DNA of 64,000 bases, from assembly GCF_020215665.1 (NCBI RefSeq), contig NZ_CP084061.1, positions 5,678,501 to 5,742,500 of the forward strand. Reading direction: 5' to 3'. Positions 1 to 64,000 of the stretch are shown here, in pieces (the stretch's first letter is position 1; the number at the start of each line of letters is the position of its first letter). Below the pieces are notes generated by a model that was given only the letters and a program-made list of their open reading frames with translations, had not been told where the DNA came from and did not search any database. Source of the stretch: Blautia parvula. Its GTDB lineage: Bacteria; Bacillota; Clostridia; Lachnospirales; Lachnospiraceae. A program made the translations under genes and the position numbers.

Positions 1-141
1 TAAAATTTTTTCAAGTGGTTCAGTTGCAGGACTGGTATCAGTGTCCTGATATTTTTCGTATAAGTCAGAAAACGCTTCAATCTGCATTTTCCAAATAAGT
101 TCTGCGTCTTCGCAAGTTGCCCTTTTTAAAATAAGTTCCAT
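1..141 (-). CDS. GNAT-family acetyltransferase, N-terminal part
   Basis: Reading the minus strand from the ATG at 141 gives 47 open codons that run off the window edge. The translation begins MELILKRATCEDAELIWKMQ and goes on with IEAFSDLYEKYQDTDTSPA. This is the opening strand and helix of a GNAT N-acetyltransferase (strand, then a D-A-E-x-I-W helix). A GGGG run just upstream on the minus strand could be the ribosome site. The acetyl-CoA loop lies outside the window, so substrate and full length cannot be judged. Confidence 0.6.
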   Translation of the reverse strand, partial: MELILKRATCEDAELIWKMQIEAFSDLYEKYQDTDTSPATEPLEKIL

Positions 142-423
142 AAATATTACCCCACTAAAGTCTAATTTGCCTCATTATACAATATCCCAGGTCAGAAGTA
201 TAGCAGTGCAGTTTTCTTTTTTGTTAAGGTTCGGTATGAAAATAAAATAATTTTAGTTTTATATAAAATATATCCTGAATTTATTTGCATAAAAATTTAT
301 ATAAAACTTTATCTAAACACTAAAATGCAGGTGAGGATATAGATTTAAATAACAACTTTATGTGCAATATATATAAAAAAAGAATGTAAATATTATGAAA
401 ATGAGCAAAAAGCAAAAACACAC

Positions 424-452
424 TTGAAAAATATATAAACAAATGCTAAAAT
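424..452 (+). promoter_or_regulatory. Sigma-A promoter of the putative apiose operon
   Basis: TTGAAA (424-429) and TAAAAT (447-452) are separated by 17 bp, with a TGC extension just before the -10 box. The rest of 142-556 is very AT-rich and holds no convincing gene. The phased boxes at 455-525 begin immediately downstream. Confidence 0.55.
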
Positions 453-454
453 AA

Positions 455-525
455 ATTTAAATCAAGAGCAAGAAAATTTAAATAAACGACGTCGATATTT
501 AAATGAAAGCAAAAACGATTTAAAC
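455..525 (+). repeat. Four ATTTAAA boxes at exact 21-bp period
   Basis: ATTTAAAT occurs at 455, 476 and 497, and ATTTAAAC at 518, each start exactly 21 bp after the last, so the boxes face the same side of the helix. A CGACGTCG palindrome (487-494) sits between boxes two and three. Together with flanking ATTTAAATA (476-484) and TATTTAAAT (496-504) it makes a larger imperfect dyad, a plausible LacI-type operator for the regulator at 5282-6286. Confidence 0.5.
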
Positions 526-556
526 AATGTGTTTAAAATTTCAGGGAGGATTCAAA

Positions 557-1855
557 ATGAAAATTAAAAAAGTAATGGCATTGACAATGGCATCAGCAAT
601 GGTGATCTCTATGGCACTTTCAGGATGCGGAAGCGACGGCGGTTCCGAGACAAAAGAAAGCAGTACCCAAGGGGAAGGCGCCAAGAGCGGAGCTACGGAA
701 GTTACCTTCTGGACACTGAACACAAGGCAGAATGCAGTGGATCCCATTGTGGAGGAGTTCAACAAACAAAATGAAGATGTCCATGTAACCGTTTCCTATT
801 ATGATACAGACGGAATCAAGGATGCCTGCAAAGTTGCCGCTTCTTCTAAAACCCTTCCGAATATGTGGTTCAACTGGGGCGGAAGCCTGGGAGGCTTCTA
901 TGCAGAGAACGGCCTTACATATGACCTGACAGATTATGCAAAAGAAAACAAATGGGATGAGAAATTTACACAGACATCCATGGACCTTTGTACATTGGAT
1001 GGAAAACTTTCCGGATATCCTACAAGCTACAATGTTCTGGGTGTTTATTACAGAAAAGATATCTTTGAGGAGAACGGCATAGCAGTACCCACTACTTTCG
1101 AGGAGTTTGAGGCAGCCTGTGCAAAATTAAAGGAAAACGGCATCACTCCCATATCCACAGCGGGTCTCAACGGCTGGCACACCATGCGTTTTGTGGAACT
1201 GCTCATTGAACACTATGCAGGTTCTGAACTCCATGACAAGATGAACACATTTGATGAGAGCTATGACAACGACGCAGTGGTACAGGCTCTTGCAAAATAC
1301 CAGGAGTTCTGTGAGAAAGGCTATTTCCCGGACGGATTCCTGACCCAGGACCCAAATGACACCCTGATCGGTATGGCAAACGGACAGTGCGCAATGGATA
1401 TCCAGGGACAGTGGCAGGATGGCAAGATCATTCAGGAAGGTCTTGATATGGACCAGTACGGTGTCTTTGCATTCCCAAGCGGTGAGACAAACAGAATGTC
1501 AGCATTTGCTGAGATGACACAGTTCAATGTGGACAATACAGAGGAAGAGCTGGATGCCTGCATGCGTTTTACAGATTACTATTATAATGAAGAAAACACA
1601 GTAAAATATGCGGAGTATTACAACCTTCCGCTGCCGGTAGTAGGCGCAGAAATGCCGGAAGGACAGCCGAACGTACCTGTACTGTTAGAGACATCTGAGA
1701 AAAACGGCATCTTCACCATCACAGACCAGGCATTCCCCACAGAGGTTGCGGATGTACTGTTCAATGCGCAGGATGCCATTGCCAATGGTCAGATGACACC
1801 GGAAGACGGAGCGAAGAGCATTCAGGAGGCAATTGAGGCTTACAATAACAAATAA
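557..1855 (+). CDS. ABC sugar-binding lipoprotein (family 1 solute-binding protein)
   Basis: The 432-residue protein captures sugar outside the cell for the importer encoded by the next two genes. A lysine-rich signal peptide ends in the lipobox LSGC, with Cys24 as the lipid anchor, followed by a Gly/Ser/Glu linker. The mature part (TEVTFWTLNTRQ onward, WGGSLGGFY, and TYDLTDYAKENKWDEKF) is typical of CUT1 binding proteins. An upstream in-frame start at 527 is possible, but the GGAGGA at 545-550 fits ATG 557. It heads the operon that runs to 10933. From context the ligand may be apiose or a small apioside; the sequence alone does not show this. Confidence 0.9.
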   Translation: MKIKKVMALTMASAMVISMALSGCGSDGGSETKESSTQGEGAKSGATEVTFWTLNTRQNAVDPIVEEFNKQNEDVHVTVSYYDTDGIKDACKVAASSKTLPNMWFNWGGSLGGFYAENGLTYDLTDYAKENKWDEKFTQTSMDLCTLDGKLSGYPTSYNVLGVYYRKDIFEENGIAVPTTFEEFEAACAKLKENGITPISTAGLNGWHTMRFVELLIEHYAGSELHDKMNTFDESYDNDAVVQALAKYQEFCEKGYFPDGFLTQDPNDTLIGMANGQCAMDIQGQWQDGKIIQEGLDMDQYGVFAFPSGETNRMSAFAEMTQFNVDNTEEELDACMRFTDYYYNEENTVKYAEYYNLPLPVVGAEMPEGQPNVPVLLETSEKNGIFTITDQAFPTEVADVLFNAQDAIANGQMTPEDGAKSIQEAIEAYNNK

Positions 1856-1883
1856 CAGAGAAAAGACATGTAATATAAGAACG

Positions 1884-1914
1884 CGGAGGGGTGAAGGCCA
1901 CTCCTCCGTTTTTT
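1884..1914 (+). terminator. Internal rho-independent terminator after the binding-protein gene
   Basis: CGGAGGGGTG (1884-1893) pairs with CACTCCTCCG (1899-1908), with one G:U pair and a 5-nt loop, and is followed by six T. It lies between the binding protein and the permeases of the same system. Partial read-through would give more binding protein than membrane subunits. Confidence 0.75.
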
Positions 1915-1953
1915 GAAAACCACTGCACTGACCAAACAGATTGGAGTGAAACC

Positions 1954-2835
1954 ATGAAAAAAAAGAAAAATTATACCAGGACGGACAAAGCCGCGTATTT
2001 CTTCCTGCTCCCGGCGGCGGTCATCTATTTATCCGTGATCGTGGCACCTGTGTGCTACTCCTTCTTTATCAGCCTGTTCAAATGGAACGGTATCGGCGAG
2101 AAACAGTTTGTTGGCTTATCTAATTACATAAATCTTTTTAAAGGCGATAAAATCTTTCATACGGCAATTATCAACAACCTGATCTGGATTGTTTTGACTA
2201 TATTTGTGACCATGACCATTGCACTGCTCTTTGCAGTGATACTGAGCAAGCAGTTTAGAGGACGTACCTTCTTCAGAGGCTTTTTCTATTTCCCATGTGT
2301 CATCGCACCCATTGCGGTGGCTATTATCTGGAGATGGATCTACAACCCCAACATTGGATTTATCAATGAATTTTTCAAAGCACTGGGGATCAATTTTACC
2401 CAGGGATGGATATCGGACCCTAATGTCAGTCTCTATGCCGTATTCGCGGCAGCTCTGTGGCAGGCGATCGGACAGCCCATGATCCTGTTTCTGGCAGGTC
2501 TGCAGGCTATCTCACCGGATGTTCTGGAGGCGGCTACCATTGACGGTGCCAACGGAATTGAGCAGTTTTTCCTGATCAAAGTACCGCTCCTTAAGGATAC
2601 CTTTGTCATTGTTATCGCAACACTGATCGTTGCAGCCATGAAGGTTTACGATGTGGTGCAGGGGCTTACCGGCGGCGGTCCAAACAATGCCACCCAGATG
2701 CTTTCCACCTATATGTATTCACAGGTGTTCCAGTACAACAACGTGGGATACGGAACAGCAGTTGCCTGTATTATGGTACTTATGATGATGATCGTTATCA
2801 TTCCTTATGTATCCTTTACAGCAAAAGAAGATTAG
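1954..2835 (+). CDS. ABC sugar permease, MalF/UgpA type
   Basis: This 293-residue protein is the first transmembrane subunit of a CUT1 carbohydrate importer. It has about six hydrophobic segments, starting with AAYFFLLPAAVIYLSVIVAP. The cytoplasmic EAA loop is clear (PDVLEAATIDGANGIEQFF), where the ATPase docks. ATG 1954 follows GGAGTG and is preferred over an in-frame start at 1891 that lies inside the terminator hairpin. No ATPase gene is nearby, so, as in many Firmicute CUT1 systems, a shared MsmK/UgpC-like ATPase elsewhere probably drives transport. Confidence 0.9.
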   Translation: MKKKKNYTRTDKAAYFFLLPAAVIYLSVIVAPVCYSFFISLFKWNGIGEKQFVGLSNYINLFKGDKIFHTAIINNLIWIVLTIFVTMTIALLFAVILSKQFRGRTFFRGFFYFPCVIAPIAVAIIWRWIYNPNIGFINEFFKALGINFTQGWISDPNVSLYAVFAAALWQAIGQPMILFLAGLQAISPDVLEAATIDGANGIEQFFLIKVPLLKDTFVIVIATLIVAAMKVYDVVQGLTGGGPNNATQMLSTYMYSQVFQYNNVGYGTAVACIMVLMMMIVIIPYVSFTAKED

Positions 2836-2850
2836 CGGGGAGGGATTATC

Positions 2851-3690
2851 GTGGAAGGAAAAACAAAGAAAATCACAAAAAAAGCAGTATTATATCTTGT
2901 TCTGATCATCCTAGCGCTTATCTGGGTGGTACCCATGTTCACACTGGTGGCAACTGCGATCAAGAGTAAATCTGATTTCTACAGCGGCGCGGGATTGTTC
3001 AGTATGCCGGCACACGTTGCCTGGGACAACTTTGTCAATGCCATTACAAAAGGCCGGCTGTTCACTTATATGAAAAACGACCTGATTGTATCCTGTTTAA
3101 AAGTGCCTCTGGGAATTTTCATTGAGGCACTGGCAGCTTTTGCCCTGACCAGACTGGAAATCAGGCATAAAACGGGAACTTTTATCTTCTTTCTCATTGG
3201 AATGATGCTTCCCATGCAGACAGCCCTGGTACCGATCAATGTGATCTACAGCAAACTGGGCCTGCTGAACTCTTATTTTGGACTGTTCTATGTATATGTG
3301 GGTTTCGGTATCTCCTTTGGTATTCTGATCCTGCGGGGCTTTTTCAACGGTGTCCCCAGGGAGCTTGACGAGGCGGCATACATTGACGGATGCAACAAAT
3401 GGCAGTTGTTTTATAAAATTATCTTCCCGGTGGCAAAGCCTGCTGTGGCAACACTGATCATCACAGACTTTTTGTCCACATGGAATGAGTATCTGCTGGC
3501 AAGCGTTATTATCAATGATAATATGAAGAAAACCGTTCCGGTAGGTATCATGACCTTCGTGGGCGAGCATGGAACAGATTACGGCTATCTGTGCGCGGGT
3601 GTGCTGATCTCCGTTATTCCGGTGCTGATCGTGTATCTGATTTTCCAGAGACATTTCGTGGAAGGTATGGCCGGTGCTGTAAAAGCCTGA
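2851..3690 (+). CDS. ABC sugar permease, MalG/UgpE type
   Basis: This 279-residue protein is the second transmembrane subunit and partner of 1954-2835. It starts with GTG after GGGAGGG. The first membrane helix is AVLYLVLIILALIWVVPMF, and the EAA loop reads DEAAYIDGCNKWQLFYKIIF. The conserved end FVEGMAGAVKA matches MalG-type subunits. It is 15 bp from the preceding gene and co-transcribed with it. Substrate specificity is inferred only from the neighbouring glycosidase and catabolic genes. Confidence 0.9.
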   Translation: MEGKTKKITKKAVLYLVLIILALIWVVPMFTLVATAIKSKSDFYSGAGLFSMPAHVAWDNFVNAITKGRLFTYMKNDLIVSCLKVPLGIFIEALAAFALTRLEIRHKTGTFIFFLIGMMLPMQTALVPINVIYSKLGLLNSYFGLFYVYVGFGISFGILILRGFFNGVPRELDEAAYIDGCNKWQLFYKIIFPVAKPAVATLIITDFLSTWNEYLLASVIINDNMKKTVPVGIMTFVGEHGTDYGYLCAGVLISVIPVLIVYLIFQRHFVEGMAGAVKA

Positions 3691-3721
3691 CCGTTTAAAG
3701 AAAAAGACTTGGAGGTAGAGT

Positions 3722-5260
3722 ATGGAGACAATGAAATATAAAAAGCAGGTGGAGAAATGGGATGTCTTTGAGGTGGAGTTCCAGGGTCCTGCAACGGGAA
3801 ATCCATTCACGGACTATGAAGTGACAGGAACCTTTGAGAGCAAAAATGAGTGCACAGAAGCCGACGGCTTTTACGACGGGGAAGGCATCTATAAATTGCG
3901 GTTTATGCCCTCTTTTGAGGAGGAATATACCTTCAGGATCCACGCGGGATTCTTAGACTCTGACCTGGAGGGAAGTTTTACAGCGACAGCTCCCGGACAG
4001 GACAATCACGGTCCTGTGAGAGTGGCGAATACATACCATTTTGCGTACGAGGACGGCACACCCTATTACTCTGTGGGAACGACCTGCTATGTGTGGGACC
4101 TGCAGTCCGACGAACTGATTGAGAAGACACTTAAAACATTAAAGGCGAGCGCTTTTAATAAGATACGTTTCTGCGTTTTCCCGAAACATTATGACTATAA
4201 CCTGGGGGAACCGCGCTCCTATCCTTACCAGGGAACACCTATGGATTCCAGTGTGCTCACAAAGGAGAACTTCCAGGAATACACAGGAAGAAGTGAGGGG
4301 AATAATTGGGATTTTACCAGATTCAACACGGAACATTTCAGACATTTTGAGAAATGCATTGAGGCTCTCAGAGACTTAGGTATTGAGGCGGATTTGATTG
4401 TCATGCATCCTTATGACCGCTGGGGATTTTCCTGTATGAAGCCTGAGGAGGATGACCTTTACTGGAAGTATGTGATCGCCCGGTTCGCAGCCTACAGAAA
4501 TATCTGGTGGTCTCTGGCAAATGAATTTGACCTGTTTGAGGAAAAAAATGTGGAAGACTGGGAGCGTTACGCAAAAATCATCTGTGAAAAAGACCCATAC
4601 AAACATCTGCGCTCCATCCACAACTGCAGGAATTTCTACGACCATAACCGCCCATGGATCACGCACTGCAGCATCCAGAGGCAGGATTTGTACAAATCTT
4701 CAGAGCTGGTGAATGAATGGCGGGAGAAGTACAAAAAACCTGTTGTACTGGATGAGATCGCCTATGAGGGAAATATCCAGCACGGCTGGGGCAATATAAG
4801 CGGAGAGGAGATGCTGCGCAGATTCTGGGAGGCCGCTGTGCGGGGCGGGTATCCGGGACACGGAGAGACATATATGCATCCCCAGGATATCCTCTGGTGG
4901 TCGCACGGCGGGGAGCTTCACGGGGAGAGCCACAAGCGTTTCGGATTTCTTCTGGATATCATGAAGGAGACGCCGGGCATTGGACTTATGCCCTATGAAA
5001 AATGCGGCTGGGATGAAGTGTGTGCCGTACCTGAGGAGAGTACATCCCAGATCAAGGCTGTAAAAGAGTATTATCTGTTTTATTACAGCTTCATGCGCCC
5101 ATCCTTCCGGGATTTTTACTTTGACGATGAGACTGCGTTTGAAGTCCGCGTGCTGGATACCTGGAATATGACTGTGGAGAACAGGGGCATCCATAAAGGG
5201 AAATTCAGAGTTGAGCTGCCGGGAAAACAGTACATGGCAGTGCAGATAAAAAAAGCATAA
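3722..5260 (+). CDS. Apiosidase-like glycoside hydrolase (DUF5060, DUF4038-like and DUF5605 domains)
   Basis: The 512-residue protein has an N-terminal beta-sandwich (about residues 5-90; VEKWDVFEVEF), a TIM-barrel like the DUF4038/GH140 apiosidase catalytic domain (about 95-400) and a C-terminal beta domain resembling DUF5605. Barrel landmarks are VGTTCYVW, NKIRFCVFPKHYDYN, WWSLANEFDL (Asn267-Glu268, candidate acid/base region) and VVLDEIAYEGN (Glu345/Glu349, candidate nucleophile). It has no signal peptide, so it should act in the cytoplasm on glycosides brought in by the adjacent ABC importer. The start follows GGAGGT at 3711. Family placement is from memory of motifs. Apiose as the leaving sugar is an inference strengthened by the downstream enzymes. 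Confidence 0.75.
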   Translation: METMKYKKQVEKWDVFEVEFQGPATGNPFTDYEVTGTFESKNECTEADGFYDGEGIYKLRFMPSFEEEYTFRIHAGFLDSDLEGSFTATAPGQDNHGPVRVANTYHFAYEDGTPYYSVGTTCYVWDLQSDELIEKTLKTLKASAFNKIRFCVFPKHYDYNLGEPRSYPYQGTPMDSSVLTKENFQEYTGRSEGNNWDFTRFNTEHFRHFEKCIEALRDLGIEADLIVMHPYDRWGFSCMKPEEDDLYWKYVIARFAAYRNIWWSLANEFDLFEEKNVEDWERYAKIICEKDPYKHLRSIHNCRNFYDHNRPWITHCSIQRQDLYKSSELVNEWREKYKKPVVLDEIAYEGNIQHGWGNISGEEMLRRFWEAAVRGGYPGHGETYMHPQDILWWSHGGELHGESHKRFGFLLDIMKETPGIGLMPYEKCGWDEVCAVPEESTSQIKAVKEYYLFYYSFMRPSFRDFYFDDETAFEVRVLDTWNMTVENRGIHKGKFRVELPGKQYMAVQIKKA

Positions 5261-5281
5261 GATTGCGTTGGAGGTGAGACG

Positions 5282-6286
5282 GTGAAAGTAAATATAAGGA
5301 CCATATCAGAATATACAGGATTTTCTCCGGCTACCGTATCCAATGCTTTGAACCATAAAAAAGGTGTGAATAAGGACACCGCGTCAGAAATTCTCCGTGC
5401 AGCCAAGGAACTGGGCTATATCGGGGAGATGGGGATCACGAAGATCAAGCTTGTCATCTATAAGGACAAGGGCCTGATCGTGGATGACAATCCCTTCTTT
5501 TCCCTGGTAGTGGACGGATTTGAAAAGGAATGCAGGGAGGCCGGCTATGAGATGGCGCTCTGTTATCTGGACCGGCAGACAGAGGATTATAAAAGACAGG
5601 TGGAAAACCTGTGCCTGGACCGGGCTTCCGCCATTGTGCTTCTGGGCACAGAGCTTACAGACGAGGAGGCAGCGGTGTTCAGGGGCATGAAGGTACCTTT
5701 TCTGGTGCTGGATTACTGGAATCACGATATGTCGTTTGACGGGGTGTTTATCAACAACGCGGACGCGGCCAGAATGGCCGGGGAGTATCTGATCCAGAAA
5801 GGCCATACCAGAATCGGATATCTGCGGGGCAGTTACCGGATCAAGGCGTTCGGCTCCAGGGCTTCCGGATTTCAGATCGCTCTCAATAAGCACAATCTGA
5901 GGCTGGAGAACAGGTACACGGTGACCATCGGCGTTACTATGGAGGCCGCCCACCAGGACATGCTGCGGTATCTGGAAGGAAAACCGGAGCTGCCCACCGC
6001 CTTTTTTGCGGATAATGACAATCTGGCTCTGGGAGCCATGAAAGCACTGCAGGAATCCGGCTACCGGGTGCCGCAGGATGTGTCGATCATCGGATTTGAT
6101 GACCTCCCCTTCTGTGAGATCGCAGTGCCCAGGCTGACAAGCCTCAGGGTGCCCAAGCAGGAGATGGGAAGGCTGGCAGTGCGCCGCATTGTGGAAATGA
6201 TGCAGGAGAGGAGCACAGCCAAGACAAAGATTCAGATCTGTACGGAATTTATTGAGCGGGACAGTGTCCTTGAACTTAAAAATTAG
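5282..6286 (+). CDS. LacI-family transcriptional regulator
   Basis: This 334-residue repressor starts at GTG after GGAGGT. The N-terminal helix-turn-helix and hinge helix (NIRTISEYTGFSPATVSNAL, then KKGVNKDTASEILRAAKELGY) fit LacI. The rest is a periplasmic-binding-protein-like sensor domain (NPFFSLVVDGFEKE, FADNDNLALGAMKAL, VSIIGFDDLPFCEIAVP). It sits inside the operon between the glycosidase and the isomerase-like gene. It therefore probably senses the substrate or an intermediate and represses the promoter at 424-452, where a palindromic CpG-centred site is present. It is a close fit to the family in length and order. Confidence 0.9.
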   Translation: MKVNIRTISEYTGFSPATVSNALNHKKGVNKDTASEILRAAKELGYIGEMGITKIKLVIYKDKGLIVDDNPFFSLVVDGFEKECREAGYEMALCYLDRQTEDYKRQVENLCLDRASAIVLLGTELTDEEAAVFRGMKVPFLVLDYWNHDMSFDGVFINNADAARMAGEYLIQKGHTRIGYLRGSYRIKAFGSRASGFQIALNKHNLRLENRYTVTIGVTMEAAHQDMLRYLEGKPELPTAFFADNDNLALGAMKALQESGYRVPQDVSIIGFDDLPFCEIAVPRLTSLRVPKQEMGRLAVRRIVEMMQERSTAKTKIQICTEFIERDSVLELKN

Positions 6287-6298
6287 AAAGCAGGGTGT

Positions 6299-7714
6299 GT
6301 GAGTTTGAATAAGATAAAATTAGGGTTCGCCCCAACACGAAGGAGCATTTTCAGTGCTCCGGATGCTATTAAATATGCGGATTTGACAAGGGAAAGACTG
6401 GGTGAACTGGACGTTTCCTTTGTGGATATTAAGGATATCAATGAGGAAGGACTTCTGTACAACGAGGCAGACAGAATAAAGATCGCGGAAAAATTCAAGG
6501 CGGAGAAGGTGGACGGCCTCTTCTTCCCCCACGGCAATTTCGGCACAGAGTATGAAGTCGCAAGGCTGGCCAAGGAACTGAATGTTCCGGTGCTTTTATG
6601 GGGACCCAGGGATGAGCGCCCGGATGAGAACGGCGTCCGTCTCCGTGACAGCCAGTGCGGGCTTTTTGCCACAGGCAAGGTTCTGAGAAGGTTTCAGGTA
6701 CCGTTTACCTACATGACAAACTGCAGGCTTACAGACCCGGAGTTTGAGCGGGGAATCCGGGATTTCCTGGCTGTGTGCAATGTGGTGAAGGTGTTCAGAA
6801 ATACAAGAATCCTGCAGATCGGGCCGCGCCCGTTTGACTTCTGGAGTACCATGTGTAACGAGGGAGAACTGCTGGAAAGATTCAATATCCAGCTTTCACC
6901 CATACCGATTCCGGAACTGACAAAAGAGATGAAAAAGGTAAAGGAAGAGGGCACCGAGGTGGCAAAGATCATGGCATACTGCCATGACAATATGTGTGTC
7001 AAAATCAGGGAAAACGAGCTGGAAAACGTGGCTGCTCTGAAAGCTGCCATGAAGAATCTGGCAGAAAAATACGGCTGTAATGCCATTGCCATCCAGTGCT
7101 GGAATGCCCTTCAGGGAGAGATTGGAATTATGCCCTGCGCGGCCAATTCCCTGCTGAATGAGGAGGGAATCCCGGTCGTCTGTGAGACGGATATACACGG
7201 CGCCGTTACAGCACTTCTTATGGAAGCAGCAGGCATGGATGAGGCCAGGACCTTCTTTGCAGACTGGACGGTGCGTCATCCTGACAATGAAAACGGTGAG
7301 CTTTTGCAGCACTGCGGCCCCTGGCCTGTCTCTGTGGCAAAGGAAAAGCCGTCCATCGGTTATCCCCTGGCCTTTGACCATCCCGGAGCTGTGGAGGCTG
7401 AGGCAAAACACGGGGATATGACCCTGTGCCGTTTTGACGGAGACAACGGGGAATACTCCCTGCTTCTGGGGCACGCGAAAGGTGTGGAAGGACCGTATAC
7501 CAAGGGAACCTATGTCTGGGTCGAGGTGGAGAATCTTAAGCGCCTGGAGGCAAAGCTGGTGGAAGGGCCATACATCCATCACTGTGTGGGTATCCACAAG
7601 GATGTGGTGCCCGTGCTCTACGAGGCCTGCAAGTATATAGGTGTAAAACCGGATCTGTATGATCCGGTCGAGGAACAGGTTAAGGCATATTTGAGAGGTG
7701 AATGGGATGGATGA
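6299..7714 (+). CDS. L-fucose/L-arabinose-isomerase-fold protein, candidate D-apiose isomerase
   Basis: The 471-residue protein has the layout of the fucose/arabinose isomerase superfamily: an N-terminal Rossmann-like region (GLFFPHGNFGTEYEVARLAK), a central domain (RILQIGPRPFDFW) and a C-terminal beta domain. The likely metal ligands are Glu296 and Asp298 in CETDIH and a later histidine in the HHCVGIH stretch (427-433). These enzymes interconvert aldoses and ketoses using a divalent metal. In this operon it would turn apiose into apulose, but the exact substrate is inferred. The start is uncertain: GTG 6299, or TTG 6305, which is better spaced from AGCAGGG. Confidence 0.7.
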   Translation: MSLNKIKLGFAPTRRSIFSAPDAIKYADLTRERLGELDVSFVDIKDINEEGLLYNEADRIKIAEKFKAEKVDGLFFPHGNFGTEYEVARLAKELNVPVLLWGPRDERPDENGVRLRDSQCGLFATGKVLRRFQVPFTYMTNCRLTDPEFERGIRDFLAVCNVVKVFRNTRILQIGPRPFDFWSTMCNEGELLERFNIQLSPIPIPELTKEMKKVKEEGTEVAKIMAYCHDNMCVKIRENELENVAALKAAMKNLAEKYGCNAIAIQCWNALQGEIGIMPCAANSLLNEEGIPVVCETDIHGAVTALLMEAAGMDEARTFFADWTVRHPDNENGELLQHCGPWPVSVAKEKPSIGYPLAFDHPGAVEAEAKHGDMTLCRFDGDNGEYSLLLGHAKGVEGPYTKGTYVWVEVENLKRLEAKLVEGPYIHHCVGIHKDVVPVLYEACKYIGVKPDLYDPVEEQVKAYLRGEWDG

Positions 7715-8537
7715 TCTGAAAGCGAAAGTGTTTGATCTGCGCAGGGATACGGTTGATATTATTGTTGCCGGAAAGGGAGGCCATATCGGCGGTGATATGA
7801 GTGTTATGGAAATCCTGGCCGCTCTGTATTTCCGTGTTATGAATGTTTCTCCGAAACGGGCAGATGACCCGGACAGAGACCGGTTTGTCCTCAGCAAGGG
7901 ACATTCCATGGAGGCTTATTATGCGGTGCTGTGCGCAAAGGGATTCCTTGATCTGGAAGAGGTAAAAGAAAAGTTTTCAAAGTTCGGTTCCTCTTACATC
8001 GGACATCCAAACAATAAACTGCCGGGAATCGAGATGAATTCCGGATCCCTCGGACACGGCCTTCCCGTATGCGTGGGAATGGCTTTGGCAGGAAAGATGA
8101 ACAAAAAGGAATACCGGGTATATACGGTTATGGGAGACGGTGAGCTGGCAGAAGGTTCTGTCTGGGAGGGAGCCATGGCTGCCAACCAGTATCATTTGGA
8201 TAACCTCTGTGCAGTGGTGGACAGAAACAGGCTGCAGATTTCCGGCTGTACGGAAGATGTGATGGGACATGATGATCTGGCAGAGAGATTTTCCTCCTTC
8301 GGATGGCATGTGATCAGTGTGCGGGGAAACGATTTGGATGAACTTCTGCAGGCATTTTCAGAGGCGTCACAGACGAAGGGAAAACCAAGTGTCATCATAG
8401 CAAATACCACAAAAGGGTATGGTTCCCCTGTTATGGAAAATAAGGCAAACTGGCATCACAAGGTGCCCACACAGGAGGAATATAATCAGATTATCAGTGA
8501 TTTCGCCGCAGGGAAGGAGGCTGCTCTTCATGAATAA
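7707..8537 (+). CDS. Transketolase, N-terminal (large) subunit
   Basis: The 276-residue protein is the thiamine-diphosphate pyrophosphate-binding half of a split transketolase. It has the GH-I-GGDMS start, the SKGHSMEAYYAVL segment, and the ThDP motif GDGELAEGSVWEG ending at DRN (residues about 143-174). ATG 7707 follows GAGGTG and overlaps the previous gene by 8 bp; GTG 7698 is an alternative. The partner subunit follows with another 8-bp overlap. Two-subunit transketolases are common in Firmicutes. In a cluster with isomerase and FGGY kinase the pair fits apulose-4-phosphate transketolase, though a general pentose transketolase remains possible. Confidence 0.85.
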   Translation: MDDLKAKVFDLRRDTVDIIVAGKGGHIGGDMSVMEILAALYFRVMNVSPKRADDPDRDRFVLSKGHSMEAYYAVLCAKGFLDLEEVKEKFSKFGSSYIGHPNNKLPGIEMNSGSLGHGLPVCVGMALAGKMNKKEYRVYTVMGDGELAEGSVWEGAMAANQYHLDNLCAVVDRNRLQISGCTEDVMGHDDLAERFSSFGWHVISVRGNDLDELLQAFSEASQTKGKPSVIIANTTKGYGSPVMENKANWHHKVPTQEEYNQIISDFAAGKEAALHE

Positions 8538-9459
8538 GATAGCAAATAAGCAGGTGATCTGCCAGGTACTGATGGAGAAAGCAAAGACAGATAAAGACGT
8601 TGTGGTGCTGTGCAGTGACTCCCGCGGTTCCGCATCCATGACACCTTTTGCAGAGAATTACCCGGAACAGTTTGTGGAGGTGGGCATTGCGGAACAGAAT
8701 CTGGTGAGTATTTCCGCGGGCCTTGCAAAATGTGGTAAGAAAGCCTACGCAGTATCCCCTGCCTGCTTTTTATCTACCAGAAGCTACGAGCAGGCAAAGG
8801 TGGATGTGGCCTATTCCAATACCAATGTGAAGCTGATTGGCATCAGCGGCGGCATCAGCTACGGTGCCCTGGGCATGAGCCACCACTCTGCCCAGGATAT
8901 CGCTGCCATGTCAGCGGTTCCGAACATGAGGGTTTACATACCAAGTGATAAAAATCAGACGAAGTGCCTGACAGAAGCGCTGCTCGGAGATGAAAAACCT
9001 GCCTATATCCGTGTGGGGAGAAACGCGGTGGAGGATGTCTATGAAGAAGGAAATTGTCCTTTTGAAATGGATAAAGCCACTGTGGTGAAAGAGGGAAATG
9101 ACGTGGCGATCGTAGCGTGCGGAGAGATGGTAAAGCCTTCTCTTGACGCAGCGAAGCTGCTGGAAAAGGAAGGCATCAGTGCAGCAGTCTTGGATATGTA
9201 CTGTGTAAAGCCTTTTGACAAAGAGACTCTGCTCCGGATGGTATCCGGTGTGAAGGCTGTGATCACAGCGGAGGAGCACGCTCCCTTCGGCGGACTTGGC
9301 AGTATGGTAAGCCAGGCAGTGGGAAGCGAATGCCCGAAAAAGGTTGTGAACCTGTCCCTGCCGGATGCGCCGGTCATCACAGGAACCTCAAAGGAGGTAT
9401 TTGATTACTACGGATTAAACGCAGAAGGAATCGCGGCAAAAGCCAGGGAGTTAGTCTGA
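8530..9459 (+). CDS. Transketolase, C-terminal (small) subunit
   Basis: The 309-residue protein carries the central pyrimidine-binding domain and the C-terminal domain. The activating glutamate lies in GIAEQN (Glu55), and the later segments GALGMSHHSAQDIA, YIRVGR and TAEEHAPFGGLG are family-typical. It starts at ATG 8530 behind GAAGGAGG and overlaps the large subunit by 8 bp, suggesting coupled translation. The active site forms only at the interface with 7707-8537, so both genes are needed. Confidence 0.85.
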   Translation: MNKIANKQVICQVLMEKAKTDKDVVVLCSDSRGSASMTPFAENYPEQFVEVGIAEQNLVSISAGLAKCGKKAYAVSPACFLSTRSYEQAKVDVAYSNTNVKLIGISGGISYGALGMSHHSAQDIAAMSAVPNMRVYIPSDKNQTKCLTEALLGDEKPAYIRVGRNAVEDVYEEGNCPFEMDKATVVKEGNDVAIVACGEMVKPSLDAAKLLEKEGISAAVLDMYCVKPFDKETLLRMVSGVKAVITAEEHAPFGGLGSMVSQAVGSECPKKVVNLSLPDAPVITGTSKEVFDYYGLNAEGIAAKARELV

Positions 9460-9460
9460 T

Positions 9461-10933
9461 ATGGAGAGATACATACTGGGAATTGACCAGAGCACGCAGG
9501 GGACAAAAGCACTGCTTTTTGACAGACAGGGAGCCCTGATTGCCCGTGCGGACCTTTCCCACAGGCAGATCATAGACAACAACGGTTGGGTGGAGCATGA
9601 CCCGGAGGAGATTTACAGGAACACCATTCAGACGGTTAAGAATGTGGTGGAAAAGGCCGGTATCGATAAGAACCTGATAGCAGGCGCGGGCATCAGCAAC
9701 CAGAGGGAGACTGCCCTTGCCTGGAAAAAGGACGGCAGACCGGTATATAACGCCGTGGTATGGCAGTGTGCCAGGGGAGAGGAGATCTGCAGCAGGATCA
9801 CAGACAGTGCCGGTATGATAAGAGAACGGACAGGGCTTAAGCTCTCTCCCTACTTTTCAGCGGCAAAGATTGCCTGGATACTGGAAAATGTGGAGGGCGC
9901 CCGGGAAAGAGCCGAAAAAGGTGATCTGTGTTATGGAACCATGGACAGTTTCCTGGTATACCGGCTCACAGGCGGCAGATCCTTTCTTACGGATTATTCC
10001 AACGCATCCAGAACCCAGCTCTTCAATATCAAGACACTTGCCTGGGATGAGGAAATCTGCAGGGTCTTTAAAATCCCGGCGGAAAATTTGCCCCGGGTTT
10101 CGGACTCCAATGGTTACTATGGGGAGACGGATTTTGAAGGATTTCTGGATAAACCGGTTTCCATACACGGAGTGCTGGGAGATTCCCACGGCGCTCTCTT
10201 CGGGCAGGGATGCCTGGAGGAGGGAATGGTGAAAGCCACTTACGGCACCGGCTCCTCTGTGATGATGAATGTGGGAAAAACACCGGTGTTTGGCAGCCAC
10301 GGTTTAGTCTCTTCCCTGGCCTGGGGGATGGACGGGCAGGTAAATTATGTGCTGGAAGGCAATATCAATTATACGGGTGCAGTGATAAGCTGGATGCAGA
10401 GGGACCTTCAGATGGTTGCGTCCGCAGCGGAGACAGAGCGGCTTGCAAGGGAGGCGGCGCCGGAGGACAGGACATATTTTGTACCCGCATTTACCGGCCT
10501 TGGTGCCCCCTACTGGGACAGTTCAGCCACCGGGATTCTCTGTGGGATCACCAGGACCACAGGAAAAGCGGAAATGGTGCGCGCAGGACTTGACTGCATT
10601 GCGTACCAGATCACGGACATTTTAAAAGCCATGGAGGAGGATGCCGGGATACCGATCCGGGAACTGCGGGTAGACGGCGGTCCCACAAAAAACGCCTATC
10701 TCATGCAGTTCCAAAGCGATATGGCCGGCATACCGGTACAGGTGCCAGAAGCTGAGGAACTGTCCGGGATCGGGGCCGCGTATGCTGCAGGTATTGGCCT
10801 TGGCATCTACAAAAAGGAAGAACTTTTTGCGAAAATGAAGAGGACTTCTTTTGAACCGCAGATGGAAAAAAGCCTTGTGGATAAGAAATATTCCGGGTGG
10901 AAAAAGGCTGTGGAAATGGTACTCGGAAAGTGA
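9461..10933 (+). CDS. FGGY-family sugar kinase, glycerol-kinase-like; candidate apulose kinase
   Basis: The 490-residue kinase starts one base after the transketolase stop. The first actin-like domain opens with GIDQSTQGTKALLFD and has the glycerol-kinase-like GISNQRETALAW, AVVWQC and GATYGTGSSVMMN-type segments (YGTGSSVMMN is present). The second domain has FVPAFTGLGAPYWDSSATG and the C-terminal FGGY signature region VDGGPTKNAYLMQFQ. It resembles glycerol kinase more than xylulokinase. Its position after an isomerase and a split transketolase argues for phosphorylating a ketose such as apulose, whose product would feed the transketolase. Confidence 0.8.
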   Translation: MERYILGIDQSTQGTKALLFDRQGALIARADLSHRQIIDNNGWVEHDPEEIYRNTIQTVKNVVEKAGIDKNLIAGAGISNQRETALAWKKDGRPVYNAVVWQCARGEEICSRITDSAGMIRERTGLKLSPYFSAAKIAWILENVEGARERAEKGDLCYGTMDSFLVYRLTGGRSFLTDYSNASRTQLFNIKTLAWDEEICRVFKIPAENLPRVSDSNGYYGETDFEGFLDKPVSIHGVLGDSHGALFGQGCLEEGMVKATYGTGSSVMMNVGKTPVFGSHGLVSSLAWGMDGQVNYVLEGNINYTGAVISWMQRDLQMVASAAETERLAREAAPEDRTYFVPAFTGLGAPYWDSSATGILCGITRTTGKAEMVRAGLDCIAYQITDILKAMEEDAGIPIRELRVDGGPTKNAYLMQFQSDMAGIPVQVPEAEELSGIGAAYAAGIGLGIYKKEELFAKMKRTSFEPQMEKSLVDKKYSGWKKAVEMVLGK

Positions 10934-11006
10934 ATTGTGAAGAGGAAAGACAAGGCGTACTTCGTTTAAGCGAATGTCGTTAGGAAACTGACAAAACAAA
11001 CAAATA

Positions 11007-11080
11007 ACGGCAGACAGCTAAATGGGCAAAGGGACACCGTTTCATAACCGTGTCCCTTTGCCCATTTAGCTGTCTGCCGT
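11007..11080. terminator. Perfect 31-bp inverted repeat between convergent genes
   Basis: Positions 11007-11037 and 11050-11080 are exact reverse complements, with a 12-nt loop. The right arm includes the stop and last codons of the minus-strand gene. Read on the minus strand, the hairpin is followed by a T-rich tract (rc of 10991-11006), so it should terminate that gene. No T tract follows on the plus strand. The arm length is unusual for a plain terminator. Confidence 0.7.
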
Positions 11081-12568
11081 CCGGAAGAAACCATTGCCTG
11101 CTGTCTGGTATTTTTCCGGAACCCGAATATTAGCTACGTTATGAAACCTATATATCTCTGCCATATGCTTCTTCATACAAACCAAATTATAACGGTAACA
11201 ATCTGCTATACCATCTGCAAAAGTGACAGCATTACCTTCCCTTAACTGCTGAAAGGCCAGAATGACTTTCTTATTGAGATGTGTGAGTGTATGTTTCTTG
11301 GACGGATAATAGGCGAAATGGTGCCCCCATTCAAGAAGATGATTGGTTTCAGATAATATAACATATAGAGGTTCTAACGTGGTATGTTTCATTATGAATT
11401 CTAAAATATCCGTTAAATAAATAGAGCCGGGAGAAGTAAATCTGTTTGCTAACTCGTCCAGTTCTGCTTTAGTAAAATGCGGAGCTGCAGCTAATGATGC
11501 CGGGTGAATAATCAATACCATAAGTTGTAAGGCATGAAGGTAACGTAATGCCTTTTCAACATACCCGGAATTAAGAGCCAGCTGATGAAGTTTAGTATCA
11601 TCCGGTTCTATAACTATAGTGCCTTTACCATTTAACGTTTTTACGAAACCTCTCTGTTCCAGTTCTGCCAATGCCCTTCTGACTGTCGATAAAGAGACAT
11701 CATACTGGCCAGCCAGCTGCTTTTCATATGGAAGATACATTCCGACAGAGTATTCTCCAAGGCCGATTTTCAGATTTATGTCATCAACAATTTTTGAGTA
11801 ATAATAATCCTGACCACGCATGGGATTCCACGAAAACTTCAAACCCGTTTGCACAGGACATTCTGGCGTTGTATCTAATAGGTAATTTAACGTTTTTTCA
11901 ATAGAATCCGTAAGTTCTTGATACATATGGGATAACCGGTTGTACTTTGTGAGCGGATCATTGCCCTTTAGTGTATCTATAATAACACTGGTTACAGATG
12001 CAGTCCTCTGTAAAAAGTACTGAGAGAAATAAGGACAATTTTCTGCAAAAAATGCAAGTTTATTATAAAGGCCAAATGTAGAATAGAGTTCGCTGAATAG
12101 GGAATTACCACCTATTTTTAGTATATCATATACTAATTTGGAAGGAGCATCCCATCCACCTGAGGAATATCCCAAACGTAATACTTTCATAGCCTGTTTA
12201 TAGTGGGGCATTATCTCCACATCACACCCTTGCAAAGAAAAAACCATAAGTGAAGGCAGTATTAGAGCAAAAGTCTGATATACCTGTAAGATACCTTCCC
12301 TTTGTTTTAAAATCTCGAAAACAGTATTTGATGAATTACAAGTATCTTTTTTTGAAACAACAATTGGTGCAAGTCGAGGCTGAATATCAACCAGTCCTTC
12401 TGCCCGTAATGCGTCAAAGACACGGTTGATCGTATATCTGCTTACATGAAATTGCTCGCAGTACATCCTTGAGGACGGCAGGGAATTTCCGGGCGGTATT
12501 TGGCCCTCTAAAATACACTGCCTGATTTCATTATAAACAAATGTAAATTTTGTTTCTTGTGGTTTCAT
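11066..12568 (-). CDS. Transcriptional regulator with two GntR-type winged-helix domains
   Basis: The 500-residue protein starts at ATG 12568 behind AGGAGGC; a longer frame to 12625 lacks a ribosome site. Residues about 6-72 form one GntR winged helix (FVYNEIRQCILEGQIPPGNS, then SRYTINRVFDALRAEGLV). A second complete GntR module lies around residues 260-330 (GEYSVGMYLPYEKQLAGQYD, STVRRALAELEQRGFV, LNGKGTIV). The regions between and after do not match a ligand domain I know. Typical GntR regulators have one such domain and about 240 residues, so this is a doubled architecture. It is divergent from the HD-GYP and kinase operon and has a dyad operator in its own promoter. Confidence 0.8.
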   Translation of the reverse strand: MKPQETKFTFVYNEIRQCILEGQIPPGNSLPSSRMYCEQFHVSRYTINRVFDALRAEGLVDIQPRLAPIVVSKKDTCNSSNTVFEILKQREGILQVYQTFALILPSLMVFSLQGCDVEIMPHYKQAMKVLRLGYSSGGWDAPSKLVYDILKIGGNSLFSELYSTFGLYNKLAFFAENCPYFSQYFLQRTASVTSVIIDTLKGNDPLTKYNRLSHMYQELTDSIEKTLNYLLDTTPECPVQTGLKFSWNPMRGQDYYYSKIVDDINLKIGLGEYSVGMYLPYEKQLAGQYDVSLSTVRRALAELEQRGFVKTLNGKGTIVIEPDDTKLHQLALNSGYVEKALRYLHALQLMVLIIHPASLAAAPHFTKAELDELANRFTSPGSIYLTDILEFIMKHTTLEPLYVILSETNHLLEWGHHFAYYPSKKHTLTHLNKKVILAFQQLREGNAVTFADGIADCYRYNLVCMKKHMAEIYRFHNVANIRVPEKYQTAGNGFFRTADS

Positions 12569-12590
12569 AACTTGCCTCCTATCTATCTGG

Positions 12591-12619
12591 ATTATACCAT
12601 GACAAACCAATTTTGTCAG
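12591..12619 (-). promoter_or_regulatory. Promoter of the double-GntR gene
   Basis: On the minus strand CTGACA (12619-12614) and TATAAT (12596-12591) have a 17-bp spacer. The ATG lies about 23 bp downstream. The dyad at 12600-12618 fills the spacer. Confidence 0.6.
12600..12618. promoter_or_regulatory. Dyad operator TGACAAA-N5-TTTGTCA
   Basis: A perfect 7-bp inverted repeat with a 5-bp centre lies between the -35 and -10 boxes of the double-GntR promoter. Size and symmetry fit a GntR-type site. Binding there would block the promoter, suggesting autorepression. Confidence 0.6.
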
Positions 12620-12664
12620 TATCAAAAGGCATAAACCTATTTGTACACCTGACCAAAATGGGTG

Positions 12665-12694
12665 TTGCTAATAGGTAAGCAAAATAGTTATAAT
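12665..12694 (+). promoter_or_regulatory. Promoter of the HD-GYP and hybrid-kinase operon
   Basis: TTGCTA (12665-12670) and TATAAT (12689-12694) are 18 bp apart and lead to ATG 12731. Confidence 0.55.
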
Positions 12695-12730
12695 AAAAAC
12701 GTATTATTATTAAGAAAGAGATTTGGAACC

Positions 12731-13822
12731 ATGGAAAAGCAAAAAATCTTAATTGCAGACGATTCAGAAATGAATCGCGCGCTTTTGGCAGAGATCCTGA
12801 AAGAGCAATATGATGTAGCTGAGGCTGAAAATGGTGCAGAAGCAATTTCTCTTCTTTCAAAGCAAAGAGCAGATTTTTCCCTTCTGCTGCTGGATATTAT
12901 GATGCCGGAAATGGATGGCCTTGAAGTGTTAGCCTGCATCAACAAATATCACTGGAACGACACCCTGGCTGTTATTATGATTTCTGCTGACGATTCCCCT
13001 GCAAATATAAAGCGGGCTTATGATTTGGGGGCTTTTGACTATATCAGCCGTCCTTTTGATCTGACCATAGTCCAGCGCCGAATTTCTAATACGATGTTTC
13101 TCTATGCGCGGCAGCAGCGTCTTGAGAAAATTATCGCAGAACAGTTACAGGAACAGGAAAAAAATAATGAGTTGATGATCTCAATCCTGTCTCACATTGT
13201 GGAATTCCGCAATGGAGAGAGCGGATTACATATATTGCGTGTAAATACTATTACAAAATATTTGCTGAAGCAGTTGGTTCAGCGTACAGATCAATACTTT
13301 TTGTCCAAAGCAGATATTTCATTAATAAGCACTGCTTCGGCGCTGCATGATATTGGAAAGATATCAATTCCGGATACAATATTGAACAAACCAGGACGTC
13401 TTACGGCAGAGGAGTTTGAAATAATAAAAACTCACGCAATGGTCGGCGCTGATATGCTGTCAGACCTGCCCATTGAACAACAGGAAGCCCCGCTTGTCAA
13501 AGTAGCCTCTGAGATTTGCCGATGGCACCACGAAAGGTATGATGGCAATGGTTATCCGGATGGATTAAAGGGAGAAGAAATACCAATAGCTGCCCAGGTT
13601 GTTGCTCTGGCTGATGTATACGATGCTTTGACCAGTGAGCGCTGCTATAAGAAAGCTTATTCACATGAAGAATCTTTGAAAATGATTTTGGAAGGACAAT
13701 GTGGTGCATTTAATCCTGCCCTTTTACTGTGTCTGGAAGAAATTGCTGATCTGCTTGAAAGTGAGTTCAGTTTTTTTGACAAGAATAAGGACAGCACGGC
13801 ATCATCTGAAAGAGAGGAATAG
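12731..13822 (+). CDS. Response regulator with HD-GYP phosphodiesterase output
   Basis: The 363-residue protein has a receiver domain (residues 4-120) with phospho-acceptor Asp55 in [12 protein letters not shown], a short linker helix, and an HD-GYP domain. Metal and catalytic residues are visible as His206-Asp207 (LHDIGK), His266-His267 (RWHHERYDG) and the GYP motif in [16 protein letters not shown] proteins hydrolyse cyclic di-GMP or related dinucleotides. The start at ATG 12731 drops an upstream in-frame stretch. The hybrid kinase follows by 5 bp and is the probable phosphodonor. Confidence 0.9.
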
Positions 13823-13827
13823 CATCA

Positions 13828-16398
13828 ATGGGAAACAGTAAAAAGAGGAATTCTGCAACGCGTTTTCTGATATGCAGTTTCATTGGTCTTTTGATCTTTA
13901 GTATTATTATTTTCAGTCTGCTTGGAATCTATATGAGCCGGAAAAGTAAAAAGACTGTTTATGAAATTGGAAATATTTACATGTCCGGAATGAATGAACA
14001 AATGTCCAGGCACTTTGAAACTGTGATTAAATTGCGTTTTGATCAGGTCAGCGGCGTTGTTTCTGTTGTCTCAACAGATAACAAAGATAGGAAGAATTTA
14101 TATGAGGAACTCATTTACAGGGCGCAGGTCAGGGGGTTTGACTATTTGGCGCTTTGTTCTGCGGAGGGGGATTTTCAGACACTTTATGGACAATCCATAC
14201 AGCCACTTAATCCGGAACCTTTTACAGAAGCATTGTTAAAGGGGGAGCAGCGAGTCGCTGTAGGTGTTGATTCTGCCGGAAATGAAGTGGTATTGTTTGG
14301 CGTTGACGCTGCTTATCCGATGCACAATGGCCATAAGAGCACTGGTCTGATTGCTGCCATTCCTCTGGAATATATTACCGATTTTCTTTCCTTGGAGGAT
14401 GACGGGCAGCTGATGTATTATCATATTATCAGGCCGGACGGCAGTTTTGTAATACAGAACCCCAACACGGAGTTGTGGTATTTCTTTGAACAGCTGCAAA
14501 AGCAGCTTGATGCTGCACCCAATGAGTTATCTGTAGAAAATGCAATTAAAGAATTTGGTGCTGCACTAAAAAATCATGAAGAATATGCTACAACATTTGA
14601 AGTAAATGGTGAAGAACGACAAATATACGGTATATCGTTACCCTATTCTGAGTGGTATTTAGTATCGGTAATGCCTTATAGTATACTGGATGATGCCATA
14701 AACAATCTGAGCGGCCAGCGTATGTTCATGACATTATTGTCCTGTGCCTCTGTTTTGATTATTTTAACGTTGATTTTTCTTCGGTATTTCTCCATAACCC
14801 GTTCTCAGGTGCATGAATTAGAGAAAGCACGGCAGGCGGCTCTTGAAGCGAACAGAGCTAAAAGCGAATTTTTGGCAAATATGAGCCATGATATCCGTAC
14901 ACCCATGAATGCAATCGTAGGCATGACCACGATTGCCACAGCTCACATAGATGACCGGAAACAGGTACAGAACTGCCTCAGAAAAATTACATTATCGAGT
15001 AAACATCTGTTAGGGCTGATCAATGATGTTTTGGATATGTCTAAAATTGAAAGCGGAAAATTAACTTTAACAACAGAACAAATTTCATTAAAAGAAGTTG
15101 TTGAAGGAATTGTTAACATTATGCAGCCGCAGGTTAAGACTAAAAATCAAACCTTTGACATACATGTTGAGAATATTCTAACAGAGAATGTGTGGTGCGA
15201 TGGTGTCCGTTTGAATCAGATTTTGTTAAATCTCTTATCAAATGCAACAAAGTATACTCCGGAAGGCGGTTCAATACAATTATCCCTTTCTGAAGAAAAA
15301 TCTCCGAAAGCAGAAAACTATATCCGAATTCATATCAAGGTCAGGGATAACGGAATCGGTATGTCGCCGGATTTTCTCAAAAAAATATATGAATCCTATA
15401 GCCGTGCAGATGAAACCAGAATACATAAAACGGAAGGGGCCGGTTTGGGAATGGCCATAACGAAGTACATTGTGGATGCAATGAAGGGAACCATTGATAT
15501 AAAAAGTGAACCGGATCAAGGTACCGAATTTCATCTCACGTTTGATTTTGAAAAAGCGGATGCAGTAGAAATGGATATGGATATGGATATGGCTCTTCCC
15601 CCCTGGAATATGCTGGTGGTTGATGATGATGAATTATTATGTAAGACAGTTATGGACACACTGGAAGACATGGGAATAAAAGCTGAATGGACATTAAGCG
15701 GAGAAAAAGCAGTAGAGCTGGTAATCCAACACCACCGAAGAAGAGACGATTATCAAATCATTCTATTAGATTGGAAACTACCCGGTATAAATGGGGTTCA
15801 GGCTGCAAAAGAAATCCGGCGTAATCTGGGAGATGAAGTACCGATCCTGCTGATTTCTGCATACGACTGGAGTGAATTTGAGGCTGAGGCCCGTGAAGCA
15901 GGTATTAGTGGTTTTATTTCAAAACCACTATTTAAATCTACGCTGTATCATGCTTTACGTCAGTATATGGAAATGGAAACAGAACATGGCTCAAAATGGG
16001 ACCAAAATACGGATCTGTCCGGATGCCGTATCCTGCTTGCCGAGGATAATGAGCTTAACTGGGAGGTTGCAAGTGAATTATTGTCTGACTTGGGTGCAGA
16101 ACTGGATTGGGCAGAAGATGGTCAGATATGTCTGGACAAGTTTCAAAAATCACCGGCGGGGTATTACGATGCCATTCTTATGGATATAAGGATGCCGCAT
16201 ATGACAGGGTATGAGGCTGCTAAGGCAATTCGCCGAATAAGTCACCCGGATGCCTTATCTATCCCAATCATTGCTATGAGTGCAGATGCCTTTTCTGATG
16301 ACATACAGCATTGTATGGAGTCCGGTATGAATGCCCATATAGCAAAGCCTATCGATATTATAGAATTGACCCGTTTATTAAAGAGATATTTAATATAA
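13828..16398 (+). CDS. Hybrid sensor histidine kinase with two receiver domains
   Basis: The 856-residue membrane protein has a first helix at about 12-35, an extracellular Cache-like sensor (about 40-295) and a second helix (about 300-320). A HisKA domain carries His354 in [16 protein letters not shown], followed by a HATPase domain with [10 protein letters not shown] and DNGIGM motifs. Two receiver domains follow, with Asp in [10 protein letters not shown] and in [11 protein letters not shown] repeated Met-Asp stretch (MDMDMDM) marks the linker before the first receiver. With the preceding HD-GYP regulator it forms a phosphorelay that probably adjusts cyclic dinucleotide levels. The signal sensed is unknown. 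Confidence 0.9.
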
Positions 16399-16522
16399 AG
16401 AATTGGAATGGCAGCACAAATGGATTACGAATATTGGACTGAGACTGCAGAGGAAGGAGAGCAGGAAAATTATTCGGCGGGGAGGGAACAATATAGTCAC
16501 TGAATAGTTAATAATATTTTGT

Positions 16523-16551
16523 TTGCCAAATGATGCAATATCCTCTATACT
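16523..16551 (+). promoter_or_regulatory. Promoter for the small protein and EamA exporter
   Basis: TTGCCA (16523-16528) and TATACT (16546-16551) have a 17-bp spacer. The remaining gap (16399-16522) contains only a weak 31-codon frame at 16408 without a good ribosome site. Confidence 0.6.
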
Positions 16552-16635
16552 GAATAATATATCTTGTTAATTTTTCCGGGCAGATATGTATCGGAGAAAC
16601 CGTCTTTTACATATGAAGGAAAGCGAGGAGGAACT

Positions 16636-16854
16636 ATGCAGGCGCATGACGAACAGGAAGACAGCCGGGAGCTCGAAGAAGAAAAAAGGCTGGAGACTAT
16701 AATACCTGCAATGCTGGAGACTTGCAGACAGTTAAAAGCAGCCAGAGAGCTGGTCAAAGAAAGCCTTATAGAGGAGTTTCATGTGAAGGAAGAATTCGCG
16801 GATGTGATTTTGAAGGATTACCGTGTATCAGAAGAGGAGAGCACGGAGAAATGA
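16636..16854 (+). CDS. Small acidic helical protein of unknown function
   Basis: A 72-residue frame begins at ATG 16636, well placed after GCGAGGAGG. It is highly charged (EEEKRLETIIPAMLETCRQL, then KESLIEEFHVKEEFADVI) and predicted by eye to be mostly helix, with no signal peptide or membrane segment. Its last four bases (ATGA) are shared with the start of the EamA exporter, so translation is probably coupled. I do not recognise the family. The overlap and ribosome site are the evidence that it is real. Confidence 0.6.
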   Translation: MQAHDEQEDSRELEEEKRLETIIPAMLETCRQLKAARELVKESLIEEFHVKEEFADVILKDYRVSEEESTEK

Positions 16855-17813
16855 ATACATGTAAAAAACCAATGCTGGAAAAGGCCTGGGTGGTCTGCGG
16901 GCTTGCCGTTCTGTGCAATGCACTCTGGGGAAGCGCGTTTCCAAGTATAAAAATCGGATACAAACTGTTTGAGATACCGGGGGACAGCCCGGCGTCGCAG
17001 ATTTTATTTGCCGGTATGCGTTTTGCCCTGGCGGGGCTGCTGGCTATGGTATTCGGCAGCATTCTTCAGAGAAAGGTGCTGGTGCCAAAGAGAAGGTCAT
17101 GGGGTAAGATCGTGAAGCTCTCCATGTTTCAGACAATCCTGCAGTATGTGTTTTTCTATCTGGGGCTGGCCCATACCACGGGGGTGAAAGGCTCTATTAT
17201 AACGGCATCCAATACATTTTTAAGCATACTGGTTGCCAGCCTGATCTTTCACCAGGAGAAACTGACAGGGAAGAAGATTGCGGCCTGTATCGTGGGATTT
17301 GCCGGAGTCGTGCTGGTGAATCTAAACGGCAGCGGCATGGGGGCAGGGCTTAAAATAAACGGCGAAGGATTCCTGCTGGTATCTGTCACTGCCTATGCCT
17401 TTGCGTCCAGTCTGCTGAAAATATATTCACGGGATGAGGACCCTGTGGTTTTAAGCGGATATCAGTTTATGATCGGCGGTCTGGTCATGATGGTATGCGG
17501 TTTTGGCCTTGGAGGGCGCATTCATACGGTTTCCATGCAGGGAGTGGTTATGCTGGTGTATCTGGCACTGATCTCTTCTGTGGCATTTTCCGTGTGGGGG
17601 ATTTTGCTGAAGCACCATCCGGTGTCCAGAATCGCTATTTTCGGATTTACCAATCCCGTGTTTGGGGTTATCCTCTCCTCGGTCTTTCTGCACGAGCAGA
17701 ATCAGGCGGAAGGGTGGAAGATCGTCACGGCGCTGCTGCTGGTATGCGCAGGTATTTTCCTGCTGAATTACCAGAAGGCGGAGAAGCTGGAAGTAAAAGC
17801 ATCGGCCAATTGA
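16851..17813 (+). CDS. EamA-family (drug/metabolite) transporter
   Basis: The 320-residue protein has about ten hydrophobic segments in two repeats of five, the EamA arrangement. The first helix reads WVVCGLAVLCNALWGSAFPS. The first repeat contains FFYLGLAHTTGVKGSIITAS and the second VAFSVWGILLKHHPVSR followed by IFGFTNPVFGVILS. Members export amino acids, nucleosides or small metabolites; no substrate can be named here. It overlaps the small acidic protein by 4 bp and ends before a hairpin shared with the convergent AraC gene. Confidence 0.85.
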   Translation: MNTCKKPMLEKAWVVCGLAVLCNALWGSAFPSIKIGYKLFEIPGDSPASQILFAGMRFALAGLLAMVFGSILQRKVLVPKRRSWGKIVKLSMFQTILQYVFFYLGLAHTTGVKGSIITASNTFLSILVASLIFHQEKLTGKKIAACIVGFAGVVLVNLNGSGMGAGLKINGEGFLLVSVTAYAFASSLLKIYSRDEDPVVLSGYQFMIGGLVMMVCGFGLGGRIHTVSMQGVVMLVYLALISSVAFSVWGILLKHHPVSRIAIFGFTNPVFGVILSSVFLHEQNQAEGWKIVTALLLVCAGIFLLNYQKAEKLEVKASAN

Positions 17814-17822
17814 CCGGGAGAT

Positions 17823-17871
17823 ACAGGCACATCTGTATGCAGCAGGATTTGCTGTGTACAGATGTGCCTGT
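17823..17871. terminator. Hairpin between convergent EamA and AraC genes
   Basis: ACAGGCACATCTGTA (17823-17837) pairs perfectly with 17857-17871, and the loop has a further CAGC/GCTG pairing. Neither side has a strong T tract, so termination is likely but not certain. Confidence 0.5.
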
Positions 17872-17887
17872 TGTAACTGCTGAGGAA

Positions 17888-18754
17888 TCAGGTCATGTCC
17901 CGGGATTCTTTTCGGTACTGGCGGGCGCTTTTATTGTAATATTTCCGGAATGCTGCGGAGAAATGTTCCACGGAGGAATAGCCCAGTTCTTCCGCGATGG
18001 AGGAAATGCTGCGGTCTGAATAGGTGAGCAGGATAGAGGCAGCCGACATGCGGGCGTCTCCTTTTTTCTGCAGAAATGTTTTGCCGTAGATGTCCTGCAT
18101 AAGCCGTTCTGTCTGCCGGCATCCAAGTCCCAGCCGTTCGGCAAGCTGTTCCAGTGTGAGAACCGGATAGTCGTACAGAAAGGATTCCTCTATGATAAAA
18201 TCCTGGGCTTCCGCCGGTGTTGCGGGCTTAAAGTGGTGGAGGGCTTTTTTTCCGCCCTGGTAGTTGCGTATCATCTGTACGATCAACTGCCGCAGCAGTG
18301 TTTCCACGTAGACGGTATACCCGGTTTTCTGCTCCTTTAATTCACGGAAAAGCAGCTCCAGTGTGTTTTTTATCTGACAGTTATCCTGGCCGATCCAGAA
18401 GGTTTTCTCTGTAAACAGGCGGTCCAGGTCATCTGTTTTTTTCTCTCCGGATGAAGTGCGGCGCAGCCTCAGGTAAATACAGTAATCCACCATGGGATCT
18501 CCCTGTACGGAAATCTGGGCATGGGCCACGTGGGGGCCGGCCATGTACAGGGTGTTGGGGGTGATCTCGTATGTCTTTTCCCCTACTGTTATGTATCCGC
18601 GGCCGGATGCCACATAGTGGATCTCATAGCTGTTGTCCCCGTGGCTGTGGCTGGGAATGATGCGGTGCAGGTGCTCGTAAGCGATGTTAAGCGTGCGGAA
18701 CCGGGTGCTGCCTATGGTGAAGTTGATATCCAGATTATTGTATTGGATAAACAT
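17888..18754 (-). CDS. AraC-family transcriptional regulator with N-terminal cupin
   Basis: The 288-residue regulator has an N-terminal cupin-like sensing domain (HRIIPSHSHGDNSYEIHYVA, GRGYITVGEKTYEITPNTLY) and a C-terminal double helix-turn-helix. The second helix-turn-helix carries the usual AraC pattern SSIAEELGYSSVEHFSAAFRK. It starts at ATG 18754 behind CAGGAGAG. Neighbours are a convergent EamA exporter and an upstream GNAT enzyme on the same strand. No target site was recognised. Confidence 0.9.
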   Translation of the reverse strand: MFIQYNNLDINFTIGSTRFRTLNIAYEHLHRIIPSHSHGDNSYEIHYVASGRGYITVGEKTYEITPNTLYMAGPHVAHAQISVQGDPMVDYCIYLRLRRTSSGEKKTDDLDRLFTEKTFWIGQDNCQIKNTLELLFRELKEQKTGYTVYVETLLRQLIVQMIRNYQGGKKALHHFKPATPAEAQDFIIEESFLYDYPVLTLEQLAERLGLGCRQTERLMQDIYGKTFLQKKGDARMSAASILLTYSDRSISSIAEELGYSSVEHFSAAFRKYYNKSARQYRKESRDMT

Positions 18755-18803
18755 ATTTTTCTCTCCTGTATGAAAGCTTCTGACAATTTAGCTGACGGAA
18801 TCG

Positions 18804-19388
18804 TTACAGGTCCTCTATAAAATGGACGGGATACTGTTCCCAGTATTTTTTATAAACACGGTCATTTTGTCCGTCAAAATTAAGCTGATACATGCGGAAG
18901 GTAACAGGGATATTTTTTGGCTGCCACTGTTCCTCGTAGGAATACTGATATATCATTCCCAGTTTTTTCATGACCTCCCCGCTCCTGGGATTTTTTATGT
19001 CATGGGTTGCGGTGATGAAAGGCATGCCGGAATTCCTCAGTTCTTCCACTACCGCCCGGCCGGCTTCTGTTATGATGCCCTTATGCCAGAAGTCTTTTCG
19101 CAGGCCATAGCCGAAATCATGGCTTTCGCTGCTGCTTACCTGGACATAACCGATGGGAATGTGATCAGTCTTTAAGCAGACTGCATACCGGTACCCAAAG
19201 GGTTCCTGATATGTGTCCAGGTACTGCTTCTGTATATAGGCATTGGCCTCCTCCATGGTTTTCAGCGGGAACATGGGAAGAAAGGTATTTACCTCCTCAT
19301 CACTTAGGATTTGATAAAGTGCCCGGGCATCATCCTGGGTGAATCTTCGGAGAATCAGCCGCTGAGTTTCAATTGTGGGAGTATTCAT
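18804..19388 (-). CDS. GNAT acetyltransferase, RimJ/RimL type
   Basis: The 194-residue protein opens with the RimJ/L-like TPTIETQRLILRRFTQDDAR. The acetyl-CoA region is recognisable in DFGYGLRKDFWHKGIITEAG, and the closing VMKKLGMIYQYSYEEQW is typical. It starts at ATG 19388 behind AAAGGAGG. Such enzymes acetylate protein N-termini, polyamines or antibiotics; the target here is unknown. On the minus strand a TATAAT with a TGA extension (complement of about 19420-19428) may be its promoter, so it is probably independent of the AraC gene downstream. Confidence 0.85.
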   Translation of the reverse strand: MNTPTIETQRLILRRFTQDDARALYQILSDEEVNTFLPMFPLKTMEEANAYIQKQYLDTYQEPFGYRYAVCLKTDHIPIGYVQVSSSESHDFGYGLRKDFWHKGIITEAGRAVVEELRNSGMPFITATHDIKNPRSGEVMKKLGMIYQYSYEEQWQPKNIPVTFRMYQLNFDGQNDRVYKKYWEQYPVHFIEDL

Positions 19389-19454
19389 CCAAATGTCCTC
19401 CTTTAATAACTGTTACGCAATTATATCACGCATGGAGGAAAAATGATATAGATA

Positions 19455-19483
19455 TTGAATATATCAGAAATTCAGATTATTAT
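19455..19483 (+). promoter_or_regulatory. Promoter of the heterodimeric ABC exporter
   Basis: TTGAAT (19455-19460) and TATTAT (19478-19483) have a 17-bp spacer and lie 40 bp before the start codon. Confidence 0.55.
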
Positions 19484-19522
19484 ATATAATAAAAAAACTA
19501 CTGAGACAGGCAAAGGAGGATT

Positions 19523-21304
19523 ATGAGAACGAAACATAGAAAGGCAGACCTGGTATTACGGTTTTTCCAGGGCTCCAAAAAGTATTTTCTGGTGGCAGTG
19601 CTGGCCTCGCTGGTCACGACCGGATTAAATTCCCTGACACCACAGATTTTCCGGTTTACCGTGGACTCTGTGCTGGGCGGGGATAAATATAAATATTTGT
19701 CCAAGCATCTGTGGATCATGGCGCTGATGCTGGTGGGAGTGGCACTTTTCTCCGGAGCGGCACTTTTTTTGAGCCGTGCGTATACCGCGAAGGCGGGAGA
19801 AAATTTTGCGAAGAACATGAGAGACGCGCTGTTTTCCCATGTACAGAGACTTCCGATGGAATGGCATGACAGACACCAGACAGGAGATATCATACAGCGC
19901 TGCACCTCAGATGTGGAGGTGATCCGTAACTTTGTGGTAACACAGCTTTTGGAAGTGTTCCGTACGGTTTTCCTGGTGACAGTTTCCTTTGGGATGATGT
20001 TTTCCATGAATGTGAAGCTGTCCCTGGTAGTTCTGTGCTTTGTGCCTGTGGTTGCACTGTACTCCACCATTTTTTACCGCCTGATCGCCGGCCGTTTTAC
20101 AACAGCAGACGAGGCGGAAGGGGAGCTCTCCACAGTGGTGCAGGAGAATGCCACGGGAGTCCGGGTGGTAAGGGCTTTCGGAAGAGAAAAGTTCGAGATG
20201 GAACGCTTTTATGAGAAGAATAATGCATTTGCAGATCTGTGGATCAAGCTGGGAACACTGTCCGGGCTTTACTGGGGAATCGGTGACCTGATCACCGGCC
20301 TGCAGGTGGTTGCCGTGATCGTGCTGGGGGCTGCGGAGGCTGTGCATGGCAATATCTCCGTAGGTGAATTTATTGCATTCGCTTCCTACAATACGACACT
20401 TGTCTGGCCTATCCGCGGGCTGGGCCGTATCCTCTCTGATATGAGCAAGGCAGGGGTTTCCTTTGAGCGTGTGGACTATATCATACGGGCAGAGGAAGAG
20501 GAGTATCAGGATAGAAAAGCCTATGAAAACCAGCATGAAGACCAGAGATTTGATATTGTATTTTCCCACGTAAATTATGGTTACAAGGATGGAAAAGAAG
20601 TGCTGTCGGATGTGACATTCTCTGTTCCACAGGGCAGTACACTGGGTATCCTGGGTGGAACCGGAAGCGGAAAATCCACGATCATGCAGTTGTTAAACCG
20701 GCTGTATGAGCTGGAGGAAGGGCAGGGAAATATCACTCTGGGCGGTAAAAATATCAGGGAAATCCCCTTGGAATGGATAAGAAAGAATGTGGGAATGGTA
20801 CTTCAGGAGCCGTTCCTTTATTCCAGGACGATCAAAGAAAATATAGCGGCTTCTGTGCCGGAGGCCTCCTTTGAGGAGATCAGGCAGGCAGCCAGGATTG
20901 CCTGTATTGATGACGCCATTATGAATTTTCCGGACGGATACGATACGCTGGTCGGTGAGCGGGGCGTAACCCTGTCTGGAGGCCAGCGGCAGAGGATCGC
21001 TATAGCCAGAATGCTCCTGCAGAAGGCGCCTGTCATGATATTTGATGACTCTCTTTCCGCAGTTGACTCCCAGACAGACTCCAGGATCAGGAAGGCGCTT
21101 CTGGATAACAGGAGAGATGCCACGGTGATCCTCATCTCCCACAGGGTGACGACATTGATGAGCGCTGACAGGATCATGGTGCTTAATCAGGGAAAAATTG
21201 AGGAGATGGGAACGCATCAGGAGCTGATCGGACAGCAGGGGATTTACAGAAAGATTTATGACATTCAGATGAGCCAGGATGACAGAATGCAGATGGAGGT
21301 GTAA
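19523..21304 (+). CDS. ABC exporter half-transporter A (degenerate ATP site side)
   Basis: The 593-residue protein has six membrane helices (about 20-310) fused to an ATPase domain. Walker A is GGTGSGKST (about 376-384), the signature is LSGGQRQ (about 482) and Walker B ends IFDDS (about 505). An aspartate thus replaces the usual catalytic glutamate. Together with the altered signature of the next gene product, this gives one canonical and one impaired ATP site, as in known heterodimeric exporters such as TM287/288. It starts after AAAGGAGGA. The exported substrate is likely a drug, lipid or peptide. Confidence 0.9.
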   Translation: MRTKHRKADLVLRFFQGSKKYFLVAVLASLVTTGLNSLTPQIFRFTVDSVLGGDKYKYLSKHLWIMALMLVGVALFSGAALFLSRAYTAKAGENFAKNMRDALFSHVQRLPMEWHDRHQTGDIIQRCTSDVEVIRNFVVTQLLEVFRTVFLVTVSFGMMFSMNVKLSLVVLCFVPVVALYSTIFYRLIAGRFTTADEAEGELSTVVQENATGVRVVRAFGREKFEMERFYEKNNAFADLWIKLGTLSGLYWGIGDLITGLQVVAVIVLGAAEAVHGNISVGEFIAFASYNTTLVWPIRGLGRILSDMSKAGVSFERVDYIIRAEEEEYQDRKAYENQHEDQRFDIVFSHVNYGYKDGKEVLSDVTFSVPQGSTLGILGGTGSGKSTIMQLLNRLYELEEGQGNITLGGKNIREIPLEWIRKNVGMVLQEPFLYSRTIKENIAASVPEASFEEIRQAARIACIDDAIMNFPDGYDTLVGERGVTLSGGQRQRIAIARMLLQKAPVMIFDDSLSAVDSQTDSRIRKALLDNRRDATVILISHRVTTLMSADRIMVLNQGKIEEMGTHQELIGQQGIYRKIYDIQMSQDDRMQMEV

Positions 21305-21305
21305 A

Positions 21306-23147
21306 ATGGCGGCATACGAAGAACAGGATTATAACAAACCCTTCAGCTTTAAAACATGGGCTAAAATGCTGCCCTTTTTTAAGCCTTATACGAAATTTTT
21401 TGCCATTACCATTGGCCTGAACCTGATTCTTGCAGGGATAGATGTGCTGGTTCCTCTGTTTCAAAGTTATGCGATTGACCATTTTATCGCGCTGAACACG
21501 TTAAAGGGACTGCATATCTTTGCTTTGGTCTATACAGCCATGATCGTGACCCAGACGGTATCCGTGTATATCTCTGTCCACGCGGCCACCACCATTGAGA
21601 TGAATGTGGGGAAGGACTTGAAAAAGGCGCAGTTTGAGCATCTGCAGACATTGTCCTTTTCCTATTATAATACAACTCCGGTGGGATATATCCATGCCAG
21701 GGTCATGAGTGATACCCTGAAGATTGCGGGCATGATCGCCTGGGGACTGGTGGATATGTTCTGGGCGTTTATCTATGTGATCAGTGTGTTTGTGATCATG
21801 TTTATGCTCAACTGGAAACTGGCGCTGATCATTATGCTGATCGTGCCCTGCATTGCGGTTCTGACTGTTTATTTCCAGAATAAGATCCTTCACTGGAACA
21901 GGCGGGTGCGGAAGGTCAATTCCCAGATCACCAGCGCGTACAACGAAGGGATCACAGGGGTAAGGACTTCCAAAAGTATGGTGATCGAGGAGGATAACCA
22001 GAAAAATTTCCGCAGCATTACCAGGAATATGCACCAGGCGGCGACCAAATCTGCCATGTTAAACGCGGTGTATATTCCTACCATATTATTCTTCAGTTCT
22101 GTTGCCGCGGCTATTGTGCTGGCAAGAGGAGGATATATGGTGCAGAGCCAGGTGATGCAGCTTGGAACCCTTTCCGTATTTATATCCTATGCGGTGGTTA
22201 TTTTTGAGCCTATCCAGCAGCTCGCCCGTCTTCTGGCAGATCTGATATCCTGTCAGGCCAGTATTGAGCGTGTGATGGATCTGTTAGAACAGCAGCCCAA
22301 CGTGACGGATACGCCTGAGGTAGAGGAAAAATACGGGGATATGTTCCACGCAAAGAAAGAGAACTGGGAGAGAATAGAAGGGGATATTGTCTTTGAAGAT
22401 GTATCTTTCCGGTATCCGGACGGAAAAGAATATGTGCTGGAACATTTTAATCTGCATGTGCCTGCAGGCATGAATGTAGCGATCGTGGGGGAAACAGGGG
22501 CAGGAAAATCCACGCTGGTAAATCTGCTTGGCAGGTTTTTTGAACCCACAAAAGGGCGTATCCTCATTGACGGGAAGGATTACCGGGAGCGGTCTCAGCT
22601 CTGGCTCCACAGCCAGATCGGCTATGTGCTGCAGAACCCCCATCTGTTTTCCGGCACGCTCTACGACAATATCCGGTACGGGCGCCTGGAGGCCACAGAC
22701 GAGGAGGTCAGGGAGGCAGCCAGGAAGGTTTCGGCTGATATTGTGGCAGGAAAACTGGAAAAAGGATACGAGAGCGATGTGGGGGAGAGCGGAGGCAGAC
22801 TGTCCACAGGCGAGAAACAGCTTATATCGTTTGCCCGGGCAATCCTGGCAAACCCAAGTATATTTGTACTGGATGAGGCCACATCCTCCATTGACACTCA
22901 GACGGAACAGTTGATACAGGAGGCCACAGACCAGCTTCTGAAGGGCCACACTTCCTTTGTCATTGCCCACAGGCTTTCCACCATCCGCCAGGCGGATCTG
23001 ATCCTGGTGGTGAAGGACGGTAAGATCATTGAGGAGGGCAGCCACAGAGAACTGCTGAGGCAGAAAGGGTATTATTATGACCTGTACTCCAGGCAGTTTG
23101 AGGAGGAATCAGCCATGCAGATTTTGGCTGGGGAAAAAGGAATTTGA
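21306..23147 (+). CDS. ABC exporter half-transporter B (canonical Walker B, altered signature)
   Basis: The 613-residue partner of 19523-21304 begins one base after it, with GGAGGT in the end of that gene. Six helices (about 25-330) precede an ATPase domain with Walker A GETGAGKST (about 393-401), Walker B VLDEATSS (about 521) and signature LSTGEKQ in place of LSGGQ. A long insert before the ATPase domain (about residues 335-360) is usual for this heterodimer class. ATG 21306 is preferred over an upstream in-frame start at 21279 because of the ribosome site. Confidence 0.9.
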   Translation: MAAYEEQDYNKPFSFKTWAKMLPFFKPYTKFFAITIGLNLILAGIDVLVPLFQSYAIDHFIALNTLKGLHIFALVYTAMIVTQTVSVYISVHAATTIEMNVGKDLKKAQFEHLQTLSFSYYNTTPVGYIHARVMSDTLKIAGMIAWGLVDMFWAFIYVISVFVIMFMLNWKLALIIMLIVPCIAVLTVYFQNKILHWNRRVRKVNSQITSAYNEGITGVRTSKSMVIEEDNQKNFRSITRNMHQAATKSAMLNAVYIPTILFFSSVAAAIVLARGGYMVQSQVMQLGTLSVFISYAVVIFEPIQQLARLLADLISCQASIERVMDLLEQQPNVTDTPEVEEKYGDMFHAKKENWERIEGDIVFEDVSFRYPDGKEYVLEHFNLHVPAGMNVAIVGETGAGKSTLVNLLGRFFEPTKGRILIDGKDYRERSQLWLHSQIGYVLQNPHLFSGTLYDNIRYGRLEATDEEVREAARKVSADIVAGKLEKGYESDVGESGGRLSTGEKQLISFARAILANPSIFVLDEATSSIDTQTEQLIQEATDQLLKGHTSFVIAHRLSTIRQADLILVVKDGKIIEEGSHRELLRQKGYYYDLYSRQFEEESAMQILAGEKGI

Positions 23148-23154
23148 TAGAAAT

Positions 23155-23195
23155 CCCGCCGGCTTGTATAGTAAAAGCCGGCGGGTATTTTATTT
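23155..23195 (+). terminator. Rho-independent terminator of the ABC exporter operon
   Basis: CCCGCCGGCTT (23155-23165) pairs perfectly with AAGCCGGCGGG (23175-23185), followed by TATTTTATTT. Confidence 0.85.
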
Positions 23196-23216
23196 CCGCA
23201 GATGAGTCTTTTATGC

Positions 23217-24389
23217 TTATTTGCTGAACAGAACCGTCTGGTTACGGCCGTTTTGTTTTGCCTGATACAGCGCTCGGTCTGCCTCGGAGATGGCAGTTTC
23301 CAAAAGGCCCGGTTCCCATGATTCGTGAAAAGAGACGCCCACACTTACTGTAACGGAAGTTCCGGCTTTGATGGGACCGGGAATTTGAACAGAGGCGACC
23401 GATTTACGAATCTGTTCTGTTATTTCCATTATAACGTCAGAGGAAAGCCCGGTTATCACAAGAACAAACTCTTCACCACCGTATCTGACAGCATGGAAAT
23501 TATCATCTTCTGCGCAGGAGGATAAGACAGAGGCAACTGCCTGCAGGCACAAATCTCCCTGCTGATGGCCGTAACGGTCATTATACTGTTTAAAAAAGTC
23601 AATGTCCAGCAGTAAAACAGCCAGGGAGCCCATGTGGATACCATATTTCTCCAGGGGTGATCTCACGGATTCCTCCAGATAGCGCCGGTTGCCGAGGCCG
23701 GTCAGAGTGTCCGTCATGGACAGCAGGTCCAGTTTTTCATTGGCAGCTTCCAACTGCCGGTTTTTCTGGTCAATGATGATCTTGTCATAAATGCCGGTCA
23801 AACGTGCGTGGTACATACGATAAGCATAGACAATGGATAACACACAGATAAAAATGCTGTTTACCAATGTGCTGAATACATTTTCCTGCCCGTAAGGAGT
23901 CCCGAGCACCAGGCAGTTGGTCAGGATGCATGTGAAAATAAGCAGGATGCTTAAAATAAAAGGCGGCACTATAAGAAAAGCAGCCATCATAGGAAGAAAG
24001 GAGCAATATACAATAATGCTCACATCCCCCAGTGCATCCAGATAGGAAATGCATCCAATCCACAGAGAAAGCAGTACGCCGAAAGATATACAGAGTCTGG
24101 AATGCAGCCGCCAGTTATCTTTGGCGCGTCTGTGGAGAGACAGAAGCACAAGCAGTCCTGCACACAGTACCGTATAGGCTATGACATAGCGAAGCCTGCG
24201 AAAGCTGTAAAAAATACTGCCGGGACGAAAAGTAAAGACTAGAATCATAAAGATCTGCGTAATCAGCATGACCCAGGCAATTACCCGCTCGGATTTATAA
24301 TTTAGAGAAACCATTCCCAGTTCCAACTGGTCCCGGTATTTTTCTTCATAAGGAAAGTAAATGAGAGAATGTAACTTGTCTTTTAACAT
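23217..24389 (-). CDS. Membrane-bound diguanylate cyclase (GGDEF)
   Basis: The 390-residue protein has about seven or eight hydrophobic segments in its first half (VIAWVMLITQIFMILVF, FILSILLIFTCILTNCLVLG among them), a short helical linker (QKNRQLEAANEKLDLLSMTD), and a C-terminal GGDEF domain with the active motif GGEEF. The residues before the motif (EDDNFHAVRY) lack the RxxD inhibitory site, so product feedback is unlikely. It should make cyclic di-GMP, the opposite activity to the HD-GYP protein at 12731. ATG 24389 follows AAAGGAT; an in-frame ATG at 24431 is less well placed. Confidence 0.85.
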   Translation of the reverse strand: MLKDKLHSLIYFPYEEKYRDQLELGMVSLNYKSERVIAWVMLITQIFMILVFTFRPGSIFYSFRRLRYVIAYTVLCAGLLVLLSLHRRAKDNWRLHSRLCISFGVLLSLWIGCISYLDALGDVSIIVYCSFLPMMAAFLIVPPFILSILLIFTCILTNCLVLGTPYGQENVFSTLVNSIFICVLSIVYAYRMYHARLTGIYDKIIIDQKNRQLEAANEKLDLLSMTDTLTGLGNRRYLEESVRSPLEKYGIHMGSLAVLLLDIDFFKQYNDRYGHQQGDLCLQAVASVLSSCAEDDNFHAVRYGGEEFVLVITGLSSDVIMEITEQIRKSVASVQIPGPIKAGTSVTVSVGVSFHESWEPGLLETAISEADRALYQAKQNGRNQTVLFSK

Positions 24390-24431
24390 ATTTAATCCTT
24401 TATGCAGACGTATGATGATGGATACTTCCAT

Positions 24432-24460
24432 ATTATATAATAAATTGTAATGAAAAGCAA
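24432..24460 (-). promoter_or_regulatory. Promoter of the GGDEF gene
   Basis: On the minus strand TTGCTT (24460-24455) and TATAAT (24437-24432) have a 17-bp spacer. The remaining 24461-24701 holds a possible plus-strand TATAAT (24567-24572) and a 7-bp inverted repeat, GTGATTT and AAATCAC, around 24617-24665; I see no gene there. Confidence 0.5.
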
Positions 24461-24701
24461 AATAAAAAAATATCTGCAGCCGGCATATATGCCTGTCCTG
24501 CCATTATGAAAGTCATTGCCAACAGAGATTGAGGTGATGACTTTTTTTGGTGGATTTCAATTATATTATAATATGGAGGAGTTTCGCAGCCGTATACTTT
24601 TTATTTCACCGCAAAAGTGATTTGTTAACAATGAGTGGTAAAAAGTGGTCTGAATCCGTAAATCACAGCCACGGAAGACTCAGAAGGTCAAGGAGGTCAA
24701 A

Positions 24702-25838
24702 ATGCCCAGAAAAGGTGAAAACATCAGGAAAAGAAAAGACGGCCGTTGGGAAGCGCGTTATATGAAAGGGCGTGATATAGACGGTAAAATCAGGTATGGA
24801 TATCTGTATGGCAAGTCGTATAAAGAGGTTAAAGATAAGAAAATAAAAATCATATCAGAGTTCCCGCCCTTTTTTTCATACGGCGGCCAGCCATCCGCAC
24901 TGCCGGAAGATGACAGAATCCGTACAGTCAGTATACATTGGAAGAACCATATCCGTTATACCGTAAAAGAAAGCACGTATTCCAATTACGGAGAAATACT
25001 GAATAATCATATACTGCCTGTATTAGGGGATATGCAGATCAGGAAATTTACAAACCGCACCCTGTTAAATTTTGTCCAGCAGGAACTGGAAAGAGGGATG
25101 TCCTATGGAAGTATACATGTGATTATGGGAGTGCTGAAAAATATACTGCGTTATGGGCAGGAACAGGGGTGCCTTCCTGCCGAGCTCCTGAAATTTCCCC
25201 GGATTCCCGCCGGTGGTAAAGAAATACGAATCATGAGTAAAGAGGATTTCAGGAAACTGGATGCCTGCCTGAGTGAAGGTACGGATCCGTTTACTTTCGG
25301 TATCCTTTTATGTATGTATACAGGCATACGTGTGGGTGAGCTCTGTGGGCTGAAATGGGAGGACATAGACTTTGAAGACTGCAAAATATACATCCGCCGG
25401 ACAGTTACACGTGTAAAGAATCTGGATATGACCATAGAAGAGGGAAAAAGGGAGTGTCCGCGGACACGGCTTAACATCGGCACGCCGAAAACTTCAACCT
25501 CCATACGGGAGATCCCTCTTCCCGACCGCCTGCAGTCTATGGGAAAAGCGTTGAAGAAGAACGGAAGTTTCTTTCTTCTGACAGGAACGGAGAACTGTGC
25601 GGAGCCGCGCACAGTGCAGCGAAGATATGCAGCTCTTTTGAAAAAATGTCAGATACCACACATAAAAATACATTCCCTTCGCCATCAGTTCTCCTGCCGC
25701 TGGATAGAACAGGGCTTTGATACGAAATCCCTGTCAGAGATTTTGGGACATACTTCCGTAAAGACAACGCTGGATCTTTATGTTCATATACAGGCTGATA
25801 TAAAGAGGGAATATATGAACCGGCTTACAACACCCTGA
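24702..25838 (+). CDS. Tyrosine recombinase / phage-type integrase
   Basis: The 378-residue recombinase has an N-terminal AP2-like DNA-binding domain (KRKDGRWEARYMKG), a core-binding domain (about 75-175) and a catalytic domain. The active-site residues are all present: Arg210 (TGIRVGELCGL), His324-x-x-Arg327 (HSLRHQF), His350 (LGHTSVKTTL) and Tyr360. It therefore looks intact. It starts at ATG 24702 after AAGGAGG. No excisionase, replication or conjugation gene and no tRNA is adjacent, so it is either a remnant of an integrated element or a site-specific recombinase with a local target. Confidence 0.9.
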   Translation: MPRKGENIRKRKDGRWEARYMKGRDIDGKIRYGYLYGKSYKEVKDKKIKIISEFPPFFSYGGQPSALPEDDRIRTVSIHWKNHIRYTVKESTYSNYGEILNNHILPVLGDMQIRKFTNRTLLNFVQQELERGMSYGSIHVIMGVLKNILRYGQEQGCLPAELLKFPRIPAGGKEIRIMSKEDFRKLDACLSEGTDPFTFGILLCMYTGIRVGELCGLKWEDIDFEDCKIYIRRTVTRVKNLDMTIEEGKRECPRTRLNIGTPKTSTSIREIPLPDRLQSMGKALKKNGSFFLLTGTENCAEPRTVQRRYAALLKKCQIPHIKIHSLRHQFSCRWIEQGFDTKSLSEILGHTSVKTTLDLYVHIQADIKREYMNRLTTP

Positions 25839-25883
25839 GATAAAAGAATAATGGTTGATTGTCAGGAGCATTTTTCGACAAAA

Positions 25884-25915
25884 TTCTGCAAGATAAAACA
25901 TCTGCATGACAAAAT
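25884..25915 (+). promoter_or_regulatory. 21-bp direct-repeat element, site A (amidohydrolase operon)
   Basis: CAAGAT at 25889 and CAAAAT at 25910 are 21 bp apart; an extra CAAAAT lies at 25879. It resembles sites B to F. A TGC-TAAAAT extended -10 box follows near 25941-25950. The gene starts 69 bp downstream of the site. Confidence 0.45.
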
Positions 25916-25983
25916 AAAGGATTCTGACTTTACAGATTACATGCTAAAATACATAAAAATACAACAAGGGAAAGGAGAAAAGT

Positions 25984-27618
25984 ATGTACAAACAACAAGA
26001 TAAATCTGCAGATGTCATATATTATAATGGTAAAATCTACACCATGGATCAGAATATGACAATTGTTCAGTCATTTGCTGTAAAGGGACAATATCTCATA
26101 GATACCGGAACCTTTGATGAAATGAAGCAGTATGGAAATTCTGATACAAAATATGTGAATCTGGACAGAGCCTGTGTGATACCGGGACTGATAGAGGGGC
26201 ATACCCATCTGCTGAAATTCGGTGAAGTATCTATGCAGATTGATTGTTTTTGGAAGCAAAAAGAAGAAATTTTTCAGCAGCTCCGCGAAAAAGCAGATAC
26301 GCTGTGTCCGGGGGAATGGATTCAAAGTGATTTCGGTTGGAACAACGAGGTATGGGAGGACAAAAGTTATCCCACAAAGGAAGAGCTTGACGCAGTGGTA
26401 CCGGACAATCCGGTATCGCTGGGAAGATGTGACGGACATATGCTCTGGCTGAACTCAAAAGCTTTGGAACTGGCAGGAATCACAAAGGATACACCAAATC
26501 CCCAGGGCGGGGAAATCCTGAAAAGAGAGGATGGGGAACTGTTGGGATGTGTCAGCGATAACGCATGTAAATTGGTAGTTGATAAAATCCCGCCGCTCAC
26601 AGAGAAGCAAATGGAGGAGGCACTGCTCTGTGCCCAGAATGAGTCCTTTAAGCTGGGATTTACTTCGGTTATGGCCATGAATGTGATATCCAGCCATATC
26701 CGCTGTATGAAAAAGCTTTTTGAAGAGGACAGGCTGCAGCTGCGGATCAGCGGAGCTCTGGGGGCACTGCCGGGTGAAGCGGATGATCTGTCGTGGAAGA
26801 GTTATTACAAGACAGGCCCGGAGATTGGACTGTATGAGAAACATCTTTCAATCCGTGCGGTGAAATATTTTGCAGACGGTTCTTTTGGGTCACAGAGTGC
26901 TGCATTGTATGAAGATTACACGGACAGGCCCGGATACAGGGGAAAATTAAATCATTCAGATGAAGAGTTATATGCCCTGGTCAAGGAAGCATACAGCCAT
27001 GGGTTCCAGGTCATCACTCATGCCATTGGGGACAGAGCAAACAGGCAGGTCATAGATACTTATGAGAAAGTGCTGGGTGAAAATTCCGGTGCGGACCACA
27101 GATTCAGGATTGAACATTTCCAGTTGGTGACAGAGGAGGATGTGGACCGAATCAGAAAACTGGGTATTCTTCCGGGGATGCAGGCTATCCATGCCCCGAG
27201 AAGCGCTCCCATGGCAGAACGCCGTATCGGAAAAGAGAGGGCAGCACGTTCATATGCCAGCGGAATGCCATGGAAAAAAGGAGTGAAGGTCATAGGCGGA
27301 TCTGACTCGCCGTCCTCCCCGGCCAATCCTTTCTGGGGAATTTATGCAGCGGTGACAAGGAAAGACCAGGATGGAAATCCGGAGGGCGGATGGTTTCCCG
27401 AAAACTGTATCTCCAGGGAGGCAGCCCTTAGGACTTATACCGACTGGGCCGCTTTTGGACAGTTCGAGGAGAATATAAAAGGCACCATTGAAAAAGGAAA
27501 GCTGGCTGACTTTGTAATATTGGACAGGGATATTATGGAGTGTCCTGTGGATGAAATAAAGGACATTTGTGTTTTAAAAACAGTTTTGGGTGGTAAATGT
27601 GTTTATGAACACATTTAA
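25984..27618 (+). CDS. YtcJ-like metal-dependent amidohydrolase
   Basis: The 544-residue protein is of the amidohydrolase-3 (YtcJ) group. It has an N-terminal beta domain (ADVIYYNGKIYTMDQNM), the metal-binding GLIEGHTHLLKFG, a histidine at VITHAIGDRANRQ, another in RFRIEHFQLV, and the late aspartate in VIGGSDSPSSPANPF. The end, KGKLADFVILDRDIM, closes the small beta domain. Members hydrolyse amides or related C-N bonds; the substrate is unknown. It starts after AAAGGAGAA and is followed 34 bp later by a GntP-type permease, suggesting uptake and hydrolysis of the same compound. There is no signal peptide, so it is cytoplasmic. Confidence 0.85.
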   Translation: MYKQQDKSADVIYYNGKIYTMDQNMTIVQSFAVKGQYLIDTGTFDEMKQYGNSDTKYVNLDRACVIPGLIEGHTHLLKFGEVSMQIDCFWKQKEEIFQQLREKADTLCPGEWIQSDFGWNNEVWEDKSYPTKEELDAVVPDNPVSLGRCDGHMLWLNSKALELAGITKDTPNPQGGEILKREDGELLGCVSDNACKLVVDKIPPLTEKQMEEALLCAQNESFKLGFTSVMAMNVISSHIRCMKKLFEEDRLQLRISGALGALPGEADDLSWKSYYKTGPEIGLYEKHLSIRAVKYFADGSFGSQSAALYEDYTDRPGYRGKLNHSDEELYALVKEAYSHGFQVITHAIGDRANRQVIDTYEKVLGENSGADHRFRIEHFQLVTEEDVDRIRKLGILPGMQAIHAPRSAPMAERRIGKERAARSYASGMPWKKGVKVIGGSDSPSSPANPFWGIYAAVTRKDQDGNPEGGWFPENCISREAALRTYTDWAAFGQFEENIKGTIEKGKLADFVILDRDIMECPVDEIKDICVLKTVLGGKCVYEHI

Positions 27619-27652
27619 ATAACAGTTTATATGGAAAACGGAGGAGGAAAAA

Positions 27653-29029
27653 ATGGTAACAGGACCTTTATTGATTGTTATATTTATCGTCTCACTGGCA
27701 TTTTTGCTGGTGACCATCATTAAGTTTAAATTGAATGCATTCGTATCATTGATCATCACATCATTTCTTACCGCTTTGCTTGTCAGAATGCCTTTTGGAG
27801 ATATTACGTCCGCAGTGGCAGATGGATTTTCCGGAACCATAGGCGGTATAGGAATTGTAACCGGTATGGGTGTCATGCTGGGAATGCTGCTTTTTGAATC
27901 AGGGGGAATCAATGCCATTGCAGACAAAATGATTCATCTGTTCGGGGAAAAGAACTCTCCGGCGGGACTTGGAATCGCTGCATATTTTGCGGGGATACCT
28001 GTATTTGGGGATGTGGTCACGGTTTTGTTTTCCACTATGGTCAGAGCTTTGTCCAGGAAGACAAATATCAGCCGTCTGTCATTTGTCTCCTGCTATGCGG
28101 TTGCAGCTTCCATAACCGCGGCGTGTGTAATTCCCACAGCTGGGCCTCTTGCAGTCTGTGAAAATATGGAGTTGAATATCGGGGTCTTCTTTGTGTATTC
28201 CACTCTGGCTGGCCTTGTTGGATTTTTGACCGGTGGTATTTTATGGGGAAAATATCTGGACCGTAAGGAAAAGAAAAGCGGATATGTGAGGGTTCTGGAT
28301 GAATTTGAACTGGAAGAACAAAAAACTATGGAAAAAGAAGAGAGCAGCGATAAGAAAATCTCTTTCGGAGCAGCGATGCTGATACTTCTGATACCAATTC
28401 TGATGATCGTGATTGGCAGCTTTGCATCGGTACTTCTCCCGGAAAACAATGGGGCAGTTCCGTATCTGGCCTTTATCGGAAATAAGAATCTGGCTATGGC
28501 AGTGGGCGTATTATGTGCCATGTTGATCGCAAAACCTTATATCAAAGGAAGTATGAGTGAGATCATGGGGCGCGGCCTGGATCAGGTGGGTATGATTCTG
28601 CTGATTACAGGTGCAGGCGGAGCGTTCGGTAAGGTAATTCAGCTGACCGGTATCGGAGATTATATGGCTCAGGTATTTGGAAATCTCCACATTCCTGTGC
28701 TTATACTGGGATTTGCGCTGGCACAGATCATCCGCTTGGCTCAGGGGTCGACCACAGTGGCCATCACAACTACTTCGGCAATCCTTTATTCAACAGTTAT
28801 TGCAGCAGGTACTTCGCCTATACTGGCAGCAGTTGCCATCTGTGCAGGGGGAGTGGGTCTGTCTCTTCCGAATGATTCCGGGTTCTGGTCAATCAGCAAA
28901 TTCAACAGAATCAGTATACCGGAGACCTTCCGCTGCTGGACCGTGGGCGGATTTTTGGGCGGACTTGGTATACTGGGAGCGGTACTTATATTGTCTTTAT
29001 TCCAGAATGTACTTCCCGGATTGCTTTAA
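27653..29029 (+). CDS. GntP-family organic-acid permease
   Basis: The 458-residue protein has around twelve membrane segments and GntP-type landmarks: AYFAGIPVFGDVVTVLF, ITAACVIPTAGPLAV, VGMILLITGAGGAFGKVIQ, RLAQGSTTVAITTTSAIL and LSLPNDSGFWSISKF. GntP proteins import gluconate or related hydroxy acids with protons. It follows the amidohydrolase by 34 bp behind a GGAGGAGG-like site. Just after the stop, another frame (about 29026-29103) continues with an acidic stretch ending at TAG, so a small indel near the end is possible. Confidence 0.85.
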   Translation: MVTGPLLIVIFIVSLAFLLVTIIKFKLNAFVSLIITSFLTALLVRMPFGDITSAVADGFSGTIGGIGIVTGMGVMLGMLLFESGGINAIADKMIHLFGEKNSPAGLGIAAYFAGIPVFGDVVTVLFSTMVRALSRKTNISRLSFVSCYAVAASITAACVIPTAGPLAVCENMELNIGVFFVYSTLAGLVGFLTGGILWGKYLDRKEKKSGYVRVLDEFELEEQKTMEKEESSDKKISFGAAMLILLIPILMIVIGSFASVLLPENNGAVPYLAFIGNKNLAMAVGVLCAMLIAKPYIKGSMSEIMGRGLDQVGMILLITGAGGAFGKVIQLTGIGDYMAQVFGNLHIPVLILGFALAQIIRLAQGSTTVAITTTSAILYSTVIAAGTSPILAAVAICAGGVGLSLPNDSGFWSISKFNRISIPETFRCWTVGGFLGGLGILGAVLILSLFQNVLPGLL

Positions 29030-29106
29030 AAAAGAAGCCAGATTCAGAGGAAACTGCTGTATCTGCAGAAACAGCAGAAAAAGAAATGAAAATCACAACA
29101 TAGATA

Positions 29107-29162
29107 ATCGCCTCCCCGGCCTTTTCCGTGTAGACTAAAGGCAAACGATACGGGGAGGTGAT
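29107..29162 (+). promoter_or_regulatory. Hairpin that pairs with the ribosome site of the next gene
   Basis: ATCGCCTCCCCG (29107-29118) pairs with CGGGGAGGTGAT (29151-29162) with a single G:U, and GCCTTT (29119-29124) pairs with AAAGGC inside. The right arm contains the GGGAGGT ribosome site of the gene at 29166, so the fold would hide it. Confidence 0.6.
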
Positions 29163-29165
29163 AAA

Positions 29166-30044
29166 ATGGACAAAGCAGGAAAACAGCAGATATGGGGGAG
29201 CCTGGGGCTTTTGACCGCCACATTGCTGTGGGGATTTTCTTTTGTGGTGGTAAAGGATTCCACGGAATCCATTCCCGTTCTCTATCTGCTGGCGCTGCGC
29301 TATTTGATCGCCTCTGTGGGGATGGCAGTTTTTTTACTTTGCAGGAGATCTTTACCGGCGGGGATACCTTTACCTGTTATAAAACAGGGTATGGTATTGG
29401 GAGTCCTGTTGTTTGTCAGCCAGTTTTTTCAGACATTGGGATGCAAGTATACGACAGCAGGCAAAAATGCATTCATCACAACCGTATACGTGATTCTTGT
29501 ACCATTTTTATATTGGTGGATAGAAAAAAGGCGCCCGGACAGAAAATGTGTTGCCGCTGCTTTCATAGCAATTTTGGGCATTGGCCTTTTATCCATACGA
29601 GGGGATCTGACGGTTCAAACCGGAGACTTTCTGACCGTCATATGTGGCGCAGGTCTTGCTTTGCATATTATATTTGTAGATAAATATACAAGGAAAACCG
29701 ACCCTGTGGTACTGACGGCCCTGCAGTTTTTCTTTGCAAACCTCATTTCCTGGCTCTGCATCCTAGCAGGGCAGATACCGTTTCCGATGCAGGTATTTGA
29801 ACCGGGGATGGCCGGGAAAATGTTGTATCTGGGAATCTTCAGTACTATGGCAGGGTTTCTTTTGCAGATTGTATGCCAGAAACGGATAAATCCGAATGTG
29901 GCATCCGTTCTTCTGACGACAGAAGCAGTGTTCGGAATGCTGTTTTCCGTATTACTTCTGCATGAGAGGTTTACGGCGCGTATGTTTGCAGGGTGCGTAT
30001 GTATGCTTGCGGCTGTGCTCATTTCGGAATTAAAAGCACAATAA
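29166..30044 (+). CDS. EamA-family transporter
   Basis: The 292-residue protein has ten hydrophobic segments in two five-helix repeats, starting LTATLLWGFSFVVVKDSTES. Family-typical parts are FFQTLGCKYTTAGKNAFITT and IFSTMAGFLLQIVCQKRIN, with KRINPNVASVLLTTEAVFG near the end. It probably exports a small metabolite; no substrate is evident. Its ribosome site is buried in a hairpin (29107-29162). A terminator follows. It is not closely related in sequence to the EamA protein at 16851. Confidence 0.85.
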   Translation: MDKAGKQQIWGSLGLLTATLLWGFSFVVVKDSTESIPVLYLLALRYLIASVGMAVFLLCRRSLPAGIPLPVIKQGMVLGVLLFVSQFFQTLGCKYTTAGKNAFITTVYVILVPFLYWWIEKRRPDRKCVAAAFIAILGIGLLSIRGDLTVQTGDFLTVICGAGLALHIIFVDKYTRKTDPVVLTALQFFFANLISWLCILAGQIPFPMQVFEPGMAGKMLYLGIFSTMAGFLLQIVCQKRINPNVASVLLTTEAVFGMLFSVLLLHERFTARMFAGCVCMLAAVLISELKAQ

Positions 30045-30066
30045 TGGATTGAATATTTATTTTAAA

Positions 30067-30100
30067 GGTGTCTGCCGGAATTTCCGGCAGGCATCTTTTT
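30067..30100 (+). terminator. Rho-independent terminator
   Basis: GGTGTCTGCCGG (30067-30078) pairs with CCGGCAGGCATC (30084-30095), with two G:U pairs, followed by five T. Confidence 0.85.
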
Positions 30101-30173
30101 ACGTGATGGATAACCGAGCCGCAGTTCGATTCGTTCCTTCGGTATTTCTGCTCCTTCTTGCAGGCAAAACAAC

Positions 30174-30206
30174 AATGACAGGATAAGAAATGTAGTGAAC
30201 AAGAAT
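30174..30206 (+). promoter_or_regulatory. 21-bp direct-repeat element, site B (aldolase operon)
   Basis: AATGACAGGATAAGAAATG (30174-30192) differs by one base from sites D and F. The second half-site CAAGAA is at 30200, 21 bp after CAGGAT at 30179. The gene begins 79 bp downstream. Confidence 0.7.
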
Positions 30207-30284
30207 AATAATCGTTTTACAGCGCATTTTCCGGTATTCTGATATCAAGAAAAAAACAACACAACCAAAAAAGGAGAATGCACT

Positions 30285-31076
30285 ATGTTAAACAAATTAA
30301 GAGAAAAGCTTAACGAAGGAAAAGCAACCGTCAACACCAGAATCTGGAGCACATGGCCCACGATCGTGGAGGCTGCAGCCTCAACCGGAAACTTTGATTA
30401 CTTTGAATTCCTGGCAGAGTATGCACCGTTCTCTTTCAATGATCTTGAGAATTTTGTCAGGACATGTGAACTGTACAACACAGGCTCCATGATCAAAGTG
30501 GATTTCCAGAACCGGTTCTATGTGGCACAGAAAGCGGCGGCCTGTGGTTTCCAGGCAATCCTGTTCACAGACCACGAGACACCGGAGCAGGTGAAAGAGA
30601 CCATTGAAAAATTACTGCCGAAGACACCGGAGGACAACGGCAAATTCGGTTATCCCAATGCAAGATGGATCAACTACCATCCGGAATTAAAACAGATGGA
30701 CTATGCGGCCATGAACCGCAGCCTTGTAAAAGCTTTTATGATCGAAAAGAAAGAGGCAATGGACAACATTGAAGAGATCTGCTCCATTCCCGGTGTGGAT
30801 ATGGTTCAGTTCGGACCTTCCGATTACTGCATGAGCAGAGGATGGAACTGTGCGGACCACAAAGAGGAGGTGCAGGCAGAGCACGAGAGAATGATCAGGA
30901 CCGCTTTAAAACACGGAGTGCAGCCAAGAGTGGAGATCGCCACCCTTGAAGACGCAGAATATTACAGAAATATGGGAGTAAAACATTTCTGCATCCTGGA
31001 TCAGATGGACATCCTCATGGCAGCCTGGACCGGTACCTGTAAGGATGTAAAAGATATGGCAGACGCCATCAAATAA
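30285..31076 (+). CDS. HpcH/HpaI-type aldolase family protein
   Basis: The 263-residue TIM-barrel protein resembles class II HpcH/HpaI aldolases, which cleave 2-keto acids to pyruvate and an aldehyde with a divalent metal. The family-like segments are LREKLNEGKATVNTRIWS at the start, VQFGPSDYCMSRGW in the substrate-loop region, and VEIATLEDAEYYRNMGVKHF at the end. The usual G-D-V-D metal motif is not obvious, so the activity could differ from classical members. It starts after AAAAAGGAG. It is first in an operon with a 2-hydroxyacid dehydrogenase and an unrecognised TIM-barrel protein, preceded by site B. Confidence 0.75.
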   Translation: MLNKLREKLNEGKATVNTRIWSTWPTIVEAAASTGNFDYFEFLAEYAPFSFNDLENFVRTCELYNTGSMIKVDFQNRFYVAQKAAACGFQAILFTDHETPEQVKETIEKLLPKTPEDNGKFGYPNARWINYHPELKQMDYAAMNRSLVKAFMIEKKEAMDNIEEICSIPGVDMVQFGPSDYCMSRGWNCADHKEEVQAEHERMIRTALKHGVQPRVEIATLEDAEYYRNMGVKHFCILDQMDILMAAWTGTCKDVKDMADAIK

Positions 31077-31102
31077 GCAGTCTTAGGAAGGGAGAGATAC
31101 AG

Positions 31103-32068
31103 ATGAAGATTGTAGTATTAGACGGCTACACATTGAATCCCGGAGATCTGGACTGGAAAGGGATGGAAGCTTTTGGGCAGGTCACAGTCTATGACAGGAC
31201 ATCCCTGACGGATGTACAGGAGATCATTGACAGAATCGGTGATGCAGAGGTGGTCTACACAAATAAAACCCCGCTTCCGAGAGAGGTATTCGATGCATGC
31301 AGCAGCATCAGATTCGTAGGTGTACTGGCTACCGGGTACAACGTGGTGGATGTTGCCGCTGCAAAAGAAAAGGGAATCCCCGTTTCCAATATTCCAACAT
31401 ACGGCACTGCGGCTGTGGGACAGTTTGCCATTGCCATGCTGCTGGAAATCTGTCATCATGTGGCGCACCACAGTGACGCAGTCCACGAGGGGCGCTGGGA
31501 GAACAATGCGGACTGGTGTTTCTGGGATTATCCCCTGATCGAGCTTGCAGGCAAAACCATGGGAGTGATTGGTTTTGGCCGTATAGGGCAGGCCACAGGG
31601 CGCATTGCGAAAGCTCTTGGTATGCAGGTGATCGCCAATGATGAATATCCCAACAAATCCGGGGAAGAGATCGCAGAGTACGTCACAGTGGAAGAACTGT
31701 ATGCACGTGCGGACGTGATCGCCCTGCACTGCCCGCTCTTTCCAAGTACAGAGGGAATGATCAACAGAGAAAGTATTGCAAAGATGAAAGACGGTGTAAT
31801 TATCTTAAATAATTCCAGAGGACCGTTAATTGTGGAACAGGACCTGGCGGATGCTCTGAATACAGGAAAGGTTTATGCCGCAGGCCTGGATGTGGTGTCC
31901 ACAGAACCCATAAAAGGCAATAACCCGCTGCTGAAGGCAAAGAACTGTATCATAACCCCGCACATTTCCTGGGCCCCGAAAGAGAGCAGAAGCAGGCTTA
32001 TGAATATTGCCGTGGACAATTTGAAAGCCTTTACAGACGGCAGCCCTGTAAACGTAGTGAACCCATAA
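31103..32068 (+). CDS. D-isomer-specific 2-hydroxyacid dehydrogenase (glycerate dehydrogenase-like)
   Basis: The 321-residue NAD-dependent enzyme has the nucleotide fold motif GFGRIGQATGRIAKALGMQV and the catalytic triad of the family: Arg in NNSRGPLIVEQDL, Glu in DVVSTEPIKGNNPLL and His in ITPHISWAPKE. Such enzymes interconvert 2-keto acids and D-2-hydroxyacids, for example hydroxypyruvate and glycerate. The best guess here is hydroxypyruvate or glyoxylate reduction. It follows the aldolase by 26 bp behind a GGAGAG site. Confidence 0.9.
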   Translation: MKIVVLDGYTLNPGDLDWKGMEAFGQVTVYDRTSLTDVQEIIDRIGDAEVVYTNKTPLPREVFDACSSIRFVGVLATGYNVVDVAAAKEKGIPVSNIPTYGTAAVGQFAIAMLLEICHHVAHHSDAVHEGRWENNADWCFWDYPLIELAGKTMGVIGFGRIGQATGRIAKALGMQVIANDEYPNKSGEEIAEYVTVEELYARADVIALHCPLFPSTEGMINRESIAKMKDGVIILNNSRGPLIVEQDLADALNTGKVYAAGLDVVSTEPIKGNNPLLKAKNCIITPHISWAPKESRSRLMNIAVDNLKAFTDGSPVNVVNP

Positions 32069-32105
32069 CTTTAGAATCCATGAATGTGAAAAAGGAGAAA
32101 TAAAA

Positions 32106-32807
32106 ATGTCAATGTTAGATAAGATCATCATCATGCTGACCCATAATGATAAAACCGTGCCAAACGCAATTGAAATTTTTGAGGAAAACAAAGATCTTCC
32201 CATCCAGTATTGGGGATTCAAGGACGTTGGAATGGAACCTGAAAAAATGAAAGTGCTCTGCACAAAGATGAGAGAAGCCGGCAAGACTTCTTTTCTGGAA
32301 GTGGTGTCATACAGTGAAGAAGAATGTATGAGAGGTGCAAAACTGGCAGTGGAATGCGGCTTTGACTATCTCTTAGGCACTTTATACTATGACAGTGTAG
32401 CTGAGTATGTAAAAAAACAGGGATTAAAATACTGCCCGTTTGCAGGAAAGGTATCAAAGAGCCCCAGCATTTTGGAGGGAACTGTGGAGGAGATGCTTGC
32501 GCAGGAGGCAGCATTTGCGGAAAAGGGTGTATTCGGAACAGACCTGTTAGGATACCGCTATGTGGACGGAGATCCCACAGAACTCTCCGCAGAGTATATC
32601 CGCAAAGCAAAAACACCCGTCGTCCTGGCCGGAAGTATCGGCTCAGAGGAGAGGATGGAACTTGTAAAGGAGATGAATCCCTGGTGTTTTACCATGGGAA
32701 GCGCACTGTTTACAAAGAATTTTGTAAAGGAAGGGTCATTCAGGGATAATCTGGTGTATGTTGTTGGATTTTTAAAATATTTAGGAATAGAGGACGCTGT
32801 CGCTTAA
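32106..32807 (+). CDS. TIM-barrel protein of unknown function
   Basis: The 233-residue soluble protein has alternating strand and helix pieces of a beta/alpha barrel: KIIIMLTHNDKTVPNAIEIF, TSFLEVVSYSEEECMRGA, YLLGTLYYDSVAEY, then TPVVLAGSIGSEERMELVKE, MGSALF. The last two pieces look like the phosphate-binding end of ribulose-phosphate-type barrels, so a phosphosugar epimerase, decarboxylase or aldolase is possible. I cannot place it in a named family. It starts after AAAGGAGA, 37 bp behind the dehydrogenase, and ends the operon. Its company suggests it acts on an intermediate of the same pathway. Confidence 0.7.
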   Translation: MSMLDKIIIMLTHNDKTVPNAIEIFEENKDLPIQYWGFKDVGMEPEKMKVLCTKMREAGKTSFLEVVSYSEEECMRGAKLAVECGFDYLLGTLYYDSVAEYVKKQGLKYCPFAGKVSKSPSILEGTVEEMLAQEAAFAEKGVFGTDLLGYRYVDGDPTELSAEYIRKAKTPVVLAGSIGSEERMELVKEMNPWCFTMGSALFTKNFVKEGSFRDNLVYVVGFLKYLGIEDAVA

Positions 32808-32828
32808 TGGCAAAGCAGGCGTAAGAAC

Positions 32829-32861
32829 AAACGGTTCGCGGTAAATGACTGCGGACCGTTT
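32829..32861 (+). terminator. Probable terminator of the aldolase operon
   Basis: AAACGGT-T-CGC (32829-32839) pairs with GCG-G-ACCGTTT (32851-32861) around one mismatch. The following tract, AGTTTAT, is only weakly T-rich. Confidence 0.5.
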
Positions 32862-33020
32862 AGTTTATAAAGAAATAAGCAGTTCCATAGTCTGTACTGC
32901 ATTTTCTTTCCTCCATTACAGTGAAAAAAATTTCTGGCTCGTTCCGGTACGCGCCGGATCAACAGCAGGATTAGGATAAAGTGATGAAAACAGATGAAAA
33001 ATCAAAAAGATAGTATACAG

Positions 33021-33053
33021 AATGACAAGAAAAGAAACCCCGTGTGCAAGATA
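33021..33053 (+). promoter_or_regulatory. 21-bp direct-repeat element, site C (TRAP operon)
   Basis: AATGACAAGAAAAGAAA starts at 33021 and the second half-site CAAGAT begins at 33047, exactly 21 bp after CAAGAA at 33026. It lies 12 bp upstream of the -35 box at 33065. Confidence 0.7.
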
Positions 33054-33064
33054 TATTATAGGAT

Positions 33065-33092
33065 TTGACACATGTTTCCTGTATTCTATTAT
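33065..33092 (+). promoter_or_regulatory. Promoter of the TRAP transporter operon
   Basis: TTGACA (33065-33070) and TATTAT (33087-33092) have a 16-bp spacer. The TRAP binding-protein gene starts 274 bp after the -10 box. The leader between them (33099-33365) has a strong ribosome site (AAGGAG) before a four-codon frame at 33138 and no intact longer gene. Confidence 0.6.
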
Positions 33093-33365
33093 TACATTGA
33101 AGTGCTTGAAACAGTGACAGGGAAGGAGTGGATAAAATGCCCGGGGGATGAAAAAAACATGCAGATGAATCAGAAGATATATGGTAACTGTTTCTAACCG
33201 TCCAGACAGGTCTGCGCAATTCCTGCGCTGACCGTATGAGAAGACAGCGGTATCAGGCATCGGACTATCGCAAAGCGGTTTTCGGCAGTTGGAAAGGTTC
33301 TGTAAGCCGGTATTCGGAAGAGGACGGGACCATTACAAATAAAAAAGAAAGAAGGAAATCAGATT

Positions 33366-34418
33366 ATGAAGATGAGAAAAGTAATAGTATTTGCAGCAGT
33401 AACAGCATTGGCGGCAGGCATGATGTCCGGCTGCGGCGGCAGCGGCCAAAACAAGACAAGCGGAAGTGAAGTGAAAGCAGCGGGAGCGGAACAACAGAGC
33501 GGAAAAAAGATAACGCTTAAATTCGCGCACTCTATTCCCAGTGACAGCGTCATATCCAAGGACATCGAGACATTTGCAGAGAAAGTGAATGAGCGGTGTG
33601 ACGGAAGACTGGAGATTCAGGTCTTTGCGGATTCTGTTATGGGTGATGACGACGCGGTCATTGAACAGATTGGAAGAGGAAGCTACATGATGAATTATGT
33701 GGACCCTGCCCTGCTGAAGGATTACTGTCCGGATTATGCCATCATGTTTGCCCCTTACCTGTATGATGACGTGTCTGAAATTAAGGAACTGGCATTTTCG
33801 GAATTCGGTGAAGATCTGGCACAGAAGTGTGCAGATGCAGGCATCACAGTCCTTGACAACATGAGCGGTTACTACGGAACCCGACAGACCATTGCAACGC
33901 ATTCGGTTGCTGACCTGAGTGAGATGAAGGGTGTGAAATTCCGTGTGCCGAGTACCCCGCTTCAGATCGAGATGGTAAAGGCCATGGGCGCAAGCCCTAC
34001 AACCGTTGCTTTTTCAGAGGTTTACACAGCCCTGCAGCAGGGAGTCTGTGATGCCATGGAAAATCCGCTTTCCCTGATCTACGCTGCGAAATTCCAGGAG
34101 GTTGCCAAACACGTGACCATGACATCTCATATTATAGCACCGGATGGAATCATCATATCCACAGATGTGTACAAGAGCCTGGATGAGGATCTGCAGACGA
34201 TTCTGAAAGAGGAAGCCGTCAGCTTTGCCGAGTACACCACAGAGCACGTGCTTGCGGACGAAGAGGCGATCAAGGAAAAAATGGAGGCAGAGGGCGTAGA
34301 ATTCCACGAAGCTGACACAGAAGCCTTTAAGGAAGCCTGCCAGGTTGTATATACGAAATTCCCGGAATGGTCGGAAGGTTTGTATGACAGAGCGAAAAAA
34401 GCGTTAGGCCATGAATAG
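33366..34418 (+). CDS. TRAP transporter substrate-binding protein (DctP family)
   Basis: The 350-residue lipoprotein has a signal peptide ending in the lipobox-like MSGC (Cys23). The mature part shows DctP features: LKFAHSIPSDSVISKDIETF, the ligand-gating stretch ADLSEMKGVKFRVPSTPLQ, and VAFSEVYTALQQGVCDAMEN. The Arg in KFRVPS is the residue that usually contacts the substrate carboxylate, so a sugar acid or other carboxylate ligand is likely. It is first of the three TRAP genes. ATG 33366 or ATG 33372 could be the start. Confidence 0.9.
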   Translation: MKMRKVIVFAAVTALAAGMMSGCGGSGQNKTSGSEVKAAGAEQQSGKKITLKFAHSIPSDSVISKDIETFAEKVNERCDGRLEIQVFADSVMGDDDAVIEQIGRGSYMMNYVDPALLKDYCPDYAIMFAPYLYDDVSEIKELAFSEFGEDLAQKCADAGITVLDNMSGYYGTRQTIATHSVADLSEMKGVKFRVPSTPLQIEMVKAMGASPTTVAFSEVYTALQQGVCDAMENPLSLIYAAKFQEVAKHVTMTSHIIAPDGIIISTDVYKSLDEDLQTILKEEAVSFAEYTTEHVLADEEAIKEKMEAEGVEFHEADTEAFKEACQVVYTKFPEWSEGLYDRAKKALGHE

Positions 34419-34456
34419 ACAGACGGCCTGTCCTGAAAAGGGGGTTAGGAGAAAAA

Positions 34457-35023
34457 ATGCTGAAAAAAATATGTGTAAATATAGAAGAGATTATTGCTGG
34501 TATCGCTCTCTGTATCATGTCTGTGGCAACAGTTTTTAATGTATTCTGCAGACTGGTCCTGAGCAAGAGCTATCCCTGGGCAGAGGAAATATCGTATTTC
34601 TGCTTTGCCTGGCTGATCTTTGTGGGAGCCAGTGCAGTGTACAAACGGTATCAGCACAGTTCCATTGATATCCTGGTAAGGGTTTTTCCTGAAAAATTAA
34701 AAGTGGTGGTAACTATGTTTTCCATGATAGTGCAGATTGTGTGTATCGGAGCAGCGGCATATTTAAGCCTGGTATATTCCGTAAATGCGTGGACAAGAAA
34801 GACACCGATCATGAATATCCCTTATACTTTTGAAGCTCTGGCCATGACGGTAGGCTTTGGCCTGATGTTCATCCATGCTATTTTCTTCTGCATCAATGTG
34901 GTGAGATACCAGGATTATTTCCACACAAGACCTATATATCAGGGAATCTTTACTGTGGAAACCGTGGAGGATATGGTTCTTGAGGAGAGGGAACAGACAG
35001 AAGAAAGGGGTGAAGAAAGATGA
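34457..35023 (+). CDS. TRAP transporter small membrane subunit (DctQ family)
   Basis: The 188-residue protein has four membrane helices, with the family motif SYPWAEEISYFCFAWLIFVG and a following AVYKRYQHSSIDILVR. DctQ subunits bridge the binding protein and the large permease subunit. It starts after TTAGGAG and its last four bases overlap the start of the large subunit, as is common in TRAP operons. The C-terminal tail is long and acidic (LEEREQTEERGEER). Confidence 0.9.
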   Translation: MLKKICVNIEEIIAGIALCIMSVATVFNVFCRLVLSKSYPWAEEISYFCFAWLIFVGASAVYKRYQHSSIDILVRVFPEKLKVVVTMFSMIVQIVCIGAAAYLSLVYSVNAWTRKTPIMNIPYTFEALAMTVGFGLMFIHAIFFCINVVRYQDYFHTRPIYQGIFTVETVEDMVLEEREQTEERGEER

Positions 35024-36291
35024 ATCTATGGCCGATTTTACTGGTTTTTGTACTGTTTTTCCTGAATATACCGGTTGCATTTTCCATGATCATTTCAGCG
35101 CTTGTGTATTTTGTATTTATGTGTGAGGGAGTGCCCATGGATGTCATGACCCAGTCACTGCTGTCCACATCGGAATCCTTTACCATGCTGGCAGTACCGT
35201 TCTTCATCACAGCCGGATGTATCATGGGATACGGAGGAATCTCCAGCAGTCTGATGGATTTCTGTGAAGTGCTGACAGGGCATTTTACAGGCGGTCTGGG
35301 GCATACGAATGTGCTGCTCAGCACATTCATGGGCGGAATCTCAGGTTCCTCCTGCGCGGATTGTGCCTTTGAGAGCAAGATGCTGGTGCCGGAAATGGAG
35401 AAGAGAGGATATACAAAAGGTTATGCGGCGGCGATCACAGCGGCATCCTCCTGTATCACACCCATCATACCGCCGGGAATCTGCCTGATCATCTATGCGA
35501 CGGCGGCAAGTGTATCTATCGGGGACATGTTCCTCGCAGGTTACATACCGGGAATATTGATCGCCATTTCCCTTATGATCACCAATTATATCGTATCGAA
35601 AAAAAGAGGGTTTATTGCATCCAGGAGCCACAGGCCAACCTGGAAGGAAATATGGCCTCAGCTTAAAAAATCCGTCTGGGCACTGATTCTGCCCTTTGGA
35701 ATCATTATGGGTCTGAGGATGGGGATTTTCACACCCACGGAATGCGGTGCGGTGACCATTGTCTACTCCATCATCATCGGTAAATTCGTATATAAAGAGC
35801 TGAAGAGAGAACATATCAAACATATTATTGTTGACTCCGTGTCAAGCACAGCTAACGTTCTGCTGATCTTATCGGCAGCAGGCCTGTTCTCACAGTATAT
35901 GGTCTGGGAGCAGATTCCGCAGAACATGGCTTCCGCGCTTCTGAACCTGACAAGCAACAAATATGTATTCATCATGCTGGTCCTTTTGTTCCTCTTTATC
36001 CTGGGCATGTTCCTGGATGCAGCGGCTGCCCTGATCATACTGCCGCCTCTTCTAGTCCCTGCCGCCATAGCGCTGGGAATCAGCCCTATCCATCTCGGTA
36101 TCGTTATGTGCCTCATGGATACCATCGGCGGCATTACACCGCCTTTCGGGGTAATGCTCTTTACCTGCATGTCGGTTACGAAAGTGAAGCTGGTTGACTA
36201 CATAAAAGAAGGATGGCCTTTGATCGTGACGGTATTTCTGATCTGTATTCTGGTTGCGCTGGTGCCGGGGATCAGTACATTCCTTCTTTGA
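35020..36291 (+). CDS. TRAP transporter large permease subunit (DctM family)
   Basis: The 423-residue membrane protein has roughly twelve hydrophobic segments. Typical DctM pieces are LLSTSESFTMLAVPFFITAG, GGLGHTNVLLSTFMGGISGS, SSCITPIIPPGICLIIYA and DTIGGITPPFGVMLFTCMSV. It uses the sodium gradient to move the substrate delivered by the binding protein. It overlaps the DctQ gene by four bases. No clear terminator follows, and site D lies within the next 80 bp. Confidence 0.9.
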   Translation: MNLWPILLVFVLFFLNIPVAFSMIISALVYFVFMCEGVPMDVMTQSLLSTSESFTMLAVPFFITAGCIMGYGGISSSLMDFCEVLTGHFTGGLGHTNVLLSTFMGGISGSSCADCAFESKMLVPEMEKRGYTKGYAAAITAASSCITPIIPPGICLIIYATAASVSIGDMFLAGYIPGILIAISLMITNYIVSKKRGFIASRSHRPTWKEIWPQLKKSVWALILPFGIIMGLRMGIFTPTECGAVTIVYSIIIGKFVYKELKREHIKHIIVDSVSSTANVLLILSAAGLFSQYMVWEQIPQNMASALLNLTSNKYVFIMLVLLFLFILGMFLDAAAALIILPPLLVPAAIALGISPIHLGIVMCLMDTIGGITPPFGVMLFTCMSVTKVKLVDYIKEGWPLIVTVFLICILVALVPGISTFLL

Positions 36292-36339
36292 TGGAATCCT
36301 GTAATAGGTCCAATCATATGCAGGACAGGATTCAGCCAA

Positions 36340-36371
36340 AATGACAAGATAAGAAATGATAAATGCAAGAT
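36340..36371 (+). promoter_or_regulatory. 21-bp direct-repeat element, site D (dehydrogenase and kinase operon)
   Basis: AATGACAAGATAAGAAATG (36340-36358) is identical over 19 bases to site F. The second half-site CAAGAT is at 36366, 21 bp after the first at 36345. A TATGAT -10 candidate lies near 36402, with no good -35 box, as expected of an activated promoter. The gene starts 74 bp after the site. Confidence 0.75.
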
Positions 36372-36444
36372 TGCTCATCGACTCTGCAGGCGATTGCAGG
36401 TATGATGAAAACAGTGATCAAACAGCAGAAAGGAAGTAAAATCT

Positions 36445-37413
36445 ATGAAAAAAATACTGATTTCAGAATGGGTTCCGGAAGAATGCCTTGCCCCATATAA
36501 AGAAGACTATGATTTCACCTGTCCGTCCAGAGAAAAACACGCGTTTTCTTATGATGAGGTATACGAAATGATCGAGGATTATGATGCTTATTTCATACTG
36601 GACAACGAGGGTGACAAAAAGGTGATCGACAGGGCAAAGAACCTGAAAGTCATCGCCAATTTCGGCGTGGGCTACAACAACATAGACTGGAAATATGCCA
36701 CAGAGGTGGGGCTGCCTGTTGTAAATACTCCCACAACAGTGACGGAGGCCACAGCGGAACATGCAGTGGCTCTACTGATCGCCACCATGCGCGGTGTGGC
36801 AAGATATGACAGGGAGGTGCGCCGCGGTGTGTGGAACTCACCGAATTTCTCAGATATCGACTGTGAAGTCTACGGCAGAACGCTGGGAATCATGGGCTTC
36901 GGGCGTATCGGAAAGATGGTCTGCAAAAAAGCCCAGGGACTTGGGATGAAAGTCATCTACTTTGACAAATACAGAGCTTCACAGGAAGTGGAAAAAGAAT
37001 ATAACGTAACGTACATGAGCTTCGATGATGTGGTAAAGAACAGTGACTGCATTACCCTGCATATGCCGTATATTCCGGAGAACCATCATATCTTCAATGC
37101 GGAAGTATTCCGGGCCATGAAGGACAGCGCCTATCTTATCAACGCCGCGAGAGGCCCTATTGTTGATGAAAAAGCACTGGCAAAGGCATTGAAGGACGGC
37201 ACGATCAAGGGCGCGGGCCTGGATGTGTTCGAGGATGAGCCGAATGTGGAACCGGAGCTTCTGGAGCTTGACAACGTGACACTGACCCCGCATATCGCCA
37301 GTTGTACCCTGAAGGCACGCATGGGCATGTGCCGGGAGGCACTGGGCGGAATCATCGGAGTGCTGGAGGGGAAGAAACCCTATAATGTGGTGAACCCGGA
37401 AGTTTTGAAATAG
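36445..37413 (+). CDS. D-isomer-specific 2-hydroxyacid dehydrogenase, second copy
   Basis: The 322-residue enzyme has GFGRIGKMVCKKAQGLGMKV as nucleotide motif and the triad residues Arg in NAARGPIVDEKAL, Glu in DVFEDEPNVEPELL and His in LTPHIASCTLK. It is clearly distinct from the copy at 31103, with only family-level similarity by eye, so the two probably serve different 2-keto acids in one pathway. It starts after AAAGGAAG and heads the operon that runs to 41132. Confidence 0.9.
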   Translation: MKKILISEWVPEECLAPYKEDYDFTCPSREKHAFSYDEVYEMIEDYDAYFILDNEGDKKVIDRAKNLKVIANFGVGYNNIDWKYATEVGLPVVNTPTTVTEATAEHAVALLIATMRGVARYDREVRRGVWNSPNFSDIDCEVYGRTLGIMGFGRIGKMVCKKAQGLGMKVIYFDKYRASQEVEKEYNVTYMSFDDVVKNSDCITLHMPYIPENHHIFNAEVFRAMKDSAYLINAARGPIVDEKALAKALKDGTIKGAGLDVFEDEPNVEPELLELDNVTLTPHIASCTLKARMGMCREALGGIIGVLEGKKPYNVVNPEVLK

Positions 37414-37426
37414 AGGAGGTGGGATA

Positions 37427-38941
37427 ATGAAATTGCTGCTTGGTCTGGACATTGGAACCACTGCAATGAAGATCGCCCTGTTTGACAGGACAGGTGCACT
37501 GCTGGCTGTCTCCACCCAGGAATACGATTTACTGACTCCTGCCCCTAATTATGTGGAGGAAAAACCGGAAGTATATTGGGATGCCTTCTGCACAGGTCTG
37601 AAGGATATAAAAAGCCGTTACACCATAGCAAAGGACGCGCAGATTTCCCTTGCCATGTCCGCCCAGGGGGAGACCATCTTCTTTCTGGACAAGGACGGCA
37701 GGCCCCTAAGAAATGCCATTGTATGGATGGACAACCGCGCAGTCAGGGAGGCAGAGATGCTTAAGGAGGCCTTCGGAAATGCCAAGTGCTATCAGAAAAC
37801 AGGCCAGGTCAGTTTTGAGGCCTGCTGGCCCGCATCGAAAATCCTCTGGGTACGTGAGCATGAGCCGGAAGTTTTTCAGAACACAGACAAGTTTCTCCTG
37901 ATCGAGGATTACTTTATCTACAGGCTGACAGGAAAATATGCCACAGAGCCATCTCTTGTCTGCTCCTCCACCTACTGGGATATTATTGAAAGAAGTTACT
38001 GGCAGGAGATGCTGGATTTTCTGGGAATCAAGGAATCACAGCTTGCCCCTGTCAGGGAATCCGGGGAGATAGTGGGAAAAATCCTGCCCGAGGTAGCAGC
38101 AGAGCTGGGCCTCGGAACGGATCTTACGGTCTGCACCGGCGCGCTTGACCAGGCGGCAGGCGCCATCGGTGCAGGAAATATCAGGGAGGGCATGTTCTCC
38201 GAGACTGTGGGTGCGGCACTTGCCGTATGTGTTCCGGTCAACAAACCCGTATTTGATCCTGCATGTAAAATGCCCCTGTTCTGTTTCCCTGTAAACGGAA
38301 TGTATATGATCCACACATTCACTAACGGAGGCATGACCCTGCGCTGGTTCCGGGATAAATTCTGTGAGGTGGAAATGCTGGCTGAGAAAAGAGGAGGTCA
38401 GGATGCCTACGATATGATCAGTAAGCAGGTGGAAAAGATACCGGCCGGTTCTGACGGCCTGGTCATGCTTCCTCATCTGTCGGGGTCCCTGGCCCCGGAT
38501 GTAAATTCCAAGGCGAAAGGTGTCTGGTTCGGGTTTACCCTCCAGCATACCATGCCGCATTTTATGAGATCTATTATGGAATCTTTGGGCTATATCTTGC
38601 GGCGGAATATAGAAGCACTGAACGACATGGGAATCCGGGTAAAAGAGATTCGTTCCCTGGGCGGCGGTTCCAAGAGCCGGGTATGGTGTCAGATCAAGGC
38701 AGATATCAATCAGGTGACACTGGAGACCGTCAAATCCGTGGAGGCCGCATCTCTGGGAGCCGCCATACTGGCAGGGACTGCCACGGGCATCTTTGAGAGT
38801 GTGGAAAGCGCAGTGGACAGTATGGTGGAAGTCAAAGAACGCATCACACCCTCTGCCCACAACCGGGAGGCCTATGAGAAAGGGTACGCTATGTACCGCA
38901 AACTCTTCTCTGACCTGACCGAATGCTTTGAAAAAATGTAA
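37427..38941 (+). CDS. FGGY-family carbohydrate kinase, xylulokinase/gluconokinase-like
   Basis: The 504-residue kinase begins with LLLGLDIGTTAMKIALFD and continues with AMSAQGETIFFLDKDGRPL and AIVWMDNRAV. The first actin-like domain ends near TGALDQAAGAIGAG. The second has SLGGGSKSRVWCQIKADI and AASLGAAILAGTATGIF. Its pattern is closer to xylulokinase and gluconokinase types than to glycerol kinase. It follows the dehydrogenase by 13 bp after GAGGAGGTGG. Probable substrate: the ketose or sugar acid made by, or handled with, the isomerase-fold protein at 39795. Confidence 0.85.
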   Translation: MKLLLGLDIGTTAMKIALFDRTGALLAVSTQEYDLLTPAPNYVEEKPEVYWDAFCTGLKDIKSRYTIAKDAQISLAMSAQGETIFFLDKDGRPLRNAIVWMDNRAVREAEMLKEAFGNAKCYQKTGQVSFEACWPASKILWVREHEPEVFQNTDKFLLIEDYFIYRLTGKYATEPSLVCSSTYWDIIERSYWQEMLDFLGIKESQLAPVRESGEIVGKILPEVAAELGLGTDLTVCTGALDQAAGAIGAGNIREGMFSETVGAALAVCVPVNKPVFDPACKMPLFCFPVNGMYMIHTFTNGGMTLRWFRDKFCEVEMLAEKRGGQDAYDMISKQVEKIPAGSDGLVMLPHLSGSLAPDVNSKAKGVWFGFTLQHTMPHFMRSIMESLGYILRRNIEALNDMGIRVKEIRSLGGGSKSRVWCQIKADINQVTLETVKSVEAASLGAAILAGTATGIFESVESAVDSMVEVKERITPSAHNREAYEKGYAMYRKLFSDLTECFEKM

Positions 38942-38971
38942 TACGAATATGTAAGATAAGGATGCAAACTT

Positions 38972-39436
38972 ATGAGCGAAAAAAATATCCGGTCTGCCAT
39001 GAACACCATGACGCACGGCGTATATGTCATTGGTACCCATGCAGACGGAAAATATAATCTGATGACAGCAGCCTGGCTGTCCCAGGTATCGGGAAGGCCG
39101 CCCATGCTGATGGCGGCAGTCTCAAAGAGCCACTACACCGCAGAGCTTCTGAAGGACAGCAGTAGATTTTCCGTGAGCGTTCTGACAAAGGATCAGAGAG
39201 AGACTGCCCTGAAATGCGGCAGTGTCAGCGGAAGAAAAAAGGACAAGCTGGCGGAAGTGGATGTGGAATTTACAGAGGAGGGGCTGCCCTTTATCAAAGG
39301 TGCTGCCGCCTGCATCATATGTGAGGTGACGAGTGTGACGGAAAGCTCTGACCACTGTATTTTTATTGCGGAAGCGGTCAGTGGACAGGTATTTTCCGGA
39401 GAGGCACTTTTATACAGAGAAAAGGATTTCTTTTAG
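38972..39436 (+). CDS. Flavin reductase-like FMN-binding split-barrel protein
   Basis: The 154-residue protein resembles the flavin reductase (FMN-binding split-barrel) family: MNTMTHGVYVIGTHADGKYN, MTAAWLSQVSGRPPMLMAAV, SRFSVSVLTKDQRETALKCG and GKKKD-like SGRKKDKLAEVD. Members bind FMN and reduce flavin or serve as small oxidoreductases. There is no partner oxygenase, as expected for an anaerobe, so it may supply reduced flavin or reduce a pathway intermediate. It starts after AAGGATG in the same operon. Confidence 0.8.
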   Translation: MSEKNIRSAMNTMTHGVYVIGTHADGKYNLMTAAWLSQVSGRPPMLMAAVSKSHYTAELLKDSSRFSVSVLTKDQRETALKCGSVSGRKKDKLAEVDVEFTEEGLPFIKGAAACIICEVTSVTESSDHCIFIAEAVSGQVFSGEALLYREKDFF

Positions 39437-39449
39437 GAGGGGGAAAGAT

Positions 39450-39782
39450 ATGAAAGTTATGAGAGAGAAAGAGGCGCGGATTTCCCTGGACGGACCGGAA
39501 GTCTGCAGAGAATATCTGGAAACAGGTAAGATCACATTTGGTTCCTCCACCCTTCTGCCCGGACAGACCGGGGGCATCGATCCCGGCCATCCGTTGTCCC
39601 ATGAAGTGTTTTTTGTGAGCCGTGGACATGTGATTATGAGAAATCCCCATACGGGAGGACACTATGAGCTTTTTGAGGGGGATATCATCCTGGTAGAGGA
39701 GGGGGAACCCCACGAACTGACAAATATAGGAATGGAGCCGGCAGTCATTACATGGAGCTGTGCTCCCAGCCATTTCAAATAG
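39450..39782 (+). CDS. Small cupin-domain protein
   Basis: The 110-residue single-domain cupin has HPLSHEVFFVSRGHVIM as the first cupin motif region and LFEGDIILVEEGEPHELTNI as the second. His and Glu are placed to bind one metal. ATG 39450 follows AGGAGGGGG; an in-frame ATG at 39366 would overlap the preceding gene. In sugar operons small cupins often act as isomerases, mutarotase-like enzymes or sensors; which applies here is unknown. Confidence 0.8.
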   Translation: MKVMREKEARISLDGPEVCREYLETGKITFGSSTLLPGQTGGIDPGHPLSHEVFFVSRGHVIMRNPHTGGHYELFEGDIILVEEGEPHELTNIGMEPAVITWSCAPSHFK

Positions 39783-39794
39783 GAGGAATTAGAG

Positions 39795-41132
39795 ATGAAC
39801 CAGCCAAAAGTAGGAGTTGTAGGCGTCACCTGCAGATTTGAGAGCGGGGGACAAAGAGCAGAGGAATTGATAAACGGAGTGAAAAACGCACTGAGCAGCC
39901 AGGGGTTAGAAGTGGTATGCGCAGATAAGGTGGCATGGGATGCGGCGGATGCGGTGGACGTATGCAGACAGTTTAAAAAAGAGGATTTGGATGCGCTGGT
40001 TATTGTGGAAGTGACATGGATCATGGACTCCATGCAGTATATCTTCATGAACGAGCTGCAGATTCCCACAATTTTCTGGGCAGTGCCTTACACAGAGACA
40101 TTTTCTATCGGATGTGTACAGCATTTCGGTTCCATCCTGAAAGGTCAGGGCATCGAATACGAGTACGTTTACGGACTGCCGGAAGATGAGGCACCTGCAG
40201 GCAGAGTAAAAGCAGCGGCCCAGGCATCCCAGGTCATCAGGGCGGTAAAGGGAATGCGCCTTGCCCTTGTGGGCCCCCGTCAGACATGGCGTGTGGCAGG
40301 TCCCCAGGATATGTCCGCAGAGGAGTGGGAATTTTCTAAAAAATTTGGTGTGACCCTGATCCATATTGAAATGAGCGAGATTACGGAAGGGGCAGATAAG
40401 ATCAGCGATGAGGAAGCTGAAAAGACACTTAACTGCCTGTCAAAGCGCACCGGAAAGGTGCTGGCGGATAAGGAGACCATGCTGTATATGGCAAAGGTAT
40501 ATCTCTCTACAAAAAAAGTCATTGAGCGGTATTCCCTGGACGCCATGGCAGCGGAGTGTTATCCCATGTACAGCGGACTGATGAACCTGACATCCTCCTG
40601 GCTGGCAGACGAGGGGATGATCGTGGACACAGAGGGAGATATCGGCCACACCATGGTGATGTATATGCTGAATCTGGCGGCAAAGGGCGGCGCCTGTGCC
40701 CTCGGCGAGGTGGGCAGCATGGATGATGTGAACGATATCCTGGCCCTGGCTCATGAGGGGAGCACAGCCCATTCCCTGGCAGAGAGCATCGACAAGGTAC
40801 AGATTTCACCAAGCGGCGAGAAAGGCACATTCGTGGGCGTGCCGCTGAAGGGCATGGAAAGTGTGACCGTTTCCAGCATTGTGGGAAACAGGGGACAGTA
40901 TAAGCTTCTGGTGGAAAAGGCCGATGTGGAGGCAGCCACCCATGAGGAATGGGTAGAGGGGGGAGAGAAACTCCTTGTTAAACTCCACGTGTCCGGAAAA
41001 GCCAGCCAGGTGGTAAATACACTGATGGAAAAGGGAATGGACCATCATCTTCTGGTGAAAGAAGGGGATTATACAGATGTGATGAGCCTGGTGTGTAAGT
41101 TTATGGGGATTGAGAAGGTTACGTTTTGCTAA
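39795..41132 (+). CDS. L-fucose/L-arabinose-isomerase-fold protein, second type
   Basis: The 445-residue protein has the same overall plan as the protein at 6299 but little direct identity. The N-terminal Rossmann-like region is LDALVIVEVTWIMDSMQYIF, the middle has GMRLALVGPRQTWRV, and the metal region reads IVDTEGDIGHTMVMYMLN, where Glu and Asp would be ligands. It ends with a beta domain (EKLLVKLHVSGKASQV). It may be an aldose-ketose isomerase for the pathway substrate. It is the last gene of the operon and follows the cupin by 12 bp. Confidence 0.7.
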   Translation: MNQPKVGVVGVTCRFESGGQRAEELINGVKNALSSQGLEVVCADKVAWDAADAVDVCRQFKKEDLDALVIVEVTWIMDSMQYIFMNELQIPTIFWAVPYTETFSIGCVQHFGSILKGQGIEYEYVYGLPEDEAPAGRVKAAAQASQVIRAVKGMRLALVGPRQTWRVAGPQDMSAEEWEFSKKFGVTLIHIEMSEITEGADKISDEEAEKTLNCLSKRTGKVLADKETMLYMAKVYLSTKKVIERYSLDAMAAECYPMYSGLMNLTSSWLADEGMIVDTEGDIGHTMVMYMLNLAAKGGACALGEVGSMDDVNDILALAHEGSTAHSLAESIDKVQISPSGEKGTFVGVPLKGMESVTVSSIVGNRGQYKLLVEKADVEAATHEEWVEGGEKLLVKLHVSGKASQVVNTLMEKGMDHHLLVKEGDYTDVMSLVCKFMGIEKVTFC

Positions 41133-41165
41133 CTGATCAATCAGGTCTGATCAATTATTTCTGGT

Positions 41166-41205
41166 CGGAACGGTTGGGTCAAAAAACTGCCGTTCCGGCT
41201 CTTTT
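41166..41205 (+). terminator. Rho-independent terminator
   Basis: CGGAACGG (41166-41173) pairs with CCGTTCCG (41190-41197), followed by a short T run. The rest of 41206-41397 is AT-rich with nothing recognisable. Confidence 0.65.
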
Positions 41206-41397
41206 GATTAAAAAAGATGGGGTAAACTTTCTATAAATTTTTAAAAAATATTATTGCAATGGAGTGGTGTATCTGCTATACTGTTTCACATATTCTGATA
41301 TGGATTTTTCTATTTTTCAATTTCATTAAATCGGCAATTTCTGCCGGAATTCACAATGTAGTAACAACTGAATAAGAAAAAGCGCGGGAGCGGCAAG

Positions 41398-41426
41398 TTG
41401 TGGAACGGATATCTTTCTGTTATAAT
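41398..41426 (+). promoter_or_regulatory. Promoter of the Rpn-like nuclease gene
   Basis: TTGTGG (41398-41403) and TATAAT (41421-41426) have a 17-bp spacer. Confidence 0.6.
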
Positions 41427-41473
41427 GTATACAGGTTCCTGAGGCTTTCGCTGCTTTGGAAAGACGAGGCAAT

Positions 41474-42424
41474 ATGAACAGAAACAGAAACAGAAGGAGA
41501 AGCATAAGCAGGGCACTCAGAAAAAAACAAGTAAACAGAAATTACAAGGATAGCCTGTTCCGCATGATCTTCGGGAACAGAAAGGCTGCACTGAAGCTTT
41601 ATAATGCCATCAATCATTCCAATTATCAAAATCCGGAGGATTTGGAGATCACTACGATCGAAGGGGCCATTTATATGGGCGTAAAGAATGACCTGTCCTT
41701 TTTGATCGACAGTGTGATGAATCTGTATGAAGCCCAATCTACCAGAAATCCCAATATGCCTCTGCGGGGATTGATCTATTTCGCAAGAGTATATCAGGGA
41801 TATGTGGAAAAGAGAGAGCTTGATCTGTATTCCGGCAGCCGTATCAAAATCCCATTGCCGCGGTATATTGTATTTTATAATGGATCGGAGGAAGAACCGG
41901 ACCGCCGGGAGTACCGTCTGAGTGACGCATTTGAGAAGAAGCAGGACAGTTATTGCCTGGAATGTGTGGCCACGGTTCTGAATATTAATGCAGGACATAA
42001 CAGACAGTTGATGGAAGACTGCAGCTTGCTGTGGCAGTATGCTTCTTTTGTATCCAAGGTGCGGCGGTATCTGGAGATGTACCCCGAAGATTTGGAGGGT
42101 GCAGTGGACAGGGCGGTGGAAGAATGTATTGCGGAAGGTATTCTTGCGGATTTTCTGAAGAAAGAGCGTGGAGAGGTGAAAGACGTGATACTGACAGAGT
42201 ATAATGCGGAACGCCATATTAAAAATGAGAAGAAGCTCAGTTATGAGGAAGGGGTCGAAAAAGGAATAGAAAAAGGTCTGGAACGGGGGATAAGGGCATT
42301 TATAACTGAAAAGGAGGAGGAAGAAGCAGGGAAAACAATTATTATAGAAAAATTGCAGAAGCATTTTATGCTGGACAGAGAGAAAGCAGAATATTATTAT
42401 GAGAAATTTTCTAAAAAGATGTAA
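41474..42424 (+). CDS. Rpn/PD-(D/E)XK nuclease-family protein
   Basis: The 316-residue protein opens with a very basic Arg/Asn tail (RNRNRRRSISRALRKK) and the family start NYKDSLFRMIFGNRKAAL. The PD-(D/E)XK core is DLSFLIDSVMNLYEAQST, where Asp and the Glu-x-Gln pair are expected to bind metal. The C-terminal third is an acidic coiled segment (EEGVEKGIEKGLERGIRAF), also typical. Related proteins are called recombination-promoting nucleases or PD-(D/E)XK transposase-family proteins and are often mobile and multicopy. It stands alone with its own promoter, and no inverted repeats or target duplication were seen. Confidence 0.8.
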   Translation: MNRNRNRRRSISRALRKKQVNRNYKDSLFRMIFGNRKAALKLYNAINHSNYQNPEDLEITTIEGAIYMGVKNDLSFLIDSVMNLYEAQSTRNPNMPLRGLIYFARVYQGYVEKRELDLYSGSRIKIPLPRYIVFYNGSEEEPDRREYRLSDAFEKKQDSYCLECVATVLNINAGHNRQLMEDCSLLWQYASFVSKVRRYLEMYPEDLEGAVDRAVEECIAEGILADFLKKERGEVKDVILTEYNAERHIKNEKKLSYEEGVEKGIEKGLERGIRAFITEKEEEEAGKTIIIEKLQKHFMLDREKAEYYYEKFSKKM

Positions 42425-42479
42425 AAGAGTGCTTTAAAGCAGACAGTGTAATTCGTTTTGTGTTTTAACAAAAAGAGGG

Positions 42480-42535
42480 CTCCTTTTTGGTGAGGATTAA
42501 GATATGACAATTCTTATCAAAAAGGAGTATTTTTT
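42480..42535 (+). terminator. Long terminator-like hairpin after the nuclease gene
   Basis: The arms 42480-42498 and 42509-42527 pair over 19 bp with three G:U pairs and a 10-nt loop, and a T-rich tract follows. The right arm also contains AAAGGAG, which is well placed before a 15-codon frame at 42536-42583. Confidence 0.65.
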
Positions 42536-42593
42536 ATGCCGGAAAAGGTCCGAATTCAGGGCCGTCACAATCAGAACGGATAGGTAAATCTTA

Positions 42594-42625
42594 AAAAGCA
42601 ATATAAGACATATACCGGGCAAGAT
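42594..42625 (+). promoter_or_regulatory. 21-bp direct-repeat element, site E (Ldh2-type gene)
   Basis: A degenerate copy: CAATAT at 42599, followed by AAG as in the other sites, and CAAGAT at 42620, exactly 21 bp on. Thirteen of the first nineteen bases match the consensus. It ends six bases before the -35 box at 42632. Confidence 0.5.
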
Positions 42626-42631
42626 ATTAAA

Positions 42632-42660
42632 TTGAATAAGAACAAGGCCAATCGTATAAT
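42632..42660 (+). promoter_or_regulatory. Promoter of the Ldh2-type dehydrogenase gene
   Basis: TTGAAT (42632-42637) and TATAAT (42655-42660) have a 17-bp spacer, 54 bp before the start codon. Confidence 0.7.
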
Positions 42661-42714
42661 CGATTTATAATATAAAAGAAATAAAAAGCAAAAAAATAAA
42701 TGGAGGAAAGCAAT

Positions 42715-43785
42715 ATGAAGAGTTATAAAGTATCAGCAGCAGAGCTTAAGAATTTTACAAAAACCGTGTTTGAAAAAACAGGTTTGCAGGAAAGTGACGC
42801 GCAGGCTATAGCGGAATTGCTGGTCCATGCAGATGTGCGCGGCGTGAGCAGCCATGGAGTTATCCGCATGAAGCCTTATATCGAAAAGATAAACGGCGGC
42901 GGAGCTTCCCTAAAAAGTACATATCCTGTGGTGCAGGAGACAGCCAATACAGCAGTTATTGACGCGGAAGGCGGTCTCGGTGCAGTTGCAGGGGAAAAGG
43001 CGGTGAAGATTGCCAGGGAAAAGGCGAAGAACAGCCTGATCTCTATTGTGTCCGTAAAGAACAGCAACCATTTCGGCATGGCAGGCCACTGGGCTATGAA
43101 GCTGGCCGGGGAGGACTGTATCGGTTTTGCCTGCTCCAACACGGACCCCTCCATGGCACCTCCCGGAGTGACGATTCCGTTTATCGGCAATAATCCGTTC
43201 TCTTTTGCCTTTGCAGCAGGTGAAAAATACCCGGAAGTCTGTGTGGACATGGCGACCAGCGCGGCGGCATTTGGAAAAGCCAAGGCTTATGCCCTGGCAG
43301 GAAAACCGATTCCGGAGGGATGGCTTCTTGACAAGCAGGGCAACCCCACCACAGAATTGTCCGAATACGGAATGCTGGTTCCCATGGCAGAGCACAAGGG
43401 GTTCGGTGTGGCCTTTATTGTGGAATTGTTTGCCACACTGCTCTCAGGCGGTGTATTGTCACCTAATGTAAATGACCAGGATCTTCCGGCCACACCGGAG
43501 CTGTCCAGCCAGAGCTTTGGCTGTATCAATATTCGGGCTTTCAGGGAGCTTTCACAGTTCCATAAGGATGCTCAGGAGTACATTGAGGATATCAAGGCCC
43601 TTCCTGTAAAAGAGGGCGTGGGCAGCGCAAAATATCCCGGGGAGATTGAATACACCAACAAACAGAGGAGTCTGGAACATGGAATCATTCTCCCGGAGGC
43701 TTTGGCAGAGCAGCTTGCTGAGACAGGCAGGTCACTTGGAATCCAGATGGCTGAGATGGCATTTCTCACAGCGGAAGAAGCATAA
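42715..43785 (+). CDS. Ldh2/YiaK-type NAD(P)-dependent dehydrogenase (malate/L-lactate dehydrogenase family)
   Basis: The 356-residue enzyme belongs to the Ldh2/MDH2 family, whose fold differs from ordinary Rossmann dehydrogenases. Family marks are LVHADVRGVSSHGVIRMKPY with the catalytic His, SVKNSNHFGMAGHWAMKLA, PFIGNNPFSFAF and VDMATSAAAFGKAKAYALAG. Members reduce 2-keto acids or 2,3-diketo-L-gulonate. It starts at ATG 42715 after TGGAGGA; ATG 42700 lacks its own site. With the TRAP transporter and FGGY kinase it recalls the E. coli yia cluster, though the set is not the same. Confidence 0.9.
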   Translation: MKSYKVSAAELKNFTKTVFEKTGLQESDAQAIAELLVHADVRGVSSHGVIRMKPYIEKINGGGASLKSTYPVVQETANTAVIDAEGGLGAVAGEKAVKIAREKAKNSLISIVSVKNSNHFGMAGHWAMKLAGEDCIGFACSNTDPSMAPPGVTIPFIGNNPFSFAFAAGEKYPEVCVDMATSAAAFGKAKAYALAGKPIPEGWLLDKQGNPTTELSEYGMLVPMAEHKGFGVAFIVELFATLLSGGVLSPNVNDQDLPATPELSSQSFGCINIRAFRELSQFHKDAQEYIEDIKALPVKEGVGSAKYPGEIEYTNKQRSLEHGIILPEALAEQLAETGRSLGIQMAEMAFLTAEEA

Positions 43786-43844
43786 TTCTGGATTCGCAGA
43801 GGGAATATCTCTGCGAGGAATAAATAGAAAATGGAGAAAAGTTT

Positions 43845-44678
43845 ATGAAAAGCCTGTATGTGTCCGATCTGGATGGGACGTTGTTCAATAAAAAGAAAAG
43901 GATCTCCGATAGATCAGCGGATATCATCAACCGCTGCATAGAAAAGGGAATGCTGTTTTCAGTGGCTACAGCGCGTATGCCTTACGGCTGTGATTACCGG
44001 TTGAAGGACCTGCATATGAATGTACCGGGAATTGTGACAAACGGGGTATTTTTATATGATTTTCAGTCCGAAGAAATCATTTCCGCGGAAGCTGTTCCTG
44101 TAAGTGCAGCGCAGAAAGTGATACGTGCGTTCAAAGACTGCGGGATGTCCTGCTTTTTGTACACGTATGACAGCCGGGGAATCAGCATTTATTATGATGG
44201 AAAGAGGATGGAGGAGCAGACCCAGTATTACAGTGACAGGGCGCTTCAGAAATGTGCAGAGGTCACCTTTACAAAGAAAGCAGAGGAAATGGTCCAGAAG
44301 GGAGATCCTGTATATCTGACCTGTACCGGGACGGAAGAAGAGCTGAAACCGGTGTGCAGGAAACTGGATGAGATAGAGGAGATCAAGTATTCCTTTTATC
44401 TGAATATCTATAACGGGATGTACTGCCTGGAGGTGTTCAGTGCACATGCAAGCAAGAAAAACGCTCTTAAGAAGCTGATGAAAATCACCGGGAGCGAGGA
44501 GCTGGTGGTGTTCGGGGATAACTTCAATGATCTGTCCATGATAGAGATTGCGGATAGGAGCTATGCGCCCATGAATGCGCTGCCTGAAATAAAGAAAGCG
44601 GTGGACCGGGTGCTGCCTGACTGTGATCATGACGGTGTAGCGGCGTTTCTGGCTGAGGAGTGGGGACTTAACGTCTAG
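43845..44678 (+). CDS. Cof-type HAD phosphatase
   Basis: The 277-residue protein is a HAD hydrolase of the Cof/YidA type. Motif I is VSDLDGTLFNKKK with the nucleophile Asp, motif II is the Thr in SVATARMPYG, motif III is the Lys near KKNALKKL, and motif IV is VVFGDNFNDLSMIE. A cap domain lies between about residues 80 and 190. It probably removes phosphate from a sugar phosphate. It follows the Ldh2-type gene by 59 bp and is probably co-transcribed. Confidence 0.9.
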   Translation: MKSLYVSDLDGTLFNKKKRISDRSADIINRCIEKGMLFSVATARMPYGCDYRLKDLHMNVPGIVTNGVFLYDFQSEEIISAEAVPVSAAQKVIRAFKDCGMSCFLYTYDSRGISIYYDGKRMEEQTQYYSDRALQKCAEVTFTKKAEEMVQKGDPVYLTCTGTEEELKPVCRKLDEIEEIKYSFYLNIYNGMYCLEVFSAHASKKNALKKLMKITGSEELVVFGDNFNDLSMIEIADRSYAPMNALPEIKKAVDRVLPDCDHDGVAAFLAEEWGLNV

Positions 44679-44693
44679 TTGCTTGGCTATCAG

Positions 44694-44732
44694 AAAAAAA
44701 ATTGGAGAGGGACTGGCAGCAGTTCCTCTCAA
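44694..44732 (-). terminator. Terminator of the AraC regulator gene
   Basis: On the minus strand the stem formed by 44732-44720 and 44715-44702 (one bulged base) is followed by eight T. It overlaps the stop region of the AraC gene. Confidence 0.8.
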
Positions 44733-45586
44733 TTATTATTAGCCTGTGTATGTTGTTCTTTGTATTCCGCAGGATTCATCCCCATGTATCTCTTGAATGT
44801 CTTATAGAAATAACTGTAGTTATTGAACCCCACCTTCTCTGCGGCCTTGTTGATGGTCATATCTCCGGTGAGATAGTGGGCTGCCTGGGCTATGCGTTTT
44901 TCCACAATATAATTGGTGAGCGTATAATTCGTCACCTTCTTAAAAATCCTGCAGATGTAATATTCACTGTAACTCACTTCCTGGGCCAGTACACCCAGAG
45001 ACAGATCCTCACTCAAATGGTTGTTGATATAGTCCACCAGTTTGGCTATCATGGACACATGCCGGGAATCCGTATTATCAAAATGGATGCCGTCATAGCA
45101 GTCGCTGAACAGGTAGGAGGCCAGCTGATGGATCAGCGCCTTTTCAAAGATATCCTTGCCATGGGCAGGCTTCTGGTCCCGGTATTGTTCCAGAATCCGC
45201 AGATATTTGTCAAAGCATTTTCCTTCCACATGGAAAATTGGATAATTCCTGCTGTACTTGCTGAAGATATCCAGAAGGTTTGACTGGGCAGTATTGAAAG
45301 ACAGGAGCAGATTGGGGTCAATGCTGATGCTGAAACGCTCGTAATAAGTATTCTTGTTATAGATCAGGGTGTGCGGATCAAACATGTTGATGAGGGCAAT
45401 ATCCCCCCGCCTGATCAGATATTCTTTGCCGTTGATTTTGAAAATACCTGCATTCCCCAGATAGACAACAATTTCATAAAAGTCATGATAATGCAGGTTG
45501 GAACGCATCTCATTTTTGGGTGTCCGAAACAGACAGTCATAGTCTCCCTTGTAAATGGAAGAGCGGGATAAGAATTTGGCTTCCAT
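44729..45586 (-). CDS. AraC-family regulator, probable controller of the 21-bp-repeat regulon
   Basis: The 285-residue regulator has an N-terminal cupin sensor (RSNLHYHDFYEIVVYLGNAG, INGKEYLIRRGDIALINMFD) and a C-terminal pair of helix-turn-helix units (SLGVLAQEVSYSEYYICRIF and INKAAEKVGFNNYSYFYKTF). It starts at ATG 45586 behind an AAGGAGGAAAA site. Site F lies 56 bp upstream in the divergent promoter region. AraC proteins commonly bind two direct half-sites about 21 bp apart, the arrangement of sites A to F. It is therefore the best candidate activator for these operons; this is inferred from position and spacing. Confidence 0.9.
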   Translation of the reverse strand: MEAKFLSRSSIYKGDYDCLFRTPKNEMRSNLHYHDFYEIVVYLGNAGIFKINGKEYLIRRGDIALINMFDPHTLIYNKNTYYERFSISIDPNLLLSFNTAQSNLLDIFSKYSRNYPIFHVEGKCFDKYLRILEQYRDQKPAHGKDIFEKALIHQLASYLFSDCYDGIHFDNTDSRHVSMIAKLVDYINNHLSEDLSLGVLAQEVSYSEYYICRIFKKVTNYTLTNYIVEKRIAQAAHYLTGDMTINKAAEKVGFNNYSYFYKTFKRYMGMNPAEYKEQHTQANNN

Positions 45587-45641
45587 GGGTTTTCCTCCTT
45601 TATATTTTAAGTTTACTGCCGGATATTCCTAAAGTCAATGA

Positions 45642-45673
45642 AATGACAAGATAAGAAATGTTCTCGGCAAGAT
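45642..45673 (+). promoter_or_regulatory. 21-bp direct-repeat element, site F (HPr-like gene and AraC gene)
   Basis: AATGACAAGATAAGAAATG (45642-45660) is identical to site D. CAAGAT at 45647 and again at 45668 are 21 bp apart. It is in the divergent region between the AraC gene and the HPr-like gene, pointing to the latter, whose start is 67 bp downstream. Confidence 0.75.
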
Positions 45674-45739
45674 TATAAATAGAATATCAAACGGAACTGA
45701 ACTACTATAGGGTTAAGCAAAAAAAGAAAGGACGGATCA

Positions 45740-45973
45740 ATGATGAAATCGTTTTGTGTCAGCCTGAAAAGTATCAGGGATATCACAGAGCTTGTGAATA
45801 TAGCTTCGGATTGTGAGGGGCATATTGAACTGATTCAAGGAGGGCACAGGATAAATGCAAAATCCATACTTGGCATTTTCAGCTTGAATCTGCAGGAACC
45901 AGTAGAGATCAACATGGAAAAGGAAAATGAAGAAATAGAGTGCAGGCTGAGAGAAAGGAGAATACAGTTATGA
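45740..45973 (+). CDS. HPr-like protein without the active-site histidine
   Basis: The 77-residue protein aligns by eye with the PTS carrier HPr. The region around the regulatory serine is kept (NAKSILGIFSLN, Ser42, matching HPr Ser46). The segment that should hold the phosphorylatable His15 reads LKSIRDITELVNIAS with no histidine. It therefore cannot pass phosphate to sugar-specific PTS enzymes, but could be phosphorylated on serine and act like Crh with CcpA. It starts after AAAGGACGG, is preceded by site F, and overlaps the acetyltransferase by ATGA. Confidence 0.75.
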   Translation: MMKSFCVSLKSIRDITELVNIASDCEGHIELIQGGHRINAKSILGIFSLNLQEPVEINMEKENEEIECRLRERRIQL

Positions 45974-46602
45974 CATTGGAAGAACAGAAGGAACGGATGA
46001 TCACAGGAAAGCTGTATAATGATTTGACGGAGGAGCTGGTGAACGCAAGAAAAGAAACCGTCCGCCTTACAGACCGGTACAACCGCACTTATGGGGAAGA
46101 GCCGCAGGTGCGGGAGCAGGTTCTGAAACAGATATTAGGTTCTATGGGGGAGAATGTATTTTTTGAACCATCCTTCCGCTGTGAATTTGGATTTAACATC
46201 CATATCGGAAATGATTTTTATGCGAATTTTGACTGTGTCATGCTGGATGGAGGCGGAATAGAGATTGGTGACCATGTACTGTTTGGGCCGCGGGTGGGTA
46301 TCTATACGACAAGACATGCGTTTGATGCAAAAGAAAGAGCAGCAGGGGCGTGTTTTGCCAGACCTGTGAAGATTGGAAACAATGTCTGGATCGGGGCAGG
46401 GGTACATATCGACTGTGGTGTTGCGATCGGGGACAATTCCATCATCGGGGCAGGGAGTGTCATCACCAGGGATATTCCCGCGAATGTGGTGGCTGCGGGA
46501 GTCCCCTGCAGGGTGATACGGCAAATATCCGGGGAGGAAAAGACGGATTATTTTGATATATTGAGAACGGAATACCGCGATACCAAAAGTGATATAGATT
46601 GA
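45970..46602 (+). CDS. Maltose/galactoside O-acetyltransferase-type hexapeptide transferase
   Basis: The 210-residue protein has the N-terminal helical pair of the sugar acetyltransferase group (TLEEQKERMITGKLYND, RYNRTYGEEPQVREQVLKQI), then a left-handed beta helix of hexapeptide repeats (GNDFYANFDCVMLDGGGIEI, NNVWIGAGVHIDCGVAIGDN). The active-site histidine is expected in YTTRHAFD. These enzymes acetylate sugars that cannot be metabolised, a detoxifying step. ATG 45970 follows AAAGGAGA and overlaps the HPr-like gene. Confidence 0.9.
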   Translation: MTLEEQKERMITGKLYNDLTEELVNARKETVRLTDRYNRTYGEEPQVREQVLKQILGSMGENVFFEPSFRCEFGFNIHIGNDFYANFDCVMLDGGGIEIGDHVLFGPRVGIYTTRHAFDAKERAAGACFARPVKIGNNVWIGAGVHIDCGVAIGDNSIIGAGSVITRDIPANVVAAGVPCRVIRQISGEEKTDYFDILRTEYRDTKSDID

Positions 46603-46972
46603 GAAAAAGTTTTGCATATTATAGTATAACAGAATACGAAAAAATTAGAGATGCAGTTTAACTGTACTCTGGACCGGTCGTGTAGAAGATTTGGTGCAGG
46701 GGGCAGATAAACTGTATTTTTTGTAAATTCTGCAATGGTTTGATCAGTGCTTCCGTGATCAATGCCATTCCTGACACAATATCCGATGATTTTTTTTACG
46801 GCGATGAAGATCATTGTTATCCATACACTGTTTCACACTGCGCCTCCTTGCCATACTGTTAGAGGAATTAAGATTTTTTCAGAATCACATCAGAATCTGT
46901 TAAGATTTAGGATTTACAATAAATACCGTAAAGAGAAACAAAAACATCAGGCAGGAAAATGAGGTAGAGAGA
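46603..46972. other. Intergenic region before the MacB-type operon
   Basis: A possible terminator pairs CAGTTTA (46654-46660) with TAAACTG (46708-46714) before TATTTTTT. Closer to the operon, AGAATC occurs at 46881 and 46892, 11 bp apart, and TTAAGATTT at 46868 and 46900, a pattern that could be bound by an OmpR-type regulator such as the one at 50930. No convincing gene is seen. Confidence 0.4.
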
Positions 46973-47671
46973 ATGCAGGAAGCAATGATTAAAATATGCG
47001 GCGTCCGAAAGGTTTACAGAATAGGGACGGAAAAAGTCATTGCTCTGGACCGGATAGACGCAGATATCCAAAAGGGTGAGATATGCTGTATCTTCGGCAC
47101 ATCCGGTTCAGGCAAGAGTACACTTTTGAACCAGCTTGCAGGCATGGAAAAACCCACAGAGGGAAAAATTGTGATCGACAGCGTGGATATTACAAAACTG
47201 CGGGAGGAAAAGATGGCAGCCTTCAGGCAGAAACACATCGGATTTATTTTCCAGTCCTACAATCTGCTGCCATATATGACTGCTCTGGAAAATACAGCGC
47301 TGCCTCTCATGTTCCAGGGGTATGGGAAAAAGGAGAGAGAAGCCAGGGCCGCCCGGCTTTTAAAAATGGTGGGCCTTGGGGAGCGCCTCAGCCACTATCC
47401 CTCACAGATGTCCGGCGGACAGCAGCAGCGCGTGGGAATTGCAAGGGCTTTTGCCGCAAACCCGGATGTGATCTTTGCGGATGAGCCAACCGGGAACCTG
47501 GACACCAAGACAACGGCGCAGATTATGGAAATGGTCCTGGCATTTGCCAGGGAGAACCGGCAGACCATTGTACTCGTAACCCATGACCCTGAGATGGCAT
47601 CCTATGCGGACCGGATACTGACTCTGATAGATGGAAATATAGTAAAGGATGAGAGAAAGGATAAAAAATGA
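46973..47671 (+). CDS. ABC transporter ATPase, MacB/LolD type
   Basis: The 232-residue ATPase has Walker A GTSGSGKSTLLNQLAG, Q-loop FIFQSYNLLPYMTALEN, signature MSGGQQQRVGIARAF, Walker B VIFADEPTGNLD and the H-loop VLVTHDPEMA. This set is diagnostic for the MacB/LolD/FtsE group, which drives mechanotransmission rather than ordinary transport. It starts at ATG 46973 behind GAGGTAG and overlaps the surface-protein gene by ATGA. Its membrane partner is the FtsX-like permease at 49455. Confidence 0.9.
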   Translation: MQEAMIKICGVRKVYRIGTEKVIALDRIDADIQKGEICCIFGTSGSGKSTLLNQLAGMEKPTEGKIVIDSVDITKLREEKMAAFRQKHIGFIFQSYNLLPYMTALENTALPLMFQGYGKKEREARAARLLKMVGLGERLSHYPSQMSGGQQQRVGIARAFAANPDVIFADEPTGNLDTKTTAQIMEMVLAFARENRQTIVLVTHDPEMASYADRILTLIDGNIVKDERKDKK

Positions 47672-49455
47672 AGGCAAAATTAATTAGAAAAAGGTTATTT
47701 GCAGGAATCATCTGCCTGGGCCTTACCGGCAATCTGTTTTTATACAATGTTTCGGCAGCAGAGGCCGGACAGGACAGCAGCACGGCAAAAAGCGCATTGG
47801 AAAATCAGTCCGGCAGCAGTGGAAAGGAGGAGAACGGACAGGAGCAGATATCTGCAGCAGGTGTCCGGAATACAGCCTCTCAGGATGAAAACCGGGAACC
47901 GCCTGCTCCGGATGACTCCGACCAGCCGGATAAGCCCAGTCAAGCAGACAAACCGGGCCAATCGGACAATTCCGGTCAGCCGGAGAACTCAGGTCAATCG
48001 GACAATCCCGGTCAGCCGGATAAAGACCAGCAGGGGCAGGAGCCGGCAGCAGTATCCATTTCCAGAGAAGAGATGAGCAAAGGCTTGGAATCCGGGCAGG
48101 AGTTTCAGGTCAGCCTTATTCTGAAAAATACATCCCCCAACACAGATCTTAAGAATGTAAAACTGCAGATCGAGACACCCGAGGGCTTAGCAATGGCAGC
48201 GGAACAGAAGACCGGCACCATCAAGGTGGGCAGTCTGGCTGCAGATGAAACGAAAAAGGTTGCTGTAAAGTTATCCGCCGGAAAACTTTCTGGAGATGTC
48301 CCCACACTGGTAATGAAGGCGGAAGTCTCCTATGAGTACCAGGCAGAGGGCCAGACGCGGACTGGAAGTGACCGGGAAGATATACTTCTCCCTGTTGCAG
48401 CAGACAATGGGAAAAACTTCGTAGATAATTCCGGTGAGACTAACAGTGCCGAGGCGTCAAACAGCGGGGGAGACAGCCAGGATAACAGCGGCGGGGGAGA
48501 CAGCGGTTACGAGGGCGGCGACGCAGGCACCGGTGACGGAGCAGGAGGCGGTGCGTCAGAGAGCGGAAAGAAGAAGCTGGACCCCATGACCCCCAATATT
48601 ATTGTCAGCCAGTACGAATATGACAGAAACATCACCGCCGGCCAGGAATTTGAGCTGAAAATGGTCCTCTACAACACAAGCAAACAAAATACAATAGAAA
48701 ACATAGTCATGTCCGCAGAAGCAGGAGAGGCACTTTCCATAGAAGATTCCTCCAATACCACATACATAGAGCGAATGAAACCACAGGAGTCCGTCACAAA
48801 GGTGGTCAGATTGAAAGCACTTCCCCAGGAACAGGCGGATAAAGCCAAGCTGGAGCTGAATTTCAAGTATGAGTACCTGAAACAGGAGGAGAGGACCCAG
48901 GTGACCTCCACGGAAAAACTGTCTGTCCGCTATGCCCAGCCGGACCGTTTCAGCCTCGGAGATATCCAGAAGGAAAAGGAGATCAGCGCAAATGAGGAGA
49001 CTGCCATCTCCATCCCCTATGTAAACAAAGGGAAAACCACAGTCAGCAACGTGGAGGCCAGGCTGAAGACAGAGATGGCCAGCGAAGAAACTTATAAATT
49101 TCTGGGAAATGTGGAGGCCGGCACCAGCGGGACCATTGATTTTTTCGTGACACCGCCAAAAGAAGGAAAGCATAAGGCAAAAATTCTGGTGACCTATGAG
49201 GACGTATCCGGCAATGAGAAGACAGTGGAAAAGGAGGTGGAACTGACAGCCGCCCAGGGAAATCCGGATGAGTTCTCAGAAGGGTCCATGGACGGAGTGA
49301 TGCCGGGCAGTGAGGAGATGGAAAGCGGCAGTGCGGGAACATCGGCTGTGAAAGCAGTGATACCGGCTGCGGGTGTACTTTCCCTTGCAGGTGTGTATAT
49401 ATGGCGCCGCAGACGCAGGAAAAAATCACTGTCAGAAGAAGAGGAGAATTTATAA
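47668..49455 (+). CDS. Large exported, membrane-anchored protein of a MacB-type ABC system
   Basis: The 595-residue protein has a signal peptide (about 1-30, ending near SAAEA), then a low-complexity stretch rich in Asp, Gln, Pro and Ser with repeats such as DNSGQPENSGQ (about 75-125). Three beta-rich domains follow, of a CARDB/NEW3-like kind: LKNTSPNTDLKNVKLQIE, LYNTSKQNTIENIVMSAE and YVNKGKTTVSNVEARLK. A Gly/Ser/Asp linker separates the first two. A transmembrane helix (about 562-579) and a basic tail (RRRRRKK) end it. It lies between ATPase and permease and overlaps both, so it likely takes the place of an adaptor. The function is unknown. Confidence 0.75.
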   Translation: MKAKLIRKRLFAGIICLGLTGNLFLYNVSAAEAGQDSSTAKSALENQSGSSGKEENGQEQISAAGVRNTASQDENREPPAPDDSDQPDKPSQADKPGQSDNSGQPENSGQSDNPGQPDKDQQGQEPAAVSISREEMSKGLESGQEFQVSLILKNTSPNTDLKNVKLQIETPEGLAMAAEQKTGTIKVGSLAADETKKVAVKLSAGKLSGDVPTLVMKAEVSYEYQAEGQTRTGSDREDILLPVAADNGKNFVDNSGETNSAEASNSGGDSQDNSGGGDSGYEGGDAGTGDGAGGGASESGKKKLDPMTPNIIVSQYEYDRNITAGQEFELKMVLYNTSKQNTIENIVMSAEAGEALSIEDSSNTTYIERMKPQESVTKVVRLKALPQEQADKAKLELNFKYEYLKQEERTQVTSTEKLSVRYAQPDRFSLGDIQKEKEISANEETAISIPYVNKGKTTVSNVEARLKTEMASEETYKFLGNVEAGTSGTIDFFVTPPKEGKHKAKILVTYEDVSGNEKTVEKEVELTAAQGNPDEFSEGSMDGVMPGSEEMESGSAGTSAVKAVIPAAGVLSLAGVYIWRRRRRKKSLSEEEENL

Positions 49456-50840
49456 TGTCATTTTTTGATATCATGCAGATGTGTATCCGGAATCTGTACC
49501 GCAGAAAAGGCAGGACTGCCCTCACCGTCTCCGGCGTGATCATTGGCTGCTGTGCCATTGTGATCATGGTGTCCCTTGGAATCGGCATGAAACAGGCACA
49601 GGACCAGATGCTGGCGCAGATGGGAAATCTGACCAGGATCACGGTCACTCCGTCTCCTGCAAAGGATGCCCACAAAACCCTGCTGGATAAAAAGGCTGTA
49701 AAGCAGATGGGGCAGCTTCCCGATGTGACCTCAGCCATCGTAAAAAATACGCTTGATCTGGGAGAACTGCAGCTCACTGCCGGCGAGAAGAACAGATTCC
49801 AGAACGCTTCCGCCACCATCATAGGAATCCCGGAAAAGGATCTGGAAAAGATGGGCTATACCCTGACAGACGGCAAATATCCGAAGAACAGGGCATTTGA
49901 AGTCCTGGCAGGACAGCACTTTGCCTATCAGTTTACAGACAGCAGACGCCCGGAAGGAAAAAATGTGGTGGATTACTGGGACAATGAGGATGCGAAGCCT
50001 TTTTTCAAGGCAATGGGAACCGAACTTTCTGTGGCGGAAAAAAAGCAGAAAAAAACCTCCGAGCCGGGAGAAAACCAGACAGCCTCTTCCGTCGCGGAGT
50101 GGAAGGAAATCCAGAAGCTTAAAATCGTAGGACAGCTGAAAGAAAATTACGATGCAGGGGAGGAGACAGGTTCCGGACTCATCATGCGCCTGAGCGATAT
50201 GGAAAAACTTCAGAAACAGATCCAGAAGATAAGCGGTCAGAAAAAGGCAAAGGAGTACTCCCAGGTTGTAGTCAATGTTAAGGATATCAAAAGCGTGGAA
50301 CAGGTGGAAAATATGGTCCGGCAGATGGGATTTCAGACGTATTCCATGGAATCCATCCGAAAACCTATGGAGAAGGACGCCAGACAGAAGCAGATGATGC
50401 TGGGAGGCCTGGGGGCCATATCCCTTCTTGTGGCGGCCATAGGAATCGCCAACACCATGATCATGTCCATTACGGAGAGAACCAGGGAAATCGGGATCAT
50501 GAAAGCTGTGGGCTGTTTTCTTGGGGATATCAGGAAAGAGTTCCTGCTGGAAGCAGCAGCCATTGGTTTTTTGGGCGGAAGCATTGGTATCCTGCTCAGC
50601 TATCTGGTGTCCTGGCTGATGAACCATATATCCTCCCTGGCCCCGGGCGGAGGGGATATGGATATGATGGCAGCGGGCGGCATGGACATGATGGGCGGCG
50701 GAAGTACCGTCATGTCGGTGATACCGCTGTGGCTTGCGGGCTTTGCCCTTCTGTTCTCTGTTTTCATGGGCGTGGCAGCAGGCTATTACCCGGCGAACAA
50801 AGCTGTGAAAATTTCGGCACTGGAGGCCATGAAATCATAA
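49455..50840 (+). CDS. MacB/FtsX-type ABC permease
   Basis: The 461-residue protein has a first membrane helix (about 20-45; TVSGVIIGCCAIVIMVSLGI), a large extracellular domain (about 45-315) and three C-terminal helices. After the domain comes the family stretch LLVAAIGIANTMIMSITERT, then REIGIMKAVGCFLGDIRKEF. It ends with the usual PANKAVKISALEAMKS. A Met/Gly/Asp-rich loop (GGDMDMMAAGGMDMMGGG) before the last helix is odd. It shares one base (TAATG) with the preceding gene. Confidence 0.9.
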   Translation: MSFFDIMQMCIRNLYRRKGRTALTVSGVIIGCCAIVIMVSLGIGMKQAQDQMLAQMGNLTRITVTPSPAKDAHKTLLDKKAVKQMGQLPDVTSAIVKNTLDLGELQLTAGEKNRFQNASATIIGIPEKDLEKMGYTLTDGKYPKNRAFEVLAGQHFAYQFTDSRRPEGKNVVDYWDNEDAKPFFKAMGTELSVAEKKQKKTSEPGENQTASSVAEWKEIQKLKIVGQLKENYDAGEETGSGLIMRLSDMEKLQKQIQKISGQKKAKEYSQVVVNVKDIKSVEQVENMVRQMGFQTYSMESIRKPMEKDARQKQMMLGGLGAISLLVAAIGIANTMIMSITERTREIGIMKAVGCFLGDIRKEFLLEAAAIGFLGGSIGILLSYLVSWLMNHISSLAPGGGDMDMMAAGGMDMMGGGSTVMSVIPLWLAGFALLFSVFMGVAAGYYPANKAVKISALEAMKS

Positions 50841-50855
50841 AACCAGCGGGTATAC

Positions 50856-50884
50856 TTATCATTTCGGCCGTACTGTGGTATAGT
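50856..50884 (+). promoter_or_regulatory. Promoter of the two-component system
   Basis: TTATCA (50856-50861) and TATAGT (50879-50884) have a 17-bp spacer, with a TGG extension before the -10 box. Confidence 0.55.
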
Positions 50885-50929
50885 TTGAATTATAAAGAAC
50901 TGTTGTTGATAAGATAGGACGGAGGTACC

Positions 50930-51628
50930 ATGAATAAGGCAAATATATTGATCATTGAGGATGACGCGGATATCCGTGAGGGTATCAGAATCCTGCTGGA
51001 AAGTGAAAATTATACGGTACAGGAGGCGGAGAACGGACATGCGGGACTGAAGCTTTTGACTCCTGATACGGACCTGGTGATTCTGGATGTGATGATGCCC
51101 GGTATATCAGGACTTAAGACGTGTGAAGAGATAAGGAAAATTTCCTATGTGCCCATTATGTTTCTTACGGCAAAGGCCCAGGAATCTGACAAGCTCATAG
51201 GGCTTATGGCAGGCGGTGATGATTATCTTGGGAAGCCCTTTTCCTACTCCGAACTGCTTGGCAGGGTGAAAGCACTGCTGAGGCGTTACCGAATATACAG
51301 CGGAAAGGCAGAGACAGAGAAGGAGGAGGAGTACCTTACCGTCAGTGATATCCGGATCAGTAAAAAATTCAATGATGTGCAGGTGGGCGAAAGACAGGTG
51401 GATCTGTCAGACCTGGAATACAAAATACTGCTGCTGATGATGGAACATCCCGCAAAGGTATTTTCTGCCCAGAATCTGTATGAGAGCATATGGAAGGAGC
51501 CGTATTTCTATTCCTCCAACAGTACGGTCATGGTCCATATCAGGAAACTGAGAGTTAAGATAGAAGAAAATCCACAGGAACCGCAGCATATAAAAACCGT
51601 GTGGGGGAAGGGGTATACCTTTGTGTAA
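50930..51628 (+). CDS. OmpR-family response regulator
   Basis: The 232-residue regulator has a receiver domain with the phospho-acceptor in LVILDVMMPGISG and the switch residues in MFLTAKAQESDK. A winged-helix output domain follows (LSDLEYKILLLMMEHPAKVF, STVMVHIRKLRVKIEENP, TVWGKGYTF). It starts after ACGGAGGTACC. The partner kinase overlaps its end. By position the pair probably controls the MacB-type operon upstream. Confidence 0.9.
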   Translation: MNKANILIIEDDADIREGIRILLESENYTVQEAENGHAGLKLLTPDTDLVILDVMMPGISGLKTCEEIRKISYVPIMFLTAKAQESDKLIGLMAGGDDYLGKPFSYSELLGRVKALLRRYRIYSGKAETEKEEEYLTVSDIRISKKFNDVQVGERQVDLSDLEYKILLLMMEHPAKVFSAQNLYESIWKEPYFYSSNSTVMVHIRKLRVKIEENPQEPQHIKTVWGKGYTFV

Positions 51629-52970
51629 AAGACGATACAGTTTAAAAATGAAAGCCACCCTGGTGATGCTGGCAGCCATGGGGATTTCCGTTATCTTTTA
51701 TTATGCTGTAAATTATTTCATAGGCAGTGCCCTGGATTCTTATTTTGCCTCCTCCTCCTATATTGAGCGGCAGACAGATAAGACCGCGGAGGAATTTCAG
51801 GATTATGTAACAAAGAACCAGATTTCTTCTTCGGACACAGAGGCGCTGAATGCGTGGGGGAGTGACAATCCGCTGATATATTATGTGATCTTAAAGGGCG
51901 GAAAGGTCATTTATCCATCGGAATATAAAGAGGATGAAATGATGATTCCGGATGATGCCGCTGAGGATAGCAGTCCCCCCGCAGCAGAGGAGGAGAGTTA
52001 CTATGAGAGTGATTCCCAGTTATATGATATACAGTTTGCAGACGGGGCAGGAAGACTGTATGTGGTGGGCTTTTTCGATTATGAGATTTACGCGGCGGCC
52101 AATTATATAGAGCTCGGTGTGTCGGTGCTGCTGTTTCTCTTTATCTTCTTATTTTTCCTGCAGAGAAAGATCCGATATGTCCATCAGCTTGAGGAAGAGG
52201 TGAAAATTTTAGAGGGCGGCGGAATGGATAAGCAGATCACCGTAAAGGGTGGGGACGAGCTGTCAGAGCTGGCCTTCGGCCTGGAGCAGATGCGGCTCAG
52301 CCTGAATGAAAATATCAGGGAAAAAGAGGAGATCATGGAGGTGAACAACCGCCTGGTCACAGGTATGGCCCATGACCTGCGCACACCGCTCACCGCCCTC
52401 CTTCTGTACACAGAACTGCTGTCCCAGGGAAAATACAAAGATGAGAAGGAGATGGAGCAGTATCTGAAAAAGACAGCACACAAGGCAAATCAGATAAAAC
52501 AGATGTCAGATGACCTGTTTGAACGGTTCTACATTACAAAAAATGAAGACATTATGCTGGAGGTACCGGAAAAGCTGTGCTATATTTTTGAGAACAGACT
52601 CTCTGACCTTGTTATGTTTCTGCACAGCCAGGGATTCCGGGTGGATTGCGATACTGACTGGCCGGAAGTAAAACTTTCTGTCCTGCCTGAATACATGGAC
52701 AGAATCCTGGATAATATTGCGTCCAATCTGCTCAAATACGCGGATAAGACAGAGCCTGTCACCATTGTGTTTTCCATGCAGGACCAGCCGGAAAAACAGA
52801 TCACAATGATCATAAGAAATAAAATTGATCAAAACCCTGAGGATGTCAGCAGCACATGTGTGGGAGTTGCCAATATAGAGCAGATGATGCACAAAATGAA
52901 AGGAACCTGCAAGGTGGAAAATGACGGGCAGTTCTATGAAATAAGTCTGGTATTTCCCGCATATGAATAG
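51621..52970 (+). CDS. Sensor histidine kinase
   Basis: The 449-residue kinase has two membrane helices (about 12-32 and 160-180) flanking an acidic extracellular domain (about 33-158; DDAAEDSSPPAAEEES). A HAMP-like linker follows, then a HisKA domain with GMAHDLRTPLTALLLYTE and a HATPase domain near the C terminus. The N box is DNIASNLLKYAD. Glycine boxes are shortened, which is common in this group. The likely start is TTG 51621, overlapping the regulator gene and well spaced from GGGAAGGGG; ATG 51648 has no ribosome site. Confidence 0.85.
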   Translation: MCKRRYSLKMKATLVMLAAMGISVIFYYAVNYFIGSALDSYFASSSYIERQTDKTAEEFQDYVTKNQISSSDTEALNAWGSDNPLIYYVILKGGKVIYPSEYKEDEMMIPDDAAEDSSPPAAEEESYYESDSQLYDIQFADGAGRLYVVGFFDYEIYAAANYIELGVSVLLFLFIFLFFLQRKIRYVHQLEEEVKILEGGGMDKQITVKGGDELSELAFGLEQMRLSLNENIREKEEIMEVNNRLVTGMAHDLRTPLTALLLYTELLSQGKYKDEKEMEQYLKKTAHKANQIKQMSDDLFERFYITKNEDIMLEVPEKLCYIFENRLSDLVMFLHSQGFRVDCDTDWPEVKLSVLPEYMDRILDNIASNLLKYADKTEPVTIVFSMQDQPEKQITMIIRNKIDQNPEDVSSTCVGVANIEQMMHKMKGTCKVENDGQFYEISLVFPAYE

Positions 52971-53123
52971 TTGCCGGCAGCCTTTAGGATGGCAAAAGAA
53001 ATCCGGAAAGACTGAATGTGGGCATACGACAGAAAAAGAAAAAATGCTGAGCGGAGAATTCTATGACACACGCGACCAACAACTGCGTGCCATGAGCAGC
53101 CGGGCAGGGGAAAAGCGGTTTGA

Positions 53124-53152
53124 TTGCGCATGTTGCCGGGATATGTTATATT
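53124..53152 (+). promoter_or_regulatory. Promoter of the nitroreductase gene
   Basis: TTGCGC (53124-53129) and TATATT (53147-53152) have a 17-bp spacer. The preceding gap (52971-53123) shows nothing else of note. Confidence 0.55.
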
Positions 53153-53203
53153 CTAGGGAGAGACAGCCGTGGAAGAAATCATTATTTAGAAAAGGAGCTT
53201 ACT

Positions 53204-53749
53204 ATGGATTTTGAAACTTTACAGTTAAAGCGTGAAAGCTGCAGGGTTTACAGTGATAAACCCGTCTCTCGTGAAACCCTGACACATCTGGTGGATGTGG
53301 CCCGCCTGTCGCCCAGCGGGTGCAATGCCCAGCCGTGGCATTTTATTGTTGTGGATGAGCCGGAGGCACATGACAAACTGGCAGAGGCATTTGATGACAA
53401 CGGCCTGACCGGGTGTCCCTGGGGAGACCGTGTGCCGGCTTACATCATGATCGTGGAGGAGGAAGCACACCTTATGCCGGGGGTGGGAGAACGCTACGGT
53501 TCCCAGCATTTTGCGCAGATGGATATCGGCATGGCGGCCATGGCGCTGTGTTATGAGGCTGCATCCATGGGACTGGGAACGTGTATGATCGGTACGATGA
53601 ACCAGGAAAAACTGCATCAGTATTTTGGGATACCCGCCGGGCGGGTGATACGGCTGATCATAACTGTGGGCTATCCTGCCAAAGAAGGGGAACCGCGGCG
53701 GAAGAAACGCAAGAGCCTGGATGAGATTTTAAGTTATAATCACTGGTAA
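53204..53749 (+). CDS. Nitroreductase-family oxidoreductase
   Basis: The 181-residue flavoprotein begins with the family opening FETLQLKRESCRVYSDKPVS and has SPSGCNAQPWHFIVVDEPE, which contacts FMN. A later segment is MAALCYEAASMGLGTCMIGT-like (MAALCYEAASMGLGT is read as MALCYEAASMGLGT). It ends with VGYPAKEGEPRRKKRKSLDE. Such enzymes reduce nitro groups, quinones or other acceptors with NAD(P)H. ATG 53204 follows AAAAGGAGC; a longer in-frame start at 53120 lies in the promoter. Confidence 0.9.
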   Translation: MDFETLQLKRESCRVYSDKPVSRETLTHLVDVARLSPSGCNAQPWHFIVVDEPEAHDKLAEAFDDNGLTGCPWGDRVPAYIMIVEEEAHLMPGVGERYGSQHFAQMDIGMAAMALCYEAASMGLGTCMIGTMNQEKLHQYFGIPAGRVIRLIITVGYPAKEGEPRRKKRKSLDEILSYNHW

Positions 53750-53783
53750 TGGCAAAGTGCCTTTTGTCGGAAATGGAAAGTAA

Positions 53784-53945
53784 CTGCTGTCAGACATAGA
53801 CACGATTTTCCCGGCAGGGGTAAAGCACTGGCACGGCGCTGCGAAGGACTGCTGGTTTGCCCATCTGGCAGTGGAAGTACCGGGAGTGGAAATCACAAAT
53901 GAATGATGCGAGCCGGTGTATGACGTTGGGTATGGGAATCTGTAG
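53784..53945 (+). pseudogene. Decayed C-terminal part of a cupin protein
   Basis: From 53799 the frame reads DTIFPAGVKHWHGAAKDCWF, then AHLAVEVPGVEITNE, which is a conserved cupin block of the carboxymuconolactone decarboxylase-associated cupin type. An in-frame TGA (53904-53906) stands where a Trp codon (TGG) is expected, and CEPVYD continues after it. There is no start codon or N-terminal half. It lies between the nitroreductase and isomerase genes. Confidence 0.65.
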
Positions 53946-54026
53946 GAGAATGTGCCCAGTCGAAAATGGAATTGTGATTTTTTCCGTTATCGGATATAAT
54001 TGAAAAAAAGATTTCGGAGGAATCAT

Positions 54027-54536
54027 ATGGAACCTAAGGTAATATTGGTAGATTATCTGGATAATCCTTTGGGTGAGATGAAGAAAGGGGCAGCACATGC
54101 ATCCCCGCATCTGCACCGCGCTTTTTCTGTGTTTTTGTACCATGACGGAAAAATACTTCTGCAGAAAAGAGCAGAGAATAAGTATCACTGCGGCGGTCTG
54201 TGGACAAACACCTGCTGTTCCCACCCGAGGCCCGGAGAAATAACACTGGATGCTGCCCGCAGAAGATTAGACGAAGAGATGAAGATCCATGTCAAAAGAT
54301 TAGAAGAGATATATTCTTTTGTGTACTATTATAAGTTTGACAATGGTATCTGTGAGTTTGAATTTGACCATGTGATCATGGGGGAATATTACGGAAGCTA
54401 TAAACTGGATCCGAAAGAAGCAGAAGCAGCAGTGTGGATGGAAAAAACAGAGTTACTGGAGGATATGCAGGCAAACCCACAGAAATATACACCGTGGTTT
54501 TTGACCTGTGCCGTGGAAGTTTTGAAGAGAATATGA
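54027..54536 (+). CDS. idi: Isopentenyl-diphosphate isomerase, type I (Nudix fold)
   Basis: The 169-residue protein interconverts isopentenyl and dimethylallyl diphosphate, the isoprenoid building blocks. The type I hallmarks are HRAFSVFLYHDGKILLQKRA, WTNTCCSHPRPGE with the catalytic Cys, and the Nudix helix AARRRLDEEM. The second catalytic acid lies in the FEFDHVIMGEY segment. ATG 54027 follows CGGAGGAATC. It is monocistronic with its own terminator; a related Nudix hydrolase is unlikely given TNTCCSHP. Confidence 0.9.
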   Translation: MEPKVILVDYLDNPLGEMKKGAAHASPHLHRAFSVFLYHDGKILLQKRAENKYHCGGLWTNTCCSHPRPGEITLDAARRRLDEEMKIHVKRLEEIYSFVYYYKFDNGICEFEFDHVIMGEYYGSYKLDPKEAEAAVWMEKTELLEDMQANPQKYTPWFLTCAVEVLKRI

Positions 54537-54540
54537 TTTG

Positions 54541-54572
54541 GAGAGTGCTGTCGCCGGCACTCTCTTTTTTTT
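54541..54572 (+). terminator. Rho-independent terminator of idi
   Basis: GAGAGTGC (54541-54548) pairs with GCACTCTC (54557-54564), followed by eight T. It touches the end of the convergent LysR gene. Confidence 0.9.
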
Positions 54573-55482
54573 AATTCGGTTCTTTGGAGACGGGAGAGAG
54601 TCCATGCTCCATAAAATACTGGTACAGCATATCTGCCTGGTGGGGGATAGTTACGTTTTTCAGCCGTACGATCCCGATCGTCGTGCACATTGCTTCATAA
54701 AACGGAATACAGATAAGATTCGGAAAGATTCTCCGGTTCATCATGATCTTGGGCAGTATTGTAATGCCGATACCCTCGTCCACCATATTGAGCAGATGCA
54801 GATGTCTGGATGTCATATTTGTGATGTTAGGAGAAAAGTCTGCTTTTGCAAACTGATCCATACACAACTGATAAATATCTGATTCACATCCAAGGATAAC
54901 AAAAGGATAATCATGGAGTTTCCTCAGGGAAAGCGGCCCTTTTCCCAGGGTCTCAGCATGCTTTTTGGAACAGACAAGTGTGAATCGGTCCTCATGGATG
55001 GGGGCAAAGTCAAATTGGTCTGTGTTCAGGTAGTTGAGCCTCAGTATGGAGAGGTTTATTTTTTTGGCTAGAAGCAGGTGTAAGAGCTCCTGCTGGCTTG
55101 CTTCTGTAATATTGATTTGGATATTATGCATATTTTCCTGAAAAACGGCCAATTGCTTGGCAATGTGGTAGTCCTGCAGCAGAGGGAGGGTACCGAAGTA
55201 AATATTCTCGGTCACAATGTCTTTGGACAGACCGGACAAGTGCGCCACCATGTCTGAATAAGTATTCACAAAGATTCTGGCATAAGTCAAAAACATCTCA
55301 CCTCCCGGGGTCAGAGAGACCTTATTGTTGGAACGAAGAAATAAAGGCAGGCCAAGTTCTGTTTCCAGGGACTTGATTTGTTTAGAGAGAGAGGATTGGG
55401 AAATATACATTTCATCGGCAGCAGCGGAGAATCCTCCGAATTCGCATATAGCCAGAAAAAATTTAACCTGTAAAATTGTCAT
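54571..55482 (-). CDS. LysR-family regulator of the decarboxylase cluster
   Basis: The 303-residue regulator has the LysR winged helix (LQVKFFLAICEFGGFSAAAD, SQSSLSKQIKSLETELGLPL, RSNNKVSLTPGGEMFL) and a periplasmic-binding-like effector domain. It starts at ATG 55482 after GGGAGGG. It is divergent from the UbiD-like decarboxylase operon, the classical LysR arrangement, and likely activates it in response to an aromatic acid. Confidence 0.9.
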   Translation of the reverse strand: MTILQVKFFLAICEFGGFSAAADEMYISQSSLSKQIKSLETELGLPLFLRSNNKVSLTPGGEMFLTYARIFVNTYSDMVAHLSGLSKDIVTENIYFGTLPLLQDYHIAKQLAVFQENMHNIQINITEASQQELLHLLLAKKINLSILRLNYLNTDQFDFAPIHEDRFTLVCSKKHAETLGKGPLSLRKLHDYPFVILGCESDIYQLCMDQFAKADFSPNITNMTSRHLHLLNMVDEGIGITILPKIMMNRRIFPNLICIPFYEAMCTTIGIVRLKNVTIPHQADMLYQYFMEHGLSPVSKEPN

Positions 55483-55567
55483 GATTACCCTCCCGTACTG
55501 GCAGACAGCTTTTCAATATTAGAATACCACACTTTTAACAATATATAAAACTAGTTGGTATTACCAT

Positions 55568-55714
55568 AATTCACTAAGTATAACATAGCAAAATTCGGGA
55601 AAATTGCAATTCTGATTTGGAATGACCAGGTTCCTAAAGTGAATTGTGCACAAAAAAACAGAGTGATACAATAAGCGCGTAGTAAAGGATGTGTAAAACC
55701 AACGTCGACATTGG
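55568..55714 (+). promoter_or_regulatory. Divergent control region and promoter of the decarboxylase operon
   Basis: TTGTGC (55644-55649) and TACAAT (55667-55672) have a 17-bp spacer. AATTCAC (55568-55574) and GTGAATT (55639-55645) form an inverted pair, the second on the -35 box. AATTGCAATT (55602-55611) is a perfect palindrome, and CCAACGTCGACATTGG (55699-55714) is a near-palindrome downstream. Any of these may be LysR sites. Confidence 0.5.
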
Positions 55715-55758
55715 CATCATTTTAACAAGTGCATGAAACAGGTAAAGGAGGAACTGAA

Positions 55759-57189
55759 GTGGCTAAAGTGTATAAAGATTTAAGAAGCTTTTTGGCAACC
55801 CTGGAGAAGGAAGGACAGTTGGTCCGCATAAAAGATGAAGTTATGCCTGAACCGGATATTGCATCTGCAGGACGCGCAGCTGCAAATATCAAAAACGGAC
55901 CGGCAGTATTGTTTGAGAAAGTCAAAGGATATAAAGGAAGGGTTGTCACGAATGTACATGGTTCGTGGGCTAATCACGCGTTAATGATGGGTCTGCCCAA
56001 GGATACGCCTACCAAGGAACAGTTTTTTGAGCTGGACCGCAGATGGGACAAATATCCGGTACAGCCAAATATACTTAAAAGGGAGGAAGCGCCCTGCAAG
56101 GAGAATGTGATTGATAAAAATATTAACCTTTTTGATGTCCTTCCTCTTTATAGGATCAATGACCAGGATGCGGGCTTTTTCATCTCTAAAGGGGCTGTGG
56201 TTACAGCAGACCCGGAAGAACCCGGCAATTTTGATAAGATGAATATGGGCATATACCGGATTCAGGTTAAAGACAAAGACCGTATCGGAATCCAGGCTCT
56301 GGCTTTCCACGATATCGCTGTTCAGTTGGAAAAGGCTGAGAGAAAGAATGAGAAGCTTCCGATTGCCATCACGATCGGCAACAGCCCACTCGTTTCGTTT
56401 ATGGCCTCCACACCGATCGGATACAAACAGAATGAATATGAGTTTGTGGGCGCTCTCCAGGATGGAGTCCCGACAGATATCGTAAAATCAGATCTGTATG
56501 AGCACCTTTATGTGCCAGCAGGCTCAGAGGTAGTTCTGGAAGGGTATATTGAGCCGAGAGTACGTGAGCCGGAAGGCCCGTTTGGTGAATTCCCGGGTTC
56601 CTATTCAGGATGCAGGAACCAGTGCGTAGCCAAAATTGAAAGAATCACACACAGAACAAATCCTATTTTTGAAAATCTGTATCTGGGTATTCCGTGGACG
56701 GAGATTGATTACCTGATGGCACTGAACACATCAGTTCCGCTGTTTAAACAGGTGAAAGAGAGTATCCCGGAGCTGGTTGCCCTGAACGCCATGTACTCAC
56801 ATGGCATGGGTGTCATTATTTCCACTAAATGCCGTTATGGCGGATATGGCAAGGGCGTTGCATTCCGCCTGCTGTCCACACCTCATGGCATGCCGTATTC
56901 AAAAATCATAATCGTGGTGGATGAATTTGTGGATCCGTTTAATCTGGAACAGGTAATGTGGGCGCTGACCACCAGGGTAAAACCGGATAAGGATGTGGCA
57001 ATCATACCGAACTGTCCTGGTATGCCGCTGGATCCGTCTTCTGTTCCGGCCGGTATGCATACAAAGATGATCATAGATGCCACCACGCCGGTTGCTCCGG
57101 AGCCGAATCCGAGAGAGGTAGAACTTCTTGATCCGCCGGTTAAGACAGAGGAATATTCCAAGATTATCCGCGAATTATTTAAAAATTAA
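55759..57189 (+). CDS. UbiD-family hydroxyarylic acid decarboxylase, large catalytic subunit
   Basis: The 476-residue protein is a UbiD-type decarboxylase that uses prenylated FMN to remove CO2 from aromatic acids. Family marks are VYKDLRSFLATLEKEGQLVR, VTNVHGSWANHALMMGLPKD, the conserved EGPFGEFPGSYSG, and NCPGMPLDPSSVPAGMHTKM. Length matches the C subunits of non-oxidative 4-hydroxybenzoate, vanillate and gallate decarboxylases. It starts at GTG 55759 after AAAGGAGGA. The cofactor maker (58939) and accessory subunits follow in the same direction. The aromatic substrate cannot be fixed by sequence alone. Confidence 0.9.
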   Translation: MAKVYKDLRSFLATLEKEGQLVRIKDEVMPEPDIASAGRAAANIKNGPAVLFEKVKGYKGRVVTNVHGSWANHALMMGLPKDTPTKEQFFELDRRWDKYPVQPNILKREEAPCKENVIDKNINLFDVLPLYRINDQDAGFFISKGAVVTADPEEPGNFDKMNMGIYRIQVKDKDRIGIQALAFHDIAVQLEKAERKNEKLPIAITIGNSPLVSFMASTPIGYKQNEYEFVGALQDGVPTDIVKSDLYEHLYVPAGSEVVLEGYIEPRVREPEGPFGEFPGSYSGCRNQCVAKIERITHRTNPIFENLYLGIPWTEIDYLMALNTSVPLFKQVKESIPELVALNAMYSHGMGVIISTKCRYGGYGKGVAFRLLSTPHGMPYSKIIIVVDEFVDPFNLEQVMWALTTRVKPDKDVAIIPNCPGMPLDPSSVPAGMHTKMIIDATTPVAPEPNPREVELLDPPVKTEEYSKIIRELFKN

Positions 57190-57212
57190 GGTAGAAATAA
57201 GGAGGTAATAAG

Positions 57213-57419
57213 ATGATTTGTCCGCGTTGTGATAGTAATAAAGTAAGAAAAATGGTTGATTCTCCGGTGGGAAAGGTATGGGAGGTTTATCTCTGTGAGG
57301 AATGCTTTTATTCCTGGCGTTCTACAGAAACGATCAATATCCACGAAAAATTTAAGCTGGATAAAGAAAAAATACCGACCATGCAGGTAATTCCGCCCGT
57401 TCCGCCTCTGGACAAATAG
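57213..57419 (+). CDS. Small zinc-ribbon subunit of the decarboxylase (VdcD/ShdD type)
   Basis: The 68-residue protein has CPRCDSNKV near the N terminus and CEECFYSW further on, two CxxC pairs expected to bind one zinc. The middle, SPVGKVWEVYLCEECFYSW, and the end, PTMQVIPPVPPLDK, match the D subunits of the B-C-D phenolic acid decarboxylase systems. It starts after AAGGAGGTAAT, 23 bp behind the catalytic subunit. Confidence 0.85.
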   Translation: MICPRCDSNKVRKMVDSPVGKVWEVYLCEECFYSWRSTETINIHEKFKLDKEKIPTMQVIPPVPPLDK

Positions 57420-57446
57420 TCCGAAGGAAAATCGTCAGTCTTCATA

Positions 57447-57484
57447 TGTGCCGGACGTAACTGTTATAGTCCGGCACATTTTTT
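57447..57484 (+). terminator. Internal terminator between decarboxylase subunits and permease
   Basis: TGTGCCGGAC (57447-57456) pairs perfectly with GTCCGGCACA (57469-57478), followed by six T. Genes downstream would be read only by read-through or from an unseen promoter. Confidence 0.85.
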
Positions 57485-57532
57485 CTGGTCACAGGGCATT
57501 ATGTGGCCGTTTATAAAGAAGAGGGTAAAAGA

Positions 57533-58909
57533 ATGAAAACAAAAAAAATTGGTTTTATCGCGGGTATACTGGTAGCTCTGATCATCCATTTCCTGCCGCT
57601 GCAGGGTATCGAGTCTGCAGGACAGACATGTCTGGCACTGACCCTTATGACAGTTGTCTGGTGGGCAACCCAGGTCGCACAGTCCGGTTATGTGGGCGGC
57701 ATCTATCTGATACTTTTGATCGTACTCGGCGTGGCAGAGCCGGAGCTTGTTTTTAAATCCTGGACAGGTTCTACCATGTATCTGATCATCGGAGCATACC
57801 TGATCGCTTCCGCAGTCAAAGATTCCGGTTTGGGGGAGCGCATTGCGTATGCTTTTATCATTAAATTTGTACGTTCCTACAGAGGGATTCTCATATCTAT
57901 TTTTGTGCTGACCTTTATTATGAGTATTCTGATTCCCCATCCATGGCCGAGGGCTTTTCTGATCATGTCTGTAATGGCAGTTGTGGTGAAGAGTGCCAAG
58001 ATGCCAAAAGAGGATGCCGTTAAAGTGGGGTTTACCGTATTTGCGGCATCTGTGCCGGTTTCCCTTATTTTTCTCACCGGTGACAGTATTATCAATCCCC
58101 TGGCAGTTGCCAACTCAGGTGTGGACTTAGACTGGCTGGGCTGGTTTAAAGTTATGGGGCTGCCGGCGATCGTAGCTTCTGTTTTGACACTGCTTCTCAT
58201 CCTTGTTCTGTTTAAGCCATCCAAAGAGCTGGAAATCAATCTGGACGAGGTGAAAGAAAAACAAAATTCTTTAGGTCCTTTATCCACCCTGGAAAAGAGA
58301 ACTGCTGTCTGGCTGGTAATCGCCATTGTACTGTGGGCGACGGATTCCATTCACGGTATCAATATCGGCTGGGTAACCTTGGGTGTTGCCATGTTCATGA
58401 GTATGCCGGTCATTGGCGAAGTCCTGACCGCAAAATCCTGGGGTGAAGTACCTGTGCATGTGCTGATCTTCCTGACATCAGCCATGACGATCGGGACTGT
58501 GGGAGGCGCCACAGGGATGAACGAATGGCTGGCAAAGACAATTCTGCCATCCACAATACCAAATAATCCACTGGTGTTGGCAGCGTTTATCGCGCTGATT
58601 GCTATGATCATACATATGTTTATGGGTTCTGTTATCGCGGTTATGGGCGTAGCCATCCCGGCACTCATGGCGTTTACCTCTCCTATGGGAATTAACCCGC
58701 TGGTAACGACCTTGATCGTGTATACGGCGGTGGCGATACATTATATCCTTCCGTTCCATCATTTGAATATGCTGGTAGGACAGGGGGAAGAGAACGGTAT
58801 GTATACCCAGAAAGAGACGATCCGTCTTGGCATTCCGCTGACGGTAGTGGTATTCATTGTGACTGTCCTGGTGGAGATCCCGTGGTGGAAACTTCTCGGC
58901 ATGTTATAA
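57533..58909 (+). CDS. DASS/SLC13-type anion permease
   Basis: The 458-residue membrane protein has around eleven hydrophobic segments and family stretches such as TVVWWATQVAQSGYVGGIYL, VFKSWTGSTMYLIIGAYLIA, SILIPHPWPRAFLIMSVMAV and PFHHLNMLVGQGEENGMY. DASS permeases move dicarboxylates, sulfate or other anions. Being inside the decarboxylase cluster, it probably takes up the aromatic acid. ATG 57533 follows GAGGGTAAAAG; GTG 57503 is an alternative. Confidence 0.8.
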   Translation: MKTKKIGFIAGILVALIIHFLPLQGIESAGQTCLALTLMTVVWWATQVAQSGYVGGIYLILLIVLGVAEPELVFKSWTGSTMYLIIGAYLIASAVKDSGLGERIAYAFIIKFVRSYRGILISIFVLTFIMSILIPHPWPRAFLIMSVMAVVVKSAKMPKEDAVKVGFTVFAASVPVSLIFLTGDSIINPLAVANSGVDLDWLGWFKVMGLPAIVASVLTLLLILVLFKPSKELEINLDEVKEKQNSLGPLSTLEKRTAVWLVIAIVLWATDSIHGINIGWVTLGVAMFMSMPVIGEVLTAKSWGEVPVHVLIFLTSAMTIGTVGGATGMNEWLAKTILPSTIPNNPLVLAAFIALIAMIIHMFMGSVIAVMGVAIPALMAFTSPMGINPLVTTLIVYTAVAIHYILPFHHLNMLVGQGEENGMYTQKETIRLGIPLTVVVFIVTVLVEIPWWKLLGML

Positions 58910-58938
58910 TTCAATCATTCATAAAAGGTGGTAAAAAC

Positions 58939-59505
58939 ATGAGGATAATCGTAGGAGTGACCGGTGCTTCCGGAGTAGAGATGAGTTATTATCTGGTAAA
59001 GGCTCTGAAGAATATAGAAGGATGCCAGGTGCATCTTATTTTAACAGAAGGTGCAAAGAAGACCTGGAAACTGGAGAGTGATATCCCTCTGATCGACCTG
59101 GTTCTGCTTGCGGATGTTGTCCATGAGGATGAAAATCTGGCAGCAGTGATTTCCAGCGGATCTTATGTGACAGAGGGCATGATCGTCATGCCGTGCAGTA
59201 TGAAGACGCTGGCCGGAATTACGGCGGGATACGCGGAGAATCTTCTGGTGAGAGCTGCGGATGTGTGTCTGAAAGAAGGCAGGAAAGTGGTATTGGTACC
59301 GCGCGAAATGCCGCTTGGAAAAGTACATCTGAGAAATATGAAAGAGGCAGCAGAATTGGGATGTGTGATCATTCCGCCGGTTCTTACCTTCTATAACGGG
59401 CCAAAGAATATTGAGGAACAGATAAACCATATTGTTGGCAAAATACTGATGCAGTTTGGGATTACGCATGAGAAGTTTGTGCCGTGGACAGGAGCAGAGG
59501 AATGA
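58939..59505 (+). CDS. UbiX-like flavin prenyltransferase (decarboxylase B subunit)
   Basis: The 188-residue protein makes the prenylated FMN used by the UbiD-like subunit. The FMN-binding opening MRIIVGVTGASGVEMSYYLV is characteristic, as are MIVMPCSMKTLAGITAGYAE, VPREMPLGKVHLRNMKEAAE and the dimer-interface end PPVLTFYNGPKNIEEQINHI. ATG 58939 follows AAAGGTGG. It overlaps the LpdD-like gene by four bases. Confidence 0.9.
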   Translation: MRIIVGVTGASGVEMSYYLVKALKNIEGCQVHLILTEGAKKTWKLESDIPLIDLVLLADVVHEDENLAAVISSGSYVTEGMIVMPCSMKTLAGITAGYAENLLVRAADVCLKEGRKVVLVPREMPLGKVHLRNMKEAAELGCVIIPPVLTFYNGPKNIEEQINHIVGKILMQFGITHEKFVPWTGAEE

Positions 59506-59894
59506 ATTTGGAAGAATATCATATAACAAAGGCAAGCGGCAGCAAATACCAGATTGAGCTGCTGGCCGTTTTCTGTGGTCCTGATCTCAGTGTCACCATC
59601 TGCGGAGGAACAGGATACCATGTGGGTGCCATCGCCCTGGGGTGTGCCAGACCGATAAAAGAGGGAAGAGAGAGGTCAGCTACGGTCAGTGTTATCTGTG
59701 CGTATGAGCATAAAGATGATGAGGCGGCCAGGCAGTCTGCAAAATATCTGGCAACAACCCTGAAATGCAGGGTGTCTGTGGCAGCCGGCATACACGTGGA
59801 CAATGCATCAGAAGATGAACTGGATCTATTAATGAAAAACAGTGAAGACGCATGCCGCGAACTGGTCAGGGCCGTTATGGATATCAGCGTGTGA
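59502..59894 (+). CDS. LpdD-like accessory protein of UbiD-type decarboxylases
   Basis: The 130-residue protein resembles LpdD, the small product found with gallate decarboxylase LpdC and the UbiX-like LpdB and proposed to help handle prenylated flavin. Visible features are VTICGGTGYHVGAIALGCAR, SATVSVICAYEHKDDEAARQ and TLKCRVSVAAGIHVDNASED. It starts within the end of the UbiX-like gene (ATGA overlap) after AGGAG. It ends the operon before a strong terminator. Confidence 0.8.
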   Translation: MNLEEYHITKASGSKYQIELLAVFCGPDLSVTICGGTGYHVGAIALGCARPIKEGRERSATVSVICAYEHKDDEAARQSAKYLATTLKCRVSVAAGIHVDNASEDELDLLMKNSEDACRELVRAVMDISV

Positions 59895-59934
59895 TGATAA
59901 CTGCAAAAATACCAAAGAATAAATAATACAGGAT

Positions 59935-59995
59935 ACACTCCTCCCCGGATGACAGATGATCCAGAAACTGCCATCCGGGGAGGGGTGTTTTATTG
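59935..59995. terminator. Bidirectional terminator between LpdD and RpiR genes
   Basis: The arms 59935-59951 and 59972-59988 pair over 17 bp with one G:U and are followed by TTTTATT on the plus strand. Confidence 0.85.
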
Positions 59996-60056
59996 TATGC
60001 CATACAATTTTTCTGTATTCGCCATTGGGGAGTACGGAAGGCCGGACCCCCACATC

Positions 60057-60914
60057 TCAATACACCTGAAGTTCGTTTATATATTTATCAATATTCTTCA
60101 GCTTCTCCTCATTGGAGTAACCGATCTTTTTGTTGATATCAGCACAAAGCGTTTCCATAAGAAATTCCACGCCCACGTATGAATTGAAGAAGGTACTGCT
60201 GTTTAAGCCGACGGTGAAGACAATATCCGCGTATTGTGCCAGCAGCGCGCTCCGCTTGTCTGTGATGACTACGATACCGGCGCCTGCGTCCTCGGCCATC
60301 TGTACTGCCATCTTATCCAGCTTGGAATATCTGGGAAAGCTGTAGACGATCACACAGTCTTCCTTTCCGATATCACTTAAATGGTCAATGACATTGGCAT
60401 TGGAATCATTGGTAGGGTACACATCCGGCAGCATATGTTTTAAAAGGAAATAAGTATAGGCGCCCACACCGGAGTTGGCCCTGGAAGCTATGACAAATTT
60501 TTTCCGGCTTTTGATGATCAGGTCAGCGGCCTTGTCAAAGGTTTCCCTGGAGTTATTTTTCAGAACAGAGGAAATATTAGCCTCTGTGTTCACCAGAAAT
60601 TCTTCCATAAAGTTGGCTTCGCCCCGCTCCATACTCATTTTCAGACGTTCGTACGGAACGGTAATATTGCTGGACATGCTGTAGACATTGTCCTTATAGC
60701 TGTTCCGCAGATTCCGCTGAAAGTCCATGAAGCCGGTAAATCCCAGTGCTCTGGAGAAGCGGATCACAGAGGATTCGCTGACGCTTAACTTCATGGCGAT
60801 ATCCGTGGAGGTCATAAAAAAAGCCTCCTCCACATTGTCTATGATAAATTCTGCAATGACCTTTCCGGTCTTGGTAAGTTTGGTACTTTTGAGTAATTCC
60901 TTTATTTCATTCAT
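60057..60914 (-). CDS. RpiR/MurR-family regulator with SIS domain
   Basis: The 285-residue regulator has the RpiR helix-turn-helix (IAMKLSVSESSVIRFSRALG, GFMDFQRNLRNSYKDN) and a SIS domain that binds phosphosugars (KKFVIASRANSGVGAYTYFL, DCVIVYSFPRYSKLDKMAVQ, IVVITDKRSALLAQYADIVF). It starts at ATG 60914 after a GGGGGAATTGC site. It is divergent from the alanine dehydrogenase gene and might control it, although a phosphosugar effector would be unusual for alanine use. Confidence 0.85.
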   Translation of the reverse strand: MNEIKELLKSTKLTKTGKVIAEFIIDNVEEAFFMTSTDIAMKLSVSESSVIRFSRALGFTGFMDFQRNLRNSYKDNVYSMSSNITVPYERLKMSMERGEANFMEEFLVNTEANISSVLKNNSRETFDKAADLIIKSRKKFVIASRANSGVGAYTYFLLKHMLPDVYPTNDSNANVIDHLSDIGKEDCVIVYSFPRYSKLDKMAVQMAEDAGAGIVVITDKRSALLAQYADIVFTVGLNSSTFFNSYVGVEFLMETLCADINKKIGYSNEEKLKNIDKYINELQVY

Positions 60915-61083
60915 GCAATTCCCCCAATAATATCCCTTTATCCAGGGATTTTTCGCAAATGATCATATTTTTCCGAAATTTTAAAGCTTCCTATGTATAT
61001 GTTAAAATTGTAACATATATCTTAAAATTTTGAATGGACAATTTAACCAAAAAACCAGTCTCTTTTTCTGTAAATCTGTCTTA

Positions 61084-61112
61084 TTGCACAAATGCTTGAT
61101 GTGTGATAAAGT
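61084..61112 (+). promoter_or_regulatory. Promoter of ald, with long leader
   Basis: TTGCAC (61084-61089) and TAAAGT (61107-61112) have a 17-bp spacer. About 230 bp separate it from ATG 61350. The leader includes a GC-rich stem near 61283-61312 (ACCCA with TGGGT, enclosing CCACGTGG and CCGCGG). I could not match it to a known riboswitch. The part 60915-61083 is AT-rich and holds nothing clear. Confidence 0.5.
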
Positions 61113-61349
61113 AAAACCATCAAAGAAATGAAGAAAAAAAGTCTTTTAAAATATAAAATGAAAAATAATATTCATAACTCTATCAGCAGGACGATGACTG
61201 GTTTCATATATTACATCATAGTATTTCATAAGTGTATCTCATTGGAATTTCATAACCGGAGGGTTTTGAAATAAATAAACCACCCACGTGGATCCGCGGC
61301 CTGGGTGCTTCCAAATTAAGCGGAACAAAAATATCAGGAGGATATAATT

Positions 61350-62462
61350 ATGAGAGTAGGATGCGTGAAGGAAATCAAAAACAATGAGTATCGTGTAGGT
61401 TTAACACCGGACAATGTTGTCTCTTATGTCAATGCCGGCCATGAAGTTTATATTGAAAAAGACGCAGGCATCGGCTCAGGATTTACCACAGACGAGTATG
61501 TAAAAGCAGGAGCTGTGATTCTTGATTCTGCGAAAGAAGTCTGGGACAGATCTGAGATGATGGTGAAGGTAAAAGAACCGCTGAAAGAAGAGTACCAGTA
61601 TTTCCACGAGGGACTGATTCTTTACACATACCTGCATCTCGCTGCTGACCGTCCTCTTACAGATGCGCTGCTGGCATCAAAGGTAAAGGGCGTTGCTTAT
61701 GAGACTCTGATCGAGAGAAATGGCAGTCTGCCGCTGCTGGCACCTATGAGCCAGATCGCAGGACGCCTCAGTATCCAGGAAGGAGCAAAATATCTGGAGA
61801 AACCGTTCGGAGGTTCCGGTGTTCTGCTCTCCGGTGTACCGGGTACACCAAAAGCCAATGTTGTCATTCTGGGAGGCGGCAATGTTGGTACCAATGCCTG
61901 CAAGATCGCTGTGGGAATGGGCGCGAACGTGACGATCACGGATATCAGTCTGAACCGTCTTGCATATCTGGATGATATCTTCGGTTCCAGAATCCAGACC
62001 CTGTACAGCACAGATGCTGCCATAGCCAATGCAGTGGCAAACGCGGATCTGGTCATCGGCTCAGTCTTGATTCCGGGTAAGGCAGCCCCCAAGATCATGA
62101 AGAGAGAGTATCTGAAAAATATGAGACCCGGAAGTGTGATCGTGGATGTGGCAGTGGACCAGGGCGGATGCTGTGAGACAACAAAAGTGACCTATCACGA
62201 TGACCCGACCTTCGTTGTAGATGGTGTTGTGCACTATTGTGTGGGAAATATGCCGGGTGCGGTACCCAGAACATCCACCATCGCCCTTACAAACGCTACC
62301 CTGAAATATGGTCTTGAGATTGCCGGAAAAGGTCTTGAGACAGCATGCAAAGAAAATAATGTTGTGTATTCTGCTATTAATACGTATAATGGATTCAGTA
62401 CATGTAAAAATGTATCGTTAAGTTTCAATATGGAAAATACAGATGTTACAACCTTGTTCTGA
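61350..62462 (+). CDS. ald: Alanine dehydrogenase
   Basis: The 370-residue enzyme oxidises L-alanine to pyruvate and ammonia with NAD+, or runs in reverse. The start MRVGCVKEIKNNEYRVGLTP is diagnostic. Catalytic residues are the Lys in MVKVKEPLKEEY and the His in YTYLHLAADRPL. The NAD fold reads NVVILGGGNVGTNACKIAVG, and DVAVDQGGCCETT and VVDGVVHYCVGNMPGAVPRT complete the pattern. It starts after AGGAGGAT. The alanine symporter follows after a structured gap, suggesting alanine import and use as a carbon and nitrogen source. Confidence 0.95.
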   Translation: MRVGCVKEIKNNEYRVGLTPDNVVSYVNAGHEVYIEKDAGIGSGFTTDEYVKAGAVILDSAKEVWDRSEMMVKVKEPLKEEYQYFHEGLILYTYLHLAADRPLTDALLASKVKGVAYETLIERNGSLPLLAPMSQIAGRLSIQEGAKYLEKPFGGSGVLLSGVPGTPKANVVILGGGNVGTNACKIAVGMGANVTITDISLNRLAYLDDIFGSRIQTLYSTDAAIANAVANADLVIGSVLIPGKAAPKIMKREYLKNMRPGSVIVDVAVDQGGCCETTKVTYHDDPTFVVDGVVHYCVGNMPGAVPRTSTIALTNATLKYGLEIAGKGLETACKENNVVYSAINTYNGFSTCKNVSLSFNMENTDVTTLF

Positions 62463-62477
62463 TACTATCACTTATAT

Positions 62478-62611
62478 GTAACTGTTCAGTACCTTCACAG
62501 TTACGAGCAAAAATCCATGTAAAATCGCCTTTGGCGATGGGATTTTTGCCTGGCTGCTGAACTTTTTCTTACGGTCAGCGCAGTAAATGCGCAGACCTGC
62601 TGAATAGTTAC
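62478..62611 (+). repeat. Folded multi-stem element, candidate small RNA or MITE-like repeat
   Basis: An outer stem pairs GTAACTGTTCAG (62478-62489) with CTGAATAGTTAC (62600-62611), 11 of 12. Inside, GCAAAAATCC (62507-62516) pairs with GGATTTTTGC (62540-62549) around an ATCGCC-TTT-GGCGAT hairpin, and GGTC-A-GCGCA (62573-62582) pairs with TGCGC-A-GACC (62588-62597). GTAACTGT can instead pair with ACAGTTAC at 62497-62504. No protein frame explains it. Confidence 0.5.
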
Positions 62612-62637
62612 ACTTATACTACATAAAGTATTTTACA

Positions 62638-62692
62638 GCGCGGCAATAGGTTAAAGACAGATGTCGGTTTCGTACCTTTGCCGCGCTCTTTT
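62638..62692 (+). terminator. Terminator just before the alanine symporter
   Basis: GCGCGGCAA (62638-62646) pairs with TTGCCGCGC (62678-62686), extended by AGGT with ACCT, then TCTTTTTCTC. It lies 30 bp before the ATG of the symporter, so that gene depends on read-through or antitermination. Confidence 0.75.
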
Positions 62693-62721
62693 TCTCATTG
62701 GATTCGATTGGAGGTAGATCT

Positions 62722-64000
62722 ATGGATAGTATTTTGCATTTGCTGGAAAAAGTACAGGCAGTCGTTTGGGGACCGCCTACTATGGTTTTATTGATCGGGA
62801 CAGGTTTATATTTTACGCTGAGACTGAAATGTCTGCAGGTTGTACATCTTCCGAGAGCACTGCGGTATATTTTTGAAAAAGAGGAGGGCGAAGGAGATGT
62901 CTCCGCGTTTGGATCCCTCTGCACGGCCCTGGCGGCCACCATTGGAACCGGCAGTATTGTGGGTGTTGCCACAGCACTGCGGGTGGGCGGCCCGGGCGCA
63001 CTTTTCTGGATGTGGGTTTCTGCCTTTGTGGGTATGGCTACAAAATACGCGGAAGGCCTTCTGGCAGTAAAATACCGCACGGTGGACGAGAACGGTCAGA
63101 TCGCCGGAGGTCCCATGTACTATATCCAGAACGGCATGGGAAAAAAGTGGATCTGGCTTGCAAAGCTCTTTGCCTTTTTCGGTATCATCACAGCACTGCT
63201 GGGCTGCGGGACTTTTCCGCAGGTAAACGCGATCACAGAGTCAGCAAGTGAGGCGTTCCATCTTCCTGTGGCCATCATTGGCATTGTGGTTACCATAGCG
63301 GTGGCAGCAGTTGTCCTGGGAGGACTGAAATCCATCTCCAAGGTGGCGGAACTGGTTGTCCCGGTCATGGCGGCAGCTTATGTGATCGGTTCCTTTGCAG
63401 TGCTTTTTGTCAATGCATCAGCCATTCCGAAAGCATTTGCCCTTATCTTTGAATCGGCATTTACGCCTCATGCCATGCTGGGCGGCGCCGGCGGAACCAT
63501 TATGATCTCTGTGATGACTGCCATGCGCACGGGATTTGCCAGGGGTATTTACACAAATGAAGCAGGCCTTGGAAGTTCACCCATCGTTGTGGCTGCAGCA
63601 AAGACAAAATCCTGTGTGCGCCAGGGGCTTATTTCCATGACAAGCGTATTTTTCACCACGATCATCATCTGTACCATGACAGGTATTGTGGTGATCACCT
63701 CAGGCCTTCTGGAAACCACAGAGCTGGACGGCGGTCTGCTTTCAAATGCGGCCTTCAATGCCAGCCTTCCCGGGGATATCGGCATGTACATGGTGACCAT
63801 CGGCCTTATTTTCTTCTCCTTTACCACCATTATCGGCTGGTGTTATTATGGGGAGCGCTGTCTGGTATATCTGTTCAACAGCGTAAAATACATACTGCCT
63901 TATAAGATGGTTTATATTGCCTGCATAGCAGTGGCTCCGTTTTTATCCCTGAAACCTATCTGGCTTCTGGCGGATATTACCAATGCCTGCATGGCATTTC
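62722..64000 (+). CDS. Sodium:alanine symporter (AGCS family), 5' part
   Basis: The frame is open from ATG 62722, which follows TTGGAGGTAG, to the window end, 426 codons. Family marks are LRLKCLQVVHLPRALRYIFE, SLCTALAATIGTGSIVGVAT, the signature GGPGALFWMWVSAFVGMATK, IAGGPMYYIQNGMGKKW and FARGIYTNEAGLGSSPIVVA. AGCS proteins import alanine or glycine with sodium. Downstream of ald, alanine is the obvious substrate. Only about the last 20-60 residues should be missing. Confidence 0.95.
   Translation, partial: MDSILHLLEKVQAVVWGPPTMVLLIGTGLYFTLRLKCLQVVHLPRALRYIFEKEEGEGDVSAFGSLCTALAATIGTGSIVGVATALRVGGPGALFWMWVSAFVGMATKYAEGLLAVKYRTVDENGQIAGGPMYYIQNGMGKKWIWLAKLFAFFGIITALLGCGTFPQVNAITESASEAFHLPVAIIGIVVTIAVAAVVLGGLKSISKVAELVVPVMAAAYVIGSFAVLFVNASAIPKAFALIFESAFTPHAMLGGAGGTIMISVMTAMRTGFARGIYTNEAGLGSSPIVVAAAKTKSCVRQGLISMTSVFFTTIIICTMTGIVVITSGLLETTELDGGLLSNAAFNASLPGDIGMYMVTIGLIFFSFTTIIGWCYYGERCLVYLFNSVKYILPYKMVYIACIAVAPFLSLKPIWLLADITNACMAF

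Follow-up and report, generated by a model that had tools for sequence, protein, structure and literature searches.

Seven tandem CAAGAT-N5-AT operators beside an araC gene: a probable class II activator regulon for sugar or sugar-acid uptake and catabolism in Blautia parvula

A 64,000-nucleotide stretch of the Blautia parvula genome, analyzed here at its full length and called the window, carries a run of transport and catabolic operons, several of them preceded by the same pair of short boxes, next to a gene for an AraC-family regulator. Does one regulator, acting at these boxes, join the operons into a single unit? The preliminary description had placed such boxes at six promoters, and we found all six where it had put them, on the plus strand and with CAAGAT-like boxes exactly 21 bp apart. 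Sites D and F share AATGACAAGATAAGAAATG, from which site B differs by one base and site C by three; sites A and E are more degenerate, also as described. The total, however, is seven, as a site at 29070 (site G) had been overlooked, and the boxes belong to a fuller repeat unit, CAAGAT-N5-AT, rather than to CAAGAT only. The operators and their -10-like hexamers are:

25884..25922, plus strand: site A, two CAAGAT-N5-AT half-sites with a period of 21; -10 TAAAAT at 25945-25950; precedes amidohydrolase-GntP
29070..29108, plus strand: site G, the seventh site; -10 TAGACT at 29131-29136; precedes EamA
30174..30212, plus strand: site B; -10 TATTCT at 30235-30240; precedes the HpcH aldolase operon
33021..33059, plus strand: site C; -10 TATTCT at 33082-33087; precedes the TRAP transporter operon
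36340..36378, plus strand: site D; -10 TATGAT at 36401-36406; precedes the 2-hydroxyacid dehydrogenase-FGGY kinase operon
42594..42632, plus strand: site E; -10 TATAAT at 42655-42660; precedes the Ldh_2-HAD operon
45642..45680, plus strand: site F; -10 TACTAT at 45703-45708; precedes the HPr-like-acetyltransferase operon, divergent from araC

From the end of the 33 bp core to the listed start codon, we measured 68 (A), 79 (B), 313 (C), 73 (D), 74 (E), and 66 (F) bases. Measured in this way, the earlier statement that five of the six sites lie 67-90 bp ahead of a start codon is right within a base. Site C is followed by a leader of nearly 0.3 kb, and site E lies 89 bases from an alternative start at 42715 that has a Shine-Dalgarno-like GGAGG ahead of it.

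With at most two mismatches in total, the two boxes occur at 10 positions on the plus strand and seven on the minus strand of the window; the two hexamers by themselves are therefore not rare, but the longer motif is. Leave-one-out 33 bp matrices ranked sites B, C, D, E, and F each first among 127,931 positions and site A tenth, and the next best position after the six was 29070 (site G), ahead of the EamA ORF at 29166. An out-of-sample matrix from nine sites in other genomes gave B-G ranks 1-6 of 127,920 window positions, site G being fifth; site A was eleventh with the site of genome G009 left out and seventh once it was included. Given its tenth and eleventh ranks, we rejected the idea that site A is as strong as the others. 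Across the 6.25-Mb genome, the pattern RATGACARGAWAAGAAA had four exact matches, which are sites B, C, D, and F. A 44-position model of sites A-F returned those six as its top matches (in-sample E-values from 2.6e-8 to 8.1e-5, the latter for site A), followed by site G in seventh place at 14.6 bits versus a background of 14.2 bits and below. Under a 70-position model of 12 sites that included G, all seven reached E <= 2.7e-7, again in-sample, and the rest of the genome gave 13.2 bits or less. The E-values of these motif models are rough, with 105 of 116 genomes matched at E <= 1, and we therefore put weight on ranks, bit scores, and independent features. A motif equally strong throughout the genome had been named as grounds for abandoning the idea of a regulon; instead, matches of model strength were confined to this locus.

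The -10-like hexamer is one such independent feature, having played no part in finding the sites. In motif-aligned sequences, a TAnnnT hexamer starts at offset 61 in all seven window sites, 35 bases downstream of where the proximal CAAGAT begins. We observed it at the same offset in 12 of 13 sites when three from genome VE202-21 and one each from L023, L024, and G009 were added to the seven; other offsets from 33 to 129 gave 21 of 1,248, with no more than two of the 13 sites at any one. The VE202-21 site between the AraC and acetyltransferase genes is without a -10 at 61. With four sites added from genome G493, two of which have the hexamer at 62, it stands at offset 61 in 14 of 17 sites and at either 61 or 62 in 16. 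Over these 17 sites, the AT following CAAGAT-N5 is present in 15 distal and 16 proximal halves, and the distal half carries 21.3 bits of information versus 16.4 bits for the proximal half. The AT of the proximal half-site extends one base into the -35 hexamer, and the -35 hexamers at 17-bp spacing agree with TTGACA in just one to four of six bases (13 sites). A plain -35/-10 sigma promoter was excluded, as the 29 bases from CAAGAT to the -10 are too many for a -35.

AraC at I1-I2 of araBAD and XylS at Pm bind direct-repeat half-sites with a period of about 21 bp, the proximal one touching the -35. The half-site plan in the window is the same, with a different recognition sequence. Two hallmarks of class II AraC-type promoters were observed here, namely direct repeats of ~21 bp whose proximal half touches the -35 and a fixed helical phase to the -10 combined with a poor -35. 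Judged from its sequence, the promoter layout looks the way an activator-dependent class II promoter does. A similar arrangement is described for MtlR of Pseudomonas fluorescens, an AraC/XylS-type regulator, whose proposed target at PmtlE is AGTGC-N5-AGTAT-N7-AGTGC-N5-AGGAT; in the part of that paper drawn on here, the distal half-site is strong and the proximal one weak, and the weak one is needed for inducer control (PMC4514859). As far as that part goes, both systems have bipartite direct-repeat half-sites upstream of the -35 with the stronger half distal, but they differ in sequence and in period, 21 here and 22 there, and MtlR was studied at one promoter with known inducers, whereas the window has seven promoters (PMC4514859).

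Binding of these sites by the linked AraC protein could in principle serve repression or mixed control instead of activation, and what speaks for this is the position of site F relative to the araC promoter:

45610..45638, minus strand: putative araC promoter, TTGACT-N17-TAAACT, with its -35 three bases off the outer edge of site F

Site F thus lies in opposite orientation to the araC promoter and three bases from its putative -35, so repression of araC is plausible; the araC promoter of L022, the VE202-21 orthologue, has a comparable layout (TTGACA-N17-TAAACT). The operators, however, lie upstream of the -10 and merely touch the -35, and this placement, together with the poor -35s and the fixed offset, is the layout of activator-dependent promoters. 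We regard repression or mixed control as improbable.

Next to site F lies the candidate regulator:

44729..45586, minus strand: AraC-family regulator, 285 aa (Pfam HTH_18 1.6e-20, AraC_binding 1.1e-9)

It has a C-terminal double helix-turn-helix domain (HTH_18 at 200-277) and an N-terminal cupin-like effector domain (AraC_binding at 30-97; 38.5 bits, cut-off 21.1). Among 60 relatives of this protein in the genome collection, three are 76, 52, and 51% identical over their best segment (75, 52, and 50% in an alignment) and the next (L025) is 39% identical. The closest orthologues are those of G493 (77%), VE202-21 (L022, 75-76%), L023 (52%), and L024 (50-51%), and on visual inspection the window protein, L022, L023, and L024 have similar recognition regions, divergence starting in L025. 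The own genome was the only one with a match among 145 relatives (E <= 1e-60) and among 392 genomes of the order (E <= 1e-45), and four of 397 genomes of the family had one at E <= 1e-50, namely the own genome, G493, G620 (39%), and G581, which has the identical site and is VE202-21 once more. No relatives were found in the plasmid and viral collections at the limits used.

We scanned the VE202-21, L023, and L024 genomes with a model made from window sites only. VE202-21 has a site ahead of an HD-domain-ABC transporter operon (24.5 bits), one ahead of an HpcH-233 aa operon on another contig (22.3 bits), and one between the AraC and acetyltransferase genes (18.8 bits), the counterpart of site F; a fourth match, on L107 at 16 bits, has neither a -10 nor a related gene. 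The top match in the L023 genome (21.8 bits) and that in the L024 genome (19.6 bits) each lie ahead of an EamA orthologue adjoining AraC. G493 came to light after the motif model had been built, and its four top genome-wide matches (29.8, 27.3, 24.0, and 21.4 bits; the fifth is 14.6) lie at 102,923-111,639, all within 15 kb of its AraC gene at 117,118-117,966. They precede a dehydrogenase-FGGY-cupin-isomerase-Ldh_2 operon, an HpcH-233 aa operon, an operon orthologous (75-88%) to the HD-ABC operon of VE202-21, and a HAD gene. In scans of the genome and of relatives carrying the AraC gene, run with window-site models, the motif tracked the linked AraC gene. The AraC regulon proposed in the preliminary description is supported by comparative genomics, the motif adjoining AraC orthologues (~50-77%) and orthologous genes in four other genomes.

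The repeat might alternatively be recently duplicated promoter DNA that has no regulator of its own, as the 19-base identity of D and F could suggest. However, the DNA between and downstream of the half-sites is unalike, the -10 excepted, and the motif is kept at orthologous VE202-21 genes, where the genes matching the window are 70-79% identical in DNA. This conservation pattern already contradicts duplication, which we consider scarcely credible.

A more serious question is whether the sites serve another regulator, either an AraC paralogue or an OmpR-type protein such as that encoded at 50930-51628, with araC a mere neighbor. The window contains a second AraC gene (17888-18754) as well as the OmpR-type gene, a response-regulator gene (30% identical) lies upstream of the HpcH operon in VE202-21, and a loose first search gave 153 AraC-family candidates in the own genome, so a paralogue could also bind the sites. 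Yet when the 29 window proteins were searched against L023 (14.3 kb) and L024 (20.8 kb) by tblastn at 1e-8, AraC and EamA alone were found around the motif. The motif is also lost or unrecognizable in both genomes with a 39%-identical AraC, where nothing reached model strength (best 12.9 bits in G620 and 13.0 bits in the genome of L025). As a point against the linked AraC protein, G620 retains homologues of the FGGY, 233-aa, cupin, flavin-reductase, and isomerase-like proteins along with its AraC gene; a repeat search of that cluster gave only a degenerate candidate ahead of FGGY (9098 of L193, minus strand), which we do not claim. Furthermore, we examined 233-aa homologues (37-49% identical) from eight genomes lacking the AraC gene, and none of the nine surrounding stretches, each 3.3-3.7 kb long, had the motif. 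Among 115 relatives without the AraC gene, its absence judged at E <= 1e-60 and the motif scan run with stricter filters, two had matches of at least 19.6 bits (G042, 25.3; G071, 21.1), which equal the strength seen in L023 and L024 and speak against the linked AraC protein; both lack a -10 at 61 and, within the 3 kb examined, a window-related gene. We think it unlikely that another regulator is the one served.

The same double site at seven promoters and its recurrence beside the AraC gene in relatives very probably reflect one regulator. On the sequence evidence, our preferred reading, to which we give a probability of roughly 0.87, is that the 44729-45586 protein activates, in class II fashion, a 21-kb regulon with seven operators for the uptake and catabolism of a sugar or sugar acid. 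The operator would be the tandem of two CAAGAT-N5-AT half-sites 21 bp apart, the distal one better conserved. A sugar or sugar-acid effector would occupy the cupin domain, and the effector-loaded protein would then fill both the strong distal and the weak proximal half-site and touch RNA polymerase at the -35, compensating for the absent -35 consensus. The level of araC itself is probably also set through site F, which separates that gene from the HPr-like operon. The genes downstream of the operators, with families assigned by Pfam and NCBIfam, are:

25984..27618, plus strand: amidohydrolase (Amidohydro_3)
27653..29029, plus strand: GntP-family permease
29166..30044, plus strand: EamA-family transporter
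30285..31076, plus strand: HpcH/HpaI-type aldolase
31103..32068, plus strand: D-2-hydroxyacid dehydrogenase 1
32106..32807, plus strand: 233-aa protein, no Pfam family above cut-off, predicted (beta/alpha) barrel
33366..36291, plus strand: TRAP transporter DctP-DctQ-DctM
36445..37413, plus strand: D-2-hydroxyacid dehydrogenase 2
37427..38941, plus strand: FGGY carbohydrate kinase
38972..39436, plus strand: flavin reductase-like protein
39447..39782, plus strand: small cupin protein
39795..41132, plus strand: fucose-isomerase-like protein, distant from the sulfoquinovose isomerase SftI
42715..43785, plus strand: Ldh_2-family dehydrogenase, start 42715 preferred to the ORF start 42700
43845..44678, plus strand: HAD-family phosphatase
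45740..45973, plus strand: HPr-like protein, 77 aa (Pfam PTS-HPr 3.4e-6)
45970..46602, plus strand: maltose-acetyltransferase-like hexapeptide protein

Taken together, these genes look suited to importing a sugar or sugar acid and cleaving it. Uptake would be provided by the TRAP, GntP, and EamA transporters and breakdown by the isomerase-like protein, the FGGY kinase, the aldolase, three dehydrogenases, and the phosphatase, and these genes would form one pathway. For the 233-aa protein, the predicted fold (pLDDT 89.5) resembles the barrels of ManNAc-6-P epimerase and KDPG-type aldolases at a TM of about 0.6; neither it nor the isomerase-like protein had sequence relatives in the PDB at E <= 0.1. 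The best NCBIfam match of the isomerase-like protein is the SftI model, at 103.9 bits for a cut-off of 700, a score that does not place it in SftI, and the Pfam fucose isomerase domains match it below cut-off (E 0.006 and 0.027). For the Ldh_2 protein, the top-scoring NCBIfam model is L-sulfolactate dehydrogenase, far under the cut-off. No transaldolase or transketolase family was found among the regulon proteins scanned. We rejected sulfoquinovose (sulfo-TAL) degradation as the pathway because the SftI match is so far below its cut-off. The published portion considered here of the work on Faecalicatena sulfoquinovose clusters describes gene sets that share a sugar isomerase with the window but, unlike the window regulon proteins scanned, have a transaldolase/transketolase family; that portion reports a repressor candidate and does not mention AraC (PMC11659671).

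We found no description of the window regulon among the openly licensed papers searched. As a probable AraC-type activator regulon, it belongs to a well-known kind. With these results, a by-eye observation becomes a defined regulon: seven promoters under one probable regulator share a consensus whose spacing has been measured, and four other genomes serve for comparison. Proteins of nameless families (the 233-aa and isomerase-like proteins) are now tied to a putative pathway and to a probable class of inducer, and screening for the substrate thereby becomes practical.

The comparison genomes also bear on the history of the locus, since operators are conserved across genomes while transporters differ. 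Both G008 and G009 have preserved the left flank, with its ABC, GGDEF, and integrase genes, at about 80-83%, and at the corresponding place in G009 the window bases from ~26 to 60 kb are missing, with no AraC match anywhere in that genome at 1e-60. What G009 does retain, past the integrase gene, is the region of site A: the two boxes are present, TAAAAT stands at 61, and beyond them come two short ORFs of 83 and 81 aa that resemble remnants. The simplest reading is that the island was lost from G009 and its first operator left behind; a less simple one is that the island was gained beside a pre-existing site. Tentatively, and at somewhat less than even odds for the whole picture, we suggest a transferable regulon in which AraC and its operator travel among related clostridia with a catabolic core (the isomerase-like protein, FGGY kinase, cupin, Ldh_2, HpcH aldolase, and 233-aa barrel protein) for an undescribed sugar or sugar acid. 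Uptake would be swapped and re-wired, with TRAP here and ABC in two relatives each acquiring the same operator, and a fossil operator would sit in a relative that lost the regulator. In VE202-21, too, a tyrosine-integrase-like gene (25% identical) lies ahead of the first site of the main operon.

In G009, a related genome, we observed a relic of operator A, complete with a -10 element, and the AraC gene was absent (no match at E <= 1e-60). At the location of the relic, the remainder of the island that holds the putative AraC regulon was also missing, and two short, remnant-like ORFs lay downstream. In both the window and VE202-21 (AraC orthologue 76% identical), a tyrosine-integrase-type gene immediately precedes the first operator; the two integrases share only about 25% identity.

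L141 (G009), about 3933-4511: operator A relic with -10
Window, 24702-25838: tyrosine-integrase-type gene
L119 (VE202-21), 105-1055: tyrosine-integrase-type gene

Three further features lie within the window.

45740-45973: HPr-like protein, 77 aa, downstream of site F
33088-33365: leader, nearly 0.3 kb, from the site C -10 to dctP
41456-42424: ORF, 322 aa, between operons D and E

HPr typically carries the histidine region GLHARPA. In the HPr-like protein, SIRDITELVNIA replaces this region and the histidine is absent; the serine motif KSILGIFSL is retained, a combination that resembles a Crh-type regulatory HPr. The site C leader far exceeds in length those of the other six operons. Searches of Pfam and NCBIfam returned zero matches for the 322-aa ORF, which resembles PD-(D/E)XK/Rpn-type proteins. 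In VE202-21 and G493 (AraC orthologue 77% identical), the isomerase-like and Ldh_2 genes are adjacent, leaving no space for such a gene.

Window, 17888-18754: second AraC-family gene
L193 (G620), 3283-10151: related catabolic cluster, including a 39%-identical AraC

The second AraC-family protein shares only 18% identity with the regulon's AraC (44729-45586) by alignment. No operator at model strength was found in the G620 cluster, where the motif may possibly have drifted. Lastly, homologues of the 233-aa predicted barrel protein (32106-32807) in stretches L163 and L167 have adjacent genes of the HAD phosphatase and VanW-like types, neighborhoods that suggest a broader uncharacterized barrel family.
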